This document shows, in pieces, positions 1 to 64,000 of a stretch of 64,000 nt of DNA. The notes under the pieces are model-generated. The model was not told the origin of the DNA. It was given only the letters and a program-made list of their open reading frames with translations, and did no database searches. Every line of letters starts with the position of its first letter. Position 1 is the first letter of the stretch. The DNA lies in contig NZ_CP041165.1 of the NCBI RefSeq assembly GCF_014905095.1, positions 1,612,001-1,676,000 on the forward strand. The letters are read 5' to 3'. Both the position numbers and the translations under genes were made by a program. Source of the stretch: Sulfurimonas marina (GTDB lineage: Bacteria; Campylobacterota; Campylobacteria; Campylobacterales; Sulfurimonadaceae).

Positions 1-337
1 GATCCATAAAGTTGATCGCAAAAGTTGAACGTCCACTTGTAATATAGACTATCAAGTGGGTACCGTTGTTGTTTAACGGTATACCACTCTCTATCCCCGC
101 TAAGAAAACATACAACTCCTCTGCAGATTTATTGTCAACTATACTTTTCAATTGCTCAGAACCGTTTAAAAGGGATATAACATCATCTACAAAGATATGG
201 TCCTGATAGAGACTTTTCTCTTTTTCCACATACTTTGAAGAGTTATTGATCTGCTTTAAAGTATAACCCACTGCCACCGTAATGATAATTACAAACATTA
301 CCGTAATAAGAAGTGCTATCCCTCTTTTTTTCTGCAT
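1..337 (-). CDS. GspK-like minor pseudopilin, 3' end cut by window edge
   Basis: Reading the minus strand from an ATG at 337 gives an open frame that runs off the window at base 1 (about 112 residues seen). It begins MQKKRGIALLITVMF, a short basic leader followed by a hydrophobic helix like that of type II secretion pseudopilins. The predicted mature N-terminus after Gly6 lacks the Glu5 found in other pilins, which is typical of GspK, the pseudopilin at the tip of the pseudopilus. The ATG directly follows the TAG of gspF, so the two are probably co-transcribed. Assignment to GspK rather than another minor pseudopilin is inference, because the large GspK insert domain is outside the window. 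Confidence 0.55.
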   Translation of the reverse strand, partial: MQKKRGIALLITVMFVIIITVAVGYTLKQINNSSKYVEKEKSLYQDHIFVDDVISLLNGSEQLKSIVDNKSAEELYVFLAGIESGIPLNNNGTHLIVYITSGRSTFAINFMD

Positions 338-1552
338 CTATTGAATACTCATTGAAAAAATTGGTAATAGCATCGCCGCTACGATAAAACCGATACTTCC
401 GCCTACAAAAAGCATTAAAGCAGGTTCAAGCAGCGTTAAAAGAAGAGAGATCTTATCACGGTTCTCTTCAAAATAAAGCTCTGAGACATTTGTTAAAACA
501 CTCTCAATTTCTGATGTCTCTTCACCAAGAGCAATCGCCTGTACAAAAGCATCATCAAGTTGTACGTTCGCATTGTAAAGTGCATGGGAAAGCAGTTTAC
601 CCTCAACCACTTTTTTACTTGCATCTATAAACAACTCTTTGATCACTTTATTACTCAAAATATTTGCACTCATATTGATTGTTTGAACAAAAACAACACC
701 CGAACGTGTCAAGAGTGAAGCGATGTAAGAGAAACGTGCAAGCTCACTTTTTAAAATAATCGTACCAAAAAGGGGGACTTTTAGTAAAAGTTTGTCCACA
801 AAGTAGGCAAAACTGTATATCTTCTTTTTTAGAGTAACAAAAAGTGCCGTAAAGATAAAAATCAATGCCAAAATCATTTGAAAATTTTCACTAAAGAAAT
901 CTCCAAGCCCTATGACTACTTTTGTAGGGGTTGGAAGTTCTTGGTCCATACTCTCAAAAATCCCCGTAATTTGCGGTACTACATAGGTAAGCATAAAGGC
1001 GATCATCACCAAAGAGATAATGATCATAAACGACGGATAAGCAAAAGCACCTTTAATCTCTTTTGCTATTTTATCCTGCTCTTTTAAAAAGCGGGACAGT
1101 TCCATAAGTACCTCATCTAGAATTCCACCGTCTTCACTTACACGGATAGACTCTACAAAAAACTCCGGAAGTTCTACCACATCCTGAGAAGAGAGGGCAC
1201 TGTAGAAGTTTTCCCCTTCATCTAGATGTGTATTTACCGTTGTTAAAAAAAGCTTTATTTTTTTATTTTTAGCGTAATGTGTTTGAACAATTTTCAAAGC
1301 CGAGACAATACTCATACCTGAACGGATATACATAGAGAGTTCACGAGCAAGAAGCGCCAACTCTTTAGAGGAGATCTTATAACGCTTTTTAATTTTAAAC
1401 TTCTCATAAAACGGAAGTGAATCCTCTTTTATATCGCTGTAGATAATTCCCGTCGCTTTGAGCTTTGCCTTCACCTCTTCAAGAGTTGCAGCTTCAACTC
1501 TGTCAGTGACATTTTTTCCCGTTTTATCTATACCTTTATATTTAAAAATCAT
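338..1552 (-). CDS. gspF: Type II secretion / type IV pilus inner-membrane platform protein GspF
   Basis: A polytopic inner-membrane platform protein that couples the secretion ATPase to pseudopilus assembly. It has the usual family length (404 residues) and two homologous cytoplasmic T2SSF domains: one around residues 65-190 (ELALLARELSMYIRSGMSI) and one around 265-390 (LARFSYIASLLTRSGV), each followed by membrane helices near 170-195, 215-240 and 375-400. A GTG at 1555 is in frame, but the ATG at 1552 overlaps the TGA of the upstream pseudopilin gene (TGATG), the usual coupled arrangement, so I prefer it. The neighbouring pseudopilin genes indicate type II secretion rather than a type IV pilus. 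No ATPase or secretin gene lies in the window. Confidence 0.9.
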   Translation of the reverse strand: MIFKYKGIDKTGKNVTDRVEAATLEEVKAKLKATGIIYSDIKEDSLPFYEKFKIKKRYKISSKELALLARELSMYIRSGMSIVSALKIVQTHYAKNKKIKLFLTTVNTHLDEGENFYSALSSQDVVELPEFFVESIRVSEDGGILDEVLMELSRFLKEQDKIAKEIKGAFAYPSFMIIISLVMIAFMLTYVVPQITGIFESMDQELPTPTKVVIGLGDFFSENFQMILALIFIFTALFVTLKKKIYSFAYFVDKLLLKVPLFGTIILKSELARFSYIASLLTRSGVVFVQTINMSANILSNKVIKELFIDASKKVVEGKLLSHALYNANVQLDDAFVQAIALGEETSEIESVLTNVSELYFEENRDKISLLLTLLEPALMLFVGGSIGFIVAAMLLPIFSMSIQ

Positions 1553-2034
1553 CACTTCACTTCTTGTATTAACTGCTCTTTTTCATCTACACACTCTTGC
1601 AAAGTATCGTAAACTTTTACACCCTTAAAGTACTCACTATAATCATATACTTTATCTTTAAAGGCAACTATATACTGGTCAGAAATGCCGTCTCTGGCAA
1701 CTTCAAACTCAAAACACCCTTTAAATCTTTGTTGTACTAAACCTTCTGAATAGCTATATCTATAAACTTCTATAGAATCATCGATCAGTTCTTCGATTTC
1801 TGCTCGTTTCTCTTGATCTATATAAAGAGTACATACAGAACAATCATCCTCACAGACAAGCTTCGAAGAGTTACCGTCTTTGATCTGTTTATACATATAA
1901 CTTTTCAGATTTTTTAAACTCAGCTTCTCTTGCTCTTCATTTACACTATGAAGTTTTGTTATCACAAGGGTATAGACAACCCCGATGATAACTATTACTA
2001 TCATTAACTCAATAAGTGAAAAAGCTTTTTTCAA
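1552..2034 (-). CDS. Minor pseudopilin with prepilin methylation motif
   Basis: A 160-residue protein starting MKKAFSLIELMIVIVIIGV, the class III prepilin signal: a short basic leader, cleavage before Phe, Glu at mature position 5 and a hydrophobic assembly helix. The residue before the cleavage site is Ala rather than the common Gly, as also in the next gene. The C-terminal domain is acidic and contains three closely spaced Cys (CEDDCSVC near residue 62), possibly a disulfide or metal knot. It lies between gspG and gspF with 3 bp and a TGATG overlap, so it is probably a minor pseudopilin of the GspH/I/J class; I cannot say which. Confidence 0.75.
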   Translation of the reverse strand: MKKAFSLIELMIVIVIIGVVYTLVITKLHSVNEEQEKLSLKNLKSYMYKQIKDGNSSKLVCEDDCSVCTLYIDQEKRAEIEELIDDSIEVYRYSYSEGLVQQRFKGCFEFEVARDGISDQYIVAFKDKVYDYSEYFKGVKVYDTLQECVDEKEQLIQEVK

Positions 2035-2037
2035 AAC

Positions 2038-2427
2038 TTATTTACACTCACTTAGTTTAATGTCGGCAGCTTCATCTTTACCACCCTCTTTTTTATCAGC
2101 ACCTAGAGAGATAAGTTCTACTTTACCGTCGTTGTTGATGTAGATAAACTCTTGCCCCCAAGAATCTTTAGGCATCTTAGCGTCTTTAAAATACTTATCG
2201 TCTTTTGTAAGTAGTTTTAAGCCCTCTTGTGTTGAAGGGTACACACTATTTTTAATCTTGTACATATCAAGTGCACCGTTATAGATACTTTTCATCTGTA
2301 CACATACAAGGTCACGTTTCGCTTCTTCACCCTTACCTGTAAGACTCGGCATAACCATCGCCGCTAACAGTCCAAGGATTACGATAACGATCATCAGTTC
2401 TATTAAAGAGAACGCATTTCTTTTCAT
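2038..2427 (-). CDS. gspG: Major pseudopilin GspG
   Basis: A 129-residue major pseudopilin, the main subunit of the periplasmic type II secretion piston. The N-terminus carries the prepilin peptidase site (RNA-FSLIELMIVIVILG) with Glu5. The C-terminal half has the GspG signature: YPSTQEGL near residue 64, DSWGQEFIYIN near 87, and an Asp/Gly/Lys-rich calcium-loop region ending DIKLSECK. Ala rather than Gly stands before the cleavage site. It is the first gene of the set gspG - minor pseudopilin - gspF - gspK-like and follows the large lipoprotein gene on the same strand after 134 bp. Confidence 0.9.
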   Translation of the reverse strand: MKRNAFSLIELMIVIVILGLLAAMVMPSLTGKGEEAKRDLVCVQMKSIYNGALDMYKIKNSVYPSTQEGLKLLTKDDKYFKDAKMPKDSWGQEFIYINNDGKVELISLGADKKEGGKDEAADIKLSECK

Positions 2428-2522
2428 AAAAAACCTTTTGAAATATTGTTTGAAATACTATTATATAAAAATTACATGAAGATTACATGAAAATTACAAT
2501 CATTTATAAGATTTTAGGAAGT

Positions 2523-2549
2523 TTTCGTATGCCGCTAGGGCATACGAAA
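2523..2549. terminator. Perfect stem-loop after the large lipoprotein gene
   Basis: An 11-bp perfect inverted repeat (left arm 2523-2533, right arm 2539-2549) with a 5-base loop lies 13 bases past the lipoprotein stop codon and about 95 bases before gspG. The arms end in A/T runs, but no clear U-tract follows on the minus strand, so it may be a weak terminator, an mRNA 3'-end stabiliser or a REP-like repeat unit. The stem is seen; the function is inferred. Confidence 0.5.
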
Positions 2550-2561
2550 TAAAAGAAGAAT

Positions 2562-5500
2562 TTAGTGAGTAGCGTTAAAATTACTTACTATCTCTTGTGC
2601 AGCTGTATCATTAAAGTAATACTCTACAAAACCAGTATTTGCAGGAGTATAACTACCTTGATATATACGTGATGTAGTTGTACCATCTTCAAGTACAATA
2701 CCTGGAGCTACTAAAATTGGATTTTTATTATAAGCTCCAACTAAAGTATCATCAACTGTCATAAGGATCATATCAACTGTAGTTCCATTATTATCTGTAT
2801 ACGTTGTTGCCGTCCAAGTTCCTGCACTTGGATTAATAACAGTCGGTTCCATACTAAGTCCCATATAGACACTTGTCATATCAACTTCCACTATAGTTCC
2901 ATTTCCATCACTAAACTGTTCACCTTGAGCGAACATCAATTGGCGTTTATAGTTTTCACGATTATACGCTGCTGTATAATTGCCAAACATCTCTGCTAAA
3001 GCAGTTACAGGAGTTACTCCATCTACATACGCTTCTACCGGTCCCCAAATATCGTACTCATCGTTTAACATAAGTACAGCTACTTTAGAAACAACTGAAC
3101 CTGTCGGTAAAGTAATACCAAGTTCACCTAATTCTGTGATCTCACTTGCGATCTCAGTTGCACTCATATTCTCATTTACTACAACAGCTTTTGCAACAGG
3201 AGTACCTTCCATGCTAACTGTCATAGTACTATTCCATTGGCTATCATGAGTACCATTACCATCAGGATTTACAAATGTACCGTCTGTTTTAAACTCTAAA
3301 TAATCATACTCAAGTGTAGCTGTACCGTTTTCATCAGTATTAACTCCCCAAAAACTATATAGTGGAGTATCTGCAGGGAAAGTTTGCGGAGACGCTGCAT
3401 ATGTATCAAACTCTGTTGAAGTTAAATTTTGAGATGCTTCACTCATCCCATAAAGAGAGTCACTATTCATTGAAGCTTCTACAAAAACACTGTATGTCAC
3501 TGTTGAATTAACATCACCGTCACTCATTGTTACCGTTATAGTTGCATTCCCCTCTTGTACTGTTTCGATCGTAAAATTACCATCAGAAGAGAGTATTGTG
3601 TTTGGACCAAAAACTTGACTTGGATCGTTGATAGCAGAAACACTGTATGTAACAGTAGCACCTTCAGGATCAACTGCACCAATATTTCCAGAAATAGTCT
3701 CACCTACTAACATTGTAAATGCAGCATTATTTGCAACCGGAGGATTATTTGTTGAGATGTTTACATTTACAGTCGCTGTAGCTTCTGTGAAACCGTCAGT
3801 TATAGTGTATGTAAAGCTATCACTCCCTTCATATCCCGCATTAGGAGTGTACTCTACACTATCACTCGTCCATGTAACTGTACCGTTTTGACCGTCTGTC
3901 GCATTAGTTATAGATAAAATTCCTTCACCGCCAAAATCGTTTGCCAGTACATTGTATGTAATAGGTGTATCGGGCTGAGTAGTTATAGAATCATCAACTG
4001 CTGTAAGTTGTGTTGGTGTAGGATCAATAGTACCGCCATTTGCAATAAATGTTGCAATAGCAGCTTTGATATCATTTACTGCTACATCATTAAATTCCGC
4101 TTGTTCCGTATCTATTTTAAACTCTGTTGCAGCTGCTTGATACTGACCTTTACGTACAGCACCGTCCGCAACAGCAATTAAGTTATCTTCCCAACCAAAA
4201 TAACTTTCACTGCCAATATCAGGTTTATAAGTTATTAGTAACATACCATTAACAGTTTTTGCTTCCCATGTACCAACTTTTGTTTGCGGATAAGGTCCAT
4301 CAATTACTGTATGATCTGTAACAACTAAATTCCCTGTCATTCCAGAAACTACACTACTGAACTCTGTTCCAGTAGAATCAATTACCGGACAGTTATGGAA
4401 CATATTACATTGTGTTGAAGCTGTATTTCTTTCAAAATCAACACCAGTAAATTCTCCTGTAAGTTCATTAAAAACACCAGACGGTGAATTTACAGACTGC
4501 ATATAAGCATATAAAGTAGTAAATGTCACATCCGTTGAATACCAGTTAAATGTTACAGGATCTTGTTCTTGTACTGTTGGAGCATCCCATAATTCATAAA
4601 GATCAGTTGTAGGTTTAAATGCTAAAACATATGCTTTTGCACCAGCATTAAATGTCACATTATCTTCACCCGGAACTTGAGCATTGATCTCAGAAATCAG
4701 TGCAGCACCTTCAGCTGTTGGATTTGCCAGATCGTACTCTGCTGCAATTTGTACAGCCATACCATTTTCAAATGTAATCACACCGTTAGTAAGCGTATAA
4801 GTTTTAAACGATTCTGTTGTCCAGCCGTTTGCACCTAGAACATAATCACTGTTAGCTTTTGTACTAGCCTCAAAAACACCTGTTGTCGTGTTTAATTCAT
4901 AAGCATTTTCAGTAAATGTACCACTATTTAAACTGTGAGTTCTTAACTCAACAACTGTTTTATCATAATCCTCCCATACATCAAAGTTAGAGAACTCCAT
5001 ACCATCTGTAAAAGTAATAGCTGTTGGCGTGTCACCTGGATCAATTGGATCGACTGGAGTACTTAACACAGTAATAGTAACTGTACCATTAACATCTACA
5101 CTGCCGTCACTAACTGTATATGTTAATGTATCTGTACCTGCAACTAAGCCTGCTACATAATCTATAGTTCCTCCATTAATTGTAGCTGTTCCATAATTTC
5201 CTACAGTAACAGCAGTTATACTCAATGTATCACTATCTACATCTGTATCATTCGCCAATACGTCGATAGTAACAGAAGCACCTGTGGTAACGCTATCTGT
5301 ATCATTTAGAACTGTTGGAGCATCATTTACTGCATTTACAGTGATATTTACATTAGCAGTGGCAGCAAGACCTGTAGTATCTGTTACAGTATATACTAAA
5401 CTATCTGTACCGTTAAAGTTTACCTCTGGAGTATATGTAATACTTCCATTAGCATATATCGCAACACCATGACTAGGTTGTGTTGTAATCTGAACTGCTA

Positions 5501-6830
5501 AAATATCTTGATTTTGATCACTAAAACTTAATGGTATTTCTACTGCATTATCTTCATTAGTAGTAGCTACTGAATCTAATGCAACCGGTGCATACTCATT
5601 TCTTTTAACCACTAAGTTATATGTTTGATTTTTTGTAACTACAGTACTGTTTGCATCACTTGCAACTTTAGAAACAGTCGCTTTTAAAGCTACATTTACA
5701 TCTATCGTATCAGTTCTTGTTATAACACCTGTTGTAGCATCCACAGCTGCATTGTCTGATGACCAAGTAAGGTTTACATCTGTTAATGTAGCAGGATCTG
5801 TAAGATTTAAATCTACTATAATATTATTATTTGCTGTATTAGCTCCTAAATAGCTGATATTGTTATCAAAAGCATCTTGTATTGCATCTAGTGCATCTGC
5901 AATTGGGTCTGTATATGTCCCATCTTCGATCTGTGTAACAGTATCGTTTGCATCTAAGTTTTCAATTACCGTTGTATAGTCTGCAATTGCCGTAGTGTCA
6001 TTATTTTCAATTGCTGATTCTACTACTTCTGTATAAGTGTCTAAAACATCACCAATACCGTCAAGTGTATCTGTTGTAGCATTTTGCTCAGCTATCTCAT
6101 CAACTTTAGCGACATATGTTTCTAAAAATGTTTCAACACTTGTATCAATAGCAACGCTTTTATCTGTCGCCACTTTCTGTACTAAAACAGTTGCATTAAA
6201 GTCACCACTACTTGTATTTTCATCTGTCACGCTTGCAAGCGAAGCAAATACATCTTCATAAGCCTTGTTAAAGTCACTTTCACCAGTTGCAGCAGCAACT
6301 ACTTCAACTGTCTTTTGTACTTTTTGTGCAGCTAAGAAAACTGTAGGTTCTGTCATCGGATCCTTATCAACATCTTCAGCTGAAAGACCAAAGTTTGCAG
6401 CTACTTTTGTTTTAGCTGTATCAATATCCACACCCTTAGCAACCATTGCAGTAACATATGTACTTAAAGGTGAAAGGATAGGTGTTTTTCCTTGATAAAT
6501 CGCAGAAAGTCTCCCTTCAAACGGTTTCCCAGTACTTCTATCTATACCACCGTATGCATAGATTTTAGTACCATTTGTAATTGTACCTGTTAAAGTAAAG
6601 TCACCGTTTGTATCTGTAATAGTTGCTTGTTCTGTAGCATTTTGTTCTCCATCAGCCGTACTATCTACAAAAACAGTAGCTCCTTGAAGATAACCATCAA
6701 CTGCTCCACCACTTATACTAGTGAGTGTAGTAGTACTGTCACTACTGCCTCCGCCACTACATCCAGTCATCCCAAGTACAACTGCCGTACCTAAAGACAT
6801 CATAGATGTTTTTAGAAAAAAGTGTTTCAT
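2562..6830 (-). CDS. Large multidomain surface lipoprotein with cadherin-like repeats
   Basis: A 1422-residue exported protein with a lipoprotein signal (GMTGC, lipidated Cys24) followed by a Gly/Ser linker. Residues about 40-160 form a region common in large Campylobacterota lipoproteins (GGAVDGYLQGATVFVD); about 325-410 is an Ig-like module; about 415-500, 503-590 and 943-1026 are cadherin/VCBS-like modules with calcium-type Asp/Asn motifs (DVLANDTDVDSD, NVLANDF); about 1027-1118 is a further beta module. Two related domains of about 270-330 residues (605-930 and 1155-1420) match no family I know. The protein is very acidic and Thr-rich. It is probably a surface adhesin or structural protein. 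Its place just upstream of pseudopilin genes makes it a candidate type II secretion client, but that is inference. Confidence 0.7.
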   Translation of the reverse strand: MKHFFLKTSMMSLGTAVVLGMTGCSGGGSSDSTTTLTSISGGAVDGYLQGATVFVDSTADGEQNATEQATITDTNGDFTLTGTITNGTKIYAYGGIDRSTGKPFEGRLSAIYQGKTPILSPLSTYVTAMVAKGVDIDTAKTKVAANFGLSAEDVDKDPMTEPTVFLAAQKVQKTVEVVAAATGESDFNKAYEDVFASLASVTDENTSSGDFNATVLVQKVATDKSVAIDTSVETFLETYVAKVDEIAEQNATTDTLDGIGDVLDTYTEVVESAIENNDTTAIADYTTVIENLDANDTVTQIEDGTYTDPIADALDAIQDAFDNNISYLGANTANNNIIVDLNLTDPATLTDVNLTWSSDNAAVDATTGVITRTDTIDVNVALKATVSKVASDANSTVVTKNQTYNLVVKRNEYAPVALDSVATTNEDNAVEIPLSFSDQNQDILAVQITTQPSHGVAIYANGSITYTPEVNFNGTDSLVYTVTDTTGLAATANVNITVNAVNDAPTVLNDTDSVTTGASVTIDVLANDTDVDSDTLSITAVTVGNYGTATINGGTIDYVAGLVAGTDTLTYTVSDGSVDVNGTVTITVLSTPVDPIDPGDTPTAITFTDGMEFSNFDVWEDYDKTVVELRTHSLNSGTFTENAYELNTTTGVFEASTKANSDYVLGANGWTTESFKTYTLTNGVITFENGMAVQIAAEYDLANPTAEGAALISEINAQVPGEDNVTFNAGAKAYVLAFKPTTDLYELWDAPTVQEQDPVTFNWYSTDVTFTTLYAYMQSVNSPSGVFNELTGEFTGVDFERNTASTQCNMFHNCPVIDSTGTEFSSVVSGMTGNLVVTDHTVIDGPYPQTKVGTWEAKTVNGMLLITYKPDIGSESYFGWEDNLIAVADGAVRKGQYQAAATEFKIDTEQAEFNDVAVNDIKAAIATFIANGGTIDPTPTQLTAVDDSITTQPDTPITYNVLANDFGGEGILSITNATDGQNGTVTWTSDSVEYTPNAGYEGSDSFTYTITDGFTEATATVNVNISTNNPPVANNAAFTMLVGETISGNIGAVDPEGATVTYSVSAINDPSQVFGPNTILSSDGNFTIETVQEGNATITVTMSDGDVNSTVTYSVFVEASMNSDSLYGMSEASQNLTSTEFDTYAASPQTFPADTPLYSFWGVNTDENGTATLEYDYLEFKTDGTFVNPDGNGTHDSQWNSTMTVSMEGTPVAKAVVVNENMSATEIASEITELGELGITLPTGSVVSKVAVLMLNDEYDIWGPVEAYVDGVTPVTALAEMFGNYTAAYNRENYKRQLMFAQGEQFSDGNGTIVEVDMTSVYMGLSMEPTVINPSAGTWTATTYTDNNGTTVDMILMTVDDTLVGAYNKNPILVAPGIVLEDGTTTSRIYQGSYTPANTGFVEYYFNDTAAQEIVSNFNATH

Positions 6831-6865
6831 TATTTCTCCCTTTTTTAGATTAAAATCTATTGTGT

Positions 6866-6902
6866 AGTATACTAACCCTATGTCACATTTATCGTCACAT
6901 TT
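6866..6902 (-). promoter_or_regulatory. Promoter of the lipoprotein gene with a tandem 9-bp repeat
   Basis: On the minus strand a -10-like TATACT (6871-6866, inside the palindrome TAGTATACTA at 6865-6874) lies about 35 bases before the lipoprotein ATG. Just upstream are two copies of AAATGTGAC (minus-strand 6902-6894 and 6890-6882) spaced 12 bp start to start, where a -35 box would be. No good -35 hexamer is visible. This layout fits an activator that binds as a tandem dimer; the regulator is unknown, and the divergently encoded OmpR-type regulator at 8759 is one candidate. Confidence 0.4.
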
Positions 6903-6935
6903 TTGTTATTTTTTGAAAAATGTTAAGATCTGCTT

Positions 6936-8756
6936 ATGAACGTAACATTAAAACTACTTATTATTCTTCTTTTTAGTTTATCGCTTAGTGCATATGATAT
7001 AGACGATACAACATCAAATGTTTCATTACTTGAACACAGTTCTATTTTTCTCGATCATACAAACAGTCTTGAAAAAGAAGAAGTTCTAACTAAAAAGTTT
7101 CAAATAAATAATCAGAAGGTAATTAACCTTGGTATAGTTCCAGATACTGCTCTTTGGATCAAGTTTACTCTCAAAAACAAGACAGATAAACCACTAACAA
7201 AAATCATAGAATATGCTAATTCAGAAACCGAAGATCTCCTGTTTATTGACGGTGATAAAACTATTAAAGATGGGATGTTTCATCATAGGGATTCAAGAGA
7301 CTCTCTCAATCCTACTTTTGAAATCACCTTGCAACCTTTTGAAGAGAAAACATACTTCATTAAGGGGCATTGTAAAATTTCAACATTTGTAGCAAAAATT
7401 ATTTTATGGAATAAAACTGATTTTGTAGAGCATAGCTATACACAGAAGTTCTATATGATTACTTTTTTTACAATCATTGTAACTCTTTTGCTTTACAACC
7501 TTATGCTCTTCATCTTTACCAGAGATATAGTTTACTTGTACTATATCCTATATCTCACAGCAGTAATTTTCTTTGAGTCAATCTATCTCGGAGTTGCTCA
7601 GCTCTACCTTTTTTCCAATGCTATTTCAGAGTTTGTCACAAAAGCGACGATGTGCTACATTGTTATACTTGTTTTACCGATGCTCCTTTTTACGATGGAA
7701 TTTTTACATACAGAAAGATTTAAAAAGACACATCTATTTTTAAAAACTTATCTCTATGGGCTTCCTATTATTGCTCTATTGAGTTTTGATAATTTTTTAT
7801 TTGATCTAAATGTAATGTTAATTTTTTTCCCGTTAGGATTTTTAATGGTATTGTCAGGATTCTATGCTCTAAAAAATGGGACAAAAGAAGCATCTATCTA
7901 CCTTATAGGGTGGACATTCGTAATCATCTCTCTCATCTTCTCGGTCATACAGTCTCTAGGTGGTTATAATATATTTGAACACTTCAGATATATAAACGAA
8001 GTTGCCTTTTCACTAGAAGCCTTTACCTTCTCAATAGCACTTGCTTATCGTATAAGACGTTTACATCTTCAAAAAGACACCCTTAACCAAAAACTTATAG
8101 AGTTGCAACAAGATGAACAAAAACGTCTTCAAACACTTGTAGAGAAACAGACTCATGATCTCAAAACCTCTTTGGAGGAAAAAGACCTACTCTATAAAGA
8201 GTTGCAACACCGAGTAAAAAACAATCTTGCAATGGTAATTTCACTTTTACAATTGCAGATCCATAAGACAACTGTTAAAAGTACTAAAAATGAACTTACT
8301 GTTACTTGTAATAGAATCAACTCTTTTGCAAAACTCTATGAACTTTTGCACTTATCAGATGATCATTCCATGATCAATACAGAACTATATTTTCAAAACA
8401 TTATCAAGAATATCAAGATACATTTTAAACTCCATGTAAATATTCTTTACGACATTAAATACAATATACCAGTAAAGGACTCTATCTATTGCGGATTGAT
8501 TTTAAATGAACTTATTACAAACTCCTTTAAATACGCTTTTAACAATGAAGGGACAATTCTTGTACGTACCTACAAAAAAGATCACTATATTTACATGTCT
8601 GTAGAAGATAATGGTAAAGGGTACGATCTAAAGAAAACTCCGTCACTTGGATTGACGATAGTAGATACATTAACTCAAAAGCAACTCCGTGGTACAATAG
8701 ATGTACAAGTAGATAACGGAACAAAAACAATAATTAAGTGGAAAGAGGAAAGTTAA
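6936..8756 (+). CDS. Membrane sensor histidine kinase, 7TMR-DISM plus HisKA_2 type
   Basis: A 606-residue sensor kinase. A signal peptide (1-18) precedes a periplasmic 7TMR-DISM extracellular domain (about 25-160), then seven predicted membrane helices (about 168-370), a coiled coil (about 375-420), a HisKA_2 dimerisation/phosphoacceptor domain with His425 in ELQHRVKNN, and a HATPase domain (about 510-604; LNELITNSFKYAF N-box, VEDNGKGYD G1 box). DISM modules are thought to bind carbohydrates or other small ligands outside the membrane. The downstream regulator starts 2 bp after this stop, so the pair is almost certainly cognate. The ligand cannot be read from sequence. Confidence 0.88.
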   Translation: MNVTLKLLIILLFSLSLSAYDIDDTTSNVSLLEHSSIFLDHTNSLEKEEVLTKKFQINNQKVINLGIVPDTALWIKFTLKNKTDKPLTKIIEYANSETEDLLFIDGDKTIKDGMFHHRDSRDSLNPTFEITLQPFEEKTYFIKGHCKISTFVAKIILWNKTDFVEHSYTQKFYMITFFTIIVTLLLYNLMLFIFTRDIVYLYYILYLTAVIFFESIYLGVAQLYLFSNAISEFVTKATMCYIVILVLPMLLFTMEFLHTERFKKTHLFLKTYLYGLPIIALLSFDNFLFDLNVMLIFFPLGFLMVLSGFYALKNGTKEASIYLIGWTFVIISLIFSVIQSLGGYNIFEHFRYINEVAFSLEAFTFSIALAYRIRRLHLQKDTLNQKLIELQQDEQKRLQTLVEKQTHDLKTSLEEKDLLYKELQHRVKNNLAMVISLLQLQIHKTTVKSTKNELTVTCNRINSFAKLYELLHLSDDHSMINTELYFQNIIKNIKIHFKLHVNILYDIKYNIPVKDSIYCGLILNELITNSFKYAFNNEGTILVRTYKKDHYIYMSVEDNGKGYDLKKTPSLGLTIVDTLTQKQLRGTIDVQVDNGTKTIIKWKEES

Positions 8757-8758
8757 AT

Positions 8759-9445
8759 ATGAAAGGTTTAAACATTCTTATCATCGAGGATGAAAGTATT
8801 CTTGCTTTAAACTTATCTCTCCAACTCAAAGAAGCGGGGTTTCATGTTGTTGATAATGCCACAAATTTTGAAGATGCTTTTTCACTATTAAAACAACACA
8901 GTGAAATTAACCTGCTCATTATGGATATACATCTCAATGATAAAATAGACGGTGTTGACTTCTATAAACAACTTAACGAAAAAATTCCAGTCATTTACCT
9001 CACAGCCTATACAGATGATCAGACTATCAATAAAGCGATAGAGACTCAGCCTTTAGGCTATTTGGCAAAGCCTCTAAATGAAAGAGAGCTTTTTGCTTTA
9101 CTGAAACTTGCGGCTTTAAAAAGAAAACCTCTACAAACATCAAAAGAAAATCTTTTAACACTTCCAAACAACTATATTTTTGATCGAGAGCACGATATAC
9201 TGACCCATAATGGTCAACGGGTAAAAATAAATGGGAAAAAACTTCAACTTTTAAAACTACTTATTGAAGCAAAAGGGGAATATATTCCATTTGAGATAAT
9301 AGAAGATGAACTTTATAAAGACAATCCTCCTAGTGAATCTTCTCTAAGAACATTGGTTTACAGACTCCGTTCTCAGCTTGGATATGATTTCATTGAGACA
9401 CAACGAGCATATGGAATTCGACTCTCTATGCAAAATTCATCATAA
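8759..9445 (+). CDS. Response regulator, receiver plus OmpR-type winged helix
   Basis: A 228-residue DNA-binding response regulator partnered with the upstream kinase. The receiver (about 1-120) shows the acidic pair IIEDES, the phosphoacceptor Asp in LLIMDIHLN, the Thr of YLTAYTDD and the Lys of YLAKPLN. A winged-helix Trans_reg_C domain (about 140-225) follows, with SSLRTLVYRLRSQL as recognition helix. An in-frame GTG at 8738 lies inside the kinase gene, but the ATG at 8759 has AGAGGA about 9 bases upstream, so I use it. Targets are unknown; the repeat-bearing promoter at 6866-6902 is a candidate. Confidence 0.88.
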   Translation: MKGLNILIIEDESILALNLSLQLKEAGFHVVDNATNFEDAFSLLKQHSEINLLIMDIHLNDKIDGVDFYKQLNEKIPVIYLTAYTDDQTINKAIETQPLGYLAKPLNERELFALLKLAALKRKPLQTSKENLLTLPNNYIFDREHDILTHNGQRVKINGKKLQLLKLLIEAKGEYIPFEIIEDELYKDNPPSESSLRTLVYRLRSQLGYDFIETQRAYGIRLSMQNSS

Positions 9446-9462
9446 ATTCTAAATTTTTTAGA

Positions 9463-9506
9463 TACAATGCATATTTAAGTGAAAGATGAGGATACATTTC
9501 ATCTTT
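9463..9506 (+). promoter_or_regulatory. cspA promoter and leader hairpin
   Basis: TACAAT at 9463-9468 is a plausible -10, placing transcription start near 9475 and leaving a leader of about 115 bases before the cold-shock start codon. A hairpin with an 8-bp perfect stem (9482-9489 with 9499-9506, 9-base loop) sits at the start of that leader. Long structured leaders that change fold with temperature are known for cspA genes; that this one does so is inference. Confidence 0.4.
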
Positions 9507-9588
9507 AGTGTGATTTTGCTCTACCCGTGTGAACCAACCTAAAGACTCTCCAATATTTTGACACGAAATTTTTAAACAAGGTTGCTTT

Positions 9589-9807
9589 ATGGCAGAATTA
9601 GTAAACGGATCAGTTAAATGGTTCAACGAGGAAAAAGGTTATGGTTTCATTCAACAAGACAATGGTGGTAGTGATGTATTTGTACACTTCCGTCAAGTAA
9701 ACAATCCAAATGGTGGTAGAGTTTCTCTTCAAGAGGGGCAAAAAGTTACTTTCGAAATCGGTGAGGGACAAAAAGGTCCTCAAGCTGAGAACGTAACAGC
9801 TGTATAA
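9589..9807 (+). CDS. Cold-shock RNA chaperone CspA family
   Basis: A 72-residue single cold-shock domain that binds single-stranded RNA/DNA and melts mRNA structure. Both nucleic-acid motifs are present: RNP1 (KGYGFIQ, residues 18-24) and RNP2 (DVFVHF, about 34-39). The start [17 protein letters not shown] is canonical, though an acidic MAEL precedes the domain. It is transcribed alone from a long leader and ends in a stem-loop shared with convergent ackA. The particular paralogue (CspA/B/C) cannot be assigned. Confidence 0.95.
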
Positions 9808-9819
9808 TCTTTATACAAA

Positions 9820-9839
9820 GTAGGGAAATTTTTCCCTAC
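9820..9839. terminator. Bidirectional terminator between cspA and ackA
   Basis: A 9-bp perfect inverted repeat (GTAGGGAAA at 9820-9828, complement at 9831-9839) separates the convergent 3' ends of cspA and ackA and includes the last base and stop codon of ackA. On the minus strand it is followed by a T-rich stretch (TTTGTATAAAG), so it suits ackA-direction termination best. The palindromic stem would also form in cspA transcripts. Confidence 0.6.
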
Positions 9840-10876
9840 ACCTTCTTTACAATCTGATAACATTCACGAGCTATCTCAAGCTCTTCATCTGTTTTTATTA
9901 CAAAACTTTTTAAATTTTTCAATATTGCTTTATCTAAGATCTTATCCCGTATCACTTGAGAATTTTCACCTATACCGCCGCTAAAGACAATAGCATCCAC
10001 CTCTGTGTCAAGCAACATGAAATAAGCCCCTATATACTTATGGATTCGTCTCACCATCATTTTAATCGCAAGTTTTGCACGCTCATCATTACGCTCTAAA
10101 ATTGTCCGAATATCATTCTCCCCGCAAACTCCAATCAGTCCCGACTTTTTATTTAAGATGGTATCTACTTCCTCAACACTCAAATTTAGAGACTTTTGCA
10201 TATATAATACGATCTCCGCATCAAGATCACCGCTGCGACTCCCCATCATTAAACCCTCTAGTGGAGTAAATCCCATAGAGATATCTACACTTTTACCGTT
10301 TTGAATAGCACAAATACTCTCACCGTTTCCTAGGTGGAGTGAGATAAGGCTTGTCTTTTCAGGTTCTTTGTTTAAAAGTTTTGCAGCCTCTTTTAAAAGA
10401 TAACTATGCGAAGTACCGTGAAAGCCGTAACGTCTGATATGATTTTTTTCATACATCTCATACGGCAGTGCATACATATAGGCCTCTTTTTGCAAACTAG
10501 AGTGAAATGCGGTATCAAACACTGCTACTTGAGGAATATTTGGAGCAAACTTTTGCATCACCTCTATCCCCTCCAAGTTTGCAGGATTGTGAAGAGGTGC
10601 TAAAGGGATAAGCTCTCGGATCGTTCTAATCACTTCATTATCAATTAAAACCGTACTATGAAACTTCTCACCGCCGTGAACAACCCTGTGTCCGATTACA
10701 TCTATCTCACTAAAGTCGATCGCCAATGCCTCTAATGCCTGATGGTGATCTTTTATATCTGAATGCTCTTCACCTATATGCTCAACAAGTTTTTCCTCTA
10801 AAACTGTTCCTTGGGGAAATTTTAAGAGTTTAAACTTTAAAGAGGAACTCCCAGAGTTAACAACTGCTATTTTCAT
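9836..10876 (-). CDS. ackA: Acetate kinase
   Basis: Converts acetyl phosphate and ADP to acetate and ATP, the second step of the Pta-Ack pathway. Family motifs are present: NSGSSSLKF (residues 7-15), HRVVHGGEKFH with the substrate Arg, VFDTAFHSSL with catalytic Asp, RRYGFHGTSH, HLGNGESICA, GSRSGDLD and a final TDEELEIA with the metal-binding Glu. At 346 residues it is about 50 shorter than the E. coli enzyme; the shortening falls in the N-terminal variable loop and near the C-terminus, not at catalytic positions. Its start overlaps the end of pta by 20 bp, indicating translational coupling. Confidence 0.93.
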   Translation of the reverse strand: MKIAVVNSGSSSLKFKLLKFPQGTVLEEKLVEHIGEEHSDIKDHHQALEALAIDFSEIDVIGHRVVHGGEKFHSTVLIDNEVIRTIRELIPLAPLHNPANLEGIEVMQKFAPNIPQVAVFDTAFHSSLQKEAYMYALPYEMYEKNHIRRYGFHGTSHSYLLKEAAKLLNKEPEKTSLISLHLGNGESICAIQNGKSVDISMGFTPLEGLMMGSRSGDLDAEIVLYMQKSLNLSVEEVDTILNKKSGLIGVCGENDIRTILERNDERAKLAIKMMVRRIHKYIGAYFMLLDTEVDAIVFSGGIGENSQVIRDKILDKAILKNLKSFVIKTDEELEIARECYQIVKKV

Positions 10877-12950
10877 TTTGCCCCGCTTGTATCGCCGTTA
10901 TTGCGATCGTATTTACTATATCAGCTACCAAACACCCGCGGCTTAGATCATTTACAGGCTTTTTAAGACCTTGGATAATCGGTCCAATAGCTACCGCCCC
11001 GCTACTTCTTTGCACCGCTTTATAGGTGTTATTCCCGGTATTTAGATCAGGGAAGATAAACACACTCGCCTCCCCTGCTACTTTCGAGTTTGGAAGTTTT
11101 TTTCGTGCTACATCTTTATTAATTGCGGCATCGTATTGAATAGGCCCTTCTACAAACAGATCAGGGGCTTTCTCTTTTACCAGTTTTGTAGCCTCTTTTA
11201 CTTTGTCTACATCTTCACCCCAGCCGCTATTGCCCGTTGAATATGAGAGCATTGCCACTTTCGGTTCAATATCGAAAAGTTTTGCCGTTTTTGCAGAAGC
11301 GATTGCGATGTCGGCTAAATTTTTACTGTCTGGTTCCTGGTTGATCGCACAATCACCATAGACTAAAACTTTTGTTTCAAAACACATCAAAAAAACCGAA
11401 GAGACGATAGAGATCTCTTTTGCTGTTTTTATGATCTGTAGTGCCGGTCGCATAGTATCGGCTGTTGAATGGACTGCACCGCTAACCATCCCATCGGCGA
11501 TCCCGCATTCAACCATCATAGTTGCAAAATAGTTTGCATGGATCATCGCATCTCTTGAAGCTTGAAGTGTTAACCCTTTTTCTTTTCTCATCTCATAAAA
11601 CTTTTCTACAAAACCATCCAAGAGTTCAGAATCTCTATGATCGATAATCTGTGCTTTTGAGAGGTCAAGCCCAAGCCTTAAATATCTATGTCGCACCTCA
11701 TCTTTATCTCCAAGCAAGATAATATCTGCAACATCCCGGCGAAGTATGATCTCAGCTGCACGTAGTACCCTTTCATCTTCACTCTCCGGCAGTACTATTG
11801 TTTTTTTATCTGCACGTGCCATTGCAAAAAGTTTATACTCAAACATCTGCGGTGTCATAATATCACTAAAACTATGCGATATCTTCTCCTCGATCAGCTC
11901 AACATCTACGCTTTTATAAAACTCACCCAACGCTAGAGCAATTTTACGCTCTGAATTAACCCGTACACGCGGATGAAGCTTAATAATGTTTTTCGCAGTA
12001 TTATAACTATCTGTTTCAACTGAGAGAATAGGAACCTTAAAACTTTTCAAACCGTCAATCAGTTTTTCTATATTTGGATGGATCGACATATTAAATGGAA
12101 ATACTATCCCGCTGATATTTGGATATGCCGATGAATGAAGTGCCCCTAGAAGCCCAAGTATAATATCTGAACGATCTGCAGGAACGATAATGAGGTCATC
12201 CTCTTGAATATGCTCTAAAAAATTATCTAAAGAGAGTGCTGCAACACGCACCTCTTTAAAAGTTCTATTGTAATCATGCTCTGATACAAACACCTCTTTT
12301 GCATCCAAACCTTCGATCAAGTCCTCAATTGTTGAGAGGCTGAGTTCAGAGTTCTCCTCAACTATAAAAGTGGTATAGTCACTCTTTTGTAAAAGTGATT
12401 TTAACTCCTGTGACTTCTCTTTAGAGACTCGGTTAATGAAAGTTGCAAAATGGTTAGAAGCTAAGCTTATATGCTCATTTTCAATTAAAAGGTCTTCATA
12501 AACATCTTTTACCTCTTTATCTTTTGCCCCGATAATATTGATATACCCTGAACCGAAATTTTTAGCAAGTTCCATATTAAGATCATACGCTATCGTAGCA
12601 CTTAAAGCATCTCTGTTAATCCCCTCACAAAGAACAAAGTCATAACTTTTCTCTAACTCTTTAAACTTCTCAATCAGTTGGTTAAGTAACTCTTTCTCTT
12701 TTTTTTGCGAGAGCATCTCTTCCACATATGAGATAGGAAAACCGATACACTGCTCATACTTCATATCTAGTTTATAGCGTTCAAGTATAAACTGAGTGTT
12801 ATAGTCTTCACAGTTTTGATCGTAGATTACAGGTCTGAAAAAGGCTACTCGATGTAGCTTACGTTTTAAAAGTTCCATCATACCCATTGAGATAAACAGG
12901 GAACCTACATTTTTTTCATTTGAAGCTATATAGAGTGATTTTATTTGCAT
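10857..12950 (-). CDS. pta: Phosphate acetyltransferase, long DRTGG-containing form
   Basis: Interconverts acetyl-CoA and acetyl phosphate. About 697 residues, close to the long E. coli form: an N-terminal BioD/CobB-like P-loop-type domain (about 1-210, here without a clear GKT loop: SNEKNVGSLF), a DRTGG domain (about 215-330) and the catalytic PTA_PTB domain (about 365-690; VLPESEDERVLRAA, SYSTGNSGWG, NTYKAVQRSSGAVAIGP). An in-frame GTG at 12971 adds seven residues, but the ATG at 12950 has a GGAGAG just upstream and matches the family start. Translationally coupled to ackA. The pathway may run toward acetate excretion with ATP gain or toward acetate assimilation. Confidence 0.93.
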   Translation of the reverse strand: MQIKSLYIASNEKNVGSLFISMGMMELLKRKLHRVAFFRPVIYDQNCEDYNTQFILERYKLDMKYEQCIGFPISYVEEMLSQKKEKELLNQLIEKFKELEKSYDFVLCEGINRDALSATIAYDLNMELAKNFGSGYINIIGAKDKEVKDVYEDLLIENEHISLASNHFATFINRVSKEKSQELKSLLQKSDYTTFIVEENSELSLSTIEDLIEGLDAKEVFVSEHDYNRTFKEVRVAALSLDNFLEHIQEDDLIIVPADRSDIILGLLGALHSSAYPNISGIVFPFNMSIHPNIEKLIDGLKSFKVPILSVETDSYNTAKNIIKLHPRVRVNSERKIALALGEFYKSVDVELIEEKISHSFSDIMTPQMFEYKLFAMARADKKTIVLPESEDERVLRAAEIILRRDVADIILLGDKDEVRHRYLRLGLDLSKAQIIDHRDSELLDGFVEKFYEMRKEKGLTLQASRDAMIHANYFATMMVECGIADGMVSGAVHSTADTMRPALQIIKTAKEISIVSSVFLMCFETKVLVYGDCAINQEPDSKNLADIAIASAKTAKLFDIEPKVAMLSYSTGNSGWGEDVDKVKEATKLVKEKAPDLFVEGPIQYDAAINKDVARKKLPNSKVAGEASVFIFPDLNTGNNTYKAVQRSSGAVAIGPIIQGLKKPVNDLSRGCLVADIVNTIAITAIQAGQNENSSC

Positions 12951-12984
12951 TCCGCTCTCCCACGCGCTCACTAGTTTGACGAAA

Positions 12985-13055
12985 GTCTTTAAAGAAATTT
13001 TCGTAGGGCTCAGACCAACGGGAGGATTTGTCCCGAAGAAAACTACTTTAAAGAC
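12985..13055. repeat. Structured intergenic element, possible REP-like repeat
   Basis: Between divergent pta and the YchJ-family gene, GTCTTTAAAG (12985-12994) pairs perfectly with CTTTAAAGAC (13046-13055). Inside it TTTTC/GAAAA can extend the stem after a small internal loop, and CGGGA (13019-13023) pairs with TCCCG (13031-13035) around a 7-base loop. The result is a closed two-hairpin fold of about 71 bases that occupies the space where the pta promoter or leader should lie. It could be a dispersed repeat, a leader RNA or a terminator-like element; no known riboswitch consensus was recognised. Confidence 0.45.
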
Positions 13056-13078
13056 GCTCTTTCAAAACGCTATTATTG

Positions 13079-13084
13079 TATAAT
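13079..13084 (+). promoter_or_regulatory. -10 box for the YchJ-family gene
   Basis: A perfect TATAAT preceded by TG lies 22 bases before the ATG at 13107, giving a short leader. There is no -35-like hexamer at the usual distance, as is usual for the main sigma factor in Campylobacterota. Confidence 0.5.
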
Positions 13085-13106
13085 TCTATCTAAAAACGGA
13101 AAATTT

Positions 13107-13541
13107 ATGTGTATATGTGGAAATGAAAAAGATTTTAGTGAATGTTGTGAGCCGATAATTACAAAACAAAAAATCCCTGCGACTGCCGAAGAGTTGATGA
13201 GAAGCCGTTACTCTGCCTATGTTCAAGCAAATGGTGAGTACCTTGTTTACTCTGCCGTAAAAGAGAACCAGTTTAATGAAGATGTCGCTTTGATCGAAGA
13301 GTTTTCAAACTCTGTAGAGTGGTTAAAACTTGATGTTTTAGATGTAACACCCACAACGGTAGAGTTTAAAGCTTACTACCGCGATCAAAATGGGATCCAA
13401 GTACTGCATGAAAAAAGTAACTTTATCCAAGAGGACGGGATCTGGAAATATAAAGACGGAGAGCTTTATAACTCTAAAGTGGAACGTAATGAAAACTGTC
13501 CGTGCGGAAGCGGAAAAAAATATAAAAAGTGTTGCGCGTAG
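13107..13541 (+). CDS. YchJ-family protein with two SEC-C zinc motifs
   Basis: A 144-residue UPF0225/YchJ family protein. It opens with a Cys cluster (CICGNEKDFSECC, residues 2-14) and closes with a second SEC-C zinc motif (CPCGSGKKYKKCC, about 131-143). The middle is the NTF2-like YchJ core (RSRYSAYVQANGEYLVYS). SEC-C motifs bind zinc and in SecA mediate contact with SecB and ribosomes. The physiological role of YchJ is not established. The gene stands alone on the plus strand and ends 6 bp from a convergent acetyltransferase gene. Confidence 0.85.
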   Translation: MCICGNEKDFSECCEPIITKQKIPATAEELMRSRYSAYVQANGEYLVYSAVKENQFNEDVALIEEFSNSVEWLKLDVLDVTPTTVEFKAYYRDQNGIQVLHEKSNFIQEDGIWKYKDGELYNSKVERNENCPCGSGKKYKKCCA

Positions 13542-13547
13542 ACAAAG

Positions 13548-13964
13548 TTAAATAGGTTTTACAAACACAAAACTTTTTTTCGAAAAACCGTTTTTCTCGT
13601 AAAAACGGTGTGCATCTTCCTTTTCTATTCCGCTGGAGAGTACAAGATTTTCACAAGCACCCATCTTTGCATAATCTTTTAGATAATCTAGCATCATCAC
13701 CCCGTAACCCTGCGATCGAAACGCTTCGTCGGTTACAAGTTCATATACAAAAAGATGACGTCTGTGATATAGATTTGTACTTACAGCCACCCCTGCATAG
13801 GTGATAAGTTTATCTCTTTCAAAGATACCGATCATCGTATAATTAATATCACGCATCTCATAGATTAAGTCCTCAAACTCTTTATAATCCAAGGAGACTC
13901 GCAGTTGGCCGACAACTTCCCATGCCGTATCTAATTCTTTTAGTGTAAGTTCACGTATTTGCAT
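13548..13964 (-). CDS. GNAT-family N-acetyltransferase
   Basis: A 138-residue single GNAT domain. The acetyl-CoA pyrophosphate loop is seen as DEAFRSQGYGVMMLDYL (about residues 78-94, R/Q-x-x-G-x-G/A type), preceded by a beta-strand bulge (LFVYELVTD) and followed by LVLSSGIEKEDAHRFYEKNGF, the C-terminal FYEKNGF motif typical of the fold. The substrate cannot be told from sequence. It is convergent with the YchJ-family gene and divergent from the small lipoprotein gene, so it is probably a monocistron. Confidence 0.8.
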   Translation of the reverse strand: MQIRELTLKELDTAWEVVGQLRVSLDYKEFEDLIYEMRDINYTMIGIFERDKLITYAGVAVSTNLYHRRHLFVYELVTDEAFRSQGYGVMMLDYLKDYAKMGACENLVLSSGIEKEDAHRFYEKNGFSKKSFVFVKPI

Positions 13965-13987
13965 TGGGGTATTTTACACTATTTTGA

Positions 13988-13993
13988 TATAAT
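13988..13993 (+). promoter_or_regulatory. -10 box for the small lipoprotein gene
   Basis: TATAAT at 13988-13993 lies 23 bases upstream of the ATG at 14017. An AAAGG ribosome binding site follows about 8 bases before the start. The same promoter may serve the downstream ABC-F operon. Confidence 0.5.
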
Positions 13994-14016
13994 TGCGAAA
14001 AATTTAAAGGCAAACT

Positions 14017-14154
14017 ATGAAACATATCATTTTTTCTATCCTTACACTTTTTCTTTTATCCGGATGCTCGGCAAAAGAGTTCAATGAAGGTGTAAATAGT
14101 ATTACAAACGATGTTAGCAATGCTTTTAATGGTTCAAAAGACAATTCAAACTAA
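14017..14154 (+). CDS. Small lipoprotein, 45 residues
   Basis: A short open frame reading MKHIIFSILTLFLLSGCSAK followed by a polar Asn/Ser-rich tail and a TAA stop. The N-terminus is a textbook lipoprotein signal (LSGC lipobox, lipidated Cys17), leaving a mature peptide of about 29 residues. It has its own TATAAT box and AAAGG site and lies 25 bp before the ABC-F gene. It resembles small entericidin- or Lpp-like lipoproteins only in architecture, and I do not assign a function. Confidence 0.65.
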   Translation: MKHIIFSILTLFLLSGCSAKEFNEGVNSITNDVSNAFNGSKDNSN

Positions 14155-14179
14155 ACTCCAACGAATAGGCAATTAAATA

Positions 14180-15784
14180 ATGGTAACTGTACAAAATCTT
14201 ACAATGAGATACGGAAATAGAGTTCTATTTCAAGACATCAATCTAAAACTGGACCGTAATAAACGTTACGGACTTATCGGTGCTAACGGTGCCGGAAAAA
14301 CAACTTTTCTAAAAATTTTATCTGGACAAATCAACGAGTATGAAGGGGAAGTGATCATCCCTAAATCAAATAAAGTGGGTGTTCTTGGGCAAAACCAGTA
14401 TGCATTTGAAGATTACACTATTATGGATGCTGTTTTATACGGTAACAAAAGACTTTACGATGCGATCAAAGAAAAAGAAGAGATCTACATGACGGGTGAC
14501 TTTGAAGACGATGCAGTAAATAATCGTCTTGCAGAGTTAGAAACTATCTGTGTAGAGGAAGATCCAACGTATGAATACGATGTAAATATCGCTAAAATCT
14601 TAGAAAATGTTGGTATCCCTGCTGAACAGCACAACGAACTTATGTCTACACTTGATAATGCCGATAAATTCAAAGTTCTTCTTGCACAAGTTTTATACCC
14701 GAAACCTGATGTTTTATTCCTAGATGAGCCTACGAATAACCTTGACATCGAGACTATCAGCTGGTTAGAGCATGAGCTTCAGCGTCACGAAGGTACTATG
14801 GTTGTAATTTCACACGATAGACACTTCTTAAATGCAGTTGTAACGAATATCTTAGATGTTGACTTCCAAAAGATCCGTGAATTTACCGGTAACTATGATG
14901 ACTGGTACATTGCAGCAAACGTTTTAGCAAAACAGATGGAACTTGATAATGCAAAAAAACAAAAAGAGAAAGAGCAGCTTGAAGCTTTCGTTCGCCGTTT
15001 CTCTGCAAATGCTTCAAAAGCAAAACAAGCAACATCAAGACAAAAACAACTTGAGAAACTTGAGATCGAGGATATTAAACCATCTTCACGTCGTGACCCT
15101 TCTATCGTTTTCAAAGCAAAACGTGTAATGGGTGATGAAGCACTAAACGTAATCGACGTATCTCACTCTTACGGAGACAACGAAGTACTTAGAAACGTAT
15201 CTTTTAAAGTAAATCCAGGTGAGAAAATCGCACTTATCGGTGGAAACGGTGTGGGTAAAACTACACTTATGAAGATCCTAATGGAAGAGATGAAACCAAG
15301 TACTAGCGGTGAGATCCAATGGGGTGCTACAATTGAGAACTCGTACTTCCCGCAAGATACTGCAGATATCATTGAAGGTGACGGAACACTTTACGACTGG
15401 TTACGTGCATTTGATCCAAAACGTGACATCGCTGAGATCAGAAACTGTCTTGGACGTATGCTTTTTAACGGTGAACAGCAAGAGAAATCTGTAGTATCTA
15501 TCTCAGGTGGGGAAAAACACCGTATGATGCTTTCAAAAATGATGCTAGAGGGTGGAAACTTCTTACTACTCGATGAGCCTACCAACCACCTTGACCTTGA
15601 AGCGATCGTAGCACTTGGTGAAGCACTACACGAATTTAACGGAAACGTTATCTGTGTATCTCATGACCGTGAGTTACTTGATGCATTTGCTACTCGTATT
15701 ATCGAGCTTCACGATGATGGTACATATACTGACTTTGAAGGTACTTACGAAGAGTTTGCTGCAATGAAAGAGGCTCAGAAATAA
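14180..15784 (+). CDS. ABC-F family ATPase, YbiT-like
   Basis: A 534-residue soluble protein with two ABC ATPase domains and no membrane segment, as in ABC-F ribosome-associated factors. The first domain has Walker A GANGAGKTT (about residues 34-42) and Walker B LFLDEPTNN; the second has GGNGVGKTT, signature SGGEK and LLLDEPTNH. The linker RRFSANASKAKQATSRQKQ is the conserved P-site tRNA interaction region. Length and motifs match E. coli YbiT closely. It probably acts on stalled or initiating ribosomes. The stop overlaps the next start (TAATG), and an eIF1-like factor gene follows one gene later. Confidence 0.9.
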   Translation: MVTVQNLTMRYGNRVLFQDINLKLDRNKRYGLIGANGAGKTTFLKILSGQINEYEGEVIIPKSNKVGVLGQNQYAFEDYTIMDAVLYGNKRLYDAIKEKEEIYMTGDFEDDAVNNRLAELETICVEEDPTYEYDVNIAKILENVGIPAEQHNELMSTLDNADKFKVLLAQVLYPKPDVLFLDEPTNNLDIETISWLEHELQRHEGTMVVISHDRHFLNAVVTNILDVDFQKIREFTGNYDDWYIAANVLAKQMELDNAKKQKEKEQLEAFVRRFSANASKAKQATSRQKQLEKLEIEDIKPSSRRDPSIVFKAKRVMGDEALNVIDVSHSYGDNEVLRNVSFKVNPGEKIALIGGNGVGKTTLMKILMEEMKPSTSGEIQWGATIENSYFPQDTADIIEGDGTLYDWLRAFDPKRDIAEIRNCLGRMLFNGEQQEKSVVSISGGEKHRMMLSKMMLEGGNFLLLDEPTNHLDLEAIVALGEALHEFNGNVICVSHDRELLDAFATRIIELHDDGTYTDFEGTYEEFAAMKEAQK

Positions 15785-16641
15785 TGGAGTATAAAGAGTT
15801 TTTAGGTTTAGGTATTGCCGGAAACTTTGCTCTTCACCTTGCACAAGCAGGTGAACTCGAAGACTTCAAAGATGTAATCACAGAAGATGAAGCAGCTCCA
15901 AAAGGGATGTTTCCTTTCTACCTTCCTTGTGATAAAACTGCATCTGAGAGTTTAAACTATAAACCGAAAGAGATGCTCTACACATACCCTCTATCAAGTG
16001 ACACAATTACTCTTCCAAAAGAGGATGTAAATGTTCAAGCTGAACCTGAGGTTGGACTTGTTTGTGAGTTAGAATATGAGGGTGATGCGATCAAATCGAT
16101 CACACCTACACACTTTGGTGCATATAATGACTGCTCTATCCGTGTAGCGGGTGCTTCAAAGATAAGTGACAAAAAAAACTGGGGTGCTAACTCTAAAGGT
16201 GTAAGCGATAACCTTTTTGCAATTGATAAATTTGCCGAGGGTGGTATTATGGATAACTTCTCAATTGCTAGTTTTTTAAGACGTGATGGTGAAGTGCATG
16301 CTTACGGTGAAGATGTAGAACTAAACGGCTACAGCTACTTTTACTCAAAGTTAACTGACTGGATCAAAAACCAGATCAATACACAAAAAGAGTTTGGTCC
16401 ATTAGAGCCTATCAAAGAGTACATCAATGCTTGTGGTAATCCTACAAAACTACTTGTGAGTATCGGTGCTACGCGTTATACAGAGTATGGTGAGACTACA
16501 TTTTTAAAACCTGAGGATGAAGTTGTAGTAGTTGTATACAACAACACTAAGCTCTCCGCTGTAGAAGTTGTGGAAGCTGTAAAAAACAACAAGTACGATC
16601 CTGCAATTATGAGCGTGTTAGCTGAAAAAGTGACACAATAA
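15784..16641 (+). CDS. DUF5718 family protein
   Basis: A 285-residue cytoplasmic protein I recognise as DUF5718, common in Campylobacterota and some gammaproteobacteria. The middle and C-terminal parts (QAEPEVGLVCELEY, WGANSKGVSDN, LLVSIGATRYTEYGET, LKPEDEVVVVVYN) recall the beta fold of fumarylacetoacetate hydrolase-like enzymes, including an E-x-E-like pair, but this is only a resemblance. The start is translationally coupled to the ABC-F gene (TAATG), and the stop is 1 bp before the SUI1-like gene. The function is unknown. Confidence 0.7.
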   Translation: MEYKEFLGLGIAGNFALHLAQAGELEDFKDVITEDEAAPKGMFPFYLPCDKTASESLNYKPKEMLYTYPLSSDTITLPKEDVNVQAEPEVGLVCELEYEGDAIKSITPTHFGAYNDCSIRVAGASKISDKKNWGANSKGVSDNLFAIDKFAEGGIMDNFSIASFLRRDGEVHAYGEDVELNGYSYFYSKLTDWIKNQINTQKEFGPLEPIKEYINACGNPTKLLVSIGATRYTEYGETTFLKPEDEVVVVVYNNTKLSAVEVVEAVKNNKYDPAIMSVLAEKVTQ

Positions 16642-16642
16642 A

Positions 16643-16984
16643 ATGTCAAGAGGAAAAAAGTTAGACCTTTTCATCGGTGCAGATATCGATGATGGCTGGT
16701 CTGAGGTACAAGAGAAGAAAAACACTTCTAAAAAGGGAGTGCTGGAACCTCAAAAACACCAACTTTTTTTCTCTAAAGAGAAACGCCGCGGAAAAGTCGT
16801 TACTTTGGTCGGTGAATTCCAGCTGGATAAATCTGCATCTGCCGAACTTCTTAAAAAACTGAAGAAAAAGCTCGGCTGCGGCGGAGCTTTTAAAGATGGA
16901 TTTATGGAGTTTCAAGGGGAGTTAAAAGAGAAACTTCGTCCCCTCTTAGTAGACGCGGGGTATAACTTTAAACCAAAACACTAA
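16643..16984 (+). CDS. eIF1/SUI1-like translation factor, YciH family
   Basis: A 113-residue basic protein with the SUI1 fold. Markers are RRGKVVTLVGEF (about residues 52-63), LLKKLKKKLGCGGAFKDG (about 71-88; the K-x-x-CG-x-GG element) and a closing LRPLLVDAGYNFK helix. The bacterial YciH family is related to eukaryotic eIF1 and is linked to start-codon fidelity and stress translation. It lies 1 bp after the DUF5718 gene in an operon with an ABC-F ribosome factor, which supports a role in translation. Its 3' end overlaps the convergent transporter gene by 4 bp. Confidence 0.88.
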   Translation: MSRGKKLDLFIGADIDDGWSEVQEKKNTSKKGVLEPQKHQLFFSKEKRRGKVVTLVGEFQLDKSASAELLKKLKKKLGCGGAFKDGFMEFQGELKEKLRPLLVDAGYNFKPKH

Positions 16985-18660
16985 CTCTCTTGTGCCTCGG
17001 TTTGCTCCTCCTCTTTCACCTCAATCTCAAATACAAGTTCTAGAACTTTTGCAGCATCAATAAATGAGTTAATTGCGAGCAGAACTGAACGGTTAGAGTT
17101 TAGAAAAGCAACAACCATTTTTTCATCAAGCCCCTCTTTCTCAAAATTTCTTGTAACTTTATTGACAAAACTTTTATTCTCTTTGAGAATCTCCTCATGA
17201 TTTCTCATAATAGTTTCGTGTGATATCTCCTTATTTTCAAATAATAGGGCATTTTGAATCGCTTTAATCAGATTCTCTCTGATCAAATTAAAATAGTAAA
17301 GTGTCTTTTGATCATCACTTTGTGTAAACTGGTCAATATTATGCTTTATATCTTTTATGGTTCTTGCACCATATACAGACTCTCTTAAAGAGCTATAAAG
17401 TGTGTCTAAAGCGCCTGTTTGTTTTTCAGTAAGTACAAGTTCACTGATTTTATTAAGATACTTTATTGTTTCAAACTCTATGATTTTAAGCTTTTCATAT
17501 TTACTATTGTAATCATAGTCATACTCTTGCGTCGCATCATTAATTATCTGATAAGCTGTTTTATCAGTTTTAAGTACCTCACTCGGTTTTACATTAATAA
17601 GAAAGAATGTGAACTTAATACATTTCATAAAAAGGTGTGCGATCTCATTTCTCGTTGCGATCAAAGCACTCTCTGCTACACTTGGCTCTACCATATGAAT
17701 ATATTTTGTTGCAACCTCATGTCGAACAATAAAAAGCTTATTTAAAAAGTTTGCTATTTTATCTATAAAAGGGCTTAACAGTAATACCCCTAACACATTA
17801 AAGATCGTATGAAAGAGTGCGAGTGCAGTTACAGGATCATTTTTAAACTGGAGAATATCTAAGATAAAATAACTGAGTTGCGATAAAAATATAAAAGCGA
17901 TAATAGCCGTGATAATATTAAAAAGAAGATGTGCTGCAGCTACCCGTTTTTTAAAGGAGACACCACCGATAGCACCGAGTATTGCCGTTGCCGTTGTCCC
18001 TATATTTGTCCCTATTGCCATAGCTGCCGCCATCTCAAATGTAAGGATGTTGGTACTTAAAGCACTCAAAATAATAGCCGTTGCCGCCGAACTGGACTGA
18101 ATAAGTGCAGTGATCACCATTCCTAATGCTAAAAATGCAATAAGAGGGAAGCTTTTATATGAGGCAAGATCAATCCCTACAGCAAATCCTTCAATAGCCG
18201 TTTTTAAGATATCCAGACCCATAAATAAGAGTCCGAATCCGACAAAGATTTTAGCAGTTGCTATCAATTTATAATGTCGTGCAAACATCAGGACAATCCC
18301 GCCAACTCCTATCATAGGTAAGGCAAACACCTCTATCTTTACTTTAAACCCTAAAATTGCCACCAGCCAAGCTGTTGCTGTTGTCCCCATATTTGCACCA
18401 AATATAATCCCTATCGCACCCTCTAAACTTATAAGTGATGCACTTACAAAAGAGAGTGTCATCAGTGTGACTACAGAGGAACTTTGTAAAAGTGCAGTAG
18501 CAATACCACCCGTAAAAATAGCTTTTATATTTGTCTGGGTAGAGTGTTTTAGCCATCTTTTAAATTTGATTCCCGCAAACTCTTTGAGGGCTAACTCCAT
18601 ATATCCCATACCAAAAAGGAACATTCCAAGTCCGCTAAGTGCTACTATAATATCATACAT
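16981..18660 (-). CDS. Na/phosphate cotransporter family protein with PhoU-like tail
   Basis: A 559-residue inner-membrane protein of the NptA/Na-Pi cotransporter II family. The two inverted Na_Pi repeats are visible, each with a QSSS motif (LLQSSSVVTLMTLS near residue 59 and ALIQSSSAATAIIL near 190) and a G-x-N-x-GTTATA loop. About eight to nine helices occupy residues 1-310, and the C-terminal 200 residues are a helical PhoU-like cytoplasmic domain. It probably moves phosphate with sodium, although some family members export rather than import it. The diguanylate cyclase gene is 2 bp upstream, suggesting co-transcription. Confidence 0.85.
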   Translation of the reverse strand: MYDIIVALSGLGMFLFGMGYMELALKEFAGIKFKRWLKHSTQTNIKAIFTGGIATALLQSSSVVTLMTLSFVSASLISLEGAIGIIFGANMGTTATAWLVAILGFKVKIEVFALPMIGVGGIVLMFARHYKLIATAKIFVGFGLLFMGLDILKTAIEGFAVGIDLASYKSFPLIAFLALGMVITALIQSSSAATAIILSALSTNILTFEMAAAMAIGTNIGTTATAILGAIGGVSFKKRVAAAHLLFNIITAIIAFIFLSQLSYFILDILQFKNDPVTALALFHTIFNVLGVLLLSPFIDKIANFLNKLFIVRHEVATKYIHMVEPSVAESALIATRNEIAHLFMKCIKFTFFLINVKPSEVLKTDKTAYQIINDATQEYDYDYNSKYEKLKIIEFETIKYLNKISELVLTEKQTGALDTLYSSLRESVYGARTIKDIKHNIDQFTQSDDQKTLYYFNLIRENLIKAIQNALLFENKEISHETIMRNHEEILKENKSFVNKVTRNFEKEGLDEKMVVAFLNSNRSVLLAINSFIDAAKVLELVFEIEVKEEEQTEAQES

Positions 18661-18662
18661 CT

Positions 18663-19904
18663 TTACGCGCTAACCACTTTCATTAAACTTACATCTGTCG
18701 TGATCTGGTATCCGTCACGCCCATTCTCTTTTGCCTTATAAAGCATCTCATCTGCACGAGAGATCAAAACCTCATCATCTAAAGCTTCATCTGCTATACA
18801 ACAAACTACTCCGATAGAAATAGTTACAAATTCATCTGCATCAGATTGCTCATGTTTTATTTCTCTCTGTTTTACTACCTGACATAATTTTCTTGCAAGA
18901 TTTGCACTGTCAGACTCATTTGTCTCACTAAACAAGACTCCAAACTCTTCACCGCCGAGACGAAATACATAATCACTCGGACGTCTGAGTGTATCTTTTA
19001 AAACCTTAGCGACACTTTTAAGTGCATAATCTCCTTCAACATGTCCGTATGTATCATTATACTGTTTAAAAAAATCAATATCCAGCATCATAAATGTAAT
19101 GTAGTTCTTATGTCTTTTTGCACGTTTGAGCTCACGCTCATAGATATGATTAAAATATCTTCTGTTGTATAAGTTTGTCAAACTATCGGTAAAAGATGCA
19201 TTTTCAAGTTTTTTATTTACCTGTTTTAACTTTTTTGCGATTGCGTGAAGTTTTGTATGGTCCTCTTGAATACTTCTAAAAACATACATAGTAATAAGCA
19301 GTACAGCTAAGATCACAATAACAAGAGTAAGCCCGATATTAAAGGCTATATCTTCATACTTGTTAAGAAATTTTTTGCGTTCAAACTGAGCGACTTCAAT
19401 CTCGTAATTGATAAGTTTTTTAATTATTGAATGAAGGTTAGATACCTTTTCTTCAACTCTGTTTAGTGCAATATTCTCCGGCTTTCCACCTTTTTTTAAA
19501 TACTCCAATGTTGTTTTAAAGGCCCTGTTAGCGCTTCTTAGTTCCATATCTACATATTCAATATAGTCGAGTTCTTCGGTATGTTTGTAATGTTGCGAAT
19601 AGCTCTTCCATTTTTGCTCTATATGCTCTAATGATTTTTCAAGCTCTCGCATTGTTTGTGAGCGAGATATCTCTGCTCTGCTCACTTTATGAAGAGGGGC
19701 TGATATTCCGCCGTGATATGTTTGTACAATCTCATGCAGTTCAGTAACGGGGACTAATGAACCAAAATATAAAGAGTCCACATTTCTTTTCATGGCACTA
19801 ATATAACTAGCACCTACGATTCCCACAAATATTAGTCCTATCGTGATAAAAACGAAAAGAAAAAACAGTTTGCTTTTAAGTTTCAAAGCTTCTATAAATT
19901 TCAC
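18663..19904 (-). CDS. Membrane-anchored diguanylate cyclase
   Basis: A 413-residue protein with an N-terminal membrane helix (about 12-34), a periplasmic four-helix-bundle sensor like those of chemoreceptors (about 35-190), a second helix (about 192-212), a short coiled linker and a C-terminal GGDEF domain (about 240-405). The active-site loop reads RLGGEEFGVLF (GGEEF, competent for c-di-GMP synthesis), with DIDFFKQYNDTYGH and the C-terminal YKAKENGRDGYQ. No RxxD inhibitory site is obvious five residues before the loop. It lies just upstream of the phosphate transporter gene. The signal sensed is unknown. Confidence 0.9.
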   Translation of the reverse strand: MKFIEALKLKSKLFFLFVFITIGLIFVGIVGASYISAMKRNVDSLYFGSLVPVTELHEIVQTYHGGISAPLHKVSRAEISRSQTMRELEKSLEHIEQKWKSYSQHYKHTEELDYIEYVDMELRSANRAFKTTLEYLKKGGKPENIALNRVEEKVSNLHSIIKKLINYEIEVAQFERKKFLNKYEDIAFNIGLTLVIVILAVLLITMYVFRSIQEDHTKLHAIAKKLKQVNKKLENASFTDSLTNLYNRRYFNHIYERELKRAKRHKNYITFMMLDIDFFKQYNDTYGHVEGDYALKSVAKVLKDTLRRPSDYVFRLGGEEFGVLFSETNESDSANLARKLCQVVKQREIKHEQSDADEFVTISIGVVCCIADEALDDEVLISRADEMLYKAKENGRDGYQITTDVSLMKVVSA

Positions 19905-19960
19905 TGTGGCTCCTTATCATCTAGAGCTAAATATTAAGCATATTTTGTGCCATTAAATAT

Positions 19961-19966
19961 TATAAT
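19961..19966 (+). promoter_or_regulatory. -10 box upstream of the unknown gene at 19992
   Basis: TATAAT at 19961-19966 lies 25 bases before the ATG at 19992, inside the divergent gap with the diguanylate cyclase. No -35 hexamer is evident. Confidence 0.45.
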
Positions 19967-19991
19967 TTACAAAAAATAAGAAGATAAAACT

Positions 19992-20426
19992 ATGGAAGCA
20001 AAATCAATAAGAGCAGATAAATATTTAGATACTTTTGAGATTCAAGAACACTTAAAAAATGTAGAGTATATCATTATGGCGACACCTGCCCCTGAGAAAT
20101 ACAGAGCTACACCTATTCATTTCACAATCTTTTTAAATACACCCGAAGCACTACCGGATGAAGTAAAACAACCTGTATTAGATAAGTTTTGCAGTGACTA
20201 TAAGATCACAAATCCGACAGAAGTATTGAGCCAGTTAACAGCAGTAGGGTTTGCAATATCGAACGCACAGGATACACCAATGCCAATGCCACTGTTTAAA
20301 CAACAAGACAGAGCAAGTGTGCCTCATACACCTATGCATGTTATAGACTTTTTAGCAGATTCAAATGAGTTTGCCGAAGCAAAAATCAAAAACCTAACTG
20401 GATGGAGTTACTCTTACAATTCATAA
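19992..20426 (+). CDS. Conserved-looking protein of unknown function
   Basis: A 144-residue soluble protein without signal peptide or membrane segment. I do not recognise a family. The sequence is mixed alpha/beta, with a Pro/Met-rich stretch (DTPMPMPLFKQQD, about residues 96-108) and a His/Pro segment (SVPHTPMHVIDF). The start has an upstream TATAAT box and a purine-rich leader (AATAAGAAGATAAA), and codon use matches neighbours, so it is probably a real gene. It lies 28 bp before the DUF4386 gene and may be co-transcribed. Confidence 0.6.
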   Translation: MEAKSIRADKYLDTFEIQEHLKNVEYIIMATPAPEKYRATPIHFTIFLNTPEALPDEVKQPVLDKFCSDYKITNPTEVLSQLTAVGFAISNAQDTPMPMPLFKQQDRASVPHTPMHVIDFLADSNEFAEAKIKNLTGWSYSYNS

Positions 20427-20454
20427 ACTCTTGTAGTTAGTTCTTGGAGTTCAC

Positions 20455-21153
20455 ATGGCACAAACAACAGACTATATAAAACTCTCAAAAATAGCTGGAG
20501 TTTTATATCTTATAATAATTATCTGTGGCATATCGAGTGAGCTGTTTGTAAGAGCTCCTATAATCGACTATGAAAGTTCTGTATCGACTCTCAAAAACAT
20601 AACAACATCTTTACCACTCTACCATTTAGGCTTTGTACTCGACTTAGTGATGCTCTTAAGTGATGTGGCATTAGCCGTTATCTTCTATAAACTGTTTCAA
20701 CCCGTAAATCAACTCTTATCTTTAAATGCTTTAGTGTATAGAGTTGTACATGCTATCATAGTAACTATTGCTCTCTTATTTTCCTATTTTGCCTCTGTTA
20801 TAGTACTTAACAATGCACTACCAATAACACAGACAACTTATTTAATGAGGCTTTTTTTGGATATTCATTCATACGGTTATGATTTAGGTTTGATATTTTT
20901 TTCGGTATCAAATGGGATTATCGGAGTTCTTATTCTGCGTTCATTCAATTTGCCGAAGATACTCGGCTATGGACTTATTTTAGCTTCACTTGTATATCTA
21001 GCAGGCAGTTTTATCCACTTCTTATTTCCAGCGTTCCTCTCTTTTATCGAAGTAGCATACTTAATCCCTTTCATCGCAGAGACAAGTTTTGCTCTTTGGC
21101 TCCTTTTTCTAAACGAGAGATACCAAAAAAATTTTCAGACACTTAACGATTAA
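20455..21153 (+). CDS. DUF4386 family integral membrane protein
   Basis: A 232-residue protein with about six hydrophobic helices and the typical DUF4386 opening (KLSKIAGVLYLIIIICGI followed by the external loop and FVRAPII). The family is widespread in bacteria with no assigned function. The TAA stop lies inside a stem-loop that also contains the stop codon of the convergent pepP gene, with which it overlaps by 11 bp. Confidence 0.75.
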   Translation: MAQTTDYIKLSKIAGVLYLIIIICGISSELFVRAPIIDYESSVSTLKNITTSLPLYHLGFVLDLVMLLSDVALAVIFYKLFQPVNQLLSLNALVYRVVHAIIVTIALLFSYFASVIVLNNALPITQTTYLMRLFLDIHSYGYDLGLIFFSVSNGIIGVLILRSFNLPKILGYGLILASLVYLAGSFIHFLFPAFLSFIEVAYLIPFIAETSFALWLLFLNERYQKNFQTLND

Positions 21154-21159
21154 GTGTCT
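21137..21159. terminator. Bidirectional stem-loop inside overlapping convergent 3' ends
   Basis: AGACACTTAA (21137-21146) pairs perfectly with TTAAGTGTCT (21150-21159) around a 3-base loop. The stem contains the stop codons of both DUF4386 (plus) and pepP (minus). A U-rich stretch follows only weakly on either side. The hairpin is a direct observation; its role as a two-way terminator is inferred. Confidence 0.6.
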
Positions 21160-22420
21160 CTATCTCTTCGATCTCTTTTTTAACATCTTTTGAGAGGTTC
21201 TCATATCCCGTTTTTGTTACTAAGATATCATCCTCTATTCTTATCCCTATTCCACGATATTTTTTTGGAATTTTCGTATCCTCTTTAGGCAAATATATGC
21301 CGGGTTCTATCGTTAAAACCATTCCCGCTTTGAGTGGTATCTCTTTATTGTTTTTATCTTTATATGGATTTTGATCGTGTACATCAAGTCCCATATAGTG
21401 CCCTATTCCGTGTGGAAAATATTTTTTATGAGCTTTGTCTTTGAGGAGCTTTTTCACACTCCCTTTTAAGATACCGAGTTTAACCATCCCCTCACACAAC
21501 ATTTTTTCAGCTTCATTTTGCAATTCGCTTCGAAGGAGTGTCGGCTTGATCATAGATATAATTTTTTTCTCAACATCCAGGACCATCTGATACAACTCTT
21601 TTTGCGGTTTTGTAAACTTACCGCTTACAGGGATTGTTCTAGTTATATCACTTGAATAGTACTCATATTCACACCCTGCATCTATTAAGATCAGATCACC
21701 TTTGTTTAAAGGTTGGTCATTATTTATATAGTGCAGAGTATTGGCATTATCCCCTGAAGCTACGATCGAAGTATATGCATCGCTGTAGGCACCATTTTTT
21801 TTGAAGATATATTCCATTTCCGCCTGAAGCTCATACTCAAAAGAGCATCTGCTACTCATCTTCATCGCTTTGTGGTGTGCTTGCTTTGTAATTGAGAGTG
21901 CTTTTCTTATAAGTCCAATTTCAGCTGCTGACTTTATCAATCTCATCTCTTCTGCAATCTTTGCGGCATCTTTAACATCTCTGATCGTATTTGAGAGTTT
22001 TTTATATTTTTTAATACACTCAGCTTCGATTTTAAAATCATAATACAAAGTATTTTTTGCAGTTGCGAACTCTTTGAGTTTTCCATCAAGCTGATCTATC
22101 TCAAACACATCATCAACACTGAAAATCTCTTTAGCTTTTTTAGCTCCCAGTCGTTTTCCTGTCCAAAGTTCAAGAGTCGGATCTTTTTTCATAACAAAAA
22201 GATAGGTTTTTGCCTCCTCTTGCTCTTTGACAAAGACCAAGACACTGTTGTCCTCTTTAAAACCTGTTAAATAATAAAAATTACTATCTTGTCTATATGG
22301 AAATTCCGTATCGTTTGAACGCACTTTTTGTTCAGCCGATGTCACTATTGCCAAAGAATTTTTTTCTAGTTTCTTTCCAAATCTTTCTCTTCTTTTTCTA
22401 TACTCTTTCTCTTGAATCAT
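21143..22420 (-). CDS. pepP: Xaa-Pro aminopeptidase (aminopeptidase P)
   Basis: A cytosolic metallopeptidase that removes the N-terminal residue before proline. Its 425 residues comprise the N-terminal creatinase-like domain (about 5-130) and the pita-bread catalytic domain (about 165-410). All five metal ligands are visible: the first Asp in LIDAGCEYEYYSSDITRT, the second Asp in the same segment, His in HGIGHYMGLDVHD, Glu in LTIEPGIYL and Glu in IRIEDDILV. It overlaps the upstream lipid-transport lipoprotein gene by 4 bp and ends the long minus-strand operon. Confidence 0.93.
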   Translation of the reverse strand: MIQEKEYRKRRERFGKKLEKNSLAIVTSAEQKVRSNDTEFPYRQDSNFYYLTGFKEDNSVLVFVKEQEEAKTYLFVMKKDPTLELWTGKRLGAKKAKEIFSVDDVFEIDQLDGKLKEFATAKNTLYYDFKIEAECIKKYKKLSNTIRDVKDAAKIAEEMRLIKSAAEIGLIRKALSITKQAHHKAMKMSSRCSFEYELQAEMEYIFKKNGAYSDAYTSIVASGDNANTLHYINNDQPLNKGDLILIDAGCEYEYYSSDITRTIPVSGKFTKPQKELYQMVLDVEKKIISMIKPTLLRSELQNEAEKMLCEGMVKLGILKGSVKKLLKDKAHKKYFPHGIGHYMGLDVHDQNPYKDKNNKEIPLKAGMVLTIEPGIYLPKEDTKIPKKYRGIGIRIEDDILVTKTGYENLSKDVKKEIEEIETLNR

Positions 22421-23010
22421 CTATCACTTCCACTTAACCAAACAACTGTATCTTCCAAAACTTTTCCTAATAAAATATTGAGTGCTTCCACACCACCCTC
22501 GGCATCAGCCGTTTTCGTTTTCATAACTTTATAAAAACTCTTCGAAGCTATTAGCTTCCCGCTTTTTCTCTCTACAAGATTAAAAGAGATATCTATCTTC
22601 GCTTCAGAGCTATCTTCAGCTGCATTAAACGACTGAATAAACTCATTGATACTCATCTCTAGAACTAAGTCACCTTTTTTAGAAGACTTATATCCATACA
22701 CACCGTCAAATAATCCCGCTTCATCCAAGACATTTACAAGTTTATTTGCAATAACCCTATTTGGAGTATCTGCCCAAGCTGACTGTGTATATGAGTACTC
22801 TTTATAACGCCCCACACTATAACGCATAGTTGTAGAACTTAAAGATACATTTGAAAATACGGGTGAGATTTTTATAGAGTGTTTTTTACATCTGTTTTGA
22901 TCTACTGGAAGTTCAACTTCAGGATCGATTCTATAGTCTGTCATTGAAGGGTATGTTACACTACATCCACTCAGTAAAAAAACCGTTATAGCTAAAAGAA
23001 CTATTCTCAT
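22417..23010 (-). CDS. ABC-type transport auxiliary lipoprotein (PqiC/DUF330-like)
   Basis: A 197-residue outer-membrane or periplasmic lipoprotein (LLSGCS lipobox, Cys16) of the ABC_trans_aux family. Such proteins accompany MCE/MlaD systems as PqiC-type partners and help bridge lipids across the periplasm. Markers are YRIDPE near the start, ANKLVNVLDEAGLF (about 97-110) and LVLEMSINEFIQSF. It follows the mlaD-like gene by 1 bp and overlaps pepP by 4 bp, so the transport set has permease, ATPase, MCE protein and lipoprotein but no visible mlaB or mlaC gene. Confidence 0.82.
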   Translation of the reverse strand: MRIVLLAITVFLLSGCSVTYPSMTDYRIDPEVELPVDQNRCKKHSIKISPVFSNVSLSSTTMRYSVGRYKEYSYTQSAWADTPNRVIANKLVNVLDEAGLFDGVYGYKSSKKGDLVLEMSINEFIQSFNAAEDSSEAKIDISFNLVERKSGKLIASKSFYKVMKTKTADAEGGVEALNILLGKVLEDTVVWLSGSDR

Positions 23011-23011
23011 T

Positions 23012-23953
23012 TTATCTCTCCCCCGGAGCTTTTTTTATCTCTTCACGTTTAAATATAATATCTGATGGACTTCTATCATATTGTTTTAAAGAGTTATCTA
23101 ACTGTATCATCGTCTCTTGTAACTGCAGTAAAGCATTGTTCATATTTGGAACAACTTCTGAAGATATCTCTTTAAAATTAAAATCTCCGCTTGCAAGAGC
23201 CTTTTTAAACTCTGTCATCGTACCGTCAATTTTGTTATAGCTATGCTTGATAGAATATAATGCTTTAGAAACATTGTCTTCCCATTTAACCGTATGATCT
23301 GCAAGCCCTTCAATCTTCTGGATTGCTATATCCAAGTTTTTCATAGCACTTTGAAAATTGGCTATTGTTTTTTCATCTAACGCATCACCTATTTTATCAA
23401 TAGTTCGTGTAGTTGATGATACCAGTTTCATAAACTTCTCTTGATTTTCATCTTTTAAAAGTTTCTCTGTTTGAAACAAGGTTGCCGTCATATGTTCCGA
23501 TACATTTCCCCATGACTTTTGAAGGTTTTGGAAAATTGAGGGTGCTGTAGCTATCACATGGTAATCATCACCGTCAATCTCCACTATCTTTCTCTCATAT
23601 TCATTACCAACAGTCAAGTTTACATATGTCAGCCCTGTAATACCTTGTGCCGTGAGTACTGCAACTATATTGTCTTTGATTGGAGTATCTTTTAAAATAG
23701 CCACCTGAACCTCTACCTGTTCAGAGTTATGTGGATTAATTCGAAGATTGGAGACTTTTCCGACACTAATGCCGCGAAACTTTACAGGGGCGTCCAGATT
23801 CAAACCAAACACCGATTCATTAAAATAGATCACGTAACGTTTTATCTCATCTTCATGGGAAGGTTTTAGCATCCAGTACGAAAAACTCGCCAACGTGATA
23901 AAAGCAAGTAAGACAACAAAACCAATAAGTGTATAGTTTACTTTATTGTTCAT
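23012..23953 (-). CDS. MCE-domain lipid transport protein, MlaD-like
   Basis: A 313-residue protein with one N-terminal membrane helix (about residues 7-28) and one MCE domain (about 38-118; YFNESVFGLNLDAPVKFRGISVGKV is its diagnostic start). A long helical tail (about 140-300) follows, which in relatives forms a hexameric tube or needle. It forms the periplasmic lipid-binding part of the phospholipid ABC transporter. It overlaps the ATPase gene by 4 bp. The tail is longer than in E. coli MlaD (183 residues), as in other single-MCE proteins with coiled tails. Confidence 0.88.
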   Translation of the reverse strand: MNNKVNYTLIGFVVLLAFITLASFSYWMLKPSHEDEIKRYVIYFNESVFGLNLDAPVKFRGISVGKVSNLRINPHNSEQVEVQVAILKDTPIKDNIVAVLTAQGITGLTYVNLTVGNEYERKIVEIDGDDYHVIATAPSIFQNLQKSWGNVSEHMTATLFQTEKLLKDENQEKFMKLVSSTTRTIDKIGDALDEKTIANFQSAMKNLDIAIQKIEGLADHTVKWEDNVSKALYSIKHSYNKIDGTMTEFKKALASGDFNFKEISSEVVPNMNNALLQLQETMIQLDNSLKQYDRSPSDIIFKREEIKKAPGER

Positions 23954-24684
23954 AGTTTCTCTTTAAAAAATGTTTTTACAAATTGGTTCTCAACAGAGTC
24001 CATCTCATCAAGAGAACCTTCAAAAGCAATTTTCTTATTATCAATTATAGCTATTTTATCTAAAGTATCGTAAATTGAACGCAAATCGTGAGAAACCATT
24101 ACAATAGTCAGGTTTAACATCTTTCTTAAATCCAAGATCAAATTGTCAAACTCCCTTGCCGAAACCGGGTCAAGTCCACTTGTAGGCTCGTCTAGAAACA
24201 GCAGCTTCGGATCAAGTGCGAGTGCACGTGCAAGACCAGCTTTTTTCCTCATTCCTCCGCTTATTTGCGAGGGATAAAGTTCACCGTCTTCAGGCTTTAA
24301 GCCAACAAGCCTTATCTTAAAACGTACAATATCATCTATCATCTTTTTAGATAACGATGTATATTCAACAAGAGGCAGTGCTATATTTTCCGCTACAGTT
24401 AAAGAGGAGAAGAGCGCACCGAATTGAAACAAAACACCCCACTGACGTTTTAGTGCAAGTATCTCTTTGGATGAGAGATTTTCTATCTTTTTACCCAGAA
24501 CCTCAATAGAACCGTTATGAAACTCCTGTAACATCACTATCTCACGCAGCAGGGTTGTCTTTCCGCATCCACTGGGACCTACTATACCGTAGATCTCCCC
24601 CTCATTCACACTTAAGTTGATACCGTAATGAACAATCTTTTCACCAAAAACAGTTGTAAGATCTTTTACTTCAATCAACTTCAT
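23950..24684 (-). CDS. Phospholipid ABC transporter ATPase, MlaF-like
   Basis: A 244-residue ABC ATPase of the Mkl/MlaF type. Walker A is GPSGCGKTT (about residues 36-44), the Q-loop is in GVLFQFGALFSSLTV, the signature is SGGMRKKAGLARAL, and Walker B is LLFLDEPTSGLDP. The GMRKK after the signature and the FQFGALF loop are typical of MCE-linked ATPases. Its start codon overlaps the permease stop by one base. It powers movement of lipids between the inner membrane and the MlaD-like protein. Confidence 0.9.
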   Translation of the reverse strand: MKLIEVKDLTTVFGEKIVHYGINLSVNEGEIYGIVGPSGCGKTTLLREIVMLQEFHNGSIEVLGKKIENLSSKEILALKRQWGVLFQFGALFSSLTVAENIALPLVEYTSLSKKMIDDIVRFKIRLVGLKPEDGELYPSQISGGMRKKAGLARALALDPKLLFLDEPTSGLDPVSAREFDNLILDLRKMLNLTIVMVSHDLRSIYDTLDKIAIIDNKKIAFEGSLDEMDSVENQFVKTFFKEKL

Positions 24685-25805
24685 TATATCCCCAGATTTG
24701 TAAAAGCTATAGAGAATATAGCATCACATACAATTACTGCAAAAATCGCCTCTACAACACTCTTTGTAGTATTAAACCCTATACTTTGCGTATCATCTTT
24801 TACGATCAGACCTCTATAGATTGCAATTGAAGCTATTAAAAAGGCAAAGAATGGTCCCTTAAAAATTCCGACAAAAAAATGTTTCGCAGCGATCACTTCA
24901 TGAAACCTCTCTAAAAAAAGTTCCATTGTAATTTTAAGGTCCAGACTCGCAACAAGCACACCGCCGAGCATCCCCATCATATCCGCAACAAAAATAAGCA
25001 GCGGCATAGCTATACTCAAAGCTATAATACGGGGCAAAACTAAAAATGCAAAAGGCTCAAACCCCATAGTTCTCATAGCATCGATCTCTTGAGTTATCTT
25101 CATAGCACCAATTTGTGCCGTGTATGCCGATCCACTACGTCCCGCTATAACTATTGCCGTAATTAAAGGGGCTAGTTCTCTTAAAATAGAGATTCCCAGC
25201 ATATCGACTATAAATATATTTCCACCATATATCTTTAGCTGGTATGCCGCCTGATATGCAACAACAAGCCCGACAAGAAAGCTTGTCAGTGCGATAATCA
25301 TCACTGCTTTTACACCGCTTTCATTGATCTCAAAAAATATCTCTTTATAGCGAATCTTATGAGGTTTTTTCAGATACAACATAAATGATACGAACACTTT
25401 TCCTAAAAAACTTACAAAATTTAAAAGAGAGGTATAGTAATGATAGCCTCGTTTCCCGAGACGTTCATAAACTGTTGTTTTTCTAGGGGTGAACTCTTTT
25501 TTTATCTCAAGGCGTTTTGATTTCACCAAGTTTAAAGTAGCTTGTATTGTCTCATTTTGTAGTTGTAGCTGATAAGAGGTATTTTGATTTTCTAATTTTT
25601 GCAGAATCTGATCGATAAAAAGTGCTACTGCACTATCAATATAATCTAAATGGAGTAGATCAAAATCTACTTGAGTAAACTTTGAAAGGTCCAACCTATC
25701 TATTTTCTTTTCAAGGTTAGAGAGGTTATATACAGTAAGTTCTCCTAAAAACTTTAGTAGTAACTTACTGCCATGGAGTTCAACCTGTAGAGAAGTTTCC
25801 ATCAA
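24684..25805 (-). CDS. MlaE-type lipid ABC permease with N-terminal STAS domain
   Basis: A 373-residue protein. Residues about 1-100 are a STAS-like domain (VELHGSKLLLKFLGELTVYNL, IDSAVALFIDQIL); residues about 125-373 are the MlaE permease with about five or six helices, including the family segment GRSGSAYTAQIGAMKITQEIDAMRTMGFEP. In E. coli the STAS protein (MlaB) is a separate subunit; here it is fused to the permease, which explains the missing mlaB gene. It follows cheW after 8 bp, an unusual join of chemotaxis and lipid transport genes. Confidence 0.88.
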   Translation of the reverse strand: MMETSLQVELHGSKLLLKFLGELTVYNLSNLEKKIDRLDLSKFTQVDFDLLHLDYIDSAVALFIDQILQKLENQNTSYQLQLQNETIQATLNLVKSKRLEIKKEFTPRKTTVYERLGKRGYHYYTSLLNFVSFLGKVFVSFMLYLKKPHKIRYKEIFFEINESGVKAVMIIALTSFLVGLVVAYQAAYQLKIYGGNIFIVDMLGISILRELAPLITAIVIAGRSGSAYTAQIGAMKITQEIDAMRTMGFEPFAFLVLPRIIALSIAMPLLIFVADMMGMLGGVLVASLDLKITMELFLERFHEVIAAKHFFVGIFKGPFFAFLIASIAIYRGLIVKDDTQSIGFNTTKSVVEAIFAVIVCDAIFSIAFTNLGI

Positions 25806-25813
25806 ATGTAACT

Positions 25814-26308
25814 TTAAAAATCTCTCTCTAATAGCTTGTTTACTTTTAAAAGAGTAATAATTTTATCTTCTTGTTTTCCAACACCGTCGATGATAGTCTC
25901 TTCATCATTGATAGTATCTGGTGCCGGTCCTATGTTCTCTTTTTTAATGCGTATTGCCATTGTTAATCTGTCAATTACAAATCCTGCTACATCATCACCG
26001 TAACGCATTACGATAAAACGTGTATCTTCTCCATGCTTTTTAGCTGGAAGACCAAACTTTGTACGTAGGTCTATTAAAGGGATTACCGCACCGCGGAGAT
26101 TAAATACACCCAGTACGTACTTAGGAACTTGAGGAACTCTCGTCCAAGTAAATGGCTTAATAATCTCTTGGATCGATAATATAGGCACCGCGTACTCTTC
26201 ATCACCTATCATAAAGCCAACCAACTGTACAACATCATCAAGTTGCCCAACAACGTTATCTTGTTGTTGAGACTGTTTATTTAGAATATCTTTTAGTTTA
26301 TCAGCCAT
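25814..26308 (-). CDS. cheW: Chemotaxis adaptor CheW
   Basis: A 164-residue CheW-domain protein coupling chemoreceptors to CheA. The core (about 28-160) has the usual elements: GFMIGDEEYAVPILSIQEI, the receptor-binding groove segment VFNLRGAVIPLIDLRTKFGL and a final strand IITLLKVNKLL. The N-terminus has a Gln-rich extension (KQSQQQDN). Its start overlaps the stop of cheA, so the pair is translationally coupled. Confidence 0.94.
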   Translation of the reverse strand: MADKLKDILNKQSQQQDNVVGQLDDVVQLVGFMIGDEEYAVPILSIQEIIKPFTWTRVPQVPKYVLGVFNLRGAVIPLIDLRTKFGLPAKKHGEDTRFIVMRYGDDVAGFVIDRLTMAIRIKKENIGPAPDTINDEETIIDGVGKQEDKIITLLKVNKLLERDF

Positions 26309-28725
26309 TATAAGAACTCCGATTTAAAGTTAATGTTTCTTTGTACTACGCTTGCTAGGTAGTCAGAAGAGTAAGGTTTTGTAATATACTCAACCATTCC
26401 AGACTCAACACCGCGCATACGATCAGATTTACCAGTACGTGATGTTACCGCGATCAGTGGTAAGTTTTTATATCTATTGTACTTTTTGATCTCGCTTGCT
26501 AAAGAGTATCCGTCCATTCTAGGCATCTCGATATCAACAAGCATAGCATCAAAGTTATGATCACCCGATTTTAAGATGTTAAGTGCTTCTTGTCCATCAG
26601 CAGCTTCTACAAGAGTGATACCCATCGGCTCTAATGCTTTTCTCATAATAGCTCTATCTGTTTTTGAATCATCCACAATCATAACAGTATAGTCACTTGC
26701 AGAGTTTTTCTCATTTGCCGCACTTCCCGCTTGAGCTGCTTCAGTTAAAGCCGTAGCCTTTACATCTTTAGCCATCTCCATAAGTGCTACAACATCAACG
26801 ATAAGTGTAACGCCACCGTCACCTCTAATTGTAGCTCCAGCAATTCCGTCAATACCTTTGAGGTACTCTCCAAGAGATTTAATAACGATCTCCTCTTGCC
26901 CTACTAAAGTATCTACGATAAGTCCAAGCTTACTTGTTCCAAGTCCTAAAACAACAACATAAGCGTGTTCGCTGCTGTCTAAAATTCTCTCAACTTCGAA
27001 AATATCACCGATGTGAACAAGCGATAAAACATCGTCACGAAGTCTCATAACGCTTTTACCCTCAACCGTATAGATCTCATCAGTCGAAATTCTAACAGTC
27101 TCTAAAACCGAAGCTAGTGGAATCGCATAATGTTCTTCTTGAACACCAACTAATAGTGCTTGAATAATAGCAAGTGTTAAAGGGATCTTTAACTTCATTG
27201 AAGTCCCTTTTCCGATCTCGCTGTCTATATCGATAATACCGTTGAGTTTTTCGATGTTTGTTTTTACAACATCCATACCAACTCCACGACCCGATACATT
27301 CGTTACCTGCGCAGCTGTTGAGAAACCAGGTTTAAAGATAAGCCCAAAAGCCTCTTTATCGCTCATAGTCTCAGCTTCTTTTTCTGTTATGATCCCTTTT
27401 TCAAGCGATTTTGCTTTTAACATTTCAGCATCGAGACCTTTACCGTCATCATCAATTTGAATAACGATCTGATTCCCTTCATTGTACGCTTTTAACATAA
27501 TCGTACCAGTTTCCTCTTTCCCTTTTGCAACACGATCAGCAGGTGCTTCAATACCGTGGTCACAAGAGTTACGGATAATGTGTACTAATGGATCCCCTAT
27601 CTCTTCAACGATAGATTTATCAAGCTCTGTATCTTCACCAGAAATTACAAGTTCTATCTTTTTGTTTAGTTCACGAGATAAGTCACGAATCATTCTCGGG
27701 AACTTGTTAAACACTTTTCCAACAGGAAGCATACGTGTTTTCATAACAGCGATCTGTAAGTCAGTTGTTACAAGAGATACGATAGATACAACTTGGTTAA
27801 GCTCCTCTAAGAACTCTTCACCTTCATAACGCTCTTCAACATCGTCGTTAATCTTAATAAGTCTGTTTTTCGCAAGTACAAGTTCACCGATAAGGTTCAT
27901 CAAGTGGTCAAGTCTTTTAACATCTACACGAATAGTCTGCTCAACTGCAGCAGGTGCTTTTCTAGCAGGTGCAGCTGCTTTTGGTTCTGAATCTCCACCG
28001 CTAGAAGCGGCTGCTTTTGGAGGTGTTGGAGCTGTCGGAGGCGGTGGCGGAGGAGGAGTTTCCTCTTTTGGCTCCTCTGCAAACTCTTCATCAGGTTGTG
28101 CATCCGGCTCTAGAGAAGGAACACTTTCACCCGCAGCAATTTTTGCTTCACGTTTTTTCTTATCCTCTTCTTGACGCTGATTTAAAAGTCTCTCGATCTC
28201 AGCTTCAACCTCTTCCGGTGACATATTTTCATAATCGAGCTCATCTTCGTCATCGTCTGATGTTGTCTCTTCAACCTCTTCCACCTCTTGAGGTGCTTCT
28301 TGTGCTGGAGCTTCTGCTACAGGAGTCTCTACTTCTCCCGTACCGCCGCTTACTTTATCAAGTCTTGAAACACATGCAGAAACATCAATTCCTCCGTCTT
28401 CACTTGTATCACGGATCTGCTCAAGCAGTTGTTTCATTAAATCAACTGACTCTAAAATAACATCCATAATATCAGGAGTAATTACAAGTTCGCCGTGTCT
28501 TGCTTTGTTTAGAACATCTTCCATATGGTGAGTAAGATGTGTCAAAATATCGAAATTTAAGAAAGAAGATGCACCTTTAACAGTATGTGCTACACGGAAA
28601 ATTCCGTTTAAAAGGTCTAAGTCTTCAGGATTAGATTCTAACTCAACCAAATCCTCATCTAACTTTTCAACAAGTTCAAACGACTCGACTAAAAAGTCTT
28701 GCAGTATCTCTTGAAATTCATCCAT
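26308..28725 (-). CDS. cheA: Chemotaxis histidine kinase CheA fused to a receiver (CheAY)
   Basis: An 805-residue kinase. The Hpt domain (about 1-105) has the phosphoacceptor His47 in FRVAHTVKGAS. A Pro/Glu/Ala-rich linker (about 130-265) follows instead of a recognisable P2. Then come the dimerisation helices (about 268-330), HATPase (about 330-510; HIIRNSCDHGIE, DDDGKGLD, GRGVGMDVVK), a CheW-like regulatory domain (about 515-650) and a C-terminal CheY-like receiver (about 682-803; VMIVDDSKTDR, MLVDIEMPRMDG). The fused receiver is typical of Campylobacterota CheA and may act as phosphate sink. It sits between cheV and cheW. Confidence 0.95.
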   Translation of the reverse strand: MDEFQEILQDFLVESFELVEKLDEDLVELESNPEDLDLLNGIFRVAHTVKGASSFLNFDILTHLTHHMEDVLNKARHGELVITPDIMDVILESVDLMKQLLEQIRDTSEDGGIDVSACVSRLDKVSGGTGEVETPVAEAPAQEAPQEVEEVEETTSDDDEDELDYENMSPEEVEAEIERLLNQRQEEDKKKREAKIAAGESVPSLEPDAQPDEEFAEEPKEETPPPPPPPTAPTPPKAAASSGGDSEPKAAAPARKAPAAVEQTIRVDVKRLDHLMNLIGELVLAKNRLIKINDDVEERYEGEEFLEELNQVVSIVSLVTTDLQIAVMKTRMLPVGKVFNKFPRMIRDLSRELNKKIELVISGEDTELDKSIVEEIGDPLVHIIRNSCDHGIEAPADRVAKGKEETGTIMLKAYNEGNQIVIQIDDDGKGLDAEMLKAKSLEKGIITEKEAETMSDKEAFGLIFKPGFSTAAQVTNVSGRGVGMDVVKTNIEKLNGIIDIDSEIGKGTSMKLKIPLTLAIIQALLVGVQEEHYAIPLASVLETVRISTDEIYTVEGKSVMRLRDDVLSLVHIGDIFEVERILDSSEHAYVVVLGLGTSKLGLIVDTLVGQEEIVIKSLGEYLKGIDGIAGATIRGDGGVTLIVDVVALMEMAKDVKATALTEAAQAGSAANEKNSASDYTVMIVDDSKTDRAIMRKALEPMGITLVEAADGQEALNILKSGDHNFDAMLVDIEMPRMDGYSLASEIKKYNRYKNLPLIAVTSRTGKSDRMRGVESGMVEYITKPYSSDYLASVVQRNINFKSEFL

Positions 28726-28736
28726 ATTTTATACTC

Positions 28737-29675
28737 CTACTTCATATGTGCACGTACTACGCGTGCTACTTGTTCATAAAATTCTCCGGCTTGGAACTTC
28801 ACTAAGTAAGCTTCCCCTCCGGCATCCAGACCTCTGTTCTCACTAAAGTGATCACTGATTGATGAGTTAAATACAATCGGGATTTGGTTAAATCTAACAT
28901 CTTCTTTTGCTTTTGCAGCAAAGTGGAAACCGTCCATTTTAGGCATCTCCACATCTGAAATAATAATCTTTAAATGTTCTTCTAAATTATCACCGTAGTT
29001 TTTGTAAAGTTCTTCTAGTTTATTAAGTCCCTCTTCACCGTCAACTGCACCGATGACGTCAAAGCCCATTTTTTCTAAGGCATCTGTAACAATTTTTCTA
29101 GCTGTTGCACTGTCATCAAGAACCATAGCGATCCCCTTAAAGTGCTCTAAACTTTTTACTTGTATCTCAGTGTCAGGTTCATAAAGTCCCAGCTCTTGTA
29201 CTACACTCTCTAAGTCTAAAATAAGTAGAACGTTGTCATCTTCAATTTTTGTAACACCAGTAATCTTATTACCGTCTAAACCGCTAGCCGAACTTATAAA
29301 AGTTGCCGGTTCAATATTGCTCCAAGATATTCTTCTAATTCTTTTTGCATCGTGCACAATAAAGCCGATAAGTACATTATTGAACTCTGTAATAATTACT
29401 CTTGAACTTTGATGGATATTTTCCGGTTCTTTGATACCCATCCATTTCGCAAGATTTACAACAGGTATTACAACTTCACGAAGGTCGAAGATTCCTTCGA
29501 TAAACTCTGGTGTTCCCGGTAATTCTGTTAAAGAAGGTACCTTGATAATCTCTCTAACTTTAGAGACATTAATCCCGTATATACCCTCATAAATCTCTCC
29601 GTTTTCCTCTTTGAAGATACGGAAGTCAACAAGCTCCATCTCATTAGAGCCTATTTTTAAGGAGTTATCATCCAT
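28737..29675 (-). CDS. cheV: Chemotaxis scaffold CheV (CheW plus receiver)
   Basis: A 312-residue CheV: a CheW-like domain (about 12-170; GIYGINVSKVREIIKVPSLTELPGTPEFIEGIFDLR) followed by a receiver (about 185-310) with MVLDDSATARK, the phosphoacceptor Asp in IIISDVEMPKMDGF, and a Lys in AYLVKFQAGEF. CheV proteins add phosphorylation-dependent adaptation to receptor arrays. It is 11 bp before cheA and 3 bp after the lpxH-like gene. cheV-cheA-cheW in this order is the known Campylobacter arrangement. Confidence 0.94.
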   Translation of the reverse strand: MDDNSLKIGSNEMELVDFRIFKEENGEIYEGIYGINVSKVREIIKVPSLTELPGTPEFIEGIFDLREVVIPVVNLAKWMGIKEPENIHQSSRVIITEFNNVLIGFIVHDAKRIRRISWSNIEPATFISSASGLDGNKITGVTKIEDDNVLLILDLESVVQELGLYEPDTEIQVKSLEHFKGIAMVLDDSATARKIVTDALEKMGFDVIGAVDGEEGLNKLEELYKNYGDNLEEHLKIIISDVEMPKMDGFHFAAKAKEDVRFNQIPIVFNSSISDHFSENRGLDAGGEAYLVKFQAGEFYEQVARVVRAHMK

Positions 29676-29678
29676 ATT

Positions 29679-30416
29679 TTAAATCCCTTTGGAAAATTGT
29701 TTCTCTTCCAATATTGTATTATTTTGCAAAGATTTTACAATAAAATATCTTTGATTGCAAGCAAAAGCGGCTAAATTAACATAGCTAAACCCGTCAAGTT
29801 GCAACGTTTTATTTTGATGAAAATGCCCCTCTATAAAGTAGTCACATTCAAATCGGTTTTTAAAACGATTTCTTATAAAATCATCAAACCACCCTAGCTC
29901 TTTACAATCATCTTTCTTCATCAAATGTTGATCGACAAAATTTAAAATAAAATGGTTAAAAAAGTTGTCAATCGGTTTTAGTATTTTTAGTACTACTCGG
30001 TTTCTAATAAGAGCTGTATAAAGCTGATATCCGAGCGGAGCATCGAAATCTCCATGCGCCAGATATACTTTTTTATCTTGGCAGGCTGCTAAAACGGGCT
30101 GTTTTTGAATTGGATAGATTTTAATATTGTCAAATACCGCTTGAAGATTAAAATCGTGGTTCCCCTCAAGATAAATAACCTCGATCTCATTAGCTATCTC
30201 TTTTAAGAGTGTAATCATCTCAGTGTTATCTTTATAGGTATATTCAATTGAGCCAAAAAGAGCGTCAAAAATATCACCCATCAATATAAGTTGCGTTGGA
30301 GAGAGTTCTTTGGAATGGATAGCCTTTATAAATTCTAAAAGCTCAGGACGTGTAGCAGAGTAGTGTGCATCTGAGATAACAAATGCACCCTCTTTGATCT
30401 CTAGGTTACGGGACAT
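29679..30416 (-). CDS. Calcineurin-like phosphoesterase, LpxH-like
   Basis: A 245-residue metallophosphoesterase. Metal-binding motifs are present: SDAHYS (DxH), GDIFDAL (GD), EGNHDFNL (GNHD), HGDFDAP and GHFHQNK (GHxH). Overall form and the middle insert (QLYTALIRNRVVLKILKP) recall UDP-2,3-diacylglucosamine hydrolases of lipid A synthesis (LpxH, or the distinct enzyme used by Campylobacterota). No other lpx gene lies alongside, so the substrate is inferred only. It overlaps argC by 11 bp and is 3 bp before cheV. Confidence 0.75.
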   Translation of the reverse strand: MSRNLEIKEGAFVISDAHYSATRPELLEFIKAIHSKELSPTQLILMGDIFDALFGSIEYTYKDNTEMITLLKEIANEIEVIYLEGNHDFNLQAVFDNIKIYPIQKQPVLAACQDKKVYLAHGDFDAPLGYQLYTALIRNRVVLKILKPIDNFFNHFILNFVDQHLMKKDDCKELGWFDDFIRNRFKNRFECDYFIEGHFHQNKTLQLDGFSYVNLAAFACNQRYFIVKSLQNNTILEEKQFSKGI

Positions 30417-31410
30417 ACGCTATATCTGGAATCCCCGCATCTTCAGCAAGACCCATCATAATATTTGCATTAACAATCGCCTGAGATGAAGCCCCACGCA
30501 TTAAGTTGTCAATTGCAGAAGAGATAAAGAGCATATTCCCTTTTCTTTTTGCATATATATCACAGAAGTTTGTGCCAGCTACATCTTTCATAGTTGTAGG
30601 CACCTTTGAGATACGCACGTGAGGAGCATCTTTATAGTACTCTTCTAACACTGCTTCTTCATCAAAATCACCCTCTACCTGAATGTAAATAGAGCTGATC
30701 ATACCACGAGTAAGAGGCACTAAATGTGGTACAAAGTTCACCTCTTCAAAGTCTACACCGAGTTTATCTGCAATCTCCGGTGCATGACGATGCATTAAAG
30801 GATTATATGCAAATAGATTGTCGTTTACATTGACAAAGTGTGTCGTCTCACTCAGTTTTTTTCCTGCTCCGCTCACACCCGTTTTTGCATCTACAATAAT
30901 CGGAGTATGCTCTACACGATACTTCATAAAAGGCAGTAGCCCTAAAATTGCCGACGTCGGAAAACATCCAGGATTTGCTACTAGCTTTGCAGATTTTAGC
31001 TCTTGGCGGAAAAGCTCAGGAAGTCCGTATACACTGTGTTCTAAGTTTGCAACATCAGTATGTTCTGTGTAAAACGCTTCATATGTATATAAAGGGAGAC
31101 GATAATCCGCTGAAAGGTCCACCACTTTAACACCGTTTGCGATCAACGGTTTTACATACGCCATAGCCGTTTTGTGAGGTAACGCCAAAAATACAAGTTC
31201 ACATTCATTACTTGCTTGAGTAACACTTGCTTTTTGCACCTCTAAGTCACATACTCCTTTAAGTGAAGGATGCAGTTCATCTGCAGTAGTTTCACCCTCA
31301 GAGTTTGCAAGGTATGTAAGTTTAAAATTTGGATGTTTTACAAGCATTTTTACAAGTTCTAAACCTGTATAGCCGCTTGCTCCGATCACTCCTACATTAA
31401 TGTGAGTCAA
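30406..31410 (-). CDS. argC: N-acetyl-gamma-glutamyl-phosphate reductase
   Basis: Third step of arginine synthesis, the NADPH-dependent reduction of N-acetylglutamyl phosphate to the semialdehyde. The Rossmann motif is GVIGASGYTGLELVK (about residues 7-21), the active-site Cys is in NPGCFPTSA (about residue 147), and substrate loops GVSGAGKKLSE and HRHAPEI are present. About 334 residues, normal for the family. There is no ATG near the domain start. A TTG at 31410 with GGAG about 7 bases upstream gives MTHINVGVIG; a second TTG at 31416 is possible. The start lies inside greA (14-bp overlap). Confidence 0.93.
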   Translation of the reverse strand: MTHINVGVIGASGYTGLELVKMLVKHPNFKLTYLANSEGETTADELHPSLKGVCDLEVQKASVTQASNECELVFLALPHKTAMAYVKPLIANGVKVVDLSADYRLPLYTYEAFYTEHTDVANLEHSVYGLPELFRQELKSAKLVANPGCFPTSAILGLLPFMKYRVEHTPIIVDAKTGVSGAGKKLSETTHFVNVNDNLFAYNPLMHRHAPEIADKLGVDFEEVNFVPHLVPLTRGMISSIYIQVEGDFDEEAVLEEYYKDAPHVRISKVPTTMKDVAGTNFCDIYAKRKGNMLFISSAIDNLMRGASSQAIVNANIMMGLAEDAGIPDIAYVP

Positions 31411-31894
31411 AAACAATCTCCTGATATTTTACTTCATCGATCTCAAATTCCATTTCACCGCCAGGAAGACGAACTTTTACATCATCCCCCTCCTCTTTTC
31501 CAAGAAGTTGTTTAGCAAGCGGAGAATTAAATGAGATAAGCCCCATGTCCGGGTTGCTTTCAGCACCGCCAACGATAGTATATGTCACCTCTTCGTCAGT
31601 ATCTAAGTTTGTCATAATAACAGTTGAACCGAAACTCACTTTCGCATGTTCAAGCTCGCTAGGATCTACGATCTGTGCATTTCCTAAAAGCTCTTGCAGT
31701 TCCGCTAAACGGTTATCGATATTTTTTTGCATCTCTTTTGCTGCATGATACTCAGCATTTTCTTTTAGGTCACCGTGTTCTAGCGCTTCTTCGATCGCTT
31801 TTACAACACCTGGGCGCTTTACCTCTTTAAGATCTTTTACTTCAGCTTGTAATTTTTCATAGCCGAAAATTGTCATAGGTTCTACATTACTCAT
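31397..31894 (-). CDS. greA: Transcription elongation factor GreA
   Basis: Restarts backtracked RNA polymerase by stimulating transcript cleavage. The 165-residue protein has the N-terminal coiled coil (about 10-80) with the acidic tip DLKENAEYHAAKEMQ (the DxxE-type catalytic pair) and the C-terminal FKBP-like domain (about 85-160; ISFNSPLAKQLLGKEEGD). The start MSNVEPMTIFGYEKLQAE agrees with homologues. It is 56 bp after the preceding unknown gene and probably begins or continues the long chemotaxis/lipid-transport operon. Confidence 0.95.
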   Translation of the reverse strand: MSNVEPMTIFGYEKLQAEVKDLKEVKRPGVVKAIEEALEHGDLKENAEYHAAKEMQKNIDNRLAELQELLGNAQIVDPSELEHAKVSFGSTVIMTNLDTDEEVTYTIVGGAESNPDMGLISFNSPLAKQLLGKEEGDDVKVRLPGGEMEFEIDEVKYQEIVFDSH

Positions 31895-31950
31895 ATCTTA
31901 TCTTTTCCTAAATAATACTTTTATTGATTCTTCCCATAATTATAGCAAAA

Positions 31951-32199
31951 TTAACTTTTTAAAGTAGAGAGATCAAACTCTATAGTTTTTGTTTGCTCTT
32001 CTATAGTGATTATACAGCCAGATTTACTGATCCTCTTCACACACTCTAGGTCATTTAAAAGTACCCTGCTCTCTTTGGTAAAAGGATCATACACTTGCAG
32101 TTTTAGATCCTCTATAAAGAAGATCCTTCCGCCGCCGCAACCATCACCTATAATCCCTTCACATACAAGAGGAGAATCTAGATTAAAACCATCCATCAT
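31951..32199 (-). CDS. Small protein of unknown function, 82 residues
   Basis: A soluble protein with a Gly/Cys-rich segment (CEGIIGDGCGGGRIFFIED, about residues 13-31) followed by short beta-strand-like stretches and a C-terminal IEFDLSTLKS. Its start overlaps the 3' end of the membrane-protein gene upstream by 17 bp, and codon use is normal, so it is likely real. I do not recognise a family. Two Cys may bind a metal or be redox active. Confidence 0.6.
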   Translation of the reverse strand: MMDGFNLDSPLVCEGIIGDGCGGGRIFFIEDLKLQVYDPFTKESRVLLNDLECVKRISKSGCIITIEEQTKTIEFDLSTLKS

Positions 32200-32563
32200 C
32201 CATACAATCCTCTTTAGCCTCTTTCATAAACTCTAAATACTCTGAAGAGTTCTTGTCAACTGCCATATAATCTTGATGTGTGTACTCTTTAAAAACTTTT
32301 TCATCTATACAGATACATACTGTTTTATTCGCATCATTCTCACACACTGACAACATCTTCTCTTTTTGAGAATCCTCCCATCCAAAGTAAGAGTTGTAGT
32401 ATGGATACAGCGTCCAGATTGCAAAACCTATAGTGATCACGATGTTAACGAGGAACTCCCCTTTTTTCGTCTCTCTGTAACGTTTCACGTCATAAGAGAT
32501 CAAAAGTAAAAAAACTATCTCCAATCCTATAGTAAACCAATCACTATCCATAAAATCAAACAC
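32183..32563 (-). CDS. Small membrane protein of unknown function
   Basis: A 126-residue protein with two hydrophobic helices (about 9-24 and 38-58), followed by a Cys-containing segment (SVCENDANKTVCICIDEKVF, four Cys counting CMDDGWF) and an acidic tail. The orientation of the Cys-rich tail is probably periplasmic, which would allow disulfides. Its start shares a base with the tcdA stop. No known family was recognised. Confidence 0.6.
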   Translation of the reverse strand: MFDFMDSDWFTIGLEIVFLLLISYDVKRYRETKKGEFLVNIVITIGFAIWTLYPYYNSYFGWEDSQKEKMLSVCENDANKTVCICIDEKVFKEYTHQDYMAVDKNSSEYLEFMKEAKEDCMDDGWF

Positions 32564-33204
32564 TATTTTTTCCTTAACATTTTAATAGCTTCTGCACACA
32601 TCGTAAGACCAAAAGTAGCAGTTACACCCATAAAGCTGCCCTTCTCTTTTATCTGCGCTTCTTCAGATGAAAAGATCACCTTATATTTTTTAGAGAACTT
32701 TCTTTTTCGGAGTTCATAACGGATCTTTGAGCCGAACTTATCTCCGTAACTTTTCCAGATATCTGCAACCTGTACTTTTGTAGGGTCAACCCTTTTCGCA
32801 CTTCCAAATGAAGAGATCAGTTTCTTGTAACACTTTTGTGCAAGAGCGAGTTTTGCTTTTGTGTCATCGATCGCATCCAAAACTAAGTCATACTCATCAA
32901 AATTGAAGTTCTTTACCCACTCCTCATCAATTCTTTTATGAATGATTTTAATCTCAGGATAATGCTCTTTAAGAGCTTCCACTTTTATTTCATGTTCGTG
33001 GAGTTCCGACCACATTTGACGGTTCTGGTTTGTTTGATCGTAAGTATCAAAATCTACGATCGTAATATCAGTAATGCCGTTTCTATACAAACAATCTAAA
33101 CAAAAACTGCCTACCCCTCCGACACCAAGTAGAATGATTTTTCCATTTTGCAATCTCTCAAAATCGTTTCCAAAAAGAAGCCTTGTCCTTGTATATCTAG
33201 CCAT
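32563..33204 (-). CDS. ThiF/HesA-type E1-like enzyme, probably TcdA
   Basis: A 213-residue adenylating enzyme. The nucleotide motif is LLGVGGVGSFCLDCLYRNG (about residues 25-43), followed by IVDFDTYDQTNQNRQM (the DxDxxxxxNxNRQ motif) and VLDAIDDTKAK. These are typical of tRNA threonylcarbamoyladenosine dehydratase (TcdA/CsdL), which cyclises t6A37 in tRNA. It is shorter than the E. coli enzyme (268) and lacks the C-terminal membrane helix. It overlaps surE by 8 bp. Confidence 0.85.
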   Translation of the reverse strand: MARYTRTRLLFGNDFERLQNGKIILLGVGGVGSFCLDCLYRNGITDITIVDFDTYDQTNQNRQMWSELHEHEIKVEALKEHYPEIKIIHKRIDEEWVKNFNFDEYDLVLDAIDDTKAKLALAQKCYKKLISSFGSAKRVDPTKVQVADIWKSYGDKFGSKIRYELRKRKFSKKYKVIFSSEEAQIKEKGSFMGVTATFGLTMCAEAIKMLRKK

Positions 33205-33991
33205 TGATCCACTCTTGTAAGCTATTCATACTTTTATAAGCACTAAGGTCAAGCATAATAGGTGTAATTGAAACATACCCTTGCTCAATCGCTTCAAAGT
33301 CACTCATCACGTCCACCCCTTTTCTAGGTGAAAATGAAAGCGGATGCAAACCTAACCAATGGTACTCTTCTCCACGTGGGTTTCTATGAACGTGGGAATC
33401 GTTTTCATAATGTCTGTATCCTGCATAGGTTACCTTTATCTCAGCCTCATCAACATCAGGCGGGATGTTGATATTTAAAAATTCACGATCAGGCAGAGGA
33501 TATTTCCCTGCTAATATTTTTTCAACTAGACTTTTAATAGTTTTTTGTGCTAAAGAGAAATCACCGTCAGGATTCGTAAAATCCATCACCTGAGAAATAG
33601 CAATCGAAGGAATTCCGTGAAGTACCCCCTCCATTGCTCCGGCAGCTGTTCCAGAATAAGTTATGTCCTCACCCATGTTTGAGCCGCGGTTGATACCGCT
33701 TATCACAAGATCGGGCTTCTTCTCTTCAAACATCGTGCTTAGTGAAAGATAGACACAATCTGTAGGTGTCCCATCATCAAGTTTATAAAAATCATCCTCA
33801 ACAGAGATAAAACGTAACGGTCTTACCAGTGTCAGTGAATGCCCACACGCCGACTTTTCATTTGCCGGAGCAACCACTACCACTTCTACATCCTCTAGCG
33901 TTTTTAAAGTACTCGCCAACGCGAGCAAACCTTTTGCTTCATATCCATCATCGTTTGTTACTAATATTGTAGTTCTTTTTTTCATAAACAT
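33197..33991 (-). CDS. surE: 5'/3'-nucleotidase SurE
   Basis: A metal-dependent nucleoside monophosphatase linked to stationary-phase survival. The 264-residue protein has the SurE signature at the start (ILVTNDDGYEAKGLLAL, Asp-Asp metal site), APANEKSACGHSLT, ISGINRGSNMGEDITYSGTAAGAMEG and the C-terminal beta extension. Either the ATG at 33991 or one two codons later (33985) could be used; no clear ribosome site decides. It is divergent from modE and heads a minus-strand gene run. Confidence 0.93.
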   Translation of the reverse strand: MFMKKRTTILVTNDDGYEAKGLLALASTLKTLEDVEVVVVAPANEKSACGHSLTLVRPLRFISVEDDFYKLDDGTPTDCVYLSLSTMFEEKKPDLVISGINRGSNMGEDITYSGTAAGAMEGVLHGIPSIAISQVMDFTNPDGDFSLAQKTIKSLVEKILAGKYPLPDREFLNINIPPDVDEAEIKVTYAGYRHYENDSHVHRNPRGEEYHWLGLHPLSFSPRKGVDVMSDFEAIEQGYVSITPIMLDLSAYKSMNSLQEWING

Positions 33992-34028
33992 ATTTTACAG
34001 ACAATATGGTAAAATTCTCGAATATAAT
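33989..34028 (+). promoter_or_regulatory. modE promoter region with short palindrome
   Basis: TATAAT at 34023-34028 lies 19 bases before the proposed modE ATG (34048), so the promoter falls inside the longer reading frame and supports the later start. CATATT (33989-33994) and AATATG (34003-34008) form an inverted repeat with 8-base spacing where a -35 box would be and over the surE start. It is a poor match to a ModE site; autoregulation is only a possibility. Confidence 0.4.
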
Positions 34029-34047
34029 TGATAAAAGGTTTGTGTAT

Positions 34048-34824
34048 ATGAAAATTGATGGAAGATTCTGGCTGACAAAAGATGATAAAAGTTTTTTAGG
34101 TTCGGGAAGAATTGAACTCTTAGAAAAAATCGCACAAACAGGTTCTATTAATGCAGCTGCAAAAGAGATGAAAATGAGCTACAAAGCTGCGTGGGAACGC
34201 ATAAATTCTATGAATGAACTTGCAGACCATCCTATCATAAACAGAACTATCGGCGGTAAAGGGGGCGGTGGAACAAAACTCACCGATTATGCCTATGAGC
34301 TAATCAATACCTATAAAAAGCTCAATGAACTTCACCGTCAATTTATCAACAGATTCTCGGAAGCTGGAGATAATCCGGAACATCTGGCACAGATTTTAAA
34401 CCGTCACTTTTTAACAACAAGTGCAAGAAATCAGCTCCTTTCAACAATTACACAAATTACTATAAACAAAATCAATGCAATTATCTCTATGGAGATTAGC
34501 GGCGGTGGAGTGCTACACTCTTCTATTACAGCCAAATCTGCCGATAATATGCACCTAAGCGTTGGCGCTGAAGTATATGCAATTATAAAATCAAGCGATA
34601 TTGAGATCACTGCCAACAAACCGAAAGCTCAGGCTAATGTAAACATAATTGAAGGAAAAGTTGAATCACTCATCAGTAACGATACACACAGTGAAGTCTC
34701 TTTACAAATTAATGAAAAATACTCCCTTATCTCTTTACTTCCTAACGCAGAAGCGGAGAAATTACAACTCAATGCAAACGCTTATGCATTGATAGACTAC
34801 TCAAATATAATCATAGGATCATAA
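34048..34824 (+). CDS. modE: Molybdate-responsive regulator ModE
   Basis: About 258 residues, close to E. coli ModE (262). The N-terminal winged-helix domain shows the ModE pattern: LGSGRIELLEKIAQTGSINAAAKEMKMSYKAAWERINSMN, then GGKGGGGTKLT. Two TOBE/mop domains follow (about 120-190 and 195-258), which bind molybdate or tungstate in the dimer. An ATG at 34006 is in frame but would place the start upstream of the promoter TATAAT. ModE usually represses molybdate uptake genes when the oxyanion is plentiful. It lies 95 bp before the tonB cluster, whose first gene has a ModE-like operator. Confidence 0.92.
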   Translation: MKIDGRFWLTKDDKSFLGSGRIELLEKIAQTGSINAAAKEMKMSYKAAWERINSMNELADHPIINRTIGGKGGGGTKLTDYAYELINTYKKLNELHRQFINRFSEAGDNPEHLAQILNRHFLTTSARNQLLSTITQITINKINAIISMEISGGGVLHSSITAKSADNMHLSVGAEVYAIIKSSDIEITANKPKAQANVNIIEGKVESLISNDTHSEVSLQINEKYSLISLLPNAEAEKLQLNANAYALIDYSNIIIGS

Positions 34825-34866
34825 TTTTTCACTAAATAAAAGTTTAAGGTTTCTTTCTCTACAATT

Positions 34867-34890
34867 CGCTATATCTAAAAAAACATAATG
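34867..34890 (+). promoter_or_regulatory. Putative ModE operator upstream of tonB
   Basis: CGCTATAT (34867-34874), 8 bases, then ACATAATG (34883-34890). As I remember it, the E. coli modA operator has CGTTATAT, 8 bases, ACATAACG; each half here differs at one base and the spacing is identical. The site lies about 30 bases before the tonB start and right after modE. The right half overlaps an ATAATGATAA stretch that resembles half of a Fur box, so dual or Fur control is an alternative. Confidence 0.6.
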
Positions 34891-34919
34891 ATAAAAAACA
34901 AAAAAAGGACAGTTTAAAT

Positions 34920-35690
34920 ATGAGTACTCTCTCTTTAACTAGCGTTATATCATATAATATACAACAAAATAAATATTTAAAACTGAAAGCTTTTTTTATA
35001 TCGTTATTTTTACATCTACTACTGCTTGCACTCACTATAAAGCTGGCATCGGTACATCTTATTCAGCCAAAAGAGAGTGTGAAAGAGAGTACAACAGTTG
35101 TTTCTTTATCTTCATATCAGACAGTACAACCTAAAAAGGAGATTGTAAAAACCAAGCCTAAAAGTGTTCCCATACAGAAAAAGATAATAAAACAAAAACC
35201 TAAAAAGATTCAAAAAGTTGTTACAAAACCCATAGAGAAAAAAACTCTTCAGCAGGAGCAACCAAAACAAGCTGTTGTTCCTGCTGAGGCGTTTACGCCT
35301 CAAATTCCCGATACAGAGCAAAAGATTGAAGAGCGGAAAATACTAACACCGCAGAATTCTCCTTTGTCCGAACAGAAACGCCCTATGAAAGATCATGCCA
35401 AGAGAAACATAGGGAAAAGTGAGTTAGCGCTTATCCGTTCTTTAATCCAAAATGCTCTTAAATACCCCGCAATTGCCAAGAGATTGCACCTCGAAGGGGT
35501 TGTAGTTGTTTCCTTTTCTCTTTCCACAACCGGAGAAGTCTCAAACCTACAACTCGTTCAAAGCAGCGATAGCTCTGTATTGGATAAAAGAGCTCTTCAT
35601 ACAGTGTCGTCACTAGACGGAGAGTTTCCTCACATAAATCAAAAAGTTGATTTGAAAATTCCTATTGCATTTTCACTCCAACACTCATAA
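34920..35690 (+). CDS. TonB energy-transducing protein
   Basis: A 256-residue TonB. One N-terminal membrane helix (about residues 23-43; FFISLFLHLLLLALTIKLA with the conserved Ser and His that contact ExbB/ExbD), a periplasmic Lys/Pro/Gln-rich spacer (about 60-150) and a C-terminal TonB domain (about 170-254; YPAIAKRLHLEGVVVVSFSL, SSVLDKRALHTV). It carries proton-motive energy to outer-membrane receptors. No exbB or exbD gene lies near, so it must share an ExbBD pair from elsewhere. It is the first gene of a receptor/ABC cluster. Confidence 0.9.
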   Translation: MSTLSLTSVISYNIQQNKYLKLKAFFISLFLHLLLLALTIKLASVHLIQPKESVKESTTVVSLSSYQTVQPKKEIVKTKPKSVPIQKKIIKQKPKKIQKVVTKPIEKKTLQQEQPKQAVVPAEAFTPQIPDTEQKIEERKILTPQNSPLSEQKRPMKDHAKRNIGKSELALIRSLIQNALKYPAIAKRLHLEGVVVVSFSLSTTGEVSNLQLVQSSDSSVLDKRALHTVSSLDGEFPHINQKVDLKIPIAFSLQHS

Positions 35691-35701
35691 AGGAAATTTA
35701 A

Positions 35702-36724
35702 ATGAATTTTTTTATACCTCTGATGGTATTTCTATTGGCTGTCTCTCTACAGGCAAAAACTATAGAAGATTTTTATCATAAGCGAGTACAAACACCCGAT
35801 AAGGTTACAAAAGTATTTGGTTCTTCACCACCTATGAACTACCTTATCTATGCACTTAATCCAAAGAAAATGGTAGGACTTAACTTTAAAGCAAAAAACC
35901 CAAATAACTTTGCGACAAAAGAGTATCTAGACCCATATTTTTTATCTCTACCTGTCATTGGAACTTTCCACTCTACAGGAGCTGGCATCAACCTTGAAAC
36001 ACTTCTTATTAGCCGTCCCGATCTTATTTTAGTTTGGGCTGATGATATGATGGTTGCAACGGTTCAAAAGTCTATTAAACGTTCAAAGTTCCCAACTTTT
36101 ACGGTCCCTTTTAGAGAGATCGAAGATATACCCCGTGCCATCAAAGTAACTGCTGATACTATCGATGAACAAAAAAGAGGAAAACTCTTAAGTACTTATG
36201 CACAAAAGAGTATAGATGAGATCAAAAGCAAACTAGAAGGGGTCAAAACCACTAGATATTACTATGCAGAAGGTAATGACGGATTACAAACAGAGTGTGA
36301 CAAGTCATTTCATGTAGAAGCGATGAACTTTGCAGGAGGTGAAAATGTACACAAGTGCAAACAAAGTAACCTTAAAGGGCTCGAACAGATCAATATCGAA
36401 ACACTTTACAAATATAATCCAGAAGTGATCATCGCACAAAACCGTATGGTTTATAAAAACCTGTTTCACAATGAACTTTTTAACAACTTAGATGCAGTTA
36501 AAAACAAACGTGTTTATCTAGTACCAAATACACCTTTTAACTGGATAGATCGTCCACCCTCATTTATGAGAATTATCGGCATAGAGTGGCTTGCGAACAC
36601 TTTTCATCCAGGGGTGTATAACATAGACCTCAACAAACGTATTAAAGATTTTTACAAACTGTTTTTACAAGTAGAAATCACAGACAAACAAATTCAGACT
36701 ATATTAGGAGAAAATCAAAAATGA
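35702..36724 (+). CDS. Periplasmic metal/metallophore-binding protein (FecB/MolA-like)
   Basis: A 340-residue periplasmic protein with a signal peptide (about 1-18, ending LQA-K) and a two-lobed TroA/FecB-type fold. Visible segments are KVFGSSPPMNYLIYAL, RPDLILVWADD and the C-terminal RPPSFMRIIGIEWLANTFHP. Cys199 and Cys219, 20 apart, are matched in the second binding protein of the cluster. The RPPS-x-x-R-x-x-GI-x-WLA segment is common in class II ABC importers for iron complexes, cobalamin and molybdate (MolA). ModE control points to molybdate or tungstate. The stop overlaps the next receptor gene (ATGA). Confidence 0.82.
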   Translation: MNFFIPLMVFLLAVSLQAKTIEDFYHKRVQTPDKVTKVFGSSPPMNYLIYALNPKKMVGLNFKAKNPNNFATKEYLDPYFLSLPVIGTFHSTGAGINLETLLISRPDLILVWADDMMVATVQKSIKRSKFPTFTVPFREIEDIPRAIKVTADTIDEQKRGKLLSTYAQKSIDEIKSKLEGVKTTRYYYAEGNDGLQTECDKSFHVEAMNFAGGENVHKCKQSNLKGLEQINIETLYKYNPEVIIAQNRMVYKNLFHNELFNNLDAVKNKRVYLVPNTPFNWIDRPPSFMRIIGIEWLANTFHPGVYNIDLNKRIKDFYKLFLQVEITDKQIQTILGENQK

Positions 36725-38955
36725 AGTTAAAACTACCACTATTATCGCTTGTCGCGATTACCGCTTTACATGCAACACCGCTAAGTGTTGAAAAAATTGT
36801 TGTTAATTCCAACATAGAGGAGGAGGAAAACGGCCTCTATCTTTCAGATGAAAAGCAAGGTTCAAAACAGAATAAACAAACCTTTACACAAAAAAGTTTA
36901 TCTACACTTTCAACTCAAGCGAATATGAACCCTTACACGGTTATTCAGTTTTCACCATCTGTAAACTTTACACCTGTTGATCAAACAGGTTCAAACGAAC
37001 CAGCATATCACGATCCGATCCGTATCCGTGCTAAAAGTCAAACAGGTCCCGGTGGAGTTTATCTCATCAACGGAACTCCAATCTCAAGTAATCCAGGTGG
37101 GGGAAAACAGATGGTTGATCTTGAAAACATCTCATCTGTAGATCTGCATAAAGGGTACCTCAGTGTTAATAAAAACTTAGGATTTTCATCTTTGATCGGA
37201 AAAATAGATCTCAATATCCTAAAAGCAAAAAACAAAGCGGGTGCTCACCTTTCACAATCACTCGGGAGCAATAACTTTAGTAAAACTTTTGTACGTTTCG
37301 ATAGTGGGGCTATGGGTGATCTGCGTGTATTTGGTTCAGTGTCTGCTCTAAAAAACGACAAAACTAAAGGGGAAGGTGATCAACAAAGGTTTAACGGGAT
37401 GTTGGGGCTCTCTTATAAACCAAATGAGAGATTTTCATCAGAGCTTTATGTGATTAGAAATATTGACGAGCACCATAACTATGCAAGTTTAAGTTATGCC
37501 GAGGCAAAAGATCTAGACACTTATTTCTCAAAAGATTTTGCCACTACAAAACCGACTACGGCATCAAACAACTATTATGACTGGAACAAACAAGAGTTTT
37601 ATACAACTGCCGTAGTAGCAGATCTTACATATAAAGCCGGTAAAGATGATACTATCGTCTTAAAACCTTACTATAAAACAGACAAAGGACAATACTGGTT
37701 CAGTAAAACAAAAAACTCTACACCTATGGTTATGAACTGGCAGATGGAGCATGATCTTTATGGTGCAATCGCATCGTATGATCATAGTTTCGGTGACGCC
37801 GTAAATGCAAAAGTAGGATACTGGTACCACAAACAACTTCCTCCCGGACCTCCGACAGATCAGAAAAAATATGTTGTAGACGGCAACGGGGATCTTTCAT
37901 ATAAAGGGTATGGTATCTTAGCTGATACTTCATACCATACACTTCAGGCACCGTTTGTTGAACTTAGCGGTGATCTCGATAAGATTCACTACAGCGTAGG
38001 GCTTCAATACCAGACATTTACCCTTGCTTCAATCGATAGCTATACCGGTACTACAAGTGCTACAAGTATGGATCATGATGTTGCACTTACACAAGCTACA
38101 CTCGATTCATGGGCAAGTGTAGGTGAAAAGAAATTTAACACTTTTATCCCTGCACTTTATCTCTCATATGATCTTAGCTCTACAGATACAATCTATGTAG
38201 ACTACTCTAGAACATACGGATTTGATGTGAATCTTTTCCCGACATATGCAAGTAACAGAGCAGCTTTTGTCGTACAAGGGATTACACTCCAGTCTTTATG
38301 GGATGACTTAGAACTAGAAACATCTGACAACATCGATCTTGGAGCTCGTGTACAAACAGGAGCAGTTACACTAAACCCTAGTGTGTTTGTATCTTTTGTA
38401 AACAATAAACAGGCAAATATCTATGCAAACGGAGTAAACTATCCAGCGAATGTGGGTAAAGCACTCGGATATGGTGCTGAGTTTGCAGCTAACGGTGTAA
38501 TTACAGAGAGTTTAGAGTTTATCGCTTCACTTTCATACAACAGATACTACTTTACAGAGGATTTCCAAGCTTCTGCGACAGAGACGACAGATATTAAAGG
38601 GAACCAGCTTCCTGATGCACCTGAGTTTATGGCGAAAGGAGCACTCTCTTATACTCTCAAAGACTGGACATTTACACCAAGTGTGAGATACACGTCTAGC
38701 AGATACGGTGATGCGGCAAATACTGAAAAAATCGATGCCTTTACACTCGTTGATCTAGATGTTGCCTACAAAGCACCAAAAATGTTCGGCTCTAAAAATA
38801 CACTTTTTAGACTAACGGCAACAAACTTAACAAACCAAAAATATATCTCGACAATCATTGCAGCCGATAATGCACTTGCAGCTGACTCAACTAGCAGTAC
38901 ATATCAGACAGGTGCACCTTTTGGAATGTATGCAAGTTTAAATCTAAAATACTAA
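36721..38955 (+). CDS. TonB-dependent outer-membrane receptor 1
   Basis: A 744-residue receptor: signal peptide (about 1-18), TonB-box-like EKIVVNS (about 25-31), plug domain (about 55-165; IRIRAKSQTGPGGVYLINGTPI) and a 22-strand barrel ending in the outer-membrane signature ASLNLKY. The plug is atypical in reading PYTVIQFSPSVNFTPVD and is rich in Gly (GGGKQM). The substrate is not evident, but the gene lies between a binding-protein gene (4-bp overlap) and the permease gene (8 bp), so the receptor should feed that importer. Confidence 0.88.
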   Translation: MKLKLPLLSLVAITALHATPLSVEKIVVNSNIEEEENGLYLSDEKQGSKQNKQTFTQKSLSTLSTQANMNPYTVIQFSPSVNFTPVDQTGSNEPAYHDPIRIRAKSQTGPGGVYLINGTPISSNPGGGKQMVDLENISSVDLHKGYLSVNKNLGFSSLIGKIDLNILKAKNKAGAHLSQSLGSNNFSKTFVRFDSGAMGDLRVFGSVSALKNDKTKGEGDQQRFNGMLGLSYKPNERFSSELYVIRNIDEHHNYASLSYAEAKDLDTYFSKDFATTKPTTASNNYYDWNKQEFYTTAVVADLTYKAGKDDTIVLKPYYKTDKGQYWFSKTKNSTPMVMNWQMEHDLYGAIASYDHSFGDAVNAKVGYWYHKQLPPGPPTDQKKYVVDGNGDLSYKGYGILADTSYHTLQAPFVELSGDLDKIHYSVGLQYQTFTLASIDSYTGTTSATSMDHDVALTQATLDSWASVGEKKFNTFIPALYLSYDLSSTDTIYVDYSRTYGFDVNLFPTYASNRAAFVVQGITLQSLWDDLELETSDNIDLGARVQTGAVTLNPSVFVSFVNNKQANIYANGVNYPANVGKALGYGAEFAANGVITESLEFIASLSYNRYYFTEDFQASATETTDIKGNQLPDAPEFMAKGALSYTLKDWTFTPSVRYTSSRYGDAANTEKIDAFTLVDLDVAYKAPKMFGSKNTLFRLTATNLTNQKYISTIIAADNALAADSTSSTYQTGAPFGMYASLNLKY

Positions 38956-38963
38956 GGCTTTAA

Positions 38964-39992
38964 ATGACACACGTACATAACGGCAAGTTTATTTTTTTAG
39001 GGCTGACACTTTTACTTATAACAGCAACTCTCTTGCTGTTATGGGGGCAATATCCAATTGAGCTTAGTACTTTCCAAAGCTATATAAACTATAAGGTTTT
39101 CGGCATGGACACTACACTTGAAGCGGACACTATTACCCTTTTGGACAATATTATTTTAGAGATTCGCCTTCCCCGTATCCTTTTAGCAATCCTTATCGGT
39201 GCATCATTGGCAACCTCAGGAGCAGTATTTCAGGCGATGTTTGTCAACCCTCTTGTTTCACCGGGAATTTTAGGTGTGTTAGCGGGGGCATCTTTTGGAG
39301 CAGCACTTGGAATGTTACTCACTGAGGAGTGGTTTTTTATTCAAATACTTGCTTTTACTTTCGGGTTTATCGCTGTGGCTTTCTCAGTGCTGATAGGCTC
39401 TATGGTCAACAACTCCCGATCAAGCATTATGCTGGTTCTCGGCGGGGTTATTAGCGGCTCACTCTTTACCGCTTTTTTATCAGTTATCAAATATGTTGCA
39501 GATCCTTACTCTACCCTGCCCGCTATTGTTTACTGGCTAATGGGGAGTTTATCTATGGCTGAACTCGACGGAGTAGTGCTTGTAGCAATTCCGATGCTTA
39601 TCAGTATCTTTTCTATGGTACTTATGGGGAAATATTTCGATATTTTAAGCCTTGGGGACGAGGAAGCAAAAGCACTGGGTGTGAATGTAAAGATGATAAA
39701 GATATTAGCTATAGTACTCGCGACACTTGCTAGTTCACTTAGTGTTGTTATGGCGGGAATTATCGGCTGGATAGGGCTTATCATCCCACATATTATACGT
39801 ATGGCGATTGGTCCTTCACACGCTCTATTACTTCCTCTCTCAGCTATATTTGGCGGGCTGTTTTTGCTTCTGGCCGACTCTGTTTCCCGTCTGGCAATGA
39901 GTGTTGAGATCCCCATCGGGATACTTACATCACTTATCGGTATACCTATTTTTATTATTGTACTAAAGAATGCGAGGGCAGCATGGAACTAA
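38964..39992 (+). CDS. FecCD-type ABC importer permease
   Basis: A 342-residue integral membrane protein of the BtuC/FecCD family with about ten helices. Characteristic segments are IRLPRILLAILIGASLATSGAVFQAMFVNPLVSPGILGVLAGASFGAALG, LGDEEAKALGVNV (the cytoplasmic coupling helix region) and GIIGWIGLIIPHIIRMAIGPSHALLLPLSAIFGGLFLLLADS. It would form a homodimer, since a single permease gene is present. This class includes H. influenzae MolB. It overlaps the ATPase gene by 10 bp. Confidence 0.93.
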   Translation: MTHVHNGKFIFLGLTLLLITATLLLLWGQYPIELSTFQSYINYKVFGMDTTLEADTITLLDNIILEIRLPRILLAILIGASLATSGAVFQAMFVNPLVSPGILGVLAGASFGAALGMLLTEEWFFIQILAFTFGFIAVAFSVLIGSMVNNSRSSIMLVLGGVISGSLFTAFLSVIKYVADPYSTLPAIVYWLMGSLSMAELDGVVLVAIPMLISIFSMVLMGKYFDILSLGDEEAKALGVNVKMIKILAIVLATLASSLSVVMAGIIGWIGLIIPHIIRMAIGPSHALLLPLSAIFGGLFLLLADSVSRLAMSVEIPIGILTSLIGIPIFIIVLKNARAAWN

Positions 39993-40771
39993 AACCTATC
40001 ATAGAAGTAAAAAATCTCCACTTTTCCTATCCGAAATACAAAGTGCTTCACGGACTTGATTTTGAACTGCATCAAGGTGAAGTTGTCTCTTTGTTAGGGA
40101 AAAACGGATGTGGAAAAAGTACACTTATACGCCTTATTTTAGGTCTGCTGAAAAAGGATCAAGGGGAGATCTTACTACACGACAAAGATATAAAATCTTA
40201 TAAACAAAATGAGATAGCATCGCAAATAGCGTATATTCCTCAGTATCATAATGTCCCGTTTAACTATTCAGTACTCGATATGGTAGTTATGGGAAGAGTT
40301 TTTAAAATGGGACTATTTGCATCTCCTAGCAAACATGATATTGCCATGGCAAAAATAGCCTTGGAGAAAATCGGTATTGCGGATCTGCAAAACAAACCTT
40401 TTGGACAGCTCAGCGGCGGGCAAAAACAGATGGTTCTACTTGCCCGTGCACTGACCCAGGAAGCAAAAACTTTCATTATGGATGAACCGGTTTCTGGTCT
40501 TGATTACGGGAATCAAATCCGTTTGCTACAGATGATAAACAGCCTCGCGCAAGAGGGGTATACATTCCTAAAAACCACCCACTATCCTGATCATGCGATG
40601 ATGGTCTCTTCTCGTGTAGTGAGTATGAAAGATGGAAAGATTCTCTCTAGCGGTTCACCGACAGAGGTGATCACACCTGAGATGATCAATAATCTTTACA
40701 ATATAGAAGCAGAAATTGTACACCATAACAACAACCCGTTGTGTGTACCGAGCTTCTCAAAAGGTATATAA
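39983..40771 (+). CDS. ABC importer ATPase, FecE/MolC type
   Basis: A 262-residue ATPase partnered with the FecCD permease. Walker A is LGKNGCGKSTLI (about residues 37-48), the Q-loop in YIPQYHNVPF, signature LSGGQKQMVLLARAL, and Walker B FIMDEPVSGLDYG; the switch His is in KTTHYPDHA. PVSGLD replaces the common PTSHLD of iron-siderophore ATPases. It is 10 bp overlapped with the permease gene and its stop overlaps the start of the second binding-protein gene (TAATG). Confidence 0.92.
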   Translation: MELKPIIEVKNLHFSYPKYKVLHGLDFELHQGEVVSLLGKNGCGKSTLIRLILGLLKKDQGEILLHDKDIKSYKQNEIASQIAYIPQYHNVPFNYSVLDMVVMGRVFKMGLFASPSKHDIAMAKIALEKIGIADLQNKPFGQLSGGQKQMVLLARALTQEAKTFIMDEPVSGLDYGNQIRLLQMINSLAQEGYTFLKTTHYPDHAMMVSSRVVSMKDGKILSSGSPTEVITPEMINNLYNIEAEIVHHNNNPLCVPSFSKGI

Positions 40772-41745
40772 TGAAACTTTTACTACTGATAGCTATATTT
40801 TTATCACTGCATCTGCAAGCCAAAGTGATTGTTGATCATTATGGACGAAGTGTAAATGTTCCCGATAAAATAACTAAAATCTATGCAGCCTCACCGCCCC
40901 TTTCTATGAGTGTTCTGGCATTTGATCCAGATCTTTTAGCAGCTCTGAACACTCCATTTAGCGAAGAGCAAAAACCATATGTTGGAAGTGCCTATACAAA
41001 ACCCGTAGTGGGTGGGTTCTTCGGTCAGGGAAAATCTCCTAACCTTGAACTCTTAGCGGCTGCAAAACCTGATGTTATTATCGTATGGGGTGGAATGACA
41101 GGAGCAGATAAGATCCTTAAAAAACTTGAAGTTTTGGGGATCCCCGTTTTGTTTATAAAAAACAATACAATCTCCGATCTTATAGGACAGTTCAAACTCT
41201 ATGGGGAACTCAGCGGCAATACACAAAGAGCAAAAGAGCTGATCGAGTACACAAAACAAACACTATCACTGATAGACTCACTCCAAAGTAAGCTGCAACA
41301 ACAAAAGCAAAAAACTTTCTACTTTGCCGAGAGTATTGATGGTCTTCGCAGTGAGTGCCCGGGCTCATTTCACCTTGAACCTTTTTTATATACTGGGTCA
41401 AAAAATGCCCTTGATTGTAAAATGAGTTCAAACTACGGGATGGAGCAGATCTCTTTAGAGACAGTACTCTTATCCAAACCTGATCTCTTTATAGTTATGG
41501 AACCGCAGTTCTATACAAATATCTACAGAGACAAAAGGTTTGCTTCACTCAAAGCTGTAAAAAACAAAGAGGTATATCTCGTACCGTCAAAACCTTTTAA
41601 CTATATAACTCGTCCACCGTCATTCATGCGTTTAATGGGGATTCGATGGCTTATTCATACATTTTATCCGAATGTTTTGGATATTTCACTCAAAGAGGAA
41701 GAGAAAAAGTTTATGAAACTTTTTTTTAAAGGTTCAAATTTTTAA
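40771..41745 (+). CDS. Second periplasmic binding protein of the FecB/MolA-like type
   Basis: A 324-residue protein with signal peptide (about 1-17, ending LQA-K). The ATG at 40771 overlaps the ATPase stop; an in-frame GTG at 40741 would put ten extra residues before the signal and is rejected. It is a paralogue of the protein at 35702: shared segments include SPPLSMSVLAFDPDLL, YFAESIDGLRSEC and RPPSFMRLMGIRWLIHTFYP. Cys196 and Cys216 match the Cys pair of its paralogue in position and spacing. Two binding proteins for one permease suggest two forms of a ligand or two related ligands. Confidence 0.82.
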   Translation: MKLLLLIAIFLSLHLQAKVIVDHYGRSVNVPDKITKIYAASPPLSMSVLAFDPDLLAALNTPFSEEQKPYVGSAYTKPVVGGFFGQGKSPNLELLAAAKPDVIIVWGGMTGADKILKKLEVLGIPVLFIKNNTISDLIGQFKLYGELSGNTQRAKELIEYTKQTLSLIDSLQSKLQQQKQKTFYFAESIDGLRSECPGSFHLEPFLYTGSKNALDCKMSSNYGMEQISLETVLLSKPDLFIVMEPQFYTNIYRDKRFASLKAVKNKEVYLVPSKPFNYITRPPSFMRLMGIRWLIHTFYPNVLDISLKEEEKKFMKLFFKGSNF

Positions 41746-41752
41746 AACAAAT

Positions 41753-41776
41753 CGTTATATCAACAAATATACAAAG
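41753..41776 (+). promoter_or_regulatory. Second putative ModE operator, upstream of receptor 2
   Basis: CGTTATAT (41753-41760), 8 bases, then ATACAAAG (41769-41776). The left half is the exact consensus half-site as I remember it, and the right half matches at 5 of 8 positions. It fills most of the 41-bp gap between the second binding protein and receptor 2 and abuts the AAGGGG ribosome site, a position suited to repression. It could also arise by chance in AT-rich DNA. Confidence 0.45.
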
Positions 41777-41786
41777 GGGTATTTTA

Positions 41787-43820
41787 ATGAAAAAAACATA
41801 TTTTAGTCTTGTAACAGCATTGTTACTTACAACAACTTCACTTACTGCTGCAGAAACTATTCTAGAGACAATCGATGTAAACTCTGATGCAGATCATAGA
41901 GGCGATCTTCAATTAGAGAGTCCGACAAACTTATACAAAATTCAAAAAAGTACAAAAGCAGGCACAGAGGTTCTTGCACAAAAAGATATTGAAGCCTATA
42001 ATCCAAAAGATGTAATTGATCTTTTAAATAAAGCAACGGGGATGGATCTAAGTTATCATGGACGCCGTAGCCCATATGATCTAAAAATGCGCGGTAGCAG
42101 TAATATCACCTATATTATAGACGGGGCGATTCTTCCTCCCGCAGCTAGCCGTATGCTTTACAAATTTCCACTCATCGCTATTGAGGAGATCCAAATTGTA
42201 AGAAGTGCTACAGCTCTTTCAATCGCTCCATCTATAAATGTCGGTGCTTCTAACAGTGGTTCGGGTGTAAATATCGGATATATCATTATCCGTACAAAAC
42301 AACCTAAAAAGACCGAGGGGATCTTAAGCGCTTTTTTTGAAAAAGCTGTAAGTCAGCCTTATGCAAACGGCCAGTCGCTGTACACCGGGACACGTTTTGG
42401 AAGCAGTGATTCATGGAATGGATATATAGGTGCGATGGTTTCACGTTTCGATCGAAGAAGTAAAGAGACTTGGTTTGACGGGACTGAGAGTACATCGGGT
42501 ATGGTAAACGGTGGACTCAGTAACGGAAAATTTAACCTGAACTTTATGGCCTACAAAGATATAGGTACTTTAGAGATGCAAAGGGGTGTGAAACTTGACG
42601 GTACTCTCGATAATGCAAAATGGTATTACGATCCGCTCAAGACGACTCTTCTTTCAGTTGACGGGAGTATGGTTTGGAGCGAAGGACAAGTGACACTTTT
42701 TTCTCTTGCACATACACAATATGAACAGCTGGAGCATAATGAAAACTTTGTATTGCCTGCAGCTTCAACACGTAACTATGAAGAGAAAACACAATCATAC
42801 AGCTTAAGACACAACGCTACATTTGGAGATACAAAACTTCAGTTTGGCGGACAATATGTTGAGAGTGACGGATTTGGTTCTGATCTATTTAATCCGTATG
42901 TTAAATACGATACATCTATTAAAGGTGCATCGGCTTCGGTAGAACAAAGTTTATTTGACGGTGACTTGGTGGTTGATGCAGGATACAGATGGGATCAAAA
43001 ACACATAAAAAACTCTACAGCGGCAAAATCGGAAGCTTTAGCTAATCCTGATGCAAACAACGGTGTAGATTTAGCACCAGCGTCAATCATCACAGTTGGT
43101 GCCGTTTATAACATCTTAGATTCACAAACTTTAAGTGCACGTTACTTTTACGGGGACCAAGGGGTTTCAGGTGACTTTACATTAGAGACGCAAGACGGAA
43201 GCAAACTCGATCCTGAAAAACAAACACGTTATGAGATCTCACTCGATTCAAAGTTTACCCGCTCATTTAACTCTCTCATTACATATTTTGACACAAAAGT
43301 AGAGAATGAAAAACGTGCCACATCAAATACATACATTGTTGACGGAGAGGAGTATTACTACTACCAACAGGTAAATTCTCATACAAAAGGGCTCGAACTT
43401 ACACTCAAAGGGAAAATTGCCAAGACGACCAACTACAAGTTTTCATGGACAAGAATCCTCTCTAAAGAGACTCAAGATTTTGCAGGTGTAACGGATGAAG
43501 TGGGAGTTGTAGTGCCTGAAGATACTTTTACTGCCCTGCTCTCACACAGATGGGAGGATTACCTCTTTAATATTTCAGGGAAACAGGTAAGTAACTATAC
43601 AAGTTCTAAAAGCCCTATGGGACTCTCAAATGCAGACTTAGGTGACTATACACGTTTTGATGCCAATGTTGTAAAAGAGTTTAATTATTACGGAGTACCG
43701 ACTACTGCAAAACTCTACGGACGTAACCTTACAAACAACCATTACGCAACAAAATATACAACAGGTTACTACTTTGATCGAGGCCGTACACTCGGGTTAG
43801 AAGTAACTCTTAAATTTTAA
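41787..43820 (+). CDS. TonB-dependent outer-membrane receptor 2
   Basis: A 677-residue receptor with signal peptide (about 1-22), TonB-box-like ILETIDVNS (about 25-33), plug domain (about 55-175; DLLNKATGMDLSYHGRRSPYDLKMRGSSNITYIIDGAILPP) and a barrel ending GRTLGLEVTLKF with the terminal Phe. The plug/barrel junction reads GVNIGYIIIRTKQPKK. It is different enough from receptor 1 to suggest another ligand form. It has a strong AAGGGG ribosome site and a ModE-like site directly upstream, so it may be made from its own promoter as well as by read-through. Confidence 0.9.
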   Translation: MKKTYFSLVTALLLTTTSLTAAETILETIDVNSDADHRGDLQLESPTNLYKIQKSTKAGTEVLAQKDIEAYNPKDVIDLLNKATGMDLSYHGRRSPYDLKMRGSSNITYIIDGAILPPAASRMLYKFPLIAIEEIQIVRSATALSIAPSINVGASNSGSGVNIGYIIIRTKQPKKTEGILSAFFEKAVSQPYANGQSLYTGTRFGSSDSWNGYIGAMVSRFDRRSKETWFDGTESTSGMVNGGLSNGKFNLNFMAYKDIGTLEMQRGVKLDGTLDNAKWYYDPLKTTLLSVDGSMVWSEGQVTLFSLAHTQYEQLEHNENFVLPAASTRNYEEKTQSYSLRHNATFGDTKLQFGGQYVESDGFGSDLFNPYVKYDTSIKGASASVEQSLFDGDLVVDAGYRWDQKHIKNSTAAKSEALANPDANNGVDLAPASIITVGAVYNILDSQTLSARYFYGDQGVSGDFTLETQDGSKLDPEKQTRYEISLDSKFTRSFNSLITYFDTKVENEKRATSNTYIVDGEEYYYYQQVNSHTKGLELTLKGKIAKTTNYKFSWTRILSKETQDFAGVTDEVGVVVPEDTFTALLSHRWEDYLFNISGKQVSNYTSSKSPMGLSNADLGDYTRFDANVVKEFNYYGVPTTAKLYGRNLTNNHYATKYTTGYYFDRGRTLGLEVTLKF

Positions 43821-43851
43821 ACCGAAAAAATCCAAGGAAAGGAAAACTTCA

Positions 43852-44457
43852 ATGAATAAAACAGAAGAACAAAACAGCTGTCATAGCGGGAGGGTTATCT
43901 CCTTTACGCAGCTAAATAATGAGATAAAAGAGAAACCTCAGCCCCGTTTCGGCGGTGATGAGATACGTGTTGTAGATGCGATGATTGACATCATATACCC
44001 AAGCGTACCTTTTCCTTCAAATAAGATTTTTAAAACATTAGGTGCCGAGTATATCAGAAAGATGGTAGAACACCATCACCATCTACTGCTCAAAACAAAT
44101 ATAAAAACACTTTTTCCTCAACATCCAGAAGCGTTAAAGCTAGTGATAGATAGAAGTGTAGACTTCTTTGTCGAAGCACTCGGAGGTGGAGCAGTCTTTA
44201 CTTCTCAACATGGAGATCCTCATCTTAGACAGCGCCACTTTAAGATACCCATCAATGAAAACGACAGAGAGATCTGGCTTGCGATGTATAAAAAAACACT
44301 AAAAGAGCTAAAGTTTCCAAAAGAGCATTTAGAGGAGTTTTGGAACTGGATCGAACCCCTTTCAATCCGTATGATAAACCGTCGTACAAATACAAATGCG
44401 ATCAAACGCCACCACTGGCATGATGTAAAAACAGAACTGCTACAGGTCAATGTATGA
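43852..44457 (+). CDS. Truncated-haemoglobin-like protein with N-terminal extension
   Basis: A 201-residue protein. Residues about 60-185 resemble group II/III truncated globins: IRKMVEHHHHLLLKTNIKTLFP, then DFFVEALGGGAVFTSQHGDPHLRQRHFKIPINENDREIWLAMYKKTLKE, where PHLRQRHFKI holds the usual proximal-His region and EIWLAMY is the G-helix motif. The first 50 residues, with one Cys and His (QNSCHSG), are extra. Such globins bind O2 or NO; here it is co-translated with a flavin monooxygenase (ATGA overlap). A role in oxygen or NO handling, or haem-dependent chemistry on the ligand, is inference. Confidence 0.7.
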   Translation: MNKTEEQNSCHSGRVISFTQLNNEIKEKPQPRFGGDEIRVVDAMIDIIYPSVPFPSNKIFKTLGAEYIRKMVEHHHHLLLKTNIKTLFPQHPEALKLVIDRSVDFFVEALGGGAVFTSQHGDPHLRQRHFKIPINENDREIWLAMYKKTLKELKFPKEHLEEFWNWIEPLSIRMINRRTNTNAIKRHHWHDVKTELLQVNV

Positions 44458-45425
44458 AACTGGGAGTTTTTTTACTTACTGAAAACTATCATAAAAATCC
44501 TCACATAGCGATCTTAAACGATGTGGAACTAGCCGTTTATGCAGAATCTCTTGGATTTGATGAAGTGTGGTTTGCCGAACACCATTTCAACTCTTTTAGC
44601 GTAATTCCAAATCCGTCGTTGATGATGACATATGTAGCTGCCAAGACCTCTAAGATCCGTATAGGAAGTGCAGCTTTCTTAGCTCCGTTTTACCATCCGC
44701 TAAGACTTGCAGAAGAGATATCTACTCTAGATAACTTAAGTACAGGGAGAGTAAATGCAGGGTTTGCAAAAGGGGGTTTTGCACTTGATCTTAAAAACTT
44801 TCAGGCAAGTTCCGAGGAACTTCGAGTAAGACTCTTTAACAATGTTAAAGAGATTGATGAAACACTCTATAAAAAAGAGGAGTTTTACCCAAAACCGATC
44901 CAATCAAAAATCCCGTTTTATATCGCCACTTTTTCCTCTAAAGAGAGCATAGAGTTTGCAGCAAAAAACAACTATGGGCTTATGTTCTCCCAAGGGGCGA
45001 CGATTGAAGAGTGTGAAGAAGCGGTTGCATACTATAAACAACTCTCAGGTCTAGAGCCCGAAGTGGTACTTATGCGTGTATTTTATACCTCACATAATTC
45101 AGTTGAAGCGTATGAAAATGCAGTTGTGGCAACAGATCATTTTATAAAGTCGATGCGCTCTTTGAATGCTTTTAAAGAACAACCCAGCTTCAATCAAGCA
45201 AATTACACTGCCCTGCTCGATCAAAGGTACCAGTTTTTTGATGCAAAAAAATTTATGAGCTGTGCCGTTGTCGGTAATGTACATGAGTGTAAAGCTCAAA
45301 TTTTAGAAATTAAGAGGAGGATAAAAAATTTACATTTAGTTTTAAAACCTGCATCTGTCGATGCAAGACGAATAAGAACAACTTTAAAACTCTTTCATAA
45401 AGAGATTCAACCATATATTAAATAA
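44454..45425 (+). CDS. Luciferase-like flavin-dependent monooxygenase
   Basis: A 323-residue LLM-class protein with a TIM-barrel fold. Family segments are KLGVFLLTENY at the start, ESLGFDEVWFAEHHFN (about 30-45), SKIRIGSAAFLAPFYHPLRLAEEISTLDNLSTGRVNAGFAKGG (about 67-110) and FYIATFSSKESIEFAAKNNYGLM. These enzymes use reduced FMN and O2 to oxidise small organic molecules, and some cleave carbon-sulfur or chelator bonds. A plausible role is breakdown of an imported metal chelator (as EDTA/NTA monooxygenases do), but the substrate is unknown. It overlaps the globin gene by 4 bp. Confidence 0.85.
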   Translation: MKLGVFLLTENYHKNPHIAILNDVELAVYAESLGFDEVWFAEHHFNSFSVIPNPSLMMTYVAAKTSKIRIGSAAFLAPFYHPLRLAEEISTLDNLSTGRVNAGFAKGGFALDLKNFQASSEELRVRLFNNVKEIDETLYKKEEFYPKPIQSKIPFYIATFSSKESIEFAAKNNYGLMFSQGATIEECEEAVAYYKQLSGLEPEVVLMRVFYTSHNSVEAYENAVVATDHFIKSMRSLNAFKEQPSFNQANYTALLDQRYQFFDAKKFMSCAVVGNVHECKAQILEIKRRIKNLHLVLKPASVDARRIRTTLKLFHKEIQPYIK

Positions 45426-45437
45426 AAAGGAGAAAAA

Positions 45438-47408
45438 ATGAAAAAAAAGGTTTTATTATTATCTGCATTAACATCTATTGCGATGGCAGATAGTTTTGAA
45501 TTGGGTCAGGTAAGTGTAAAAAGCACTATTGACGATGTGAATGTTTTTGAGGAAAAAATCTCTTCAGATACAATATCTAAGCACGATTCTTTCAGTGTAA
45601 ATGAAGCGCTTGACAATGTTAGCGGTATTAATCAGGATATACAAGGTGGACGTGGAGAGTCAACACTCTACATCAGGGGTTTTGACTCTCGCCGTATCGG
45701 TGTTTTCATAGATGGTATCCCTGTCTATGTACCTTATGACGGGAACTTTGACTACGGCCGTTTTTTAACGGGTGATATCGGTGAAATTGATATCTCTAAA
45801 GGGTATTCTTCGGTTGTTTTCGGCGGTAATACTATGGGCGGTGTCGTAAACATCGTTTCGAAAAAACCGACAAAGGAGCTTGAAGGGAATGTGAAAGGGA
45901 CTATTGTTTTTGATTCTCAAATGAAAATGGCCAGACATATAGAGAACGTTAATGTAGGAACAAAACAACAAAACTTTTATGCACAGCTGAGTGCCTCTTA
46001 TTCTAAACAAGATCATTTCCGAATAAGCGATGAGTATGAAGCAACACCAACACAACCTGCAGGGGATCGCTTAAGAAGTGAAAACGAAGACAAAAAAGTA
46101 AGTTTAAAAGTTGGCTACATTGCAGATGATAAAAGTGAAGTAGCGATTACTTACGCAAACCAAAAAGGACAAAAGCAACAGCCTCCTGTAACAGATACGG
46201 ACTTTGCAAAAAACAAAAACTGGGACTGGCCCTACTGGAACAAAGAGACTATCTCTATAGTTGGACAGAAAAACTTTGATACAAGCTACATAAAAGCCCT
46301 TGCCTACTACGATACAAGTGAAAACTCTTTATACTCTTACGATGACAATACTTTTACCACTTTATCGCAGAAATGGGCGTGGAAAAGTAGATATGACGAC
46401 TACAGTTACGGTGCACGTTTGGAGTATGTAGTACAAAACGACAACAATATTTTCACAGCTGCAGCAAACTATAAAAAAGATGTGCATAGAGCTTACGATA
46501 TTTCAAAAACAGACTCTTCTGAAACTTTAGAAGAGAAATATGCCGATCATACGATATCTTTAGGGCTTGAAGACACTTACGATATCAATTCAAACTTCCA
46601 AATTTTAGGTGCGTTAAGTTACGATCAAAGAAGCGGTGATCAAATATATGACACAAATACCGACTATCAGGATATGTTGGAAAAAACGACACAAAGTAGT
46701 TTAAATCCGGAACTGGCACTCATTTATAAGATAGACAAAACTTCAAAAGTACGCCTGAGTGCCGCTTCTAAAACATATATGCCTTCTATGAAAGACAGAT
46801 ACTCAAGAAGACTGGGAACGGCAGTACCAAACCCTGATCTAAAAGATGAGAAATCGATCCATTATGAACTTAGCTATACAAAAAAAGAGGATAAATATTT
46901 TGCTCAGGTAAACACTTTTTATACAAAGGTAAAAGACACGATTCAAAGTGTCGTATGGGATCAAAATACCTCTTTAAATCAAAACCAAAATATAGGTACG
47001 TTTGATCATATCGGTGCCGAGATTGAACTTCGTTATAAATACGACACTCTGGAAGTTGGAGGGAACTACACATATCTCAAAATTAAAAACACAACGGATG
47101 CAGATGTGAAACTTGTCGATGTTCCTGAAAATCAAGTGTTTGCATTTATTCAAAAAGAACTTGTTGAAGGTTTCTCACTCTATGCAAACACAAAATATAG
47201 ACAAGGTGCATATGAGCAAAAACTGGATAAATCGTACGTTATCAACCCTTATATGCTCACTTTTGATCTTAAAGCTATCTACCAACCGACAAAAAATCTA
47301 CAGGCGCAAATCGGTGTTAAAAACTTAACCGATGAACTTATCCGCTACGATATGGCATACCCAATGGCCGGACGCGAATATTTCGCATCGTTGGATTATA
47401 AATTTTAA
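45438..47408 (+). CDS. TonB-dependent outer-membrane receptor 3
   Basis: A 656-residue receptor: signal peptide (about 1-17, ending AMA-D), TonB-box-like LGQVSVKS (about 22-29), plug (about 40-150; NEALDNVSGINQDIQGGRGESTLYIRGFDSRRIGVFIDGIPVYVPYDG) and barrel ending AGREYFASLDYKF. The plug is of the ferric-siderophore/haem style, with IRGFDSRR. It has a strong AAAGGAG ribosome site 12 bp after the monooxygenase gene. A third, distinct receptor in one cluster suggests uptake of several chelates. Confidence 0.9.
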   Translation: MKKKVLLLSALTSIAMADSFELGQVSVKSTIDDVNVFEEKISSDTISKHDSFSVNEALDNVSGINQDIQGGRGESTLYIRGFDSRRIGVFIDGIPVYVPYDGNFDYGRFLTGDIGEIDISKGYSSVVFGGNTMGGVVNIVSKKPTKELEGNVKGTIVFDSQMKMARHIENVNVGTKQQNFYAQLSASYSKQDHFRISDEYEATPTQPAGDRLRSENEDKKVSLKVGYIADDKSEVAITYANQKGQKQQPPVTDTDFAKNKNWDWPYWNKETISIVGQKNFDTSYIKALAYYDTSENSLYSYDDNTFTTLSQKWAWKSRYDDYSYGARLEYVVQNDNNIFTAAANYKKDVHRAYDISKTDSSETLEEKYADHTISLGLEDTYDINSNFQILGALSYDQRSGDQIYDTNTDYQDMLEKTTQSSLNPELALIYKIDKTSKVRLSAASKTYMPSMKDRYSRRLGTAVPNPDLKDEKSIHYELSYTKKEDKYFAQVNTFYTKVKDTIQSVVWDQNTSLNQNQNIGTFDHIGAEIELRYKYDTLEVGGNYTYLKIKNTTDADVKLVDVPENQVFAFIQKELVEGFSLYANTKYRQGAYEQKLDKSYVINPYMLTFDLKAIYQPTKNLQAQIGVKNLTDELIRYDMAYPMAGREYFASLDYKF

Positions 47409-47419
47409 AAGTTGTTACG

Positions 47420-48151
47420 ATGCAAAGGTCTCAAACATATATCGCGATAGATGATACAGACGAGATAGCATATTTCACCTCAACAGGTGAGATATGTGAA
47501 GAGCTTCGAGCACATCTTGATGCAAAAAATATTAAAACCACACCTGTTACAAGGCATCAACTCCTGCTAGATCATAGAGTGCCCTACACTTCACACAACA
47601 GTTCTATGTGTTTTAGCGCTGAGTTTAACCCTGTCGAGCTTGAAGAGTTTAAAGTATATGCTATAGCACACCTTACAAAACAATCAGCACCTTCATCAGC
47701 TCCAGCACTCTGTATATGTCAATATAAAGATATTGTGAGCAAAGAGGATCTTATCGAGTACGGTGTCAAGACAAAAAATACTCTTATGACACCCCATCAA
47801 GCATATATAACAGCCCAAAAACACAAAATATTCCTACTCTCCCTCAAAGAGAATGACCAAGGAGTTGTAGGAGCACTGGCAGGTGTAGCGCTAAGAATAT
47901 CAGGAAACGACGGTGCTATGAAAGGTCGTATAGATATAGGTCAGGAGTTCTCTACCTATGATGACATTGAAGCTCTCGAACATTTTGATGAGATTCTACT
48001 TATCAACGGTAAAAAAGTAAATCCCTCATACCCTATTTATACAAAAGAGTTTTTAAAGGGTGTATGTATAGACCACAAATGTGTGCTTCTTCTAGAAGAG
48101 GAGAACAACTTTTATAAACCCCTCAGCAGAAAACAGATTTTGGAGTATTGA
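47420..48151 (+). CDS. TiaS-like protein (IDDTD motif) of unknown function
   Basis: A 243-residue cytoplasmic protein. Its start (TYIAIDDTDEIAYFTSTGEICEELRAHL) and the segment LLLDHRVPYTSHNSSMCFS resemble the N-terminal catalytic domain of archaeal TiaS, which uses ATP to modify tRNA-Ile2 cytidine with agmatine. The C-terminal OB-fold and zinc ribbon of TiaS are absent. A GALAGVALRISGNDGAMKGR segment (about 158-177) is also Gly-rich and may bind nucleotide. As bacteria use TilS for that tRNA, a separate role tied to the metal-uptake cluster seems likelier; this is inference. It starts 11 bp after receptor 3. Confidence 0.55.
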   Translation: MQRSQTYIAIDDTDEIAYFTSTGEICEELRAHLDAKNIKTTPVTRHQLLLDHRVPYTSHNSSMCFSAEFNPVELEEFKVYAIAHLTKQSAPSSAPALCICQYKDIVSKEDLIEYGVKTKNTLMTPHQAYITAQKHKIFLLSLKENDQGVVGALAGVALRISGNDGAMKGRIDIGQEFSTYDDIEALEHFDEILLINGKKVNPSYPIYTKEFLKGVCIDHKCVLLLEEENNFYKPLSRKQILEY

Positions 48152-48153
48152 AA

Positions 48154-48360
48154 ATGTTTGATAGTAACAATAACTTTCTTTATGGAAAAGATGATCAATG
48201 CAATGCTCTTCTAATGGCGACGAGATGTCACAGTTTTTTACTCGACAGTGATGAGAATGAGCACTCAAGCAATATAGCAAGGTCGTGTTACAACTGTACC
48301 TACAGAAAATGGACACGTGAAAGTTTTATCTGTGTCATAAAAAATGCAGAGAATATATAA
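48154..48360 (+). CDS. Small Cys-rich protein, 68 residues
   Basis: A short protein with five Cys, including CYNC (about residues 45-48), plus DDQC, ATRC and FIC. This pattern suggests a zinc or iron-sulfur site. A TTG at 48148 is in frame, but the ATG at 48154 has GGAG 8 bases upstream, so I use it. It overlaps no signal sequence and should be cytoplasmic. It sits between the TiaS-like and methyltransferase genes. No family is recognised; a metal chaperone or adaptor role is guesswork. Confidence 0.55.
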   Translation: MFDSNNNFLYGKDDQCNALLMATRCHSFLLDSDENEHSSNIARSCYNCTYRKWTRESFICVIKNAENI

Positions 48361-48377
48361 ATTTAAAAGGATAAAAA

Positions 48378-49178
48378 ATGTTTTTAGAACCGATAGATTT
48401 TGCTCAGATGTATGTTAATCATAAAAAAAGCACCATCTTTAAAGGAAAAGATCATAATGAATGGGATAAAAAGTCAAAAGAGTTAGCCCCCTCTATGCAA
48501 AAGTCGGCGTATGTCGACGAGTTTATCTCGAAAATGGAGATAGACCCAAATGATGTGATCTTAGATATCGGATGTGGCCCAGGTACTTTAGCTATTCCTC
48601 TGGCAAAAAAAGCAAAACACGTCATAGCGATCGATTTTTCTAAATCTATGCTTGAAGAGCTTGAAAAATATGCAAAAAAAGAGGGAATAGAGAATATTTC
48701 TACCTATCATATAGGATGGGATGACGACTGGTCGTTTTTACCAGACATCGATATTGCCGTTGCTTCACGAAGCATGGAGGTGAGTGATATGCAAAGTGCT
48801 CTCTTTAAGATGAGCTATATTGCAAAAAAAGCATGTTATCTGACATATAAAGTTGGCGGGAGCTATGTTGATATGGATATTGTCAACTATATTCAAAAGC
48901 CGATTGTGCAAAAACCGGATTATTGGTATATTCCCCTTATTCTTTACACAAAACAGTATCTTGCAAAGATCGACTATATTGCAACTAAAGGGAGTATAAA
49001 AAGCTATACAAAAGAGAGCTTTGTCGAATCTCTCCGTTGGAGTTTCGGCTCTCTTACGGAAGCTGAAGAGGAAAAAGCAAAAGAGTACTATGAGCACTTT
49101 ATCGCTAAAGAACAAAAACATCCCAAACCTTTTTCATGGGCATTTATAAGCTGGAAGACAACCCCTCTGGAACTCTAA
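48378..49178 (+). CDS. Class I SAM-dependent methyltransferase
   Basis: A 266-residue Rossmann-fold methyltransferase. The SAM motif I is ILDIGCGPGTLAIPLAKKAK (about residues 55-74), motif post-I VIAIDFSKSML and motif II/III DIDIAVASRSMEV. The C-terminal 100 residues carry Tyr- and Trp-rich segments (KPDYWYIPLILYTKQYLAKIDYIA) that probably bind substrate. From memory, related methyltransferases often accompany FecCD-type importers in anaerobes, but the substrate is unknown. It is the last gene of the cluster, 17 bp after the Cys-rich gene. Confidence 0.82.
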   Translation: MFLEPIDFAQMYVNHKKSTIFKGKDHNEWDKKSKELAPSMQKSAYVDEFISKMEIDPNDVILDIGCGPGTLAIPLAKKAKHVIAIDFSKSMLEELEKYAKKEGIENISTYHIGWDDDWSFLPDIDIAVASRSMEVSDMQSALFKMSYIAKKACYLTYKVGGSYVDMDIVNYIQKPIVQKPDYWYIPLILYTKQYLAKIDYIATKGSIKSYTKESFVESLRWSFGSLTEAEEEKAKEYYEHFIAKEQKHPKPFSWAFISWKTTPLEL

Positions 49179-49210
49179 AAACTGGTATAAAATTTGCTGT
49201 ATCATAAGGT

Positions 49211-50311
49211 ATGAAAAATATACTATTTATACTTTTATTTACAGCAAGCCTTTTTTCTTCAGAGATTGAGGAGAACTATAAAACACTCAATACAAAAATA
49301 GACGCCATTTCACCGAGTTTAAGTACAGAAGAGAAAGTCTCTTTATACTATCTCATCCTCTCAACACACGACAAGATCACTTCGGCACTCAGCGTTGATG
49401 AGACAAAAGTTAACTCGTTAGAAGATATACGCATCAAAACACTCAGCAACCTTTCAAACCTGGAAAACAAAATAGAGAGCACGAAACTTAACGAGATCAA
49501 AGAACTTTATATAAAGATCAATGAAGATGCAAAGAAGCTTATTCAAGACCAAAACACTCAAAATGAAAAAGTGGTTTATAAAGAGAAAATTGTTTACAAA
49601 GATAAAATGATAAAAGAGAACTCTTGGCTCGATGCAGTTATTGCTTCCATTATCTCTTTAATGATAGGTTTTATCACAGCCTTTGTATTTAGTTCAAAAA
49701 ACAAAGCCCCAAAAGAAGTCCAAGTAAAAGAGAACCTTTTAGCACAAGAGCTTGCAAAAGAGAACCAACAACTTGAAGCACGTATTAACGAACTTCAAAA
49801 CAGTAACTCTTCATATATTTCTGAACTGGAAAACCAAAAAAGTAAGCTCAATTCCGCGGAAAGTTCTTTTAACAAAAAACTAGAAGAGCTAAAGCAACAA
49901 TTTTCTCAAGAAAAAAGTACACTTGAAACTCAGATAGAGGAGATGAATACTCAACTCCAAGCACTTCAAGAAGAAAAAGAGAGTATAGTTTATGATCTTG
50001 AAAACTACAAAACACAACAAGAAAACTTAGATCAAGAAAATGCGGCATTTGATGAAAGACTAATAAACGTGCAACATCAGAGCCAAGATATCAATTCAAT
50101 TTTAGATACTATTGCCGACATTGCAGAACAGACAAATCTCTTAGCTCTTAATGCCGCTATCGAAGCTGCACGTGCCGGTGAGCACGGACGCGGATTTGCC
50201 GTAGTAGCTGATGAAGTAAGAAAACTCGCAGAGCGTACGCAAAAAACTTTAAGTGAAGCGAAAGTAGAGATCTCAAGTGTCGTTGACGGCATCGCAAACT
50301 TAAAAACTTGA
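49211..50311 (+). CDS. Chemoreceptor-like protein with truncated signalling domain
   Basis: A 366-residue protein. A signal peptide (1-17) precedes a periplasmic helical domain (about 18-135), one membrane helix (about 140-161), a long coiled coil (about 170-285) and a chemoreceptor hairpin tip (about 290-350; [41 protein letters not shown]). That tip binds CheA and CheW. The protein ends about 16 residues after it, so the returning helix of the usual hairpin is almost entirely missing, as are methylation sites on that side and any HAMP domain. It follows a TATAAA box near 49187. Either a variant receptor or a remnant. Confidence 0.75.
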
Positions 50312-50417
50312 CTTTAGATGCTGTAATATTGTAAAATTACACCATTAAATAAAAGATACGCTTCTTATCTTAAATCTTTCTCACATAACAATCCCAAAAA
50401 ATCAAGGTAGACTTTTC

Positions 50418-51764
50418 ATGAGCGAAAACACTCAATCACAACCCCGTAAAACAAAAACAAATAACAAAACTAATAATTCAAAAAGAACACATACTCCTGT
50501 AAGCGGTTCTAGTGTTGAAGAGTTACGTACTAAAAGTATTGAAGACTTAGTAACACTCGCTACGGAACTTGGTGTTGAACATCCAAATGAACTTAAACGT
50601 CAGGATGTTATTTTTGAGATCTTAAAAGCACAAACTGCTCAAGGGGGATATATCCTCTTTAGTGGAATACTCGAGATTATGCAAGATGGATACGGTTTCA
50701 TCCGTTCTATTGATAAATCTTTTAACGAATCAATCAATGATGCTTACGTATCAAACACACAAATCCGCCGTTTTGCATTAAGAAACGGAGACGTAGTAAC
50801 TGGTCAGGTTCGTCCTCCAAAAGATCAAGAAAGATACTACGCACTTATTAAAATAGAAGCTGTAAACTCACTTCCACCGGAAGAATCTAAAAAACGTCCA
50901 CTTTTTGACAACTTAACTCCTCTTTACCCGCAAGAACAATTAAAACTTGAGTACAAAGAAAAAGGTTTTACAGGTCGTATGATGGACCTTTTTGCTCCGA
51001 TCGGTAAAGGGCAAAGAAGTCTTATCGTTGCACCTCCACGTTCAGGTAAAACGGAACTTTTAAAAGAGATTGCTCACGGTATCACTGCAAACCATGCAGA
51101 AGTTGACCTAATGGTACTTCTAGTTGATGAGAGACCTGAAGAGGTAACTGATATGGAGCGTAGCGTTAAAGGTGAAGTATATAGTTCAACTTTCGATATG
51201 CCTGCAAAAAACCATGTTAAAGTTGCAGAGATGGTAATCGAAAAAGCTAAACGTCGCGTTGAGCTTGGTCGTGACGTAGTAATACTCCTTGACTCAATCA
51301 CTCGTCTTGCTCGTGCATACAATACTGTTACACCTTCAAGTGGTAAAGTACTTTCTGGTGGTGTAGACGCAAATGCTTTACATAAACCAAAAAGATTCTT
51401 CGGTGCTGCTCGTAACATCGAAAACGGCGGAAGTTTAACGATCGTTGCAACAGCCCTGATTGACACTGGAAGCCGTATGGATGAAGTTATCTTCGAAGAG
51501 TTCAAAGGTACTGGTAATAGTGAAGTTGTTCTTGATAGAAAAATTGCAGACAGACGTATCTTCCCAGCAATCGACATCCTTAAATCTGGTACTCGTAAAG
51601 ATGATCTTCTTATCGGTAAAGATACTTTACAAAAAGTATTTATCCTTCGCCAAATGCTTCATAAACAAGATAATGAGGTTGAAGCTCTTAAATTTATCTA
51701 CACAACTATGGGTAAAAAAGAGACAAATGCTGAGTTTTTAGAGAGTATGAATACAGATAAGTAA
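50418..51764 (+). CDS. rho: Transcription termination factor Rho
   Basis: A hexameric RNA helicase that ends transcription at Rho-dependent sites. The 448-residue protein has an N-terminal Asn/Lys/Thr-rich extension (about 1-30), a Rho_N helical domain (about 35-75), the RNA-binding CSD (about 80-150; GYGFIRS) and the ATPase core with Walker [12 protein letters not shown] (about 199-209), Walker [16 protein letters not shown], and the Q and R loops ([13 protein letters not shown]). A leader of about 106 bases upstream contains a -10-like TAAAAT near 50332. It begins a plus-strand run with murI and murD. Confidence 0.97.
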
Positions 51765-51775
51765 GGACAAAGAGT

Positions 51776-52519
51776 ATGAAAGTTGGTGTATTTGACAGTG
51801 GTATTGGTGGACTAACGGTTGTAAAATCGCTGCTTAAACACCAACTTTTTGAAGAGATCGTATACTATGGCGATACGGCTCGTGTCCCTTACGGTTCAAA
51901 AGATAAAAACACTATTATCCGCTACGGAATCGAAGCGGTTGAGATGTTCAAAAACTTCGATCTAGATATGATCGTAGTAGCTTGTAATACAGTCAGTGCT
52001 TATGCTTTAAACGAGATGAACGAAACAGCATCTTGTCCCGTTATCGGTGTAGTTGAAGCTGGCGTACTAGCTTGTGCAAACATACTTGAAAACAAAGACG
52101 CAAATGTTTTAGTTTTAGGAACAAAAGCGACTGTGAACTCAAAAGCATATGAAAACGGCTTAACAAACCTCTCCTATACAAACATCAACTCACTTGCAAC
52201 ACCTCTGTTTGTACCTATCGTTGAAGAGGAACTAAACAACAGCACTATTTTAGCCGAGACAATGAAACACTATTTTAAAGATGTATCATCTCCCGATGCT
52301 TTGATCCTCGGCTGTACACACTTTCCACTTATCGCAGAGGAACTGCAAAACCATTTCGGTGAAAATACGAAACTTATCCACTCAGGTGATGCGATCGTAG
52401 AATACTTAAATCAAAGATTTGATCTAAGCAAAAAATATCCTGAGCCGACACTCAAATTTTTTGCATCGGAAAATCCTGAAGCACTTAGAAAAATTGCAAA
52501 TAAATGGCTGGAACTATGA
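51776..52519 (+). CDS. murI: Glutamate racemase
   Basis: Makes D-glutamate for peptidoglycan. The 247-residue protein has both catalytic Cys segments: VVACNTVSAYALN (about residue 71) and LILGCTHFPLI (about residue 180), with FDSGIGGLTV at the start and YYGDTARVPYGSK substrate loop. It is 11 bp after rho and overlaps murD by 4 bp (ATGA), so racemase and the ligase that uses its product are translationally coupled. Confidence 0.96.
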   Translation: MKVGVFDSGIGGLTVVKSLLKHQLFEEIVYYGDTARVPYGSKDKNTIIRYGIEAVEMFKNFDLDMIVVACNTVSAYALNEMNETASCPVIGVVEAGVLACANILENKDANVLVLGTKATVNSKAYENGLTNLSYTNINSLATPLFVPIVEEELNNSTILAETMKHYFKDVSSPDALILGCTHFPLIAEELQNHFGENTKLIHSGDAIVEYLNQRFDLSKKYPEPTLKFFASENPEALRKIANKWLEL

Positions 52520-53715
52520 AAAGAGTCTCTCTCTTTGGTTACGGTGTAACCACAAAACCCTTAGGGCTGCAAATAAAAAACTCTATCTTTTATGATGATA
52601 ATGTAAAAGAACCTTACTTTGATGAGGAGAAACGTCTCATCCGCCCATCAAGCGAATTTAATCCCGACTTTTCTGACTTAGAGATCCCTTCACCGGGAAT
52701 GCCTCCGCACCATCCGCTCATAAAGAGTGCAAAAAATCTTATCAGCGAATACGACTACTTCAAAGATGTGATGAATCTAAAAATTTGGATCAGCGGAACA
52801 AACGGTAAAACAACAACTACACAGATGACACAGCATCTTTTAGAGGACAAAAAAAGTGTAGCTGGCGGAAACATCGGTACACCGCTTGGCTCGCTTGATA
52901 CAAAAGCTCCGATCTGGATACTTGAAACTAGCTCTTTTACTATGCACTACACAAATGAAGCTACACCAAATATCTACATACTTCTACCTCTTAGCCCTGA
53001 TCATCTCTCTTGGCACGGAAGCATGCAAGAGTACATAGATGCAAAACTCAAGCCTCTAAAAATGATGAAGAAAGGCTCTACGGCTATTATCCCGGAAGCT
53101 TATAAAGAGTACGCAAGTGCGGCAAATATCATCACATATAAAAACGAAGCCGATCTGGCTGAGAAATTCGGCATTGATAAAGAGAGAGTAAACTTCAAAG
53201 GGGCATTCTTAATGGATGCTCTTTTGGCGATGGCGGTTGACAAAGTGCTTTTTGATCGTATAGAGTATGACAAGATCAACTCGTTTGTGCTCGATCCACA
53301 TCGCCAGGAAGAATTTTACGATGCCCATAAACGCCTCTGGGTAAACGATACAAAAGCGACAAACTTAGATGCTACGATTGCAGCTGTAAAACGCTATGAA
53401 GATCAGTTTATCCACCTTATTTTAGGCGGTGATGACAAAGGTGTAGATCTTAGTGAACTTTTTGAATTTTTACAGGGGAAAAATCTTAAAGTTTATGCAA
53501 TCGGTTCAAACAAAGATAAACTTATGACACTTGCACAAAAATACAATATTCCATCGCATAAATGTAGAGATTTGGTAGATGCGGTAAGTGCTATAGATCA
53601 AGCACTGCAAAAAGACCAAGTAGCCCTACTTTCCCCTGCTGCAGCAAGTTTAGATGAGTTTCAATCTTATGCTCACCGCGGAAATTTATTTAAAGAAAGC
53701 GTCGCTAAACTATAA
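52516..53715 (+). CDS. murD: UDP-N-acetylmuramoylalanine--D-glutamate ligase
   Basis: Adds D-glutamate to UDP-MurNAc-L-Ala. About 399 residues, a little short for MurD (about 440). Segments are LFGYGVTTKPL (N-terminal domain), the ATP loop ISGTNGKTTTTQMTQHLL (about 95-112), LSPDHLSWHGSMQEYIDAK, DPHRQEEF and VNDTKATNLDATIAA. An earlier in-frame ATG at 52504 lies within murI; the ATG at 52516 overlaps its TGA and is the natural start. The N-terminal UDP-binding domain seems reduced compared with E. coli MurD. Confidence 0.93.
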   Translation: MKRVSLFGYGVTTKPLGLQIKNSIFYDDNVKEPYFDEEKRLIRPSSEFNPDFSDLEIPSPGMPPHHPLIKSAKNLISEYDYFKDVMNLKIWISGTNGKTTTTQMTQHLLEDKKSVAGGNIGTPLGSLDTKAPIWILETSSFTMHYTNEATPNIYILLPLSPDHLSWHGSMQEYIDAKLKPLKMMKKGSTAIIPEAYKEYASAANIITYKNEADLAEKFGIDKERVNFKGAFLMDALLAMAVDKVLFDRIEYDKINSFVLDPHRQEEFYDAHKRLWVNDTKATNLDATIAAVKRYEDQFIHLILGGDDKGVDLSELFEFLQGKNLKVYAIGSNKDKLMTLAQKYNIPSHKCRDLVDAVSAIDQALQKDQVALLSPAAASLDEFQSYAHRGNLFKESVAKL

Positions 53716-53783
53716 CACTTCAATAATCTTCTTTTAACACTTTAAATGCTAAAATCTCTCTATCTATAAAAGCGGAGAAAAGT

Positions 53784-55625
53784 GTGAAAGAAACATCTGA
53801 AGTATTAGCGAGAAAATATCGTCCAAAGAACTTTGACGAGCTTATCGGGCAAGATACGATTGCCCAAACCCTCTCACTCGCACTCGACTCAAACCGCCTT
53901 TCACACGCATACCTTTTCTCAGGTCTAAGAGGAAGCGGTAAAACTTCAACTGCACGTATCTTTGCAAAAGCACTTATCTGTGAGCAGGGAGTTTCTCATC
54001 ACCCTTGCGGCAACTGTGAAAACTGTACCATGGCTATTGAAAACCGCCATATGGACATCATTGAGATGGATGGGGCTTCAAGCCGTAAGATCGATGATAT
54101 CCGTGATCTGATCGAGCAGACAAAATACCGCCCTGCCGTAGCGCGTTATAAAATTTTTATTATCGATGAAGTGCATATGCTGACAAAAGAGGCATTTAAC
54201 GCCCTTCTAAAAACACTTGAAGAGCCACCAGAATATGTAAAATTCATTTTGGCAACAACTGACCCGCTAAAGCTTCCGGCAACTATTTTAAGCCGTACGC
54301 AACACTTCCGTTTTAAAAGCATTGCGACAAACAAGATTACAGAACACCTTGTACATATCTTGAACTTAGAAGGTATTGCCTATGAGCACGATGCTTTAGA
54401 GATTTTAGCCCGCAGTGGAAGCGGTTCACTTCGTGATACTCTTACACTTCTTGATCAAGCTATCATCTACTCTAAAAGCCATGTAGATATCCCAACAGTT
54501 ACAGATATGCTCGGCCTTGTTGATCCTCAATTTATCGCACAGCTTTTCAATGCAGTTTTTACGAAAGACTATGCAAAACTTGTAGAGCTTACAAAAGTTC
54601 TTGAAGATTATGACAGTGAGATGGTTGTTGATGAGCTGATCGCATACCTAAAAGAGAAGATGTACAATCATGATGCTCTTTTCTCAACACTTGTACTTGA
54701 CAGATTTTTTAGAATTTTAAGTGAATCAAAGTACCTCTTTAGCATTAATGCAGATGGTTCTTTTGTACTTTCTATGATCTTCTTTAAAATGATCGAAGCG
54801 TTAAAAATCCAAGAGATCGATCAGATGATCGAGTCATTTGAAAAAGAGGTTCCAAAAGAGAATATCTCACTTGCAAGCATTAAAATGCAAAGCACTACAC
54901 CTGAAATGGCTACTCAAGTAGAACAGCCGCAACCGCAAGTACAACAACATATACAAGAGGAACCACAAGCTCCGCAACAAGAAATTCAAGAGCCGCAAAC
55001 CGTACAAGAAGAGATAGTAGAGGAACCAGCACCTGCTGCCGTGGTAAATCCACATCAAGAACAGTTTGACACACTTGTAGCTGCTATTGCCGATCGCAAT
55101 TACGAGCTTGGAGAATGTTTTAAAAAGAACATCACCTTTATATCTTACGAGGACAATGTACTTACTTGGGAAAGTTGTGCAAATGAAGAGTGTAAAAAAC
55201 TTCTCAAGCACGGCTACTCGGTAATCAAACAACTTGTGCGTGAAACGTTTAGTTTTGAAACTCAAATCAAGGGGATAGCCTGTAGCAAACCGGTAGAGGA
55301 AGTTAAAGAAGAACCTGCTCCACAGGTTCAAGAAGCTCCTGAACCACAAGAGGCTCCTCGTCAAGAGTTCCAGGCTAATGAAGCACAACAACAAACTATA
55401 CAAACTCCACCTCCGATGCAAGAGGCTGCATACCAAGAAGCACCGCAAAGCGGTTCAACAACTGCAGATATAGAGATGGGTGGAAGTGCAAGTTGTGTGA
55501 CAAACTGTGATGAGCCTTCACGCCAAGATGAAGTAAACGGCACGGACATTACGCAAGAGCCGATGGTACAAAAAGCAATAGAACTTTTTGAAGCGAAGAA
55601 AGTGACTATTCAGTCGAAGATTTAA
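53784..55625 (+). CDS. dnaX: DNA polymerase III subunit gamma/tau
   Basis: The clamp-loader ATPase of the replisome. The 613-residue protein starts with GTG preceded by GGAGAAAA. The AAA+ domain (about 1-240) has Walker A GLRGSGKTSTARI (about 47-59), a zinc module with four Cys (CEQGVSHHPCGNCENC, about 68-83), Walker B FIIDEVHM and sensor SRT. Domain III (about 245-365) follows, then two Gln/Glu/Pro-rich linkers (about 377-420 and 510-555) flanking a folded domain (about 425-505). No clear A-tract frameshift signal for a short gamma form was seen. Confidence 0.94.
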   Translation: MKETSEVLARKYRPKNFDELIGQDTIAQTLSLALDSNRLSHAYLFSGLRGSGKTSTARIFAKALICEQGVSHHPCGNCENCTMAIENRHMDIIEMDGASSRKIDDIRDLIEQTKYRPAVARYKIFIIDEVHMLTKEAFNALLKTLEEPPEYVKFILATTDPLKLPATILSRTQHFRFKSIATNKITEHLVHILNLEGIAYEHDALEILARSGSGSLRDTLTLLDQAIIYSKSHVDIPTVTDMLGLVDPQFIAQLFNAVFTKDYAKLVELTKVLEDYDSEMVVDELIAYLKEKMYNHDALFSTLVLDRFFRILSESKYLFSINADGSFVLSMIFFKMIEALKIQEIDQMIESFEKEVPKENISLASIKMQSTTPEMATQVEQPQPQVQQHIQEEPQAPQQEIQEPQTVQEEIVEEPAPAAVVNPHQEQFDTLVAAIADRNYELGECFKKNITFISYEDNVLTWESCANEECKKLLKHGYSVIKQLVRETFSFETQIKGIACSKPVEEVKEEPAPQVQEAPEPQEAPRQEFQANEAQQQTIQTPPPMQEAAYQEAPQSGSTTADIEMGGSASCVTNCDEPSRQDEVNGTDITQEPMVQKAIELFEAKKVTIQSKI

Positions 55626-55973
55626 CTACTTCTTCTTATATAGTCTTTTCACAAGGTTTTTTAAAAGGAGTGAGATTTTTAAGAACTCCAAATTGTGGTG
55701 AATCTCAAGATGAGCATCGTAGTTTTTGTCGTTTAACTCTTCGAGATATTTGATAAGTGCATTTATATCTTTATCGAGTTTAAAGACAAACTTTTTAAGT
55801 ATATAGTAACTCACCACATACAAAATAAAAACAAGTTCAAAGTATGAGAACCAAAAATCTTTCGGCAGCTCTGTATCTACAAGCGTGTATTTTAAAATAA
55901 GTCCAATAATAATAAATATAGCACTTACGATAATAAAAAAGTGCATATAGATTCTATTTTTGATACTTAACAT
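55626..55973 (-). CDS. Membrane protein resembling a sensor kinase without kinase domain
   Basis: A 115-residue protein with two hydrophobic helices (about 9-28 and 44-62) and a basic cytoplasmic segment (KKFVFKLDKDINALIKYLEELND) that looks like the linker just after the second helix of a sensor kinase, then a short helix. There is no HisKA or HATPase domain. It overlaps the response regulator gene by 7 bp, in the place where a cognate kinase gene normally sits. It may be a degenerate or split kinase, or an unrelated anchor protein. Confidence 0.65.
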   Translation of the reverse strand: MLSIKNRIYMHFFIIVSAIFIIIGLILKYTLVDTELPKDFWFSYFELVFILYVVSYYILKKFVFKLDKDINALIKYLEELNDKNYDAHLEIHHNLEFLKISLLLKNLVKRLYKKK

Positions 55974-56641
55974 AGTTTGTAACCTACTCCGCGAACCGTT
56001 TGGATGTAATCTTTTGTTTTATCCGGATCTATCTTCTCTTTAAGTCTATTAATCGCAACATTAACCGTTTTGTACTGATAGTTTTGAGAATCCTGCCATA
56101 CGTTTTCAAGAAGATAATCTCGATCAAGTACAGAGTTTTTGTTTGTAATAAACTCACATAAAAGATCAAACTCCAGTTTTGTAACCTCAACGTTTTTCCC
56201 GTCAACCTTCAACTCTCTAGTACTCTTATCAAGAACCATATCTCTGTATGAGAGTTTCCCTTCCGATACTTTTTTCGATGTACGTTTGAGGATTGATTTT
56301 ACACGTAAAAGAAGCTCTTTCATATTGAAAGGTTTTGTCAGGTAATCATCCCCTCCGCGTACAAACCCCTCTTCAACATCCTCATCTTTATCTTTTGCAC
56401 TTAAAAAGATTACAGGCACGTCTATACCGTCATATCGAAGTTCTTCAACAAATTCACTCCCCTCCACTCCAGGAAGGTTTCTATCCATGATCAGAAGATC
56501 GATCTCCTCTTCCTCAAGGATTTGTGCAACTGTTTTTGTATTTAAGAAGCCTATCGTCTCATATCCCTCTTTTTGCAGAGTGTATTCTAAGAGTTCTAAT
56601 AAATCTTCTTCATCTTCAACGATAACAATATTTGCAGACAT
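55967..56641 (-). CDS. OmpR-family response regulator
   Basis: A 224-residue regulator with a receiver (about 1-118; VIVEDEEDLLELL, phosphoacceptor Asp53 in LLIMDRNLPG, the Ser in IFLSAKDKD and Lys in DYLTKPFN) and a winged-helix domain (about 128-224; VTKLEFDLLCEFITNKNSVLDRDYLLENVW, YKTVNVAINRLKEKI, VRGVGYKL). All phosphorylation residues are present. No complete kinase gene lies nearby, so its partner is unknown. It is 9 bp after the ymdB-like gene in the cell-shape/mfd operon. Confidence 0.92.
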   Translation of the reverse strand: MSANIVIVEDEEDLLELLEYTLQKEGYETIGFLNTKTVAQILEEEEIDLLIMDRNLPGVEGSEFVEELRYDGIDVPVIFLSAKDKDEDVEEGFVRGGDDYLTKPFNMKELLLRVKSILKRTSKKVSEGKLSYRDMVLDKSTRELKVDGKNVEVTKLEFDLLCEFITNKNSVLDRDYLLENVWQDSQNYQYKTVNVAINRLKEKIDPDKTKDYIQTVRGVGYKLC

Positions 56642-56650
56642 TACTTTCCT

Positions 56651-57460
56651 TTATTCTTCGATCCACGCATCTGTTTTGATCACATTGCCATTATCAAAAA
56701 CTTTCAGTTTGAAAGCCTCTATACACTTTCCGTCATTAAGATCCATAATCGCAATTTGTAAAATCTTTTTACACTTTTTCGGTATATCAAAATGCCCTTT
56801 TAAACCTGTTAGAAACTGCTTTAAAGGTTGTTTAGCATCCATTCCTATCACATTGTCACGACATCCTGTCAGACCCATATCCGTCAAATATGCCGTATTG
56901 TTTGCGATCTGAAAATCATCACTGCTTACATGTGTATGTGTCCCAATTATACCACTTACTTTGCCTTGAAGCAACATCATCATGGCACGTTTTTCACTTG
57001 TAGCTTCGGCATGAAAATCTACAAAGATATTTTTAATACCTTTATCGTGCAGCTCTTCAACTCTTTTTTGTGCACAGCGAAATGCATTATCGACATACGG
57101 CATACCATAGTGACCCATAATGTTTAATACTGCAAGTTTCTCTCCACTGACATCATACACTCCACATCCAGTCCCTACAACACCTTCAGGATAGTTATCT
57201 GGACGAAGCAGATTATCCTCTTCAAGTAATGGAAGAATATCTTTTTTATCCCAAGTATGGTTTCCGCCCGTCATAACATCTACACCGAAAGAGAATAACT
57301 CTCCACAGTTTTTAGTCGTTAGGCCAAACCCGTGAGAAGCATTTTCATAGTTTGCTATAACAAAATCAACACCGTACTCCTCTTTTATTTTCGGCAGGTG
57401 TTTTTGAATCATATCACGCCCCGGGCGTCCGATGATATCTCCGATAAATGCTATTTTCAT
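56651..57460 (-). CDS. YmdB-family metallophosphoesterase
   Basis: A 269-residue protein of the TIGR00282/YmdB family, which hydrolyses 2',3'-cyclic nucleotides in vitro and in Bacillus influences biofilm and motility decisions. Metal motifs are IGDIIGRPGRD (residues 5-15), ANYENASHGFGLT, TGGNHTWDKKD, VDFHAEATSEK, GTHTHVSSDD. Length agrees with the family. It lies 2 bp after mfd and 9 bp before the response regulator gene, so is likely co-transcribed. Confidence 0.92.
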   Translation of the reverse strand: MKIAFIGDIIGRPGRDMIQKHLPKIKEEYGVDFVIANYENASHGFGLTTKNCGELFSFGVDVMTGGNHTWDKKDILPLLEEDNLLRPDNYPEGVVGTGCGVYDVSGEKLAVLNIMGHYGMPYVDNAFRCAQKRVEELHDKGIKNIFVDFHAEATSEKRAMMMLLQGKVSGIIGTHTHVSSDDFQIANNTAYLTDMGLTGCRDNVIGMDAKQPLKQFLTGLKGHFDIPKKCKKILQIAIMDLNDGKCIEAFKLKVFDNGNVIKTDAWIEE

Positions 57461-57462
57461 TT

Positions 57463-60444
57463 TTATAATACCTTTGGTTTATTGTTTCTTAAATAAAAGA
57501 GTGTCGCTTTAATTATGTCGTCATCATCTTTAGAATCAGATTTGATCGTTTCTTTAGAATCGTTTAGATATGTAAACGTAATATTTTGCCCGTAATTCAT
57601 AATAGTTTTTATCTTTTTCTCTAATGCTAAAAGTTTGATAACCATCATCTCTATAAACTGTTTCGTTGGGATATCAAGCTCTCCGAATCTATCTATAAGT
57701 TCCTCTTCGATCTCATAGATCTCAACAGCCTCTTCACACTGTGACAGACGTCTGTAGATATCAAGACGAAGACGGTCTTCTTGAACAATATCTTCTGAAA
57801 GATACGCAGAGATTGTAAGCTTGATATCCACTTTCATTTTCTTATCGTCAACCGTATTGCTCAGTTCTTTAATAGCATCTTCCAACATTCTAAGATAGAG
57901 AGAGTAACCGATATTTTTAATATGTCCGCTTTGTGCATCACCAACCAAGTTTCCGCCCCCACGAATCTCTAAATCGTGGTGAGCCAGTACTGAACCGCTT
58001 CCTAGGAATGAGTTAGACTCTAGTGCTAAGAGACGTTTTTTCGCCTCATCTGTAAGCTTCTCTTTGTTCTCTACGATAAAGTAAGCAAACCCTTCAATAT
58101 GCCCACGCCCTACACGTCCGCGAAGCTGGTGCAGATCTGCTATACCGAAACGATCAGCACCATCAACAATGATCGTATTTACTCTAGGCATATGGATACC
58201 ACTCTCAATAATTGAAGTGGCGATCATCATATCGTACTCGCCCGCTTCAAACTTCAGTAGTTCCTTTTCGGTCTGAACTGCCGAAATTTTTGAGTGCAAC
58301 ATCAATATACGAAGGTCAGGTAAAATCGCTTTAATCTCACCCATCTTGATCGGCATATGATCAATCGAGTTATGAACGTAAAACACCTGTCCACCACGGC
58401 GAAGCTCACGAAGTATTACCTCTTTGATCAGCTTCTCGTCATACTCTTTAACAAAGGTACGGACACCCTGACGCTCACTCGGAGGCGTTAAGAGCTGAGA
58501 CATAGTTTTGATCGAACTCAGCGCCTGATTAAGCGATCTTGGAATTGGAGTTGCAGACATAGAGAGCATATGCACATTATGGTACAGCTCTTTAATCTTC
58601 TCTTTTTGTTTTACACCGAACTTGTGTTCCTCATCTACAATTACCACACCTAGGCTTTTAAACTCTAAACCAAAAAGTGCATGTGTACCCACTACACAGT
58701 CAAGGTCACCGCTTGCAAGCGCTTTGATGATGTTGTTTTTATCTTTTGTAGATACAAAACGGTCAAGCTTTGCATAACGGATTCCAAGATCATGAAAACG
58801 TTCATCCAAACTTCTAAAGTGCTGTGAAGAAAGTAGTGTAGTCGGAACAATAAAAGCCGATTGATATCCTGACTTATACGCAGCATAGATAGTATTGAGT
58901 GCGACTTCCGTTTTCCCAAAACCTACATCCCCGCTTAAAAGTCTATCCATGATTTTTCCGCTTGACATCTGTGAGATAATCTCATTGATTGACTGCGTTT
59001 GATCATCTGTATATTCAAATCCGCTGAGTGCTTGAAACTCTTTTAAGGTTTTTTGATCTATTGAGATTTTCGGTGCTTTAATAAGGGCACGAGCTGCAGC
59101 AATATTTACAATCTGACCTGCAATCTCTAAAAGACGTTTACGAACTTTCTCTTTGAGTTTTCCGAAACTTCCTTTACCAAGACGATCGAGTACCGGAACA
59201 CCCCCACCGCTTGCAATGTAGCGGTCAATGTAATCCAAGTTCTCAACAGGTAAAAGGATCTTGTCATCACCCACATACTTGATTACGACAAAATCTTTTA
59301 CACCGCCAAGTATTTCTGCTTGTTCGATCTTCTCAAAGATACCTACACCGTACTCTTCATGAACTACATAATCACCCGCTTTTAGGTCATCAAGTAAAAT
59401 AGAGCTTTTACGGCGACGGCGCTTTTTATCAGGTTTGTTTAGAGATATTACCACCTCATCAGGTGTAATTACATTTAATATATAAGGCGCTTCAACAATA
59501 TTTATGTTTGTTGTATCGTAAATCCCTGCTTGTTTGATCGTTGCTTTGTTTGCCGCGATAATAGTGATCTTTTTCTCTTTATGAACTTTTAGCAGTTGTG
59601 TCACATCGGCAACTACAAGTTCTTTTATATCATCGTTTTCTTCTAAGAGCTCAAGCTCAAAACATGCTCTGGAGATAGTCGGATTGTTAATACCGTAAGC
59701 ATCTTTAAGCAGGTCATCTAAGTTACGTGAGAGTTTCACTTTTTTATTTTCTAAAAAGTTCTCAGCCATCTCATCAAGATGCCAAAAACCAAGTGAAGCT
59801 ATATCACGAGAGAGCGCATCATACTCGCTGTTTTCAATCTTCTCGTTTAGCTCATTGAACTTTTGTTCATCAAGGGCAAAAAAGGCACTGCTAACCTCTA
59901 TAGAATCTAACTCCTCCCCTGTAGTTCTCTGAGTATCAAGATCAAACTCTTTTATCTGTTCAATTTCGACATCAAAAAGAGAAATTCTGATAGGATTGCT
60001 TGTAGAGGGGATGAATATATCGAGAATATCTCCACGGTGAGAGATCTCCCCTTCAACCTGCACCATATCTACAAAGGTATAGCCCCAATGCAGCATCGTC
60101 TCTTTAAATGAATTCAGATCTATTTCACCGCCGAACTCAAGTTTTAAAGAGTCTAAATACTCTGCTTTAGGAAGTTCAAATAGTAAAGTTTTAAGCGGAG
60201 AGATAACAAGAGGCTTTTTTTTCGCACCGTAATAGAGTCGCAGCTTATTTAAAAGCTCTTGGAGCTCCTCTTTGTAAGAACGCAGATCATCACCACGTGC
60301 GGCACGAAAATCCGGGAAGACTAACACATCTTGATTAAAGAACTTTGCTACACTCTCTAACTCATGTGATTCTTTGAGGTCTTCACAGACTAAAACTTCT
60401 AAATCACCCTTAGAAGTTTTAAAATAGTTATATAGTTGCGTCAT
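57463..60444 (-). CDS. mfd: Transcription-repair coupling factor Mfd
   Basis: A DNA translocase that removes stalled RNA polymerase and recruits UvrA. The 993-residue protein is like the H. pylori form and shorter than the E. coli one (1148). Order: UvrB-like N-terminal domain (about 1-250), a CarD-like RNA polymerase-interaction domain (about 345-420; LKAGDYVVHEEYGVGIFEKIE), the helicase domain with Walker A LSGDVGFGKTEVAL and DEEH box VDEEHKFGVKQKE, RecG-like motifs (GRVGRGHIEGFAYF), and the C-terminal TRCF domain (about 860-960). The start overlaps ccmA by 17 bp. Confidence 0.96.
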   Translation of the reverse strand: MTQLYNYFKTSKGDLEVLVCEDLKESHELESVAKFFNQDVLVFPDFRAARGDDLRSYKEELQELLNKLRLYYGAKKKPLVISPLKTLLFELPKAEYLDSLKLEFGGEIDLNSFKETMLHWGYTFVDMVQVEGEISHRGDILDIFIPSTSNPIRISLFDVEIEQIKEFDLDTQRTTGEELDSIEVSSAFFALDEQKFNELNEKIENSEYDALSRDIASLGFWHLDEMAENFLENKKVKLSRNLDDLLKDAYGINNPTISRACFELELLEENDDIKELVVADVTQLLKVHKEKKITIIAANKATIKQAGIYDTTNINIVEAPYILNVITPDEVVISLNKPDKKRRRRKSSILLDDLKAGDYVVHEEYGVGIFEKIEQAEILGGVKDFVVIKYVGDDKILLPVENLDYIDRYIASGGGVPVLDRLGKGSFGKLKEKVRKRLLEIAGQIVNIAAARALIKAPKISIDQKTLKEFQALSGFEYTDDQTQSINEIISQMSSGKIMDRLLSGDVGFGKTEVALNTIYAAYKSGYQSAFIVPTTLLSSQHFRSLDERFHDLGIRYAKLDRFVSTKDKNNIIKALASGDLDCVVGTHALFGLEFKSLGVVIVDEEHKFGVKQKEKIKELYHNVHMLSMSATPIPRSLNQALSSIKTMSQLLTPPSERQGVRTFVKEYDEKLIKEVILRELRRGGQVFYVHNSIDHMPIKMGEIKAILPDLRILMLHSKISAVQTEKELLKFEAGEYDMMIATSIIESGIHMPRVNTIIVDGADRFGIADLHQLRGRVGRGHIEGFAYFIVENKEKLTDEAKKRLLALESNSFLGSGSVLAHHDLEIRGGGNLVGDAQSGHIKNIGYSLYLRMLEDAIKELSNTVDDKKMKVDIKLTISAYLSEDIVQEDRLRLDIYRRLSQCEEAVEIYEIEEELIDRFGELDIPTKQFIEMMVIKLLALEKKIKTIMNYGQNITFTYLNDSKETIKSDSKDDDDIIKATLFYLRNNKPKVL

Positions 60445-60799
60445 TTTTTATGATCGAGTTTCCTTCAAAAATTCCCTTAGCTTCAATCACTAATTCACTT
60501 GACTTGATCTCACCGCTTACATGTCCTGCAGCTTTAATCTCAACTCTTTGTGCATCAATAGTGCCTTCAACAAATCCTTGAACAACAAGTCTTTCGGTAA
60601 CTATTTCACCTTTTATGTGACCGTTTTTCCCAACATTTACTTCTTTTGTTGAGTTTATATTACCTTCTAAAATACCATCTATATATAGATTGCAAGAGAG
60701 TTCTAACTCCCCTTTTATTTTTGCGCCAGTTGTGATGATGGTTGTGTTAGAATCGGTTGATATGTTATCCGGGACGTCGCTGTTATTAAAGATTGCCAT
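60428..60799 (-). CDS. ccmA: Bactofilin CcmA
   Basis: A 123-residue bactofilin: a beta-helical filament protein (core about residues 18-118; TTGAKIKGELELSCNLYIDGILEGNI, repeated VEGTIDAQ/VSGEI turns) that in H. pylori sets helical cell shape together with Csd peptidases. The start ATG at 60799 has AAGGAG about 11 bases upstream. It overlaps the M23 peptidase gene by 85 bp, which is long, and mfd by 17 bp. It is next to a Csd-like peptidase gene as in H. pylori. Confidence 0.92.
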   Translation of the reverse strand: MAIFNNSDVPDNISTDSNTTIITTGAKIKGELELSCNLYIDGILEGNINSTKEVNVGKNGHIKGEIVTERLVVQGFVEGTIDAQRVEIKAAGHVSGEIKSSELVIEAKGIFEGNSIIKNDATI

Positions 60800-61656
60800 G
60801 GAACTTTTTTCTCCTTATCAAAAATTTCGTTGTAGTTTTGTTGTGTCCATTTAATAAAATAGTATGGATTTAAAACCCTGTGTATAAAACGAATCTCATA
60901 ATGTAAATGGGGACCGTTACTCATACCTGAGTTGCCAGTATAGCCGATTAATTGCCCTTTTTTTACAAATTGACCGGATTTTATCACAATTTTATTTAAA
61001 TGTCCGAAGTAAGACTTAAATCCATACACATGTTCAAGAATAATAAGCCTTCCATAGCCACTGCTTTTATGCATACCTGCCCACTCTACAACTCCATCAG
61101 CAGTTGCATAAATTGCTGTATTCATTGGTGCTTTTAGGTCAGTTCCCCTGTGAAACTCTTTTCTGTTTAAAGTTGGATGGATTCTATAGCCATACTTACT
61201 TGTAATCCCTTTATATTCAATCGGTGAACCGCTAGGGAGAAGATTTAACAGTGTTAAGCGTTGTGAAGAGCTAAGTTTTGCCAAACTTACCCTCTCTTCT
61301 AAACTCTCTTCATTAATAGGTTTAAGCCCTATCATCTGCTCAATCTCTGTAAGTGAATCAGAGAGCTCTTCTAACTCCTGCTTTTTTACATGTAAAGACT
61401 TTTGTGTCTCTTGCATACTCGATAAAAGTTCAGAGTTTTGCACCTCTAACTCTTTATATGCCTTTTCAATTCCATCTTTTTTCATCTGCATCGAGTCAAC
61501 TGCACTGTTTAGATATAAGATTGTAGCTACTGCAATCATCGCCAATGTCAGTAAAAAAATCGCTGCATAATAGAGCGCTTTTTTTACAAATTTATGAAGA
61601 TTAAATTGTCGTACACCGTTATCGTCATGAATCGTTATAGTAAAATGTTTATTCAC
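60715..61656 (-). CDS. M23 metallopeptidase, Csd1/Csd2-like cell-shape endopeptidase
   Basis: A 313-residue membrane-anchored peptidase: one helix (about 30-52), a coiled coil (about 55-120), then a LytM/M23 domain (about 150-260). Zinc ligands are in FHRGTDLKAP (His-x-x-x-Asp) and GPHLHYEIRF (HLH), so it should be active. It would cut DD-crosslinks in peptidoglycan. In H. pylori two such genes (csd1, csd2) lie beside ccmA; here there is one. The final residues are encoded within the ccmA overlap. Confidence 0.9.
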   Translation of the reverse strand: MNKHFTITIHDDNGVRQFNLHKFVKKALYYAAIFLLTLAMIAVATILYLNSAVDSMQMKKDGIEKAYKELEVQNSELLSSMQETQKSLHVKKQELEELSDSLTEIEQMIGLKPINEESLEERVSLAKLSSSQRLTLLNLLPSGSPIEYKGITSKYGYRIHPTLNRKEFHRGTDLKAPMNTAIYATADGVVEWAGMHKSSGYGRLIILEHVYGFKSYFGHLNKIVIKSGQFVKKGQLIGYTGNSGMSNGPHLHYEIRFIHRVLNPYYFIKWTQQNYNEIFDKEKKVPWQSLITATSRITYQPILTQPSSQLAQK

Positions 61657-62794
61657 GATACACCTTTAAAAATGCCTCCACTACGCTAAATGAACCAAAT
61701 ACAAGATATGAACGTTCACTCTCGAGTGTTTCAAATTTTTTATATGGGATTGTAAAAGTTTCTAAGACAGCTTCTATTTTTTCTTTTTCTTCAATTCTTT
61801 GATCATCAACATCAATGAGCAATACCTCTTGAATTATCGGTTTTAAAATCTCTAAAATATTTCTGTAATCTTTATCTTTGTAGCTATTATACACTAAAGT
61901 ATATTTTGAACCTTTTAAACTTTTTGCAATAGATTCTGCAGCTAAAGCATTATGCCCCACGTCAACCAAAATATTATCTGCTAAGCGTGTGAGTCTTCCA
62001 AAAAGCTTTCCGTTTTTAAAGTGATTTACATTGTACTCGATTCCAAGCTCTTTTAACGCAGCGATACTTAAAGAGAGATTATCAACCAAGTAGCTTGCTA
62101 AGTTATTCTCTTTGGCAAAGGAGTCGATCTTCTCTTTATCTTCTGAGGTTATATAATCTTCAACTTTTTTCACTTCAAAGCAGTTCTCACATGCGAGCTT
62201 CCTTGCGACATCATACACCTCAGTATGTTTCTGTTTAGCCAAAATAGCTTTCGTTTGTACCGCTTTTAATTTAGTTGTAGCGATAGAGTTTATTGTATTT
62301 CCCAAAAAAGCTTCATGATCTTTATCGATCGGAGTTACAAGGGTTAAAATATTTGGAAATACTGATGTTGCATCATGCTCACCGCCAAGACCCGCTTCAA
62401 GCACCAGATATTCACAATCTGATGCAGCTAAAAGAGCAAGGAACGTTGTGTATTCGAAATAGCTCAGAGTATCTATAAACTCTTTATCTAGAAGCTTTTG
62501 GAGCTTTATATGCAGTGAATCTAAATACTCGTCACTTATATCTTGTCCCTCAATCCAAATACGCTCGTTAAACTTTAAAATATGGGGCGATGTATAATGG
62601 AGAACTTTTTTACCGCTTTTATGTAAAGCCGTAGCTAAAAAACGCCCCGTTGTCCCTTTTCCGTTAGTTCCGATTAAATGGATAATTTTAGGGATTTTTA
62701 CCTGCTCTTTTATAGACTTGTAGGCACGTGGCATACGCGTATAGTCTATCTCTGTATAATATAGCGGTTTTGATTCTAAAAACTGTTGTAACAC
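61649..62794 (-). CDS. folC: Dihydrofolate/folylpolyglutamate synthase
   Basis: A 381-residue Mur-ligase-like enzyme that adds glutamates to folates. The ATP loop is HLIGTNGKGTTGRFLATAL (about residues 39-57), with TSPHILKFNERIWI, LEAGLGGEHDATSVF, LVTPIDKDHEAFLGNTI and VDVGHNALAAES. It is slightly shorter than the E. coli protein (422). Start overlaps the diguanylate cyclase stop by one base; end overlaps the M23 peptidase gene by 8 bp. Confidence 0.94.
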   Translation of the reverse strand: MLQQFLESKPLYYTEIDYTRMPRAYKSIKEQVKIPKIIHLIGTNGKGTTGRFLATALHKSGKKVLHYTSPHILKFNERIWIEGQDISDEYLDSLHIKLQKLLDKEFIDTLSYFEYTTFLALLAASDCEYLVLEAGLGGEHDATSVFPNILTLVTPIDKDHEAFLGNTINSIATTKLKAVQTKAILAKQKHTEVYDVARKLACENCFEVKKVEDYITSEDKEKIDSFAKENNLASYLVDNLSLSIAALKELGIEYNVNHFKNGKLFGRLTRLADNILVDVGHNALAAESIAKSLKGSKYTLVYNSYKDKDYRNILEILKPIIQEVLLIDVDDQRIEEKEKIEAVLETFTIPYKKFETLESERSYLVFGSFSVVEAFLKVYRE

Positions 62795-64000
62795 TATTGT
62801 TTTGACTCCACTCTGTCTCTTCCGTTTTTCTTAGCAAGATATAAAAGTTTATCTGCATCGTTTATCGTATCTTTTAAAGAGACATAATCTTTTCTCTCTG
62901 CAGCACCCGCACTCACAGTTACTTCAATACGCTCACCCTTGTACATAAACTTCGATCTTGCGACATGTTCACGTACCTTGTTGGCAAAGATCACACTACC
63001 TTCTAGATCTGTATCGCCTAAAATAGCCATAAACTCTTCACCGCCGTAACGCCCAATGATATCTACGTTTCTGCACTCTTTTTTCAGTATCTTTCCAAAG
63101 GCTCCCAGCACTGCATCACCCGCTTCATGCCCAAAGTTATCATTAACCTGCTTAAAGTGGTCAAGGTCAAACATAACAATGCTAAAGTTTCTCATATACC
63201 TTTTAAACTCACCCTCTTTAAGCTCCAAGAACTCATCTAAAGCTCTTTTGTTATAGAGTTTTGTTAAAAAATCCTCTTTCGATTCTTTTTTTACGTTTTC
63301 AAGCTCGTCTTCAAGCTCTTTGATCTTTTGGCTCATCTCCAAAACACTTCTATTGTGTGATTTGAGTTCACTACTGAGTGTAGCGGTATTTTTCTCCAAA
63401 GCCACAGCGATCGTAAAAAGTTTTTTATGTGCCAATGTAAAGTTAGTGATTGTTTTTTCGTTGTAAGACTCTAACTCTTTTTTAATTGTCTGGATCTCAT
63501 TATTTGAGTTGTCCGATTTTTCAATCATATCGATTAAACGGATAGAGAGTTTATCTAAAACCCCGTCAATAGATTCGATCATCTCTTTAACACTCTCTTT
63601 ATCCAGAGCAATTCTAAGAGCAATTGCAGATTTAATCTCAGAAGCGATATCACTATTTTCCAAAAGTGCAGGATTGGAGATAATTCTATTGCTAAGCCCT
63701 GCTATCGTGTCGTTTACACTTGATGCGATGGAAGGTACAAATGACGCTACAAGAAGTTTGGAGATTTTTTCAAAATCAACGTCACTATTTTGAACACTCG
63801 CATCAAGCTCCCTTAAACTCTCTATTGACTTTCTAAGATCAGTGGTATCAAGTTCTCCGAGATATTTGAGTTTTTGTAAAAAAGTATCGTCATAAGTAGT
63901 GATAAAATTCACCCAACGTTGTCTGTAGTTATCAAGTTGTTCAGGCTTTGGAGCATTTTCCATCATATCGATAGTTTTATGTGCGAGCTCACTTGCTTCT
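62794..64000 (-). CDS. Diguanylate cyclase, 5' end beyond window
   Basis: A GGDEF protein whose C-terminal domain (last 165 residues) contains DLDHFKQVNDNFGHEAGD, the active-site loop RYGGEEFMAIL and a closing YLAKKNGRDRV. Before it are a long helical region (about 150-220) and an all-helical N-terminal part without membrane segments. An ATG pair occurs at 63966, but the frame stays open upstream to the edge (coding EASELAHKTID before the ATG), a segment typical of the start region of this type of cyclase. The true start is thus outside the window. Co-transcribed with folC. Confidence 0.88.
   Translation of the reverse strand, partial: EASELAHKTIDMMENAPKPEQLDNYRQRWVNFITTYDDTFLQKLKYLGELDTTDLRKSIESLRELDASVQNSDVDFEKISKLLVASFVPSIASSVNDTIAGLSNRIISNPALLENSDIASEIKSAIALRIALDKESVKEMIESIDGVLDKLSIRLIDMIEKSDNSNNEIQTIKKELESYNEKTITNFTLAHKKLFTIAVALEKNTATLSSELKSHNRSVLEMSQKIKELEDELENVKKESKEDFLTKLYNKRALDEFLELKEGEFKRYMRNFSIVMFDLDHFKQVNDNFGHEAGDAVLGAFGKILKKECRNVDIIGRYGGEEFMAILGDTDLEGSVIFANKVREHVARSKFMYKGERIEVTVSAGAAERKDYVSLKDTINDADKLLYLAKKNGRDRVESKQ

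Follow-up and report, generated by a model that had tools for sequence, protein, structure and literature searches.

A modE-led gene cluster of Sulfurimonas marina as a candidate TonB-dependent molybdenum importer

Molybdenum uptake in bacteria is usually described as the work of ModABC, WtpABC or TupABC. As far as its available part goes, the survey PMC6147048 lists these three as the known high-affinity prokaryotic ABC systems for molybdenum and tungsten and remarks that more may exist. In Sulfurimonas marina modE is followed by tonB and by genes for outer-membrane receptors and an importer, which raises the question of what this cluster takes up and whether ModE controls it. We studied the cluster within a window of 64 kb (the whole stretch of DNA that was analysed), in its own genome and in related genomes. 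With a probability of roughly 0.8 we read it as a TonB-energised importer of molybdenum, possibly also of tungsten, that ModE represses at molybdenum sufficiency; there are no ligand, transport or expression data. ModE-controlled active transport across the outer membrane is a step absent from textbook molybdate uptake. Related clusters occur in many Campylobacterota and deltaproteobacterial genomes. If the reading is true, it would change the view of how a shortage of molybdenum limits nitrogen fixation and formate-based metabolism in sulfidic, molybdenum-poor habitats, and genes that models place closest to siderophore, heme or B12 transporters would gain a function.

Gene content and layout

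The cluster (34048-49178) comprises modE, tonB, two binding proteins (SBP1 and SBP2), a FecCD permease, an ATPase, three TonB-dependent receptors (TBDR1 to TBDR3) and five accessory genes. An earlier note on this DNA had claimed this content in single-strand order, and all of the genes it named were indeed found as open frames on the + strand, the five accessory genes included, although one of these encodes merely 68 aa. The overlaps and short gaps it had described were measured at −10 to 41 bp, with the exception of the modE-tonB gap of 95 bp. The features are as follows.

34048..34824, +, modE, full length with HTH and two TOBE/Mop domains
34865..34892, no strand given, ModE-like box 1 in the modE-tonB gap (16.5/22)
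34920..35690, +, tonB, PF03544 (TonB_C)
34941..34968, no strand given, ModE-like box 2 at the 5' end of the tonB ORF (16.5/22)
35702..36724, +, SBP1, MolA-related Peripla_BP_2 binding protein
36721..38955, +, TBDR1, PF00593; TIGR01783 below cut-off
38964..39992, +, FecCD permease, closest solved structure HI1471 (MolB)
39983..40771, +, ABC ATPase, HI1470/MolC among the best solved matches
40771..41745, +, SBP2, second Peripla_BP_2 protein; the ORF opens with GTG at 40741, ATG at 40771 is the likelier start
41751..41778, no strand given, ModE-like box 3 in the SBP2-TBDR2 gap (16.5/22)
41787..43820, +, TBDR2, PF07715 plug
43852..44457, +, truncated-type globin, PF01152; closest PDB chain 4nk1 (E=1.2e-44)
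44454..45425, +, luciferase-like flavin monooxygenase (LLM), PF00296
45438..47408, +, TBDR3, PF07715 and PF00593
47420..48151, +, relative of methanogenesis marker protein 11 (mmp11-like), TIGR03280 E=1.5e-8, below cut-off
48154..48360, +, small Cys-containing protein, 68 aa; counterparts adjoin the mmp11-like gene in relatives
48378..49178, +, class I SAM methyltransferase (MTase), PF13649; recurs with TBDR, SBP and FecCD genes in relatives

The modE product scored 102.2 bits against TIGR00637 (cut-off 98.5) and carries two TOBE repeats, which qualifies it as a full-length ModE. We preferred the start at 34048 over that at 34006 because the relatives in loci L054 and L056 begin with MKIDGRFWL. 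The domains of TonB-dependent uptake (PF03544, PF07715 and PF00593) are all present. At the threshold used TBDR1 showed the barrel only and TBDR2 the plug only, and leader-like N-termini were noted by eye.

The importer parts are related to H. influenzae MolBCA (HI1470-1472), but only the permease has it as its nearest match. The closest solved relative of the permease is HI1471/MolB (2nq2_A, E=1.7e-60), 44 bits above the next one. For the ATPase, HI1470 (2nq2_C, E=1.2e-42) came second, a hair behind a eukaryotic exporter. SBP1 and SBP2 are 38% identical and both belong to Peripla_BP_2. Searched against the PDB, the SBP profile placed MolA (3psa, E=1.4e-32) fourth after 4pag, 4ovk and 4hn9, of which 4hn9, just ahead of MolA, is called an iron-complex binder and 4pag is a member of the SBP family by the A1 profile (E=2.8e-121). 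With SBP1 alone MolA ranked third.

The mmp11-like protein shows the motifs IDDTDE...RHQL...YTSHNSSMC in the alignment. It reached only 34.1 bits against TIGR03280, where the cut-off is 255.8, and we rejected it as a true methanogenesis marker protein 11; it is a relative and not a member. Its sole match among PDB sequences was at chance level (E=1.2) and a structure model from two sequences had a mean pLDDT of 50.4. No Pfam match was found for the 68-aa protein.

ModE boxes in the genome and in related clusters

The top three ModE-like sites of the window are the three boxes of the cluster, tied at 16.5/22, whereas the maximum in five Markov shuffles of the window was 16.0. Across the genome (2.26 Mb) eight sites have at most two mismatches to the E. 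coli-type ModE core. Three of them are in the cluster, four are at or near other molybdenum genes and one is elsewhere. Those at molybdenum genes comprise one whose end lies 20 bp ahead of modA in a modA-modD pair, another ∼410 bp upstream of the same modA within the neighbouring ORF, one in the nifK-mop gap and one before an operon of an OprD porin, mop, modB and modC. The reversed pattern gave 8 sites as well, so an enriched number of boxes in the own genome was rejected and the argument rests on their location, not on their number. E. coli-type boxes do stand before genes of the cluster, though they are imperfect and there are no ModE-binding data.

We then counted boxes in related clusters. 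The 51 Campylobacterota loci contained 60 matches, spread over 28 loci, and the 49 other loci, mostly deltaproteobacterial, contained 30 matches in 18 loci; in neither set did any of 200 permuted motifs reach the observed total. Left out of this count were L067 and L071 as second loci of genomes already represented, L081, L083 and L090 (taken for the mmp11-like gene, without SBP), L207 and the loci of the own genome. Only 2 matches in total were found in 20 control FecCD loci. These are a random draw, with a single locus for each genome, out of 42 of the 89 other FecCD genes, and iron, heme or B12 as their cargo is an unchecked assumption.

The position of the matches was studied in loci with gene labels, i.e. 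the best phmmer match of more than 35 bits to a reference set picked for this analysis (the reference names modB, modC, mop and nifD/K were first assigned by eye and then verified with ten examples). The labelled Campylobacterota loci number 57 and are a different set from the 51 above; in them 67 of 84 matches lay just upstream of a labelled gene (expected share 0.20), as did 20 of 30 in the 49 other loci (expected share 0.15). Among the boxes listed, at most 8 per locus so that numbers per locus are at least those given, L059, L132, L136 and L137 have a box at the 5' end of tonB, in the same place as box 2. Among the Campylobacterota loci outside family f3 a match was seen in 23 of 30. Within f3 it was seen in 5 of 21, one match each and four of them identical in sequence, and therefore ModE control through boxes of the E. 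coli type is not shown for this family. The uptake of molybdenum or tungsten that the earlier note had inferred is thus supported by boxes in the cluster, at other molybdenum genes and in related clusters, without biochemical data.

Molybdenum genes around related clusters

A lack of modE linkage in related genomes had been set beforehand as a refutation of the proposed function. The linkage was found: in 23 of 52 genomes, representing 7 of 16 genera, modE and the SBP gene are no more than 10 kb apart, and no modE was seen within this distance in the remaining 29, where some contigs are short. In the same 52 genomes modE lies ≤10 kb from 21 of the 49 FecCD genes that neighbour the SBP family, compared to only 2 of the 89 other FecCD genes. 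These counts cover the 138 FecCD matches of at least 131 bits among the matches listed (lower or unlisted ones were left out) and 89 ModE matches of at least 51 bits (lower ones, ≤23.5 bits, were left out). For all counts given here it should be noted that related genomes are not independent samples.

The observed linkage extends to mod, nif and molybdopterin-enzyme genes. In L060 and L063 modE-modA-mop-modB-modC run on the same strand as the import system, in L061 nifHDK and mod genes adjoin it, and in L066 and L088 a molybdopterin oxidoreductase does. The laboratory strain Sulfurospirillum diekertiae also carries the system (L091). FmdE was found in 22 and MoeA in 5 of the 49 other loci. By title, most of these 49 are Deltaproteobacteria or Proteobacteria; Spirochaetes, Nitrospirales and Rhodoferax contribute one MAG each, and there are three same-assembly pairs (L106/L122, L121/L143 and L144/L150). 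L093 and L133, whose titles say no more than Proteobacteria and bacterium, were grouped with the Campylobacterota by similarity. All 52 carriers examined have modB, which in the own genome lies away from the cluster (locus L087). The system therefore adds to ModABC and is not the sole molybdenum route, and we rejected a replacement of ModABC. RNA families gave 0 matches in the 64 kb window and no Moco RNA element was found in 19 of the 21 non-Campylobacterota loci searched, while L149 has a tandem Moco-II RNA at the head of the operon and L147 has a Moco riboswitch.

Inferred route, cargo and known systems

The transport that we infer would start at the three TonB-driven outer-membrane receptors, which would carry scarce species of molybdenum, the inferred cargo, into the periplasm. 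Binding is likewise an inference: the two paralogous SBPs, often encoded beside particular receptors, would hand the cargo to one shared class II (BtuCD/MolBC-type) importer. In the cytoplasm the globin and the flavin monooxygenase, the methyltransferase and the mmp11-like protein may process it, again by inference, until molybdate is released to supply nitrogenase and Moco enzymes. Rising molybdate would load ModE, which would then occupy the boxes that precede tonB and TBDR2; that this control is repressive is an inference.

Ligands of TonB-dependent receptors are as a rule large or very scarce. This suits a cargo of molybdenum (or tungsten) on an organic chelator or in a thio-complex, a molybdophore or xeno-chelate, whose ligand the enzymes modify or break in the cytoplasm. 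We consider such a cargo a good possibility, if still short of an even chance, and it is a sharper form of the best explanation and not its opposite. Enzymes of organic substrates recur in relatives. Of the 57 Campylobacterota loci 29 have the MTase, 29 the LLM and 4 the radical-SAM/SBP label; of the 49 other loci 29 have the MTase, 1 the LLM and 13 the radical-SAM/SBP label. Both parts of this label share one ORF in the 4 Campylobacterota and in 7 of the 49 other loci (the remaining 6 have one part only), with the radical SAM domain, nearest to the AmmeMemoRadiSam model but below its cut-off, followed by Peripla_BP_2, as if to handle an imported ligand. DUF364, a 'putative heavy-metal chelation' domain, occurs in 16 of the 49 other loci. 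These accessory enzymes (flavin monooxygenase, globin, methyltransferases and, in some relatives, the fusion) are a hint of an organic ligand, and an indirect one only. However, no metallophore synthesis genes were recognised among the domains of the cluster, LLM, globin and radical-SAM label are all missing within the stretch in 35 of 49 other and 20 of 57 Campylobacterota loci, and MolBC-A, the nearest transporter that has been characterised, carries the oxyanion as such according to the available part of PMC4031551. Wider still, and for now a tentative proposal that we doubt more than we believe, is an unnamed, widespread molybdophore-type pathway of Campylobacterota and deltaproteobacteria, in which an organic or thio complex of molybdenum (or tungsten) would enter via ModE-controlled TonB receptors and be freed in the cell by exchangeable modules, namely by an O2-using globin/flavin-monooxygenase pair in microaerophiles or by a radical-SAM enzyme, often a cargo-binding fusion, in anaerobes.

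Alternatively, the cargo could be bare molybdate or tungstate as in MolBCA, with TonB energy spent only for extreme scarcity, e.g. in sulfidic water; this is possible though rather doubtful. Against it, molybdate is expected to pass porins, an OprD-type porin with a ModE-like box stands at the head of the mop-modB-modC operon, and the recurrent enzymes would be left unexplained. In its favour are the 44 bits by which the permease is nearest to HI1471 and the binding of molybdate and tungstate by MolA (available part of PMC4031551).

The earlier note had kept iron-siderophore, nickel or cobalamin transport as alternatives. Such ordinary uptake, of heme as well, standing behind modE by happenstance would agree with the family models for TBDR1 and TBDR3, which give siderophore/heme types (all below cut-off), and with the matches of the SBPs to FhuD, BtuF and CeuE-type chains. 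We regard it as improbable given the ModE boxes at the cluster and in relatives, the linkage to mod, nif, moeA and fmdE genes and the 2/89 of other FecCD genes. The best Fur box in the cluster matched 13/18 against a 19-bp consensus, equal to the median of permuted motifs, and with no Fur box above permuted motifs Fur-controlled iron-siderophore uptake was rejected, as far as the one consensus tried can tell. Least probable is an import of iron, or of a different metal, through the cluster under ModE to meet a joint need with molybdenum, such as building the nitrogenase cofactor: carriers are enriched in nifH (21 of 52 compared to 24 of 246 other genomes), but 31 of 52 have no nifH above cut-off and iron demand should have added the Fur control that was not seen.

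The molybdenum importer thus read differs from MolBCA in its TonB, three TBDRs, second binding protein, ModE with boxes and accessory enzymes. The available part of PMC4031551 describes MolBC-A as a route of low affinity in H. influenzae, where it is unknown which factor brings about the molybdate-dependent repression of molB. With ModABC under ModE the system shares the regulator and the box type, and ModABC adjoins it in several relatives; however, ModABC belongs to class I and lacks an outer-membrane receptor. In A. vinelandii the VnfA1-dependent operons (class B promoters) also combine TonB receptors with ABC genes switched by the molybdenum or vanadium supply, but an enhancer-binding protein activates them and the receptors are called siderophore receptors (PMC9542535, in the part available). 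A TonB receptor for molybdate was suggested earlier for Azotobacter in a genome paper, of which likewise only part was available: A. chroococcum Achr_39320-39290 has a TonB receptor and ABC genes beside modE/G and modABC. There it is one named locus, without regulatory sites or a survey as far as that part goes, and homology with the S. marina cluster is not established. A literature search found no title or opening of an abstract that describes this cluster, with most subscription journals outside its coverage. As a minor observation, the chain closest to the globin, 4nk1, is presumably Hell's Gate globin IV with phosphate at the heme, and a role of the globin with oxyanions is an idea outside our claim.

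Genes and ModE-like boxes of the cluster

The cluster (34048-49178) was proposed as a ModE-controlled, TonB-dependent importer of Mo or W. Its gene set, as the earlier note had it (modE, tonB, binding proteins, FecCD permease, ATPase, three TonB-dependent receptors and accessory genes, all on the plus strand), was confirmed. The order is modE, tonB, SBP1, TBDR1, FecCD, ATPase, SBP2, TBDR2, globin, luciferase-like monooxygenase, TBDR3, a relative of methanogenesis marker protein 11 (mmp11-like), a short ORF and a methyltransferase, where SBP and TBDR denote Peripla_BP_2 binding proteins and TonB-dependent receptors. The short ORF is:

48154-48360, plus strand: 68-aa ORF between the mmp11-like gene and the methyltransferase gene

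The 68-aa protein contains Cys (CYNCTYRKW) and had no match in Pfam; counterparts were labelled near the mmp11-like gene in loci L055, L060, L061, L065, L074, L133 and others. On the opposite strand surE flanks modE, and downstream of the methyltransferase gene there is an MCP-type gene, then rho. The signalling domain of the MCP-type protein (49211-50311) covers only profile positions 22-101 of 172, as if the C-terminus were cut short. For the globin (43852-44457) the closest PDB chain was 4nk1, which we take to be a structure with phosphate at the heme; an oxyanion-binding role of the cluster globin could be asked.

ModE-like boxes were scored against the consensus ATCGnTATATA-N6-TATATAnCGAT (top score 22), taken from PMC545781. 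Within the 64 kb window three places share the highest score, 16.5, and all of them lie in the cluster: in the modE-tonB gap, at the start of tonB and in the SBP2-TBDR2 gap. Two of them occupy the largest internal gaps of the cluster. Markov shuffles of the window (n=5) reached 16.0. With the single Fur consensus used, no Fur-like site stood out in the cluster. A search of the whole genome (one 2.26 Mb contig) for the ModE core with ≤2 mismatches gave 8 sites, three of them in the cluster and the others as follows:

just in front of a modA-modD pair, with its end 20 bp from modA
~410 bp upstream of modA, within the neighbouring ORF
between nifK and mop (L085)
before an OprD-family porin gene, then mop, modB and modC (L087)
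at 1164672, with no evident Mo link

As the reversed pattern likewise gave 8 sites, the argument rests on the places of the sites and not on their number. By our own arithmetic, the chance that 3 of 8 random sites land in a 15.1 kb stretch of a 2,261 kb genome is about 2 in 100,000.

Boxes and modE linkage in relatives

Of 298 Campylobacterota genomes, 52 (in 16 of 58 genera) encode a relative of SBP2 at E≤1e-30. Within these 52 genomes modE lay ≤10 kb from 21/49 FecCD genes neighbouring an SBP gene, compared to 2/89 other FecCD genes; counted by SBP, the linkage was seen in 23/52 genomes and 7 genera. Scanning named genomes with a profile gave 136 confirmed matches, and the best 80 of these (77 loci) include Sulfurospirillum, Sulfurimonas, Sulfuricurvum, Sulfurovum, Desulfobulbus, Desulfosarcina, Geobacter and Syntrophorhabdus as well as single Spirochaetes, Nitrospirales and Rhodoferax MAGs. 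The genomes compared are related and not independent, and gene labels are best matches.

At a threshold of ≥16.5 and with 200 permuted motifs, we counted 60 boxes in 51 Campylobacterota loci (permuted mean 8.8) and 30 in 49 loci outside the phylum (permuted mean 1.7), numbers reached by 0/200 permutations in either case, whereas 20 control FecCD loci held 2 (permuted mean 4.2). Family f3, probably Campylobacteraceae, accounted for 5 matches among its 21 loci, and a single repeated sequence makes up four of these; the remaining 30 Campylobacterota loci had 55, with a match in 23 loci. Most matches (67/84 in a separately labelled set of 57 Campylobacterota loci, 20/30 in the 49 other loci) lie just upstream of globin, modE, SBP, tonB, exbB, TBDR or methyltransferase genes, and boxes are present even where the stretch has no labelled modE (e.g. 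L052, L053, L061, L070, L077).

Transporter kinship and accessory enzymes

Among solved structures HI1471 was nearest to the permease (208 bits vs 164 for the next), and HI1470 was the second match of the ATPase. The SBP profile matched 4pag, 4ovk and 4hn9, then MolA (3psa), which was the third match of SBP1 alone. The inner-membrane part therefore resembles MolBCA of H. influenzae, to which the cluster adds receptors, TonB and inferred ModE control. SBP1 followed by TBDR1 recurred 19 times among labelled relatives, and TBDR2 adjoined an SBP gene 23 times, summed over the listed adjacency types, which suggests that a single importer works with several receptors.

The luciferase-like monooxygenase occurs in 29/57 Campylobacterota loci vs 1/49 others, and a radical-SAM/Peripla_BP_2 label in 4/57 vs 13/49; in 4 and 7 of those, respectively, a single ORF carries both domains. 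Many loci have neither. We infer that monooxygenase and fusion, differing by lineage, are two different means of acting on an organic ligand after import, an enzyme role that has not been shown. In the fusion at L066:16477-18258 and its relatives, a radical SAM domain and a Peripla_BP_2 domain are joined beside transporter genes; the nearest model of the former is AmmeMemoRadiSam, with a score below the cut-off.

Molybdenum-related neighbours

PMC6147048 lists ModABC, WtpABC and TupABC. For A. chroococcum, a genome paper has proposed a TonB receptor for molybdate. In the parts available, TonB receptor/ABC operons of A. vinelandii are VnfA1-dependent (PMC9542535), TonB channels of P. carbinolicus lie near cobalamin and molybdopterin riboswitches (PMC3543383), and ModE sites in deltaproteobacteria are reported at mod operons only (PMC545781). 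The portions of related literature at hand gave no description of the cluster or of its ModE control. All our evidence is comparative, and the putative substrate and enzyme role have not been shown.

The series modE-modA-mop-modB-modC lies on the same strand as the importer system in L060 and L063 and divergent from it in L069. In L053 modB and modC adjoin the system, and in L061 nifH-D-K, mop, modA, mop, modB and modC lie upstream. A molybdopterin oxidoreductase, which we read as formate dehydrogenase-like, is near the system in L066 and L088. A Pfam check covered ten proteins, including the L066 copy of this oxidoreductase as well as mod, nif, mop and exb proteins from loci L060, L061, L085 and L238. 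Outside Campylobacterota, the recurrent neighbours at ≤8 kb are FmdE (22/49), DUF364 (16/49), an XRE regulator with a PBP_like domain (8/49) and MoeA (5/49), each family confirmed on one example. Two Moco-II RNAs stand in tandem (L149:12310-12429) before methyltransferase-TBDR-SBP-FecCD-ATPase, and L147 has a Moco riboswitch between an SBP gene and a modA-like gene; no Moco RNA was found in the remaining 19 of the 21 loci searched. All carriers have modB (52/52), and nifH scored above the cut-off in 21/52 carriers vs 24/246 other genomes.

The OprD-family porin-mop-modB-modC operon of S. marina (L087:7276-10779, contig positions 2038276-2041779) has a ModE-like box in front, and a related porin ORF is found near the importer system in five Campylobacterota loci, for example among mod genes in L052. 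The porin is possibly a second outer-membrane route for molybdate. At contig positions 1109817-1111414 (L238) modA is followed by a modD-like QPRTase gene, apart from mop-modB-modC and from modE, and the Mo genes are therefore scattered in this genome.
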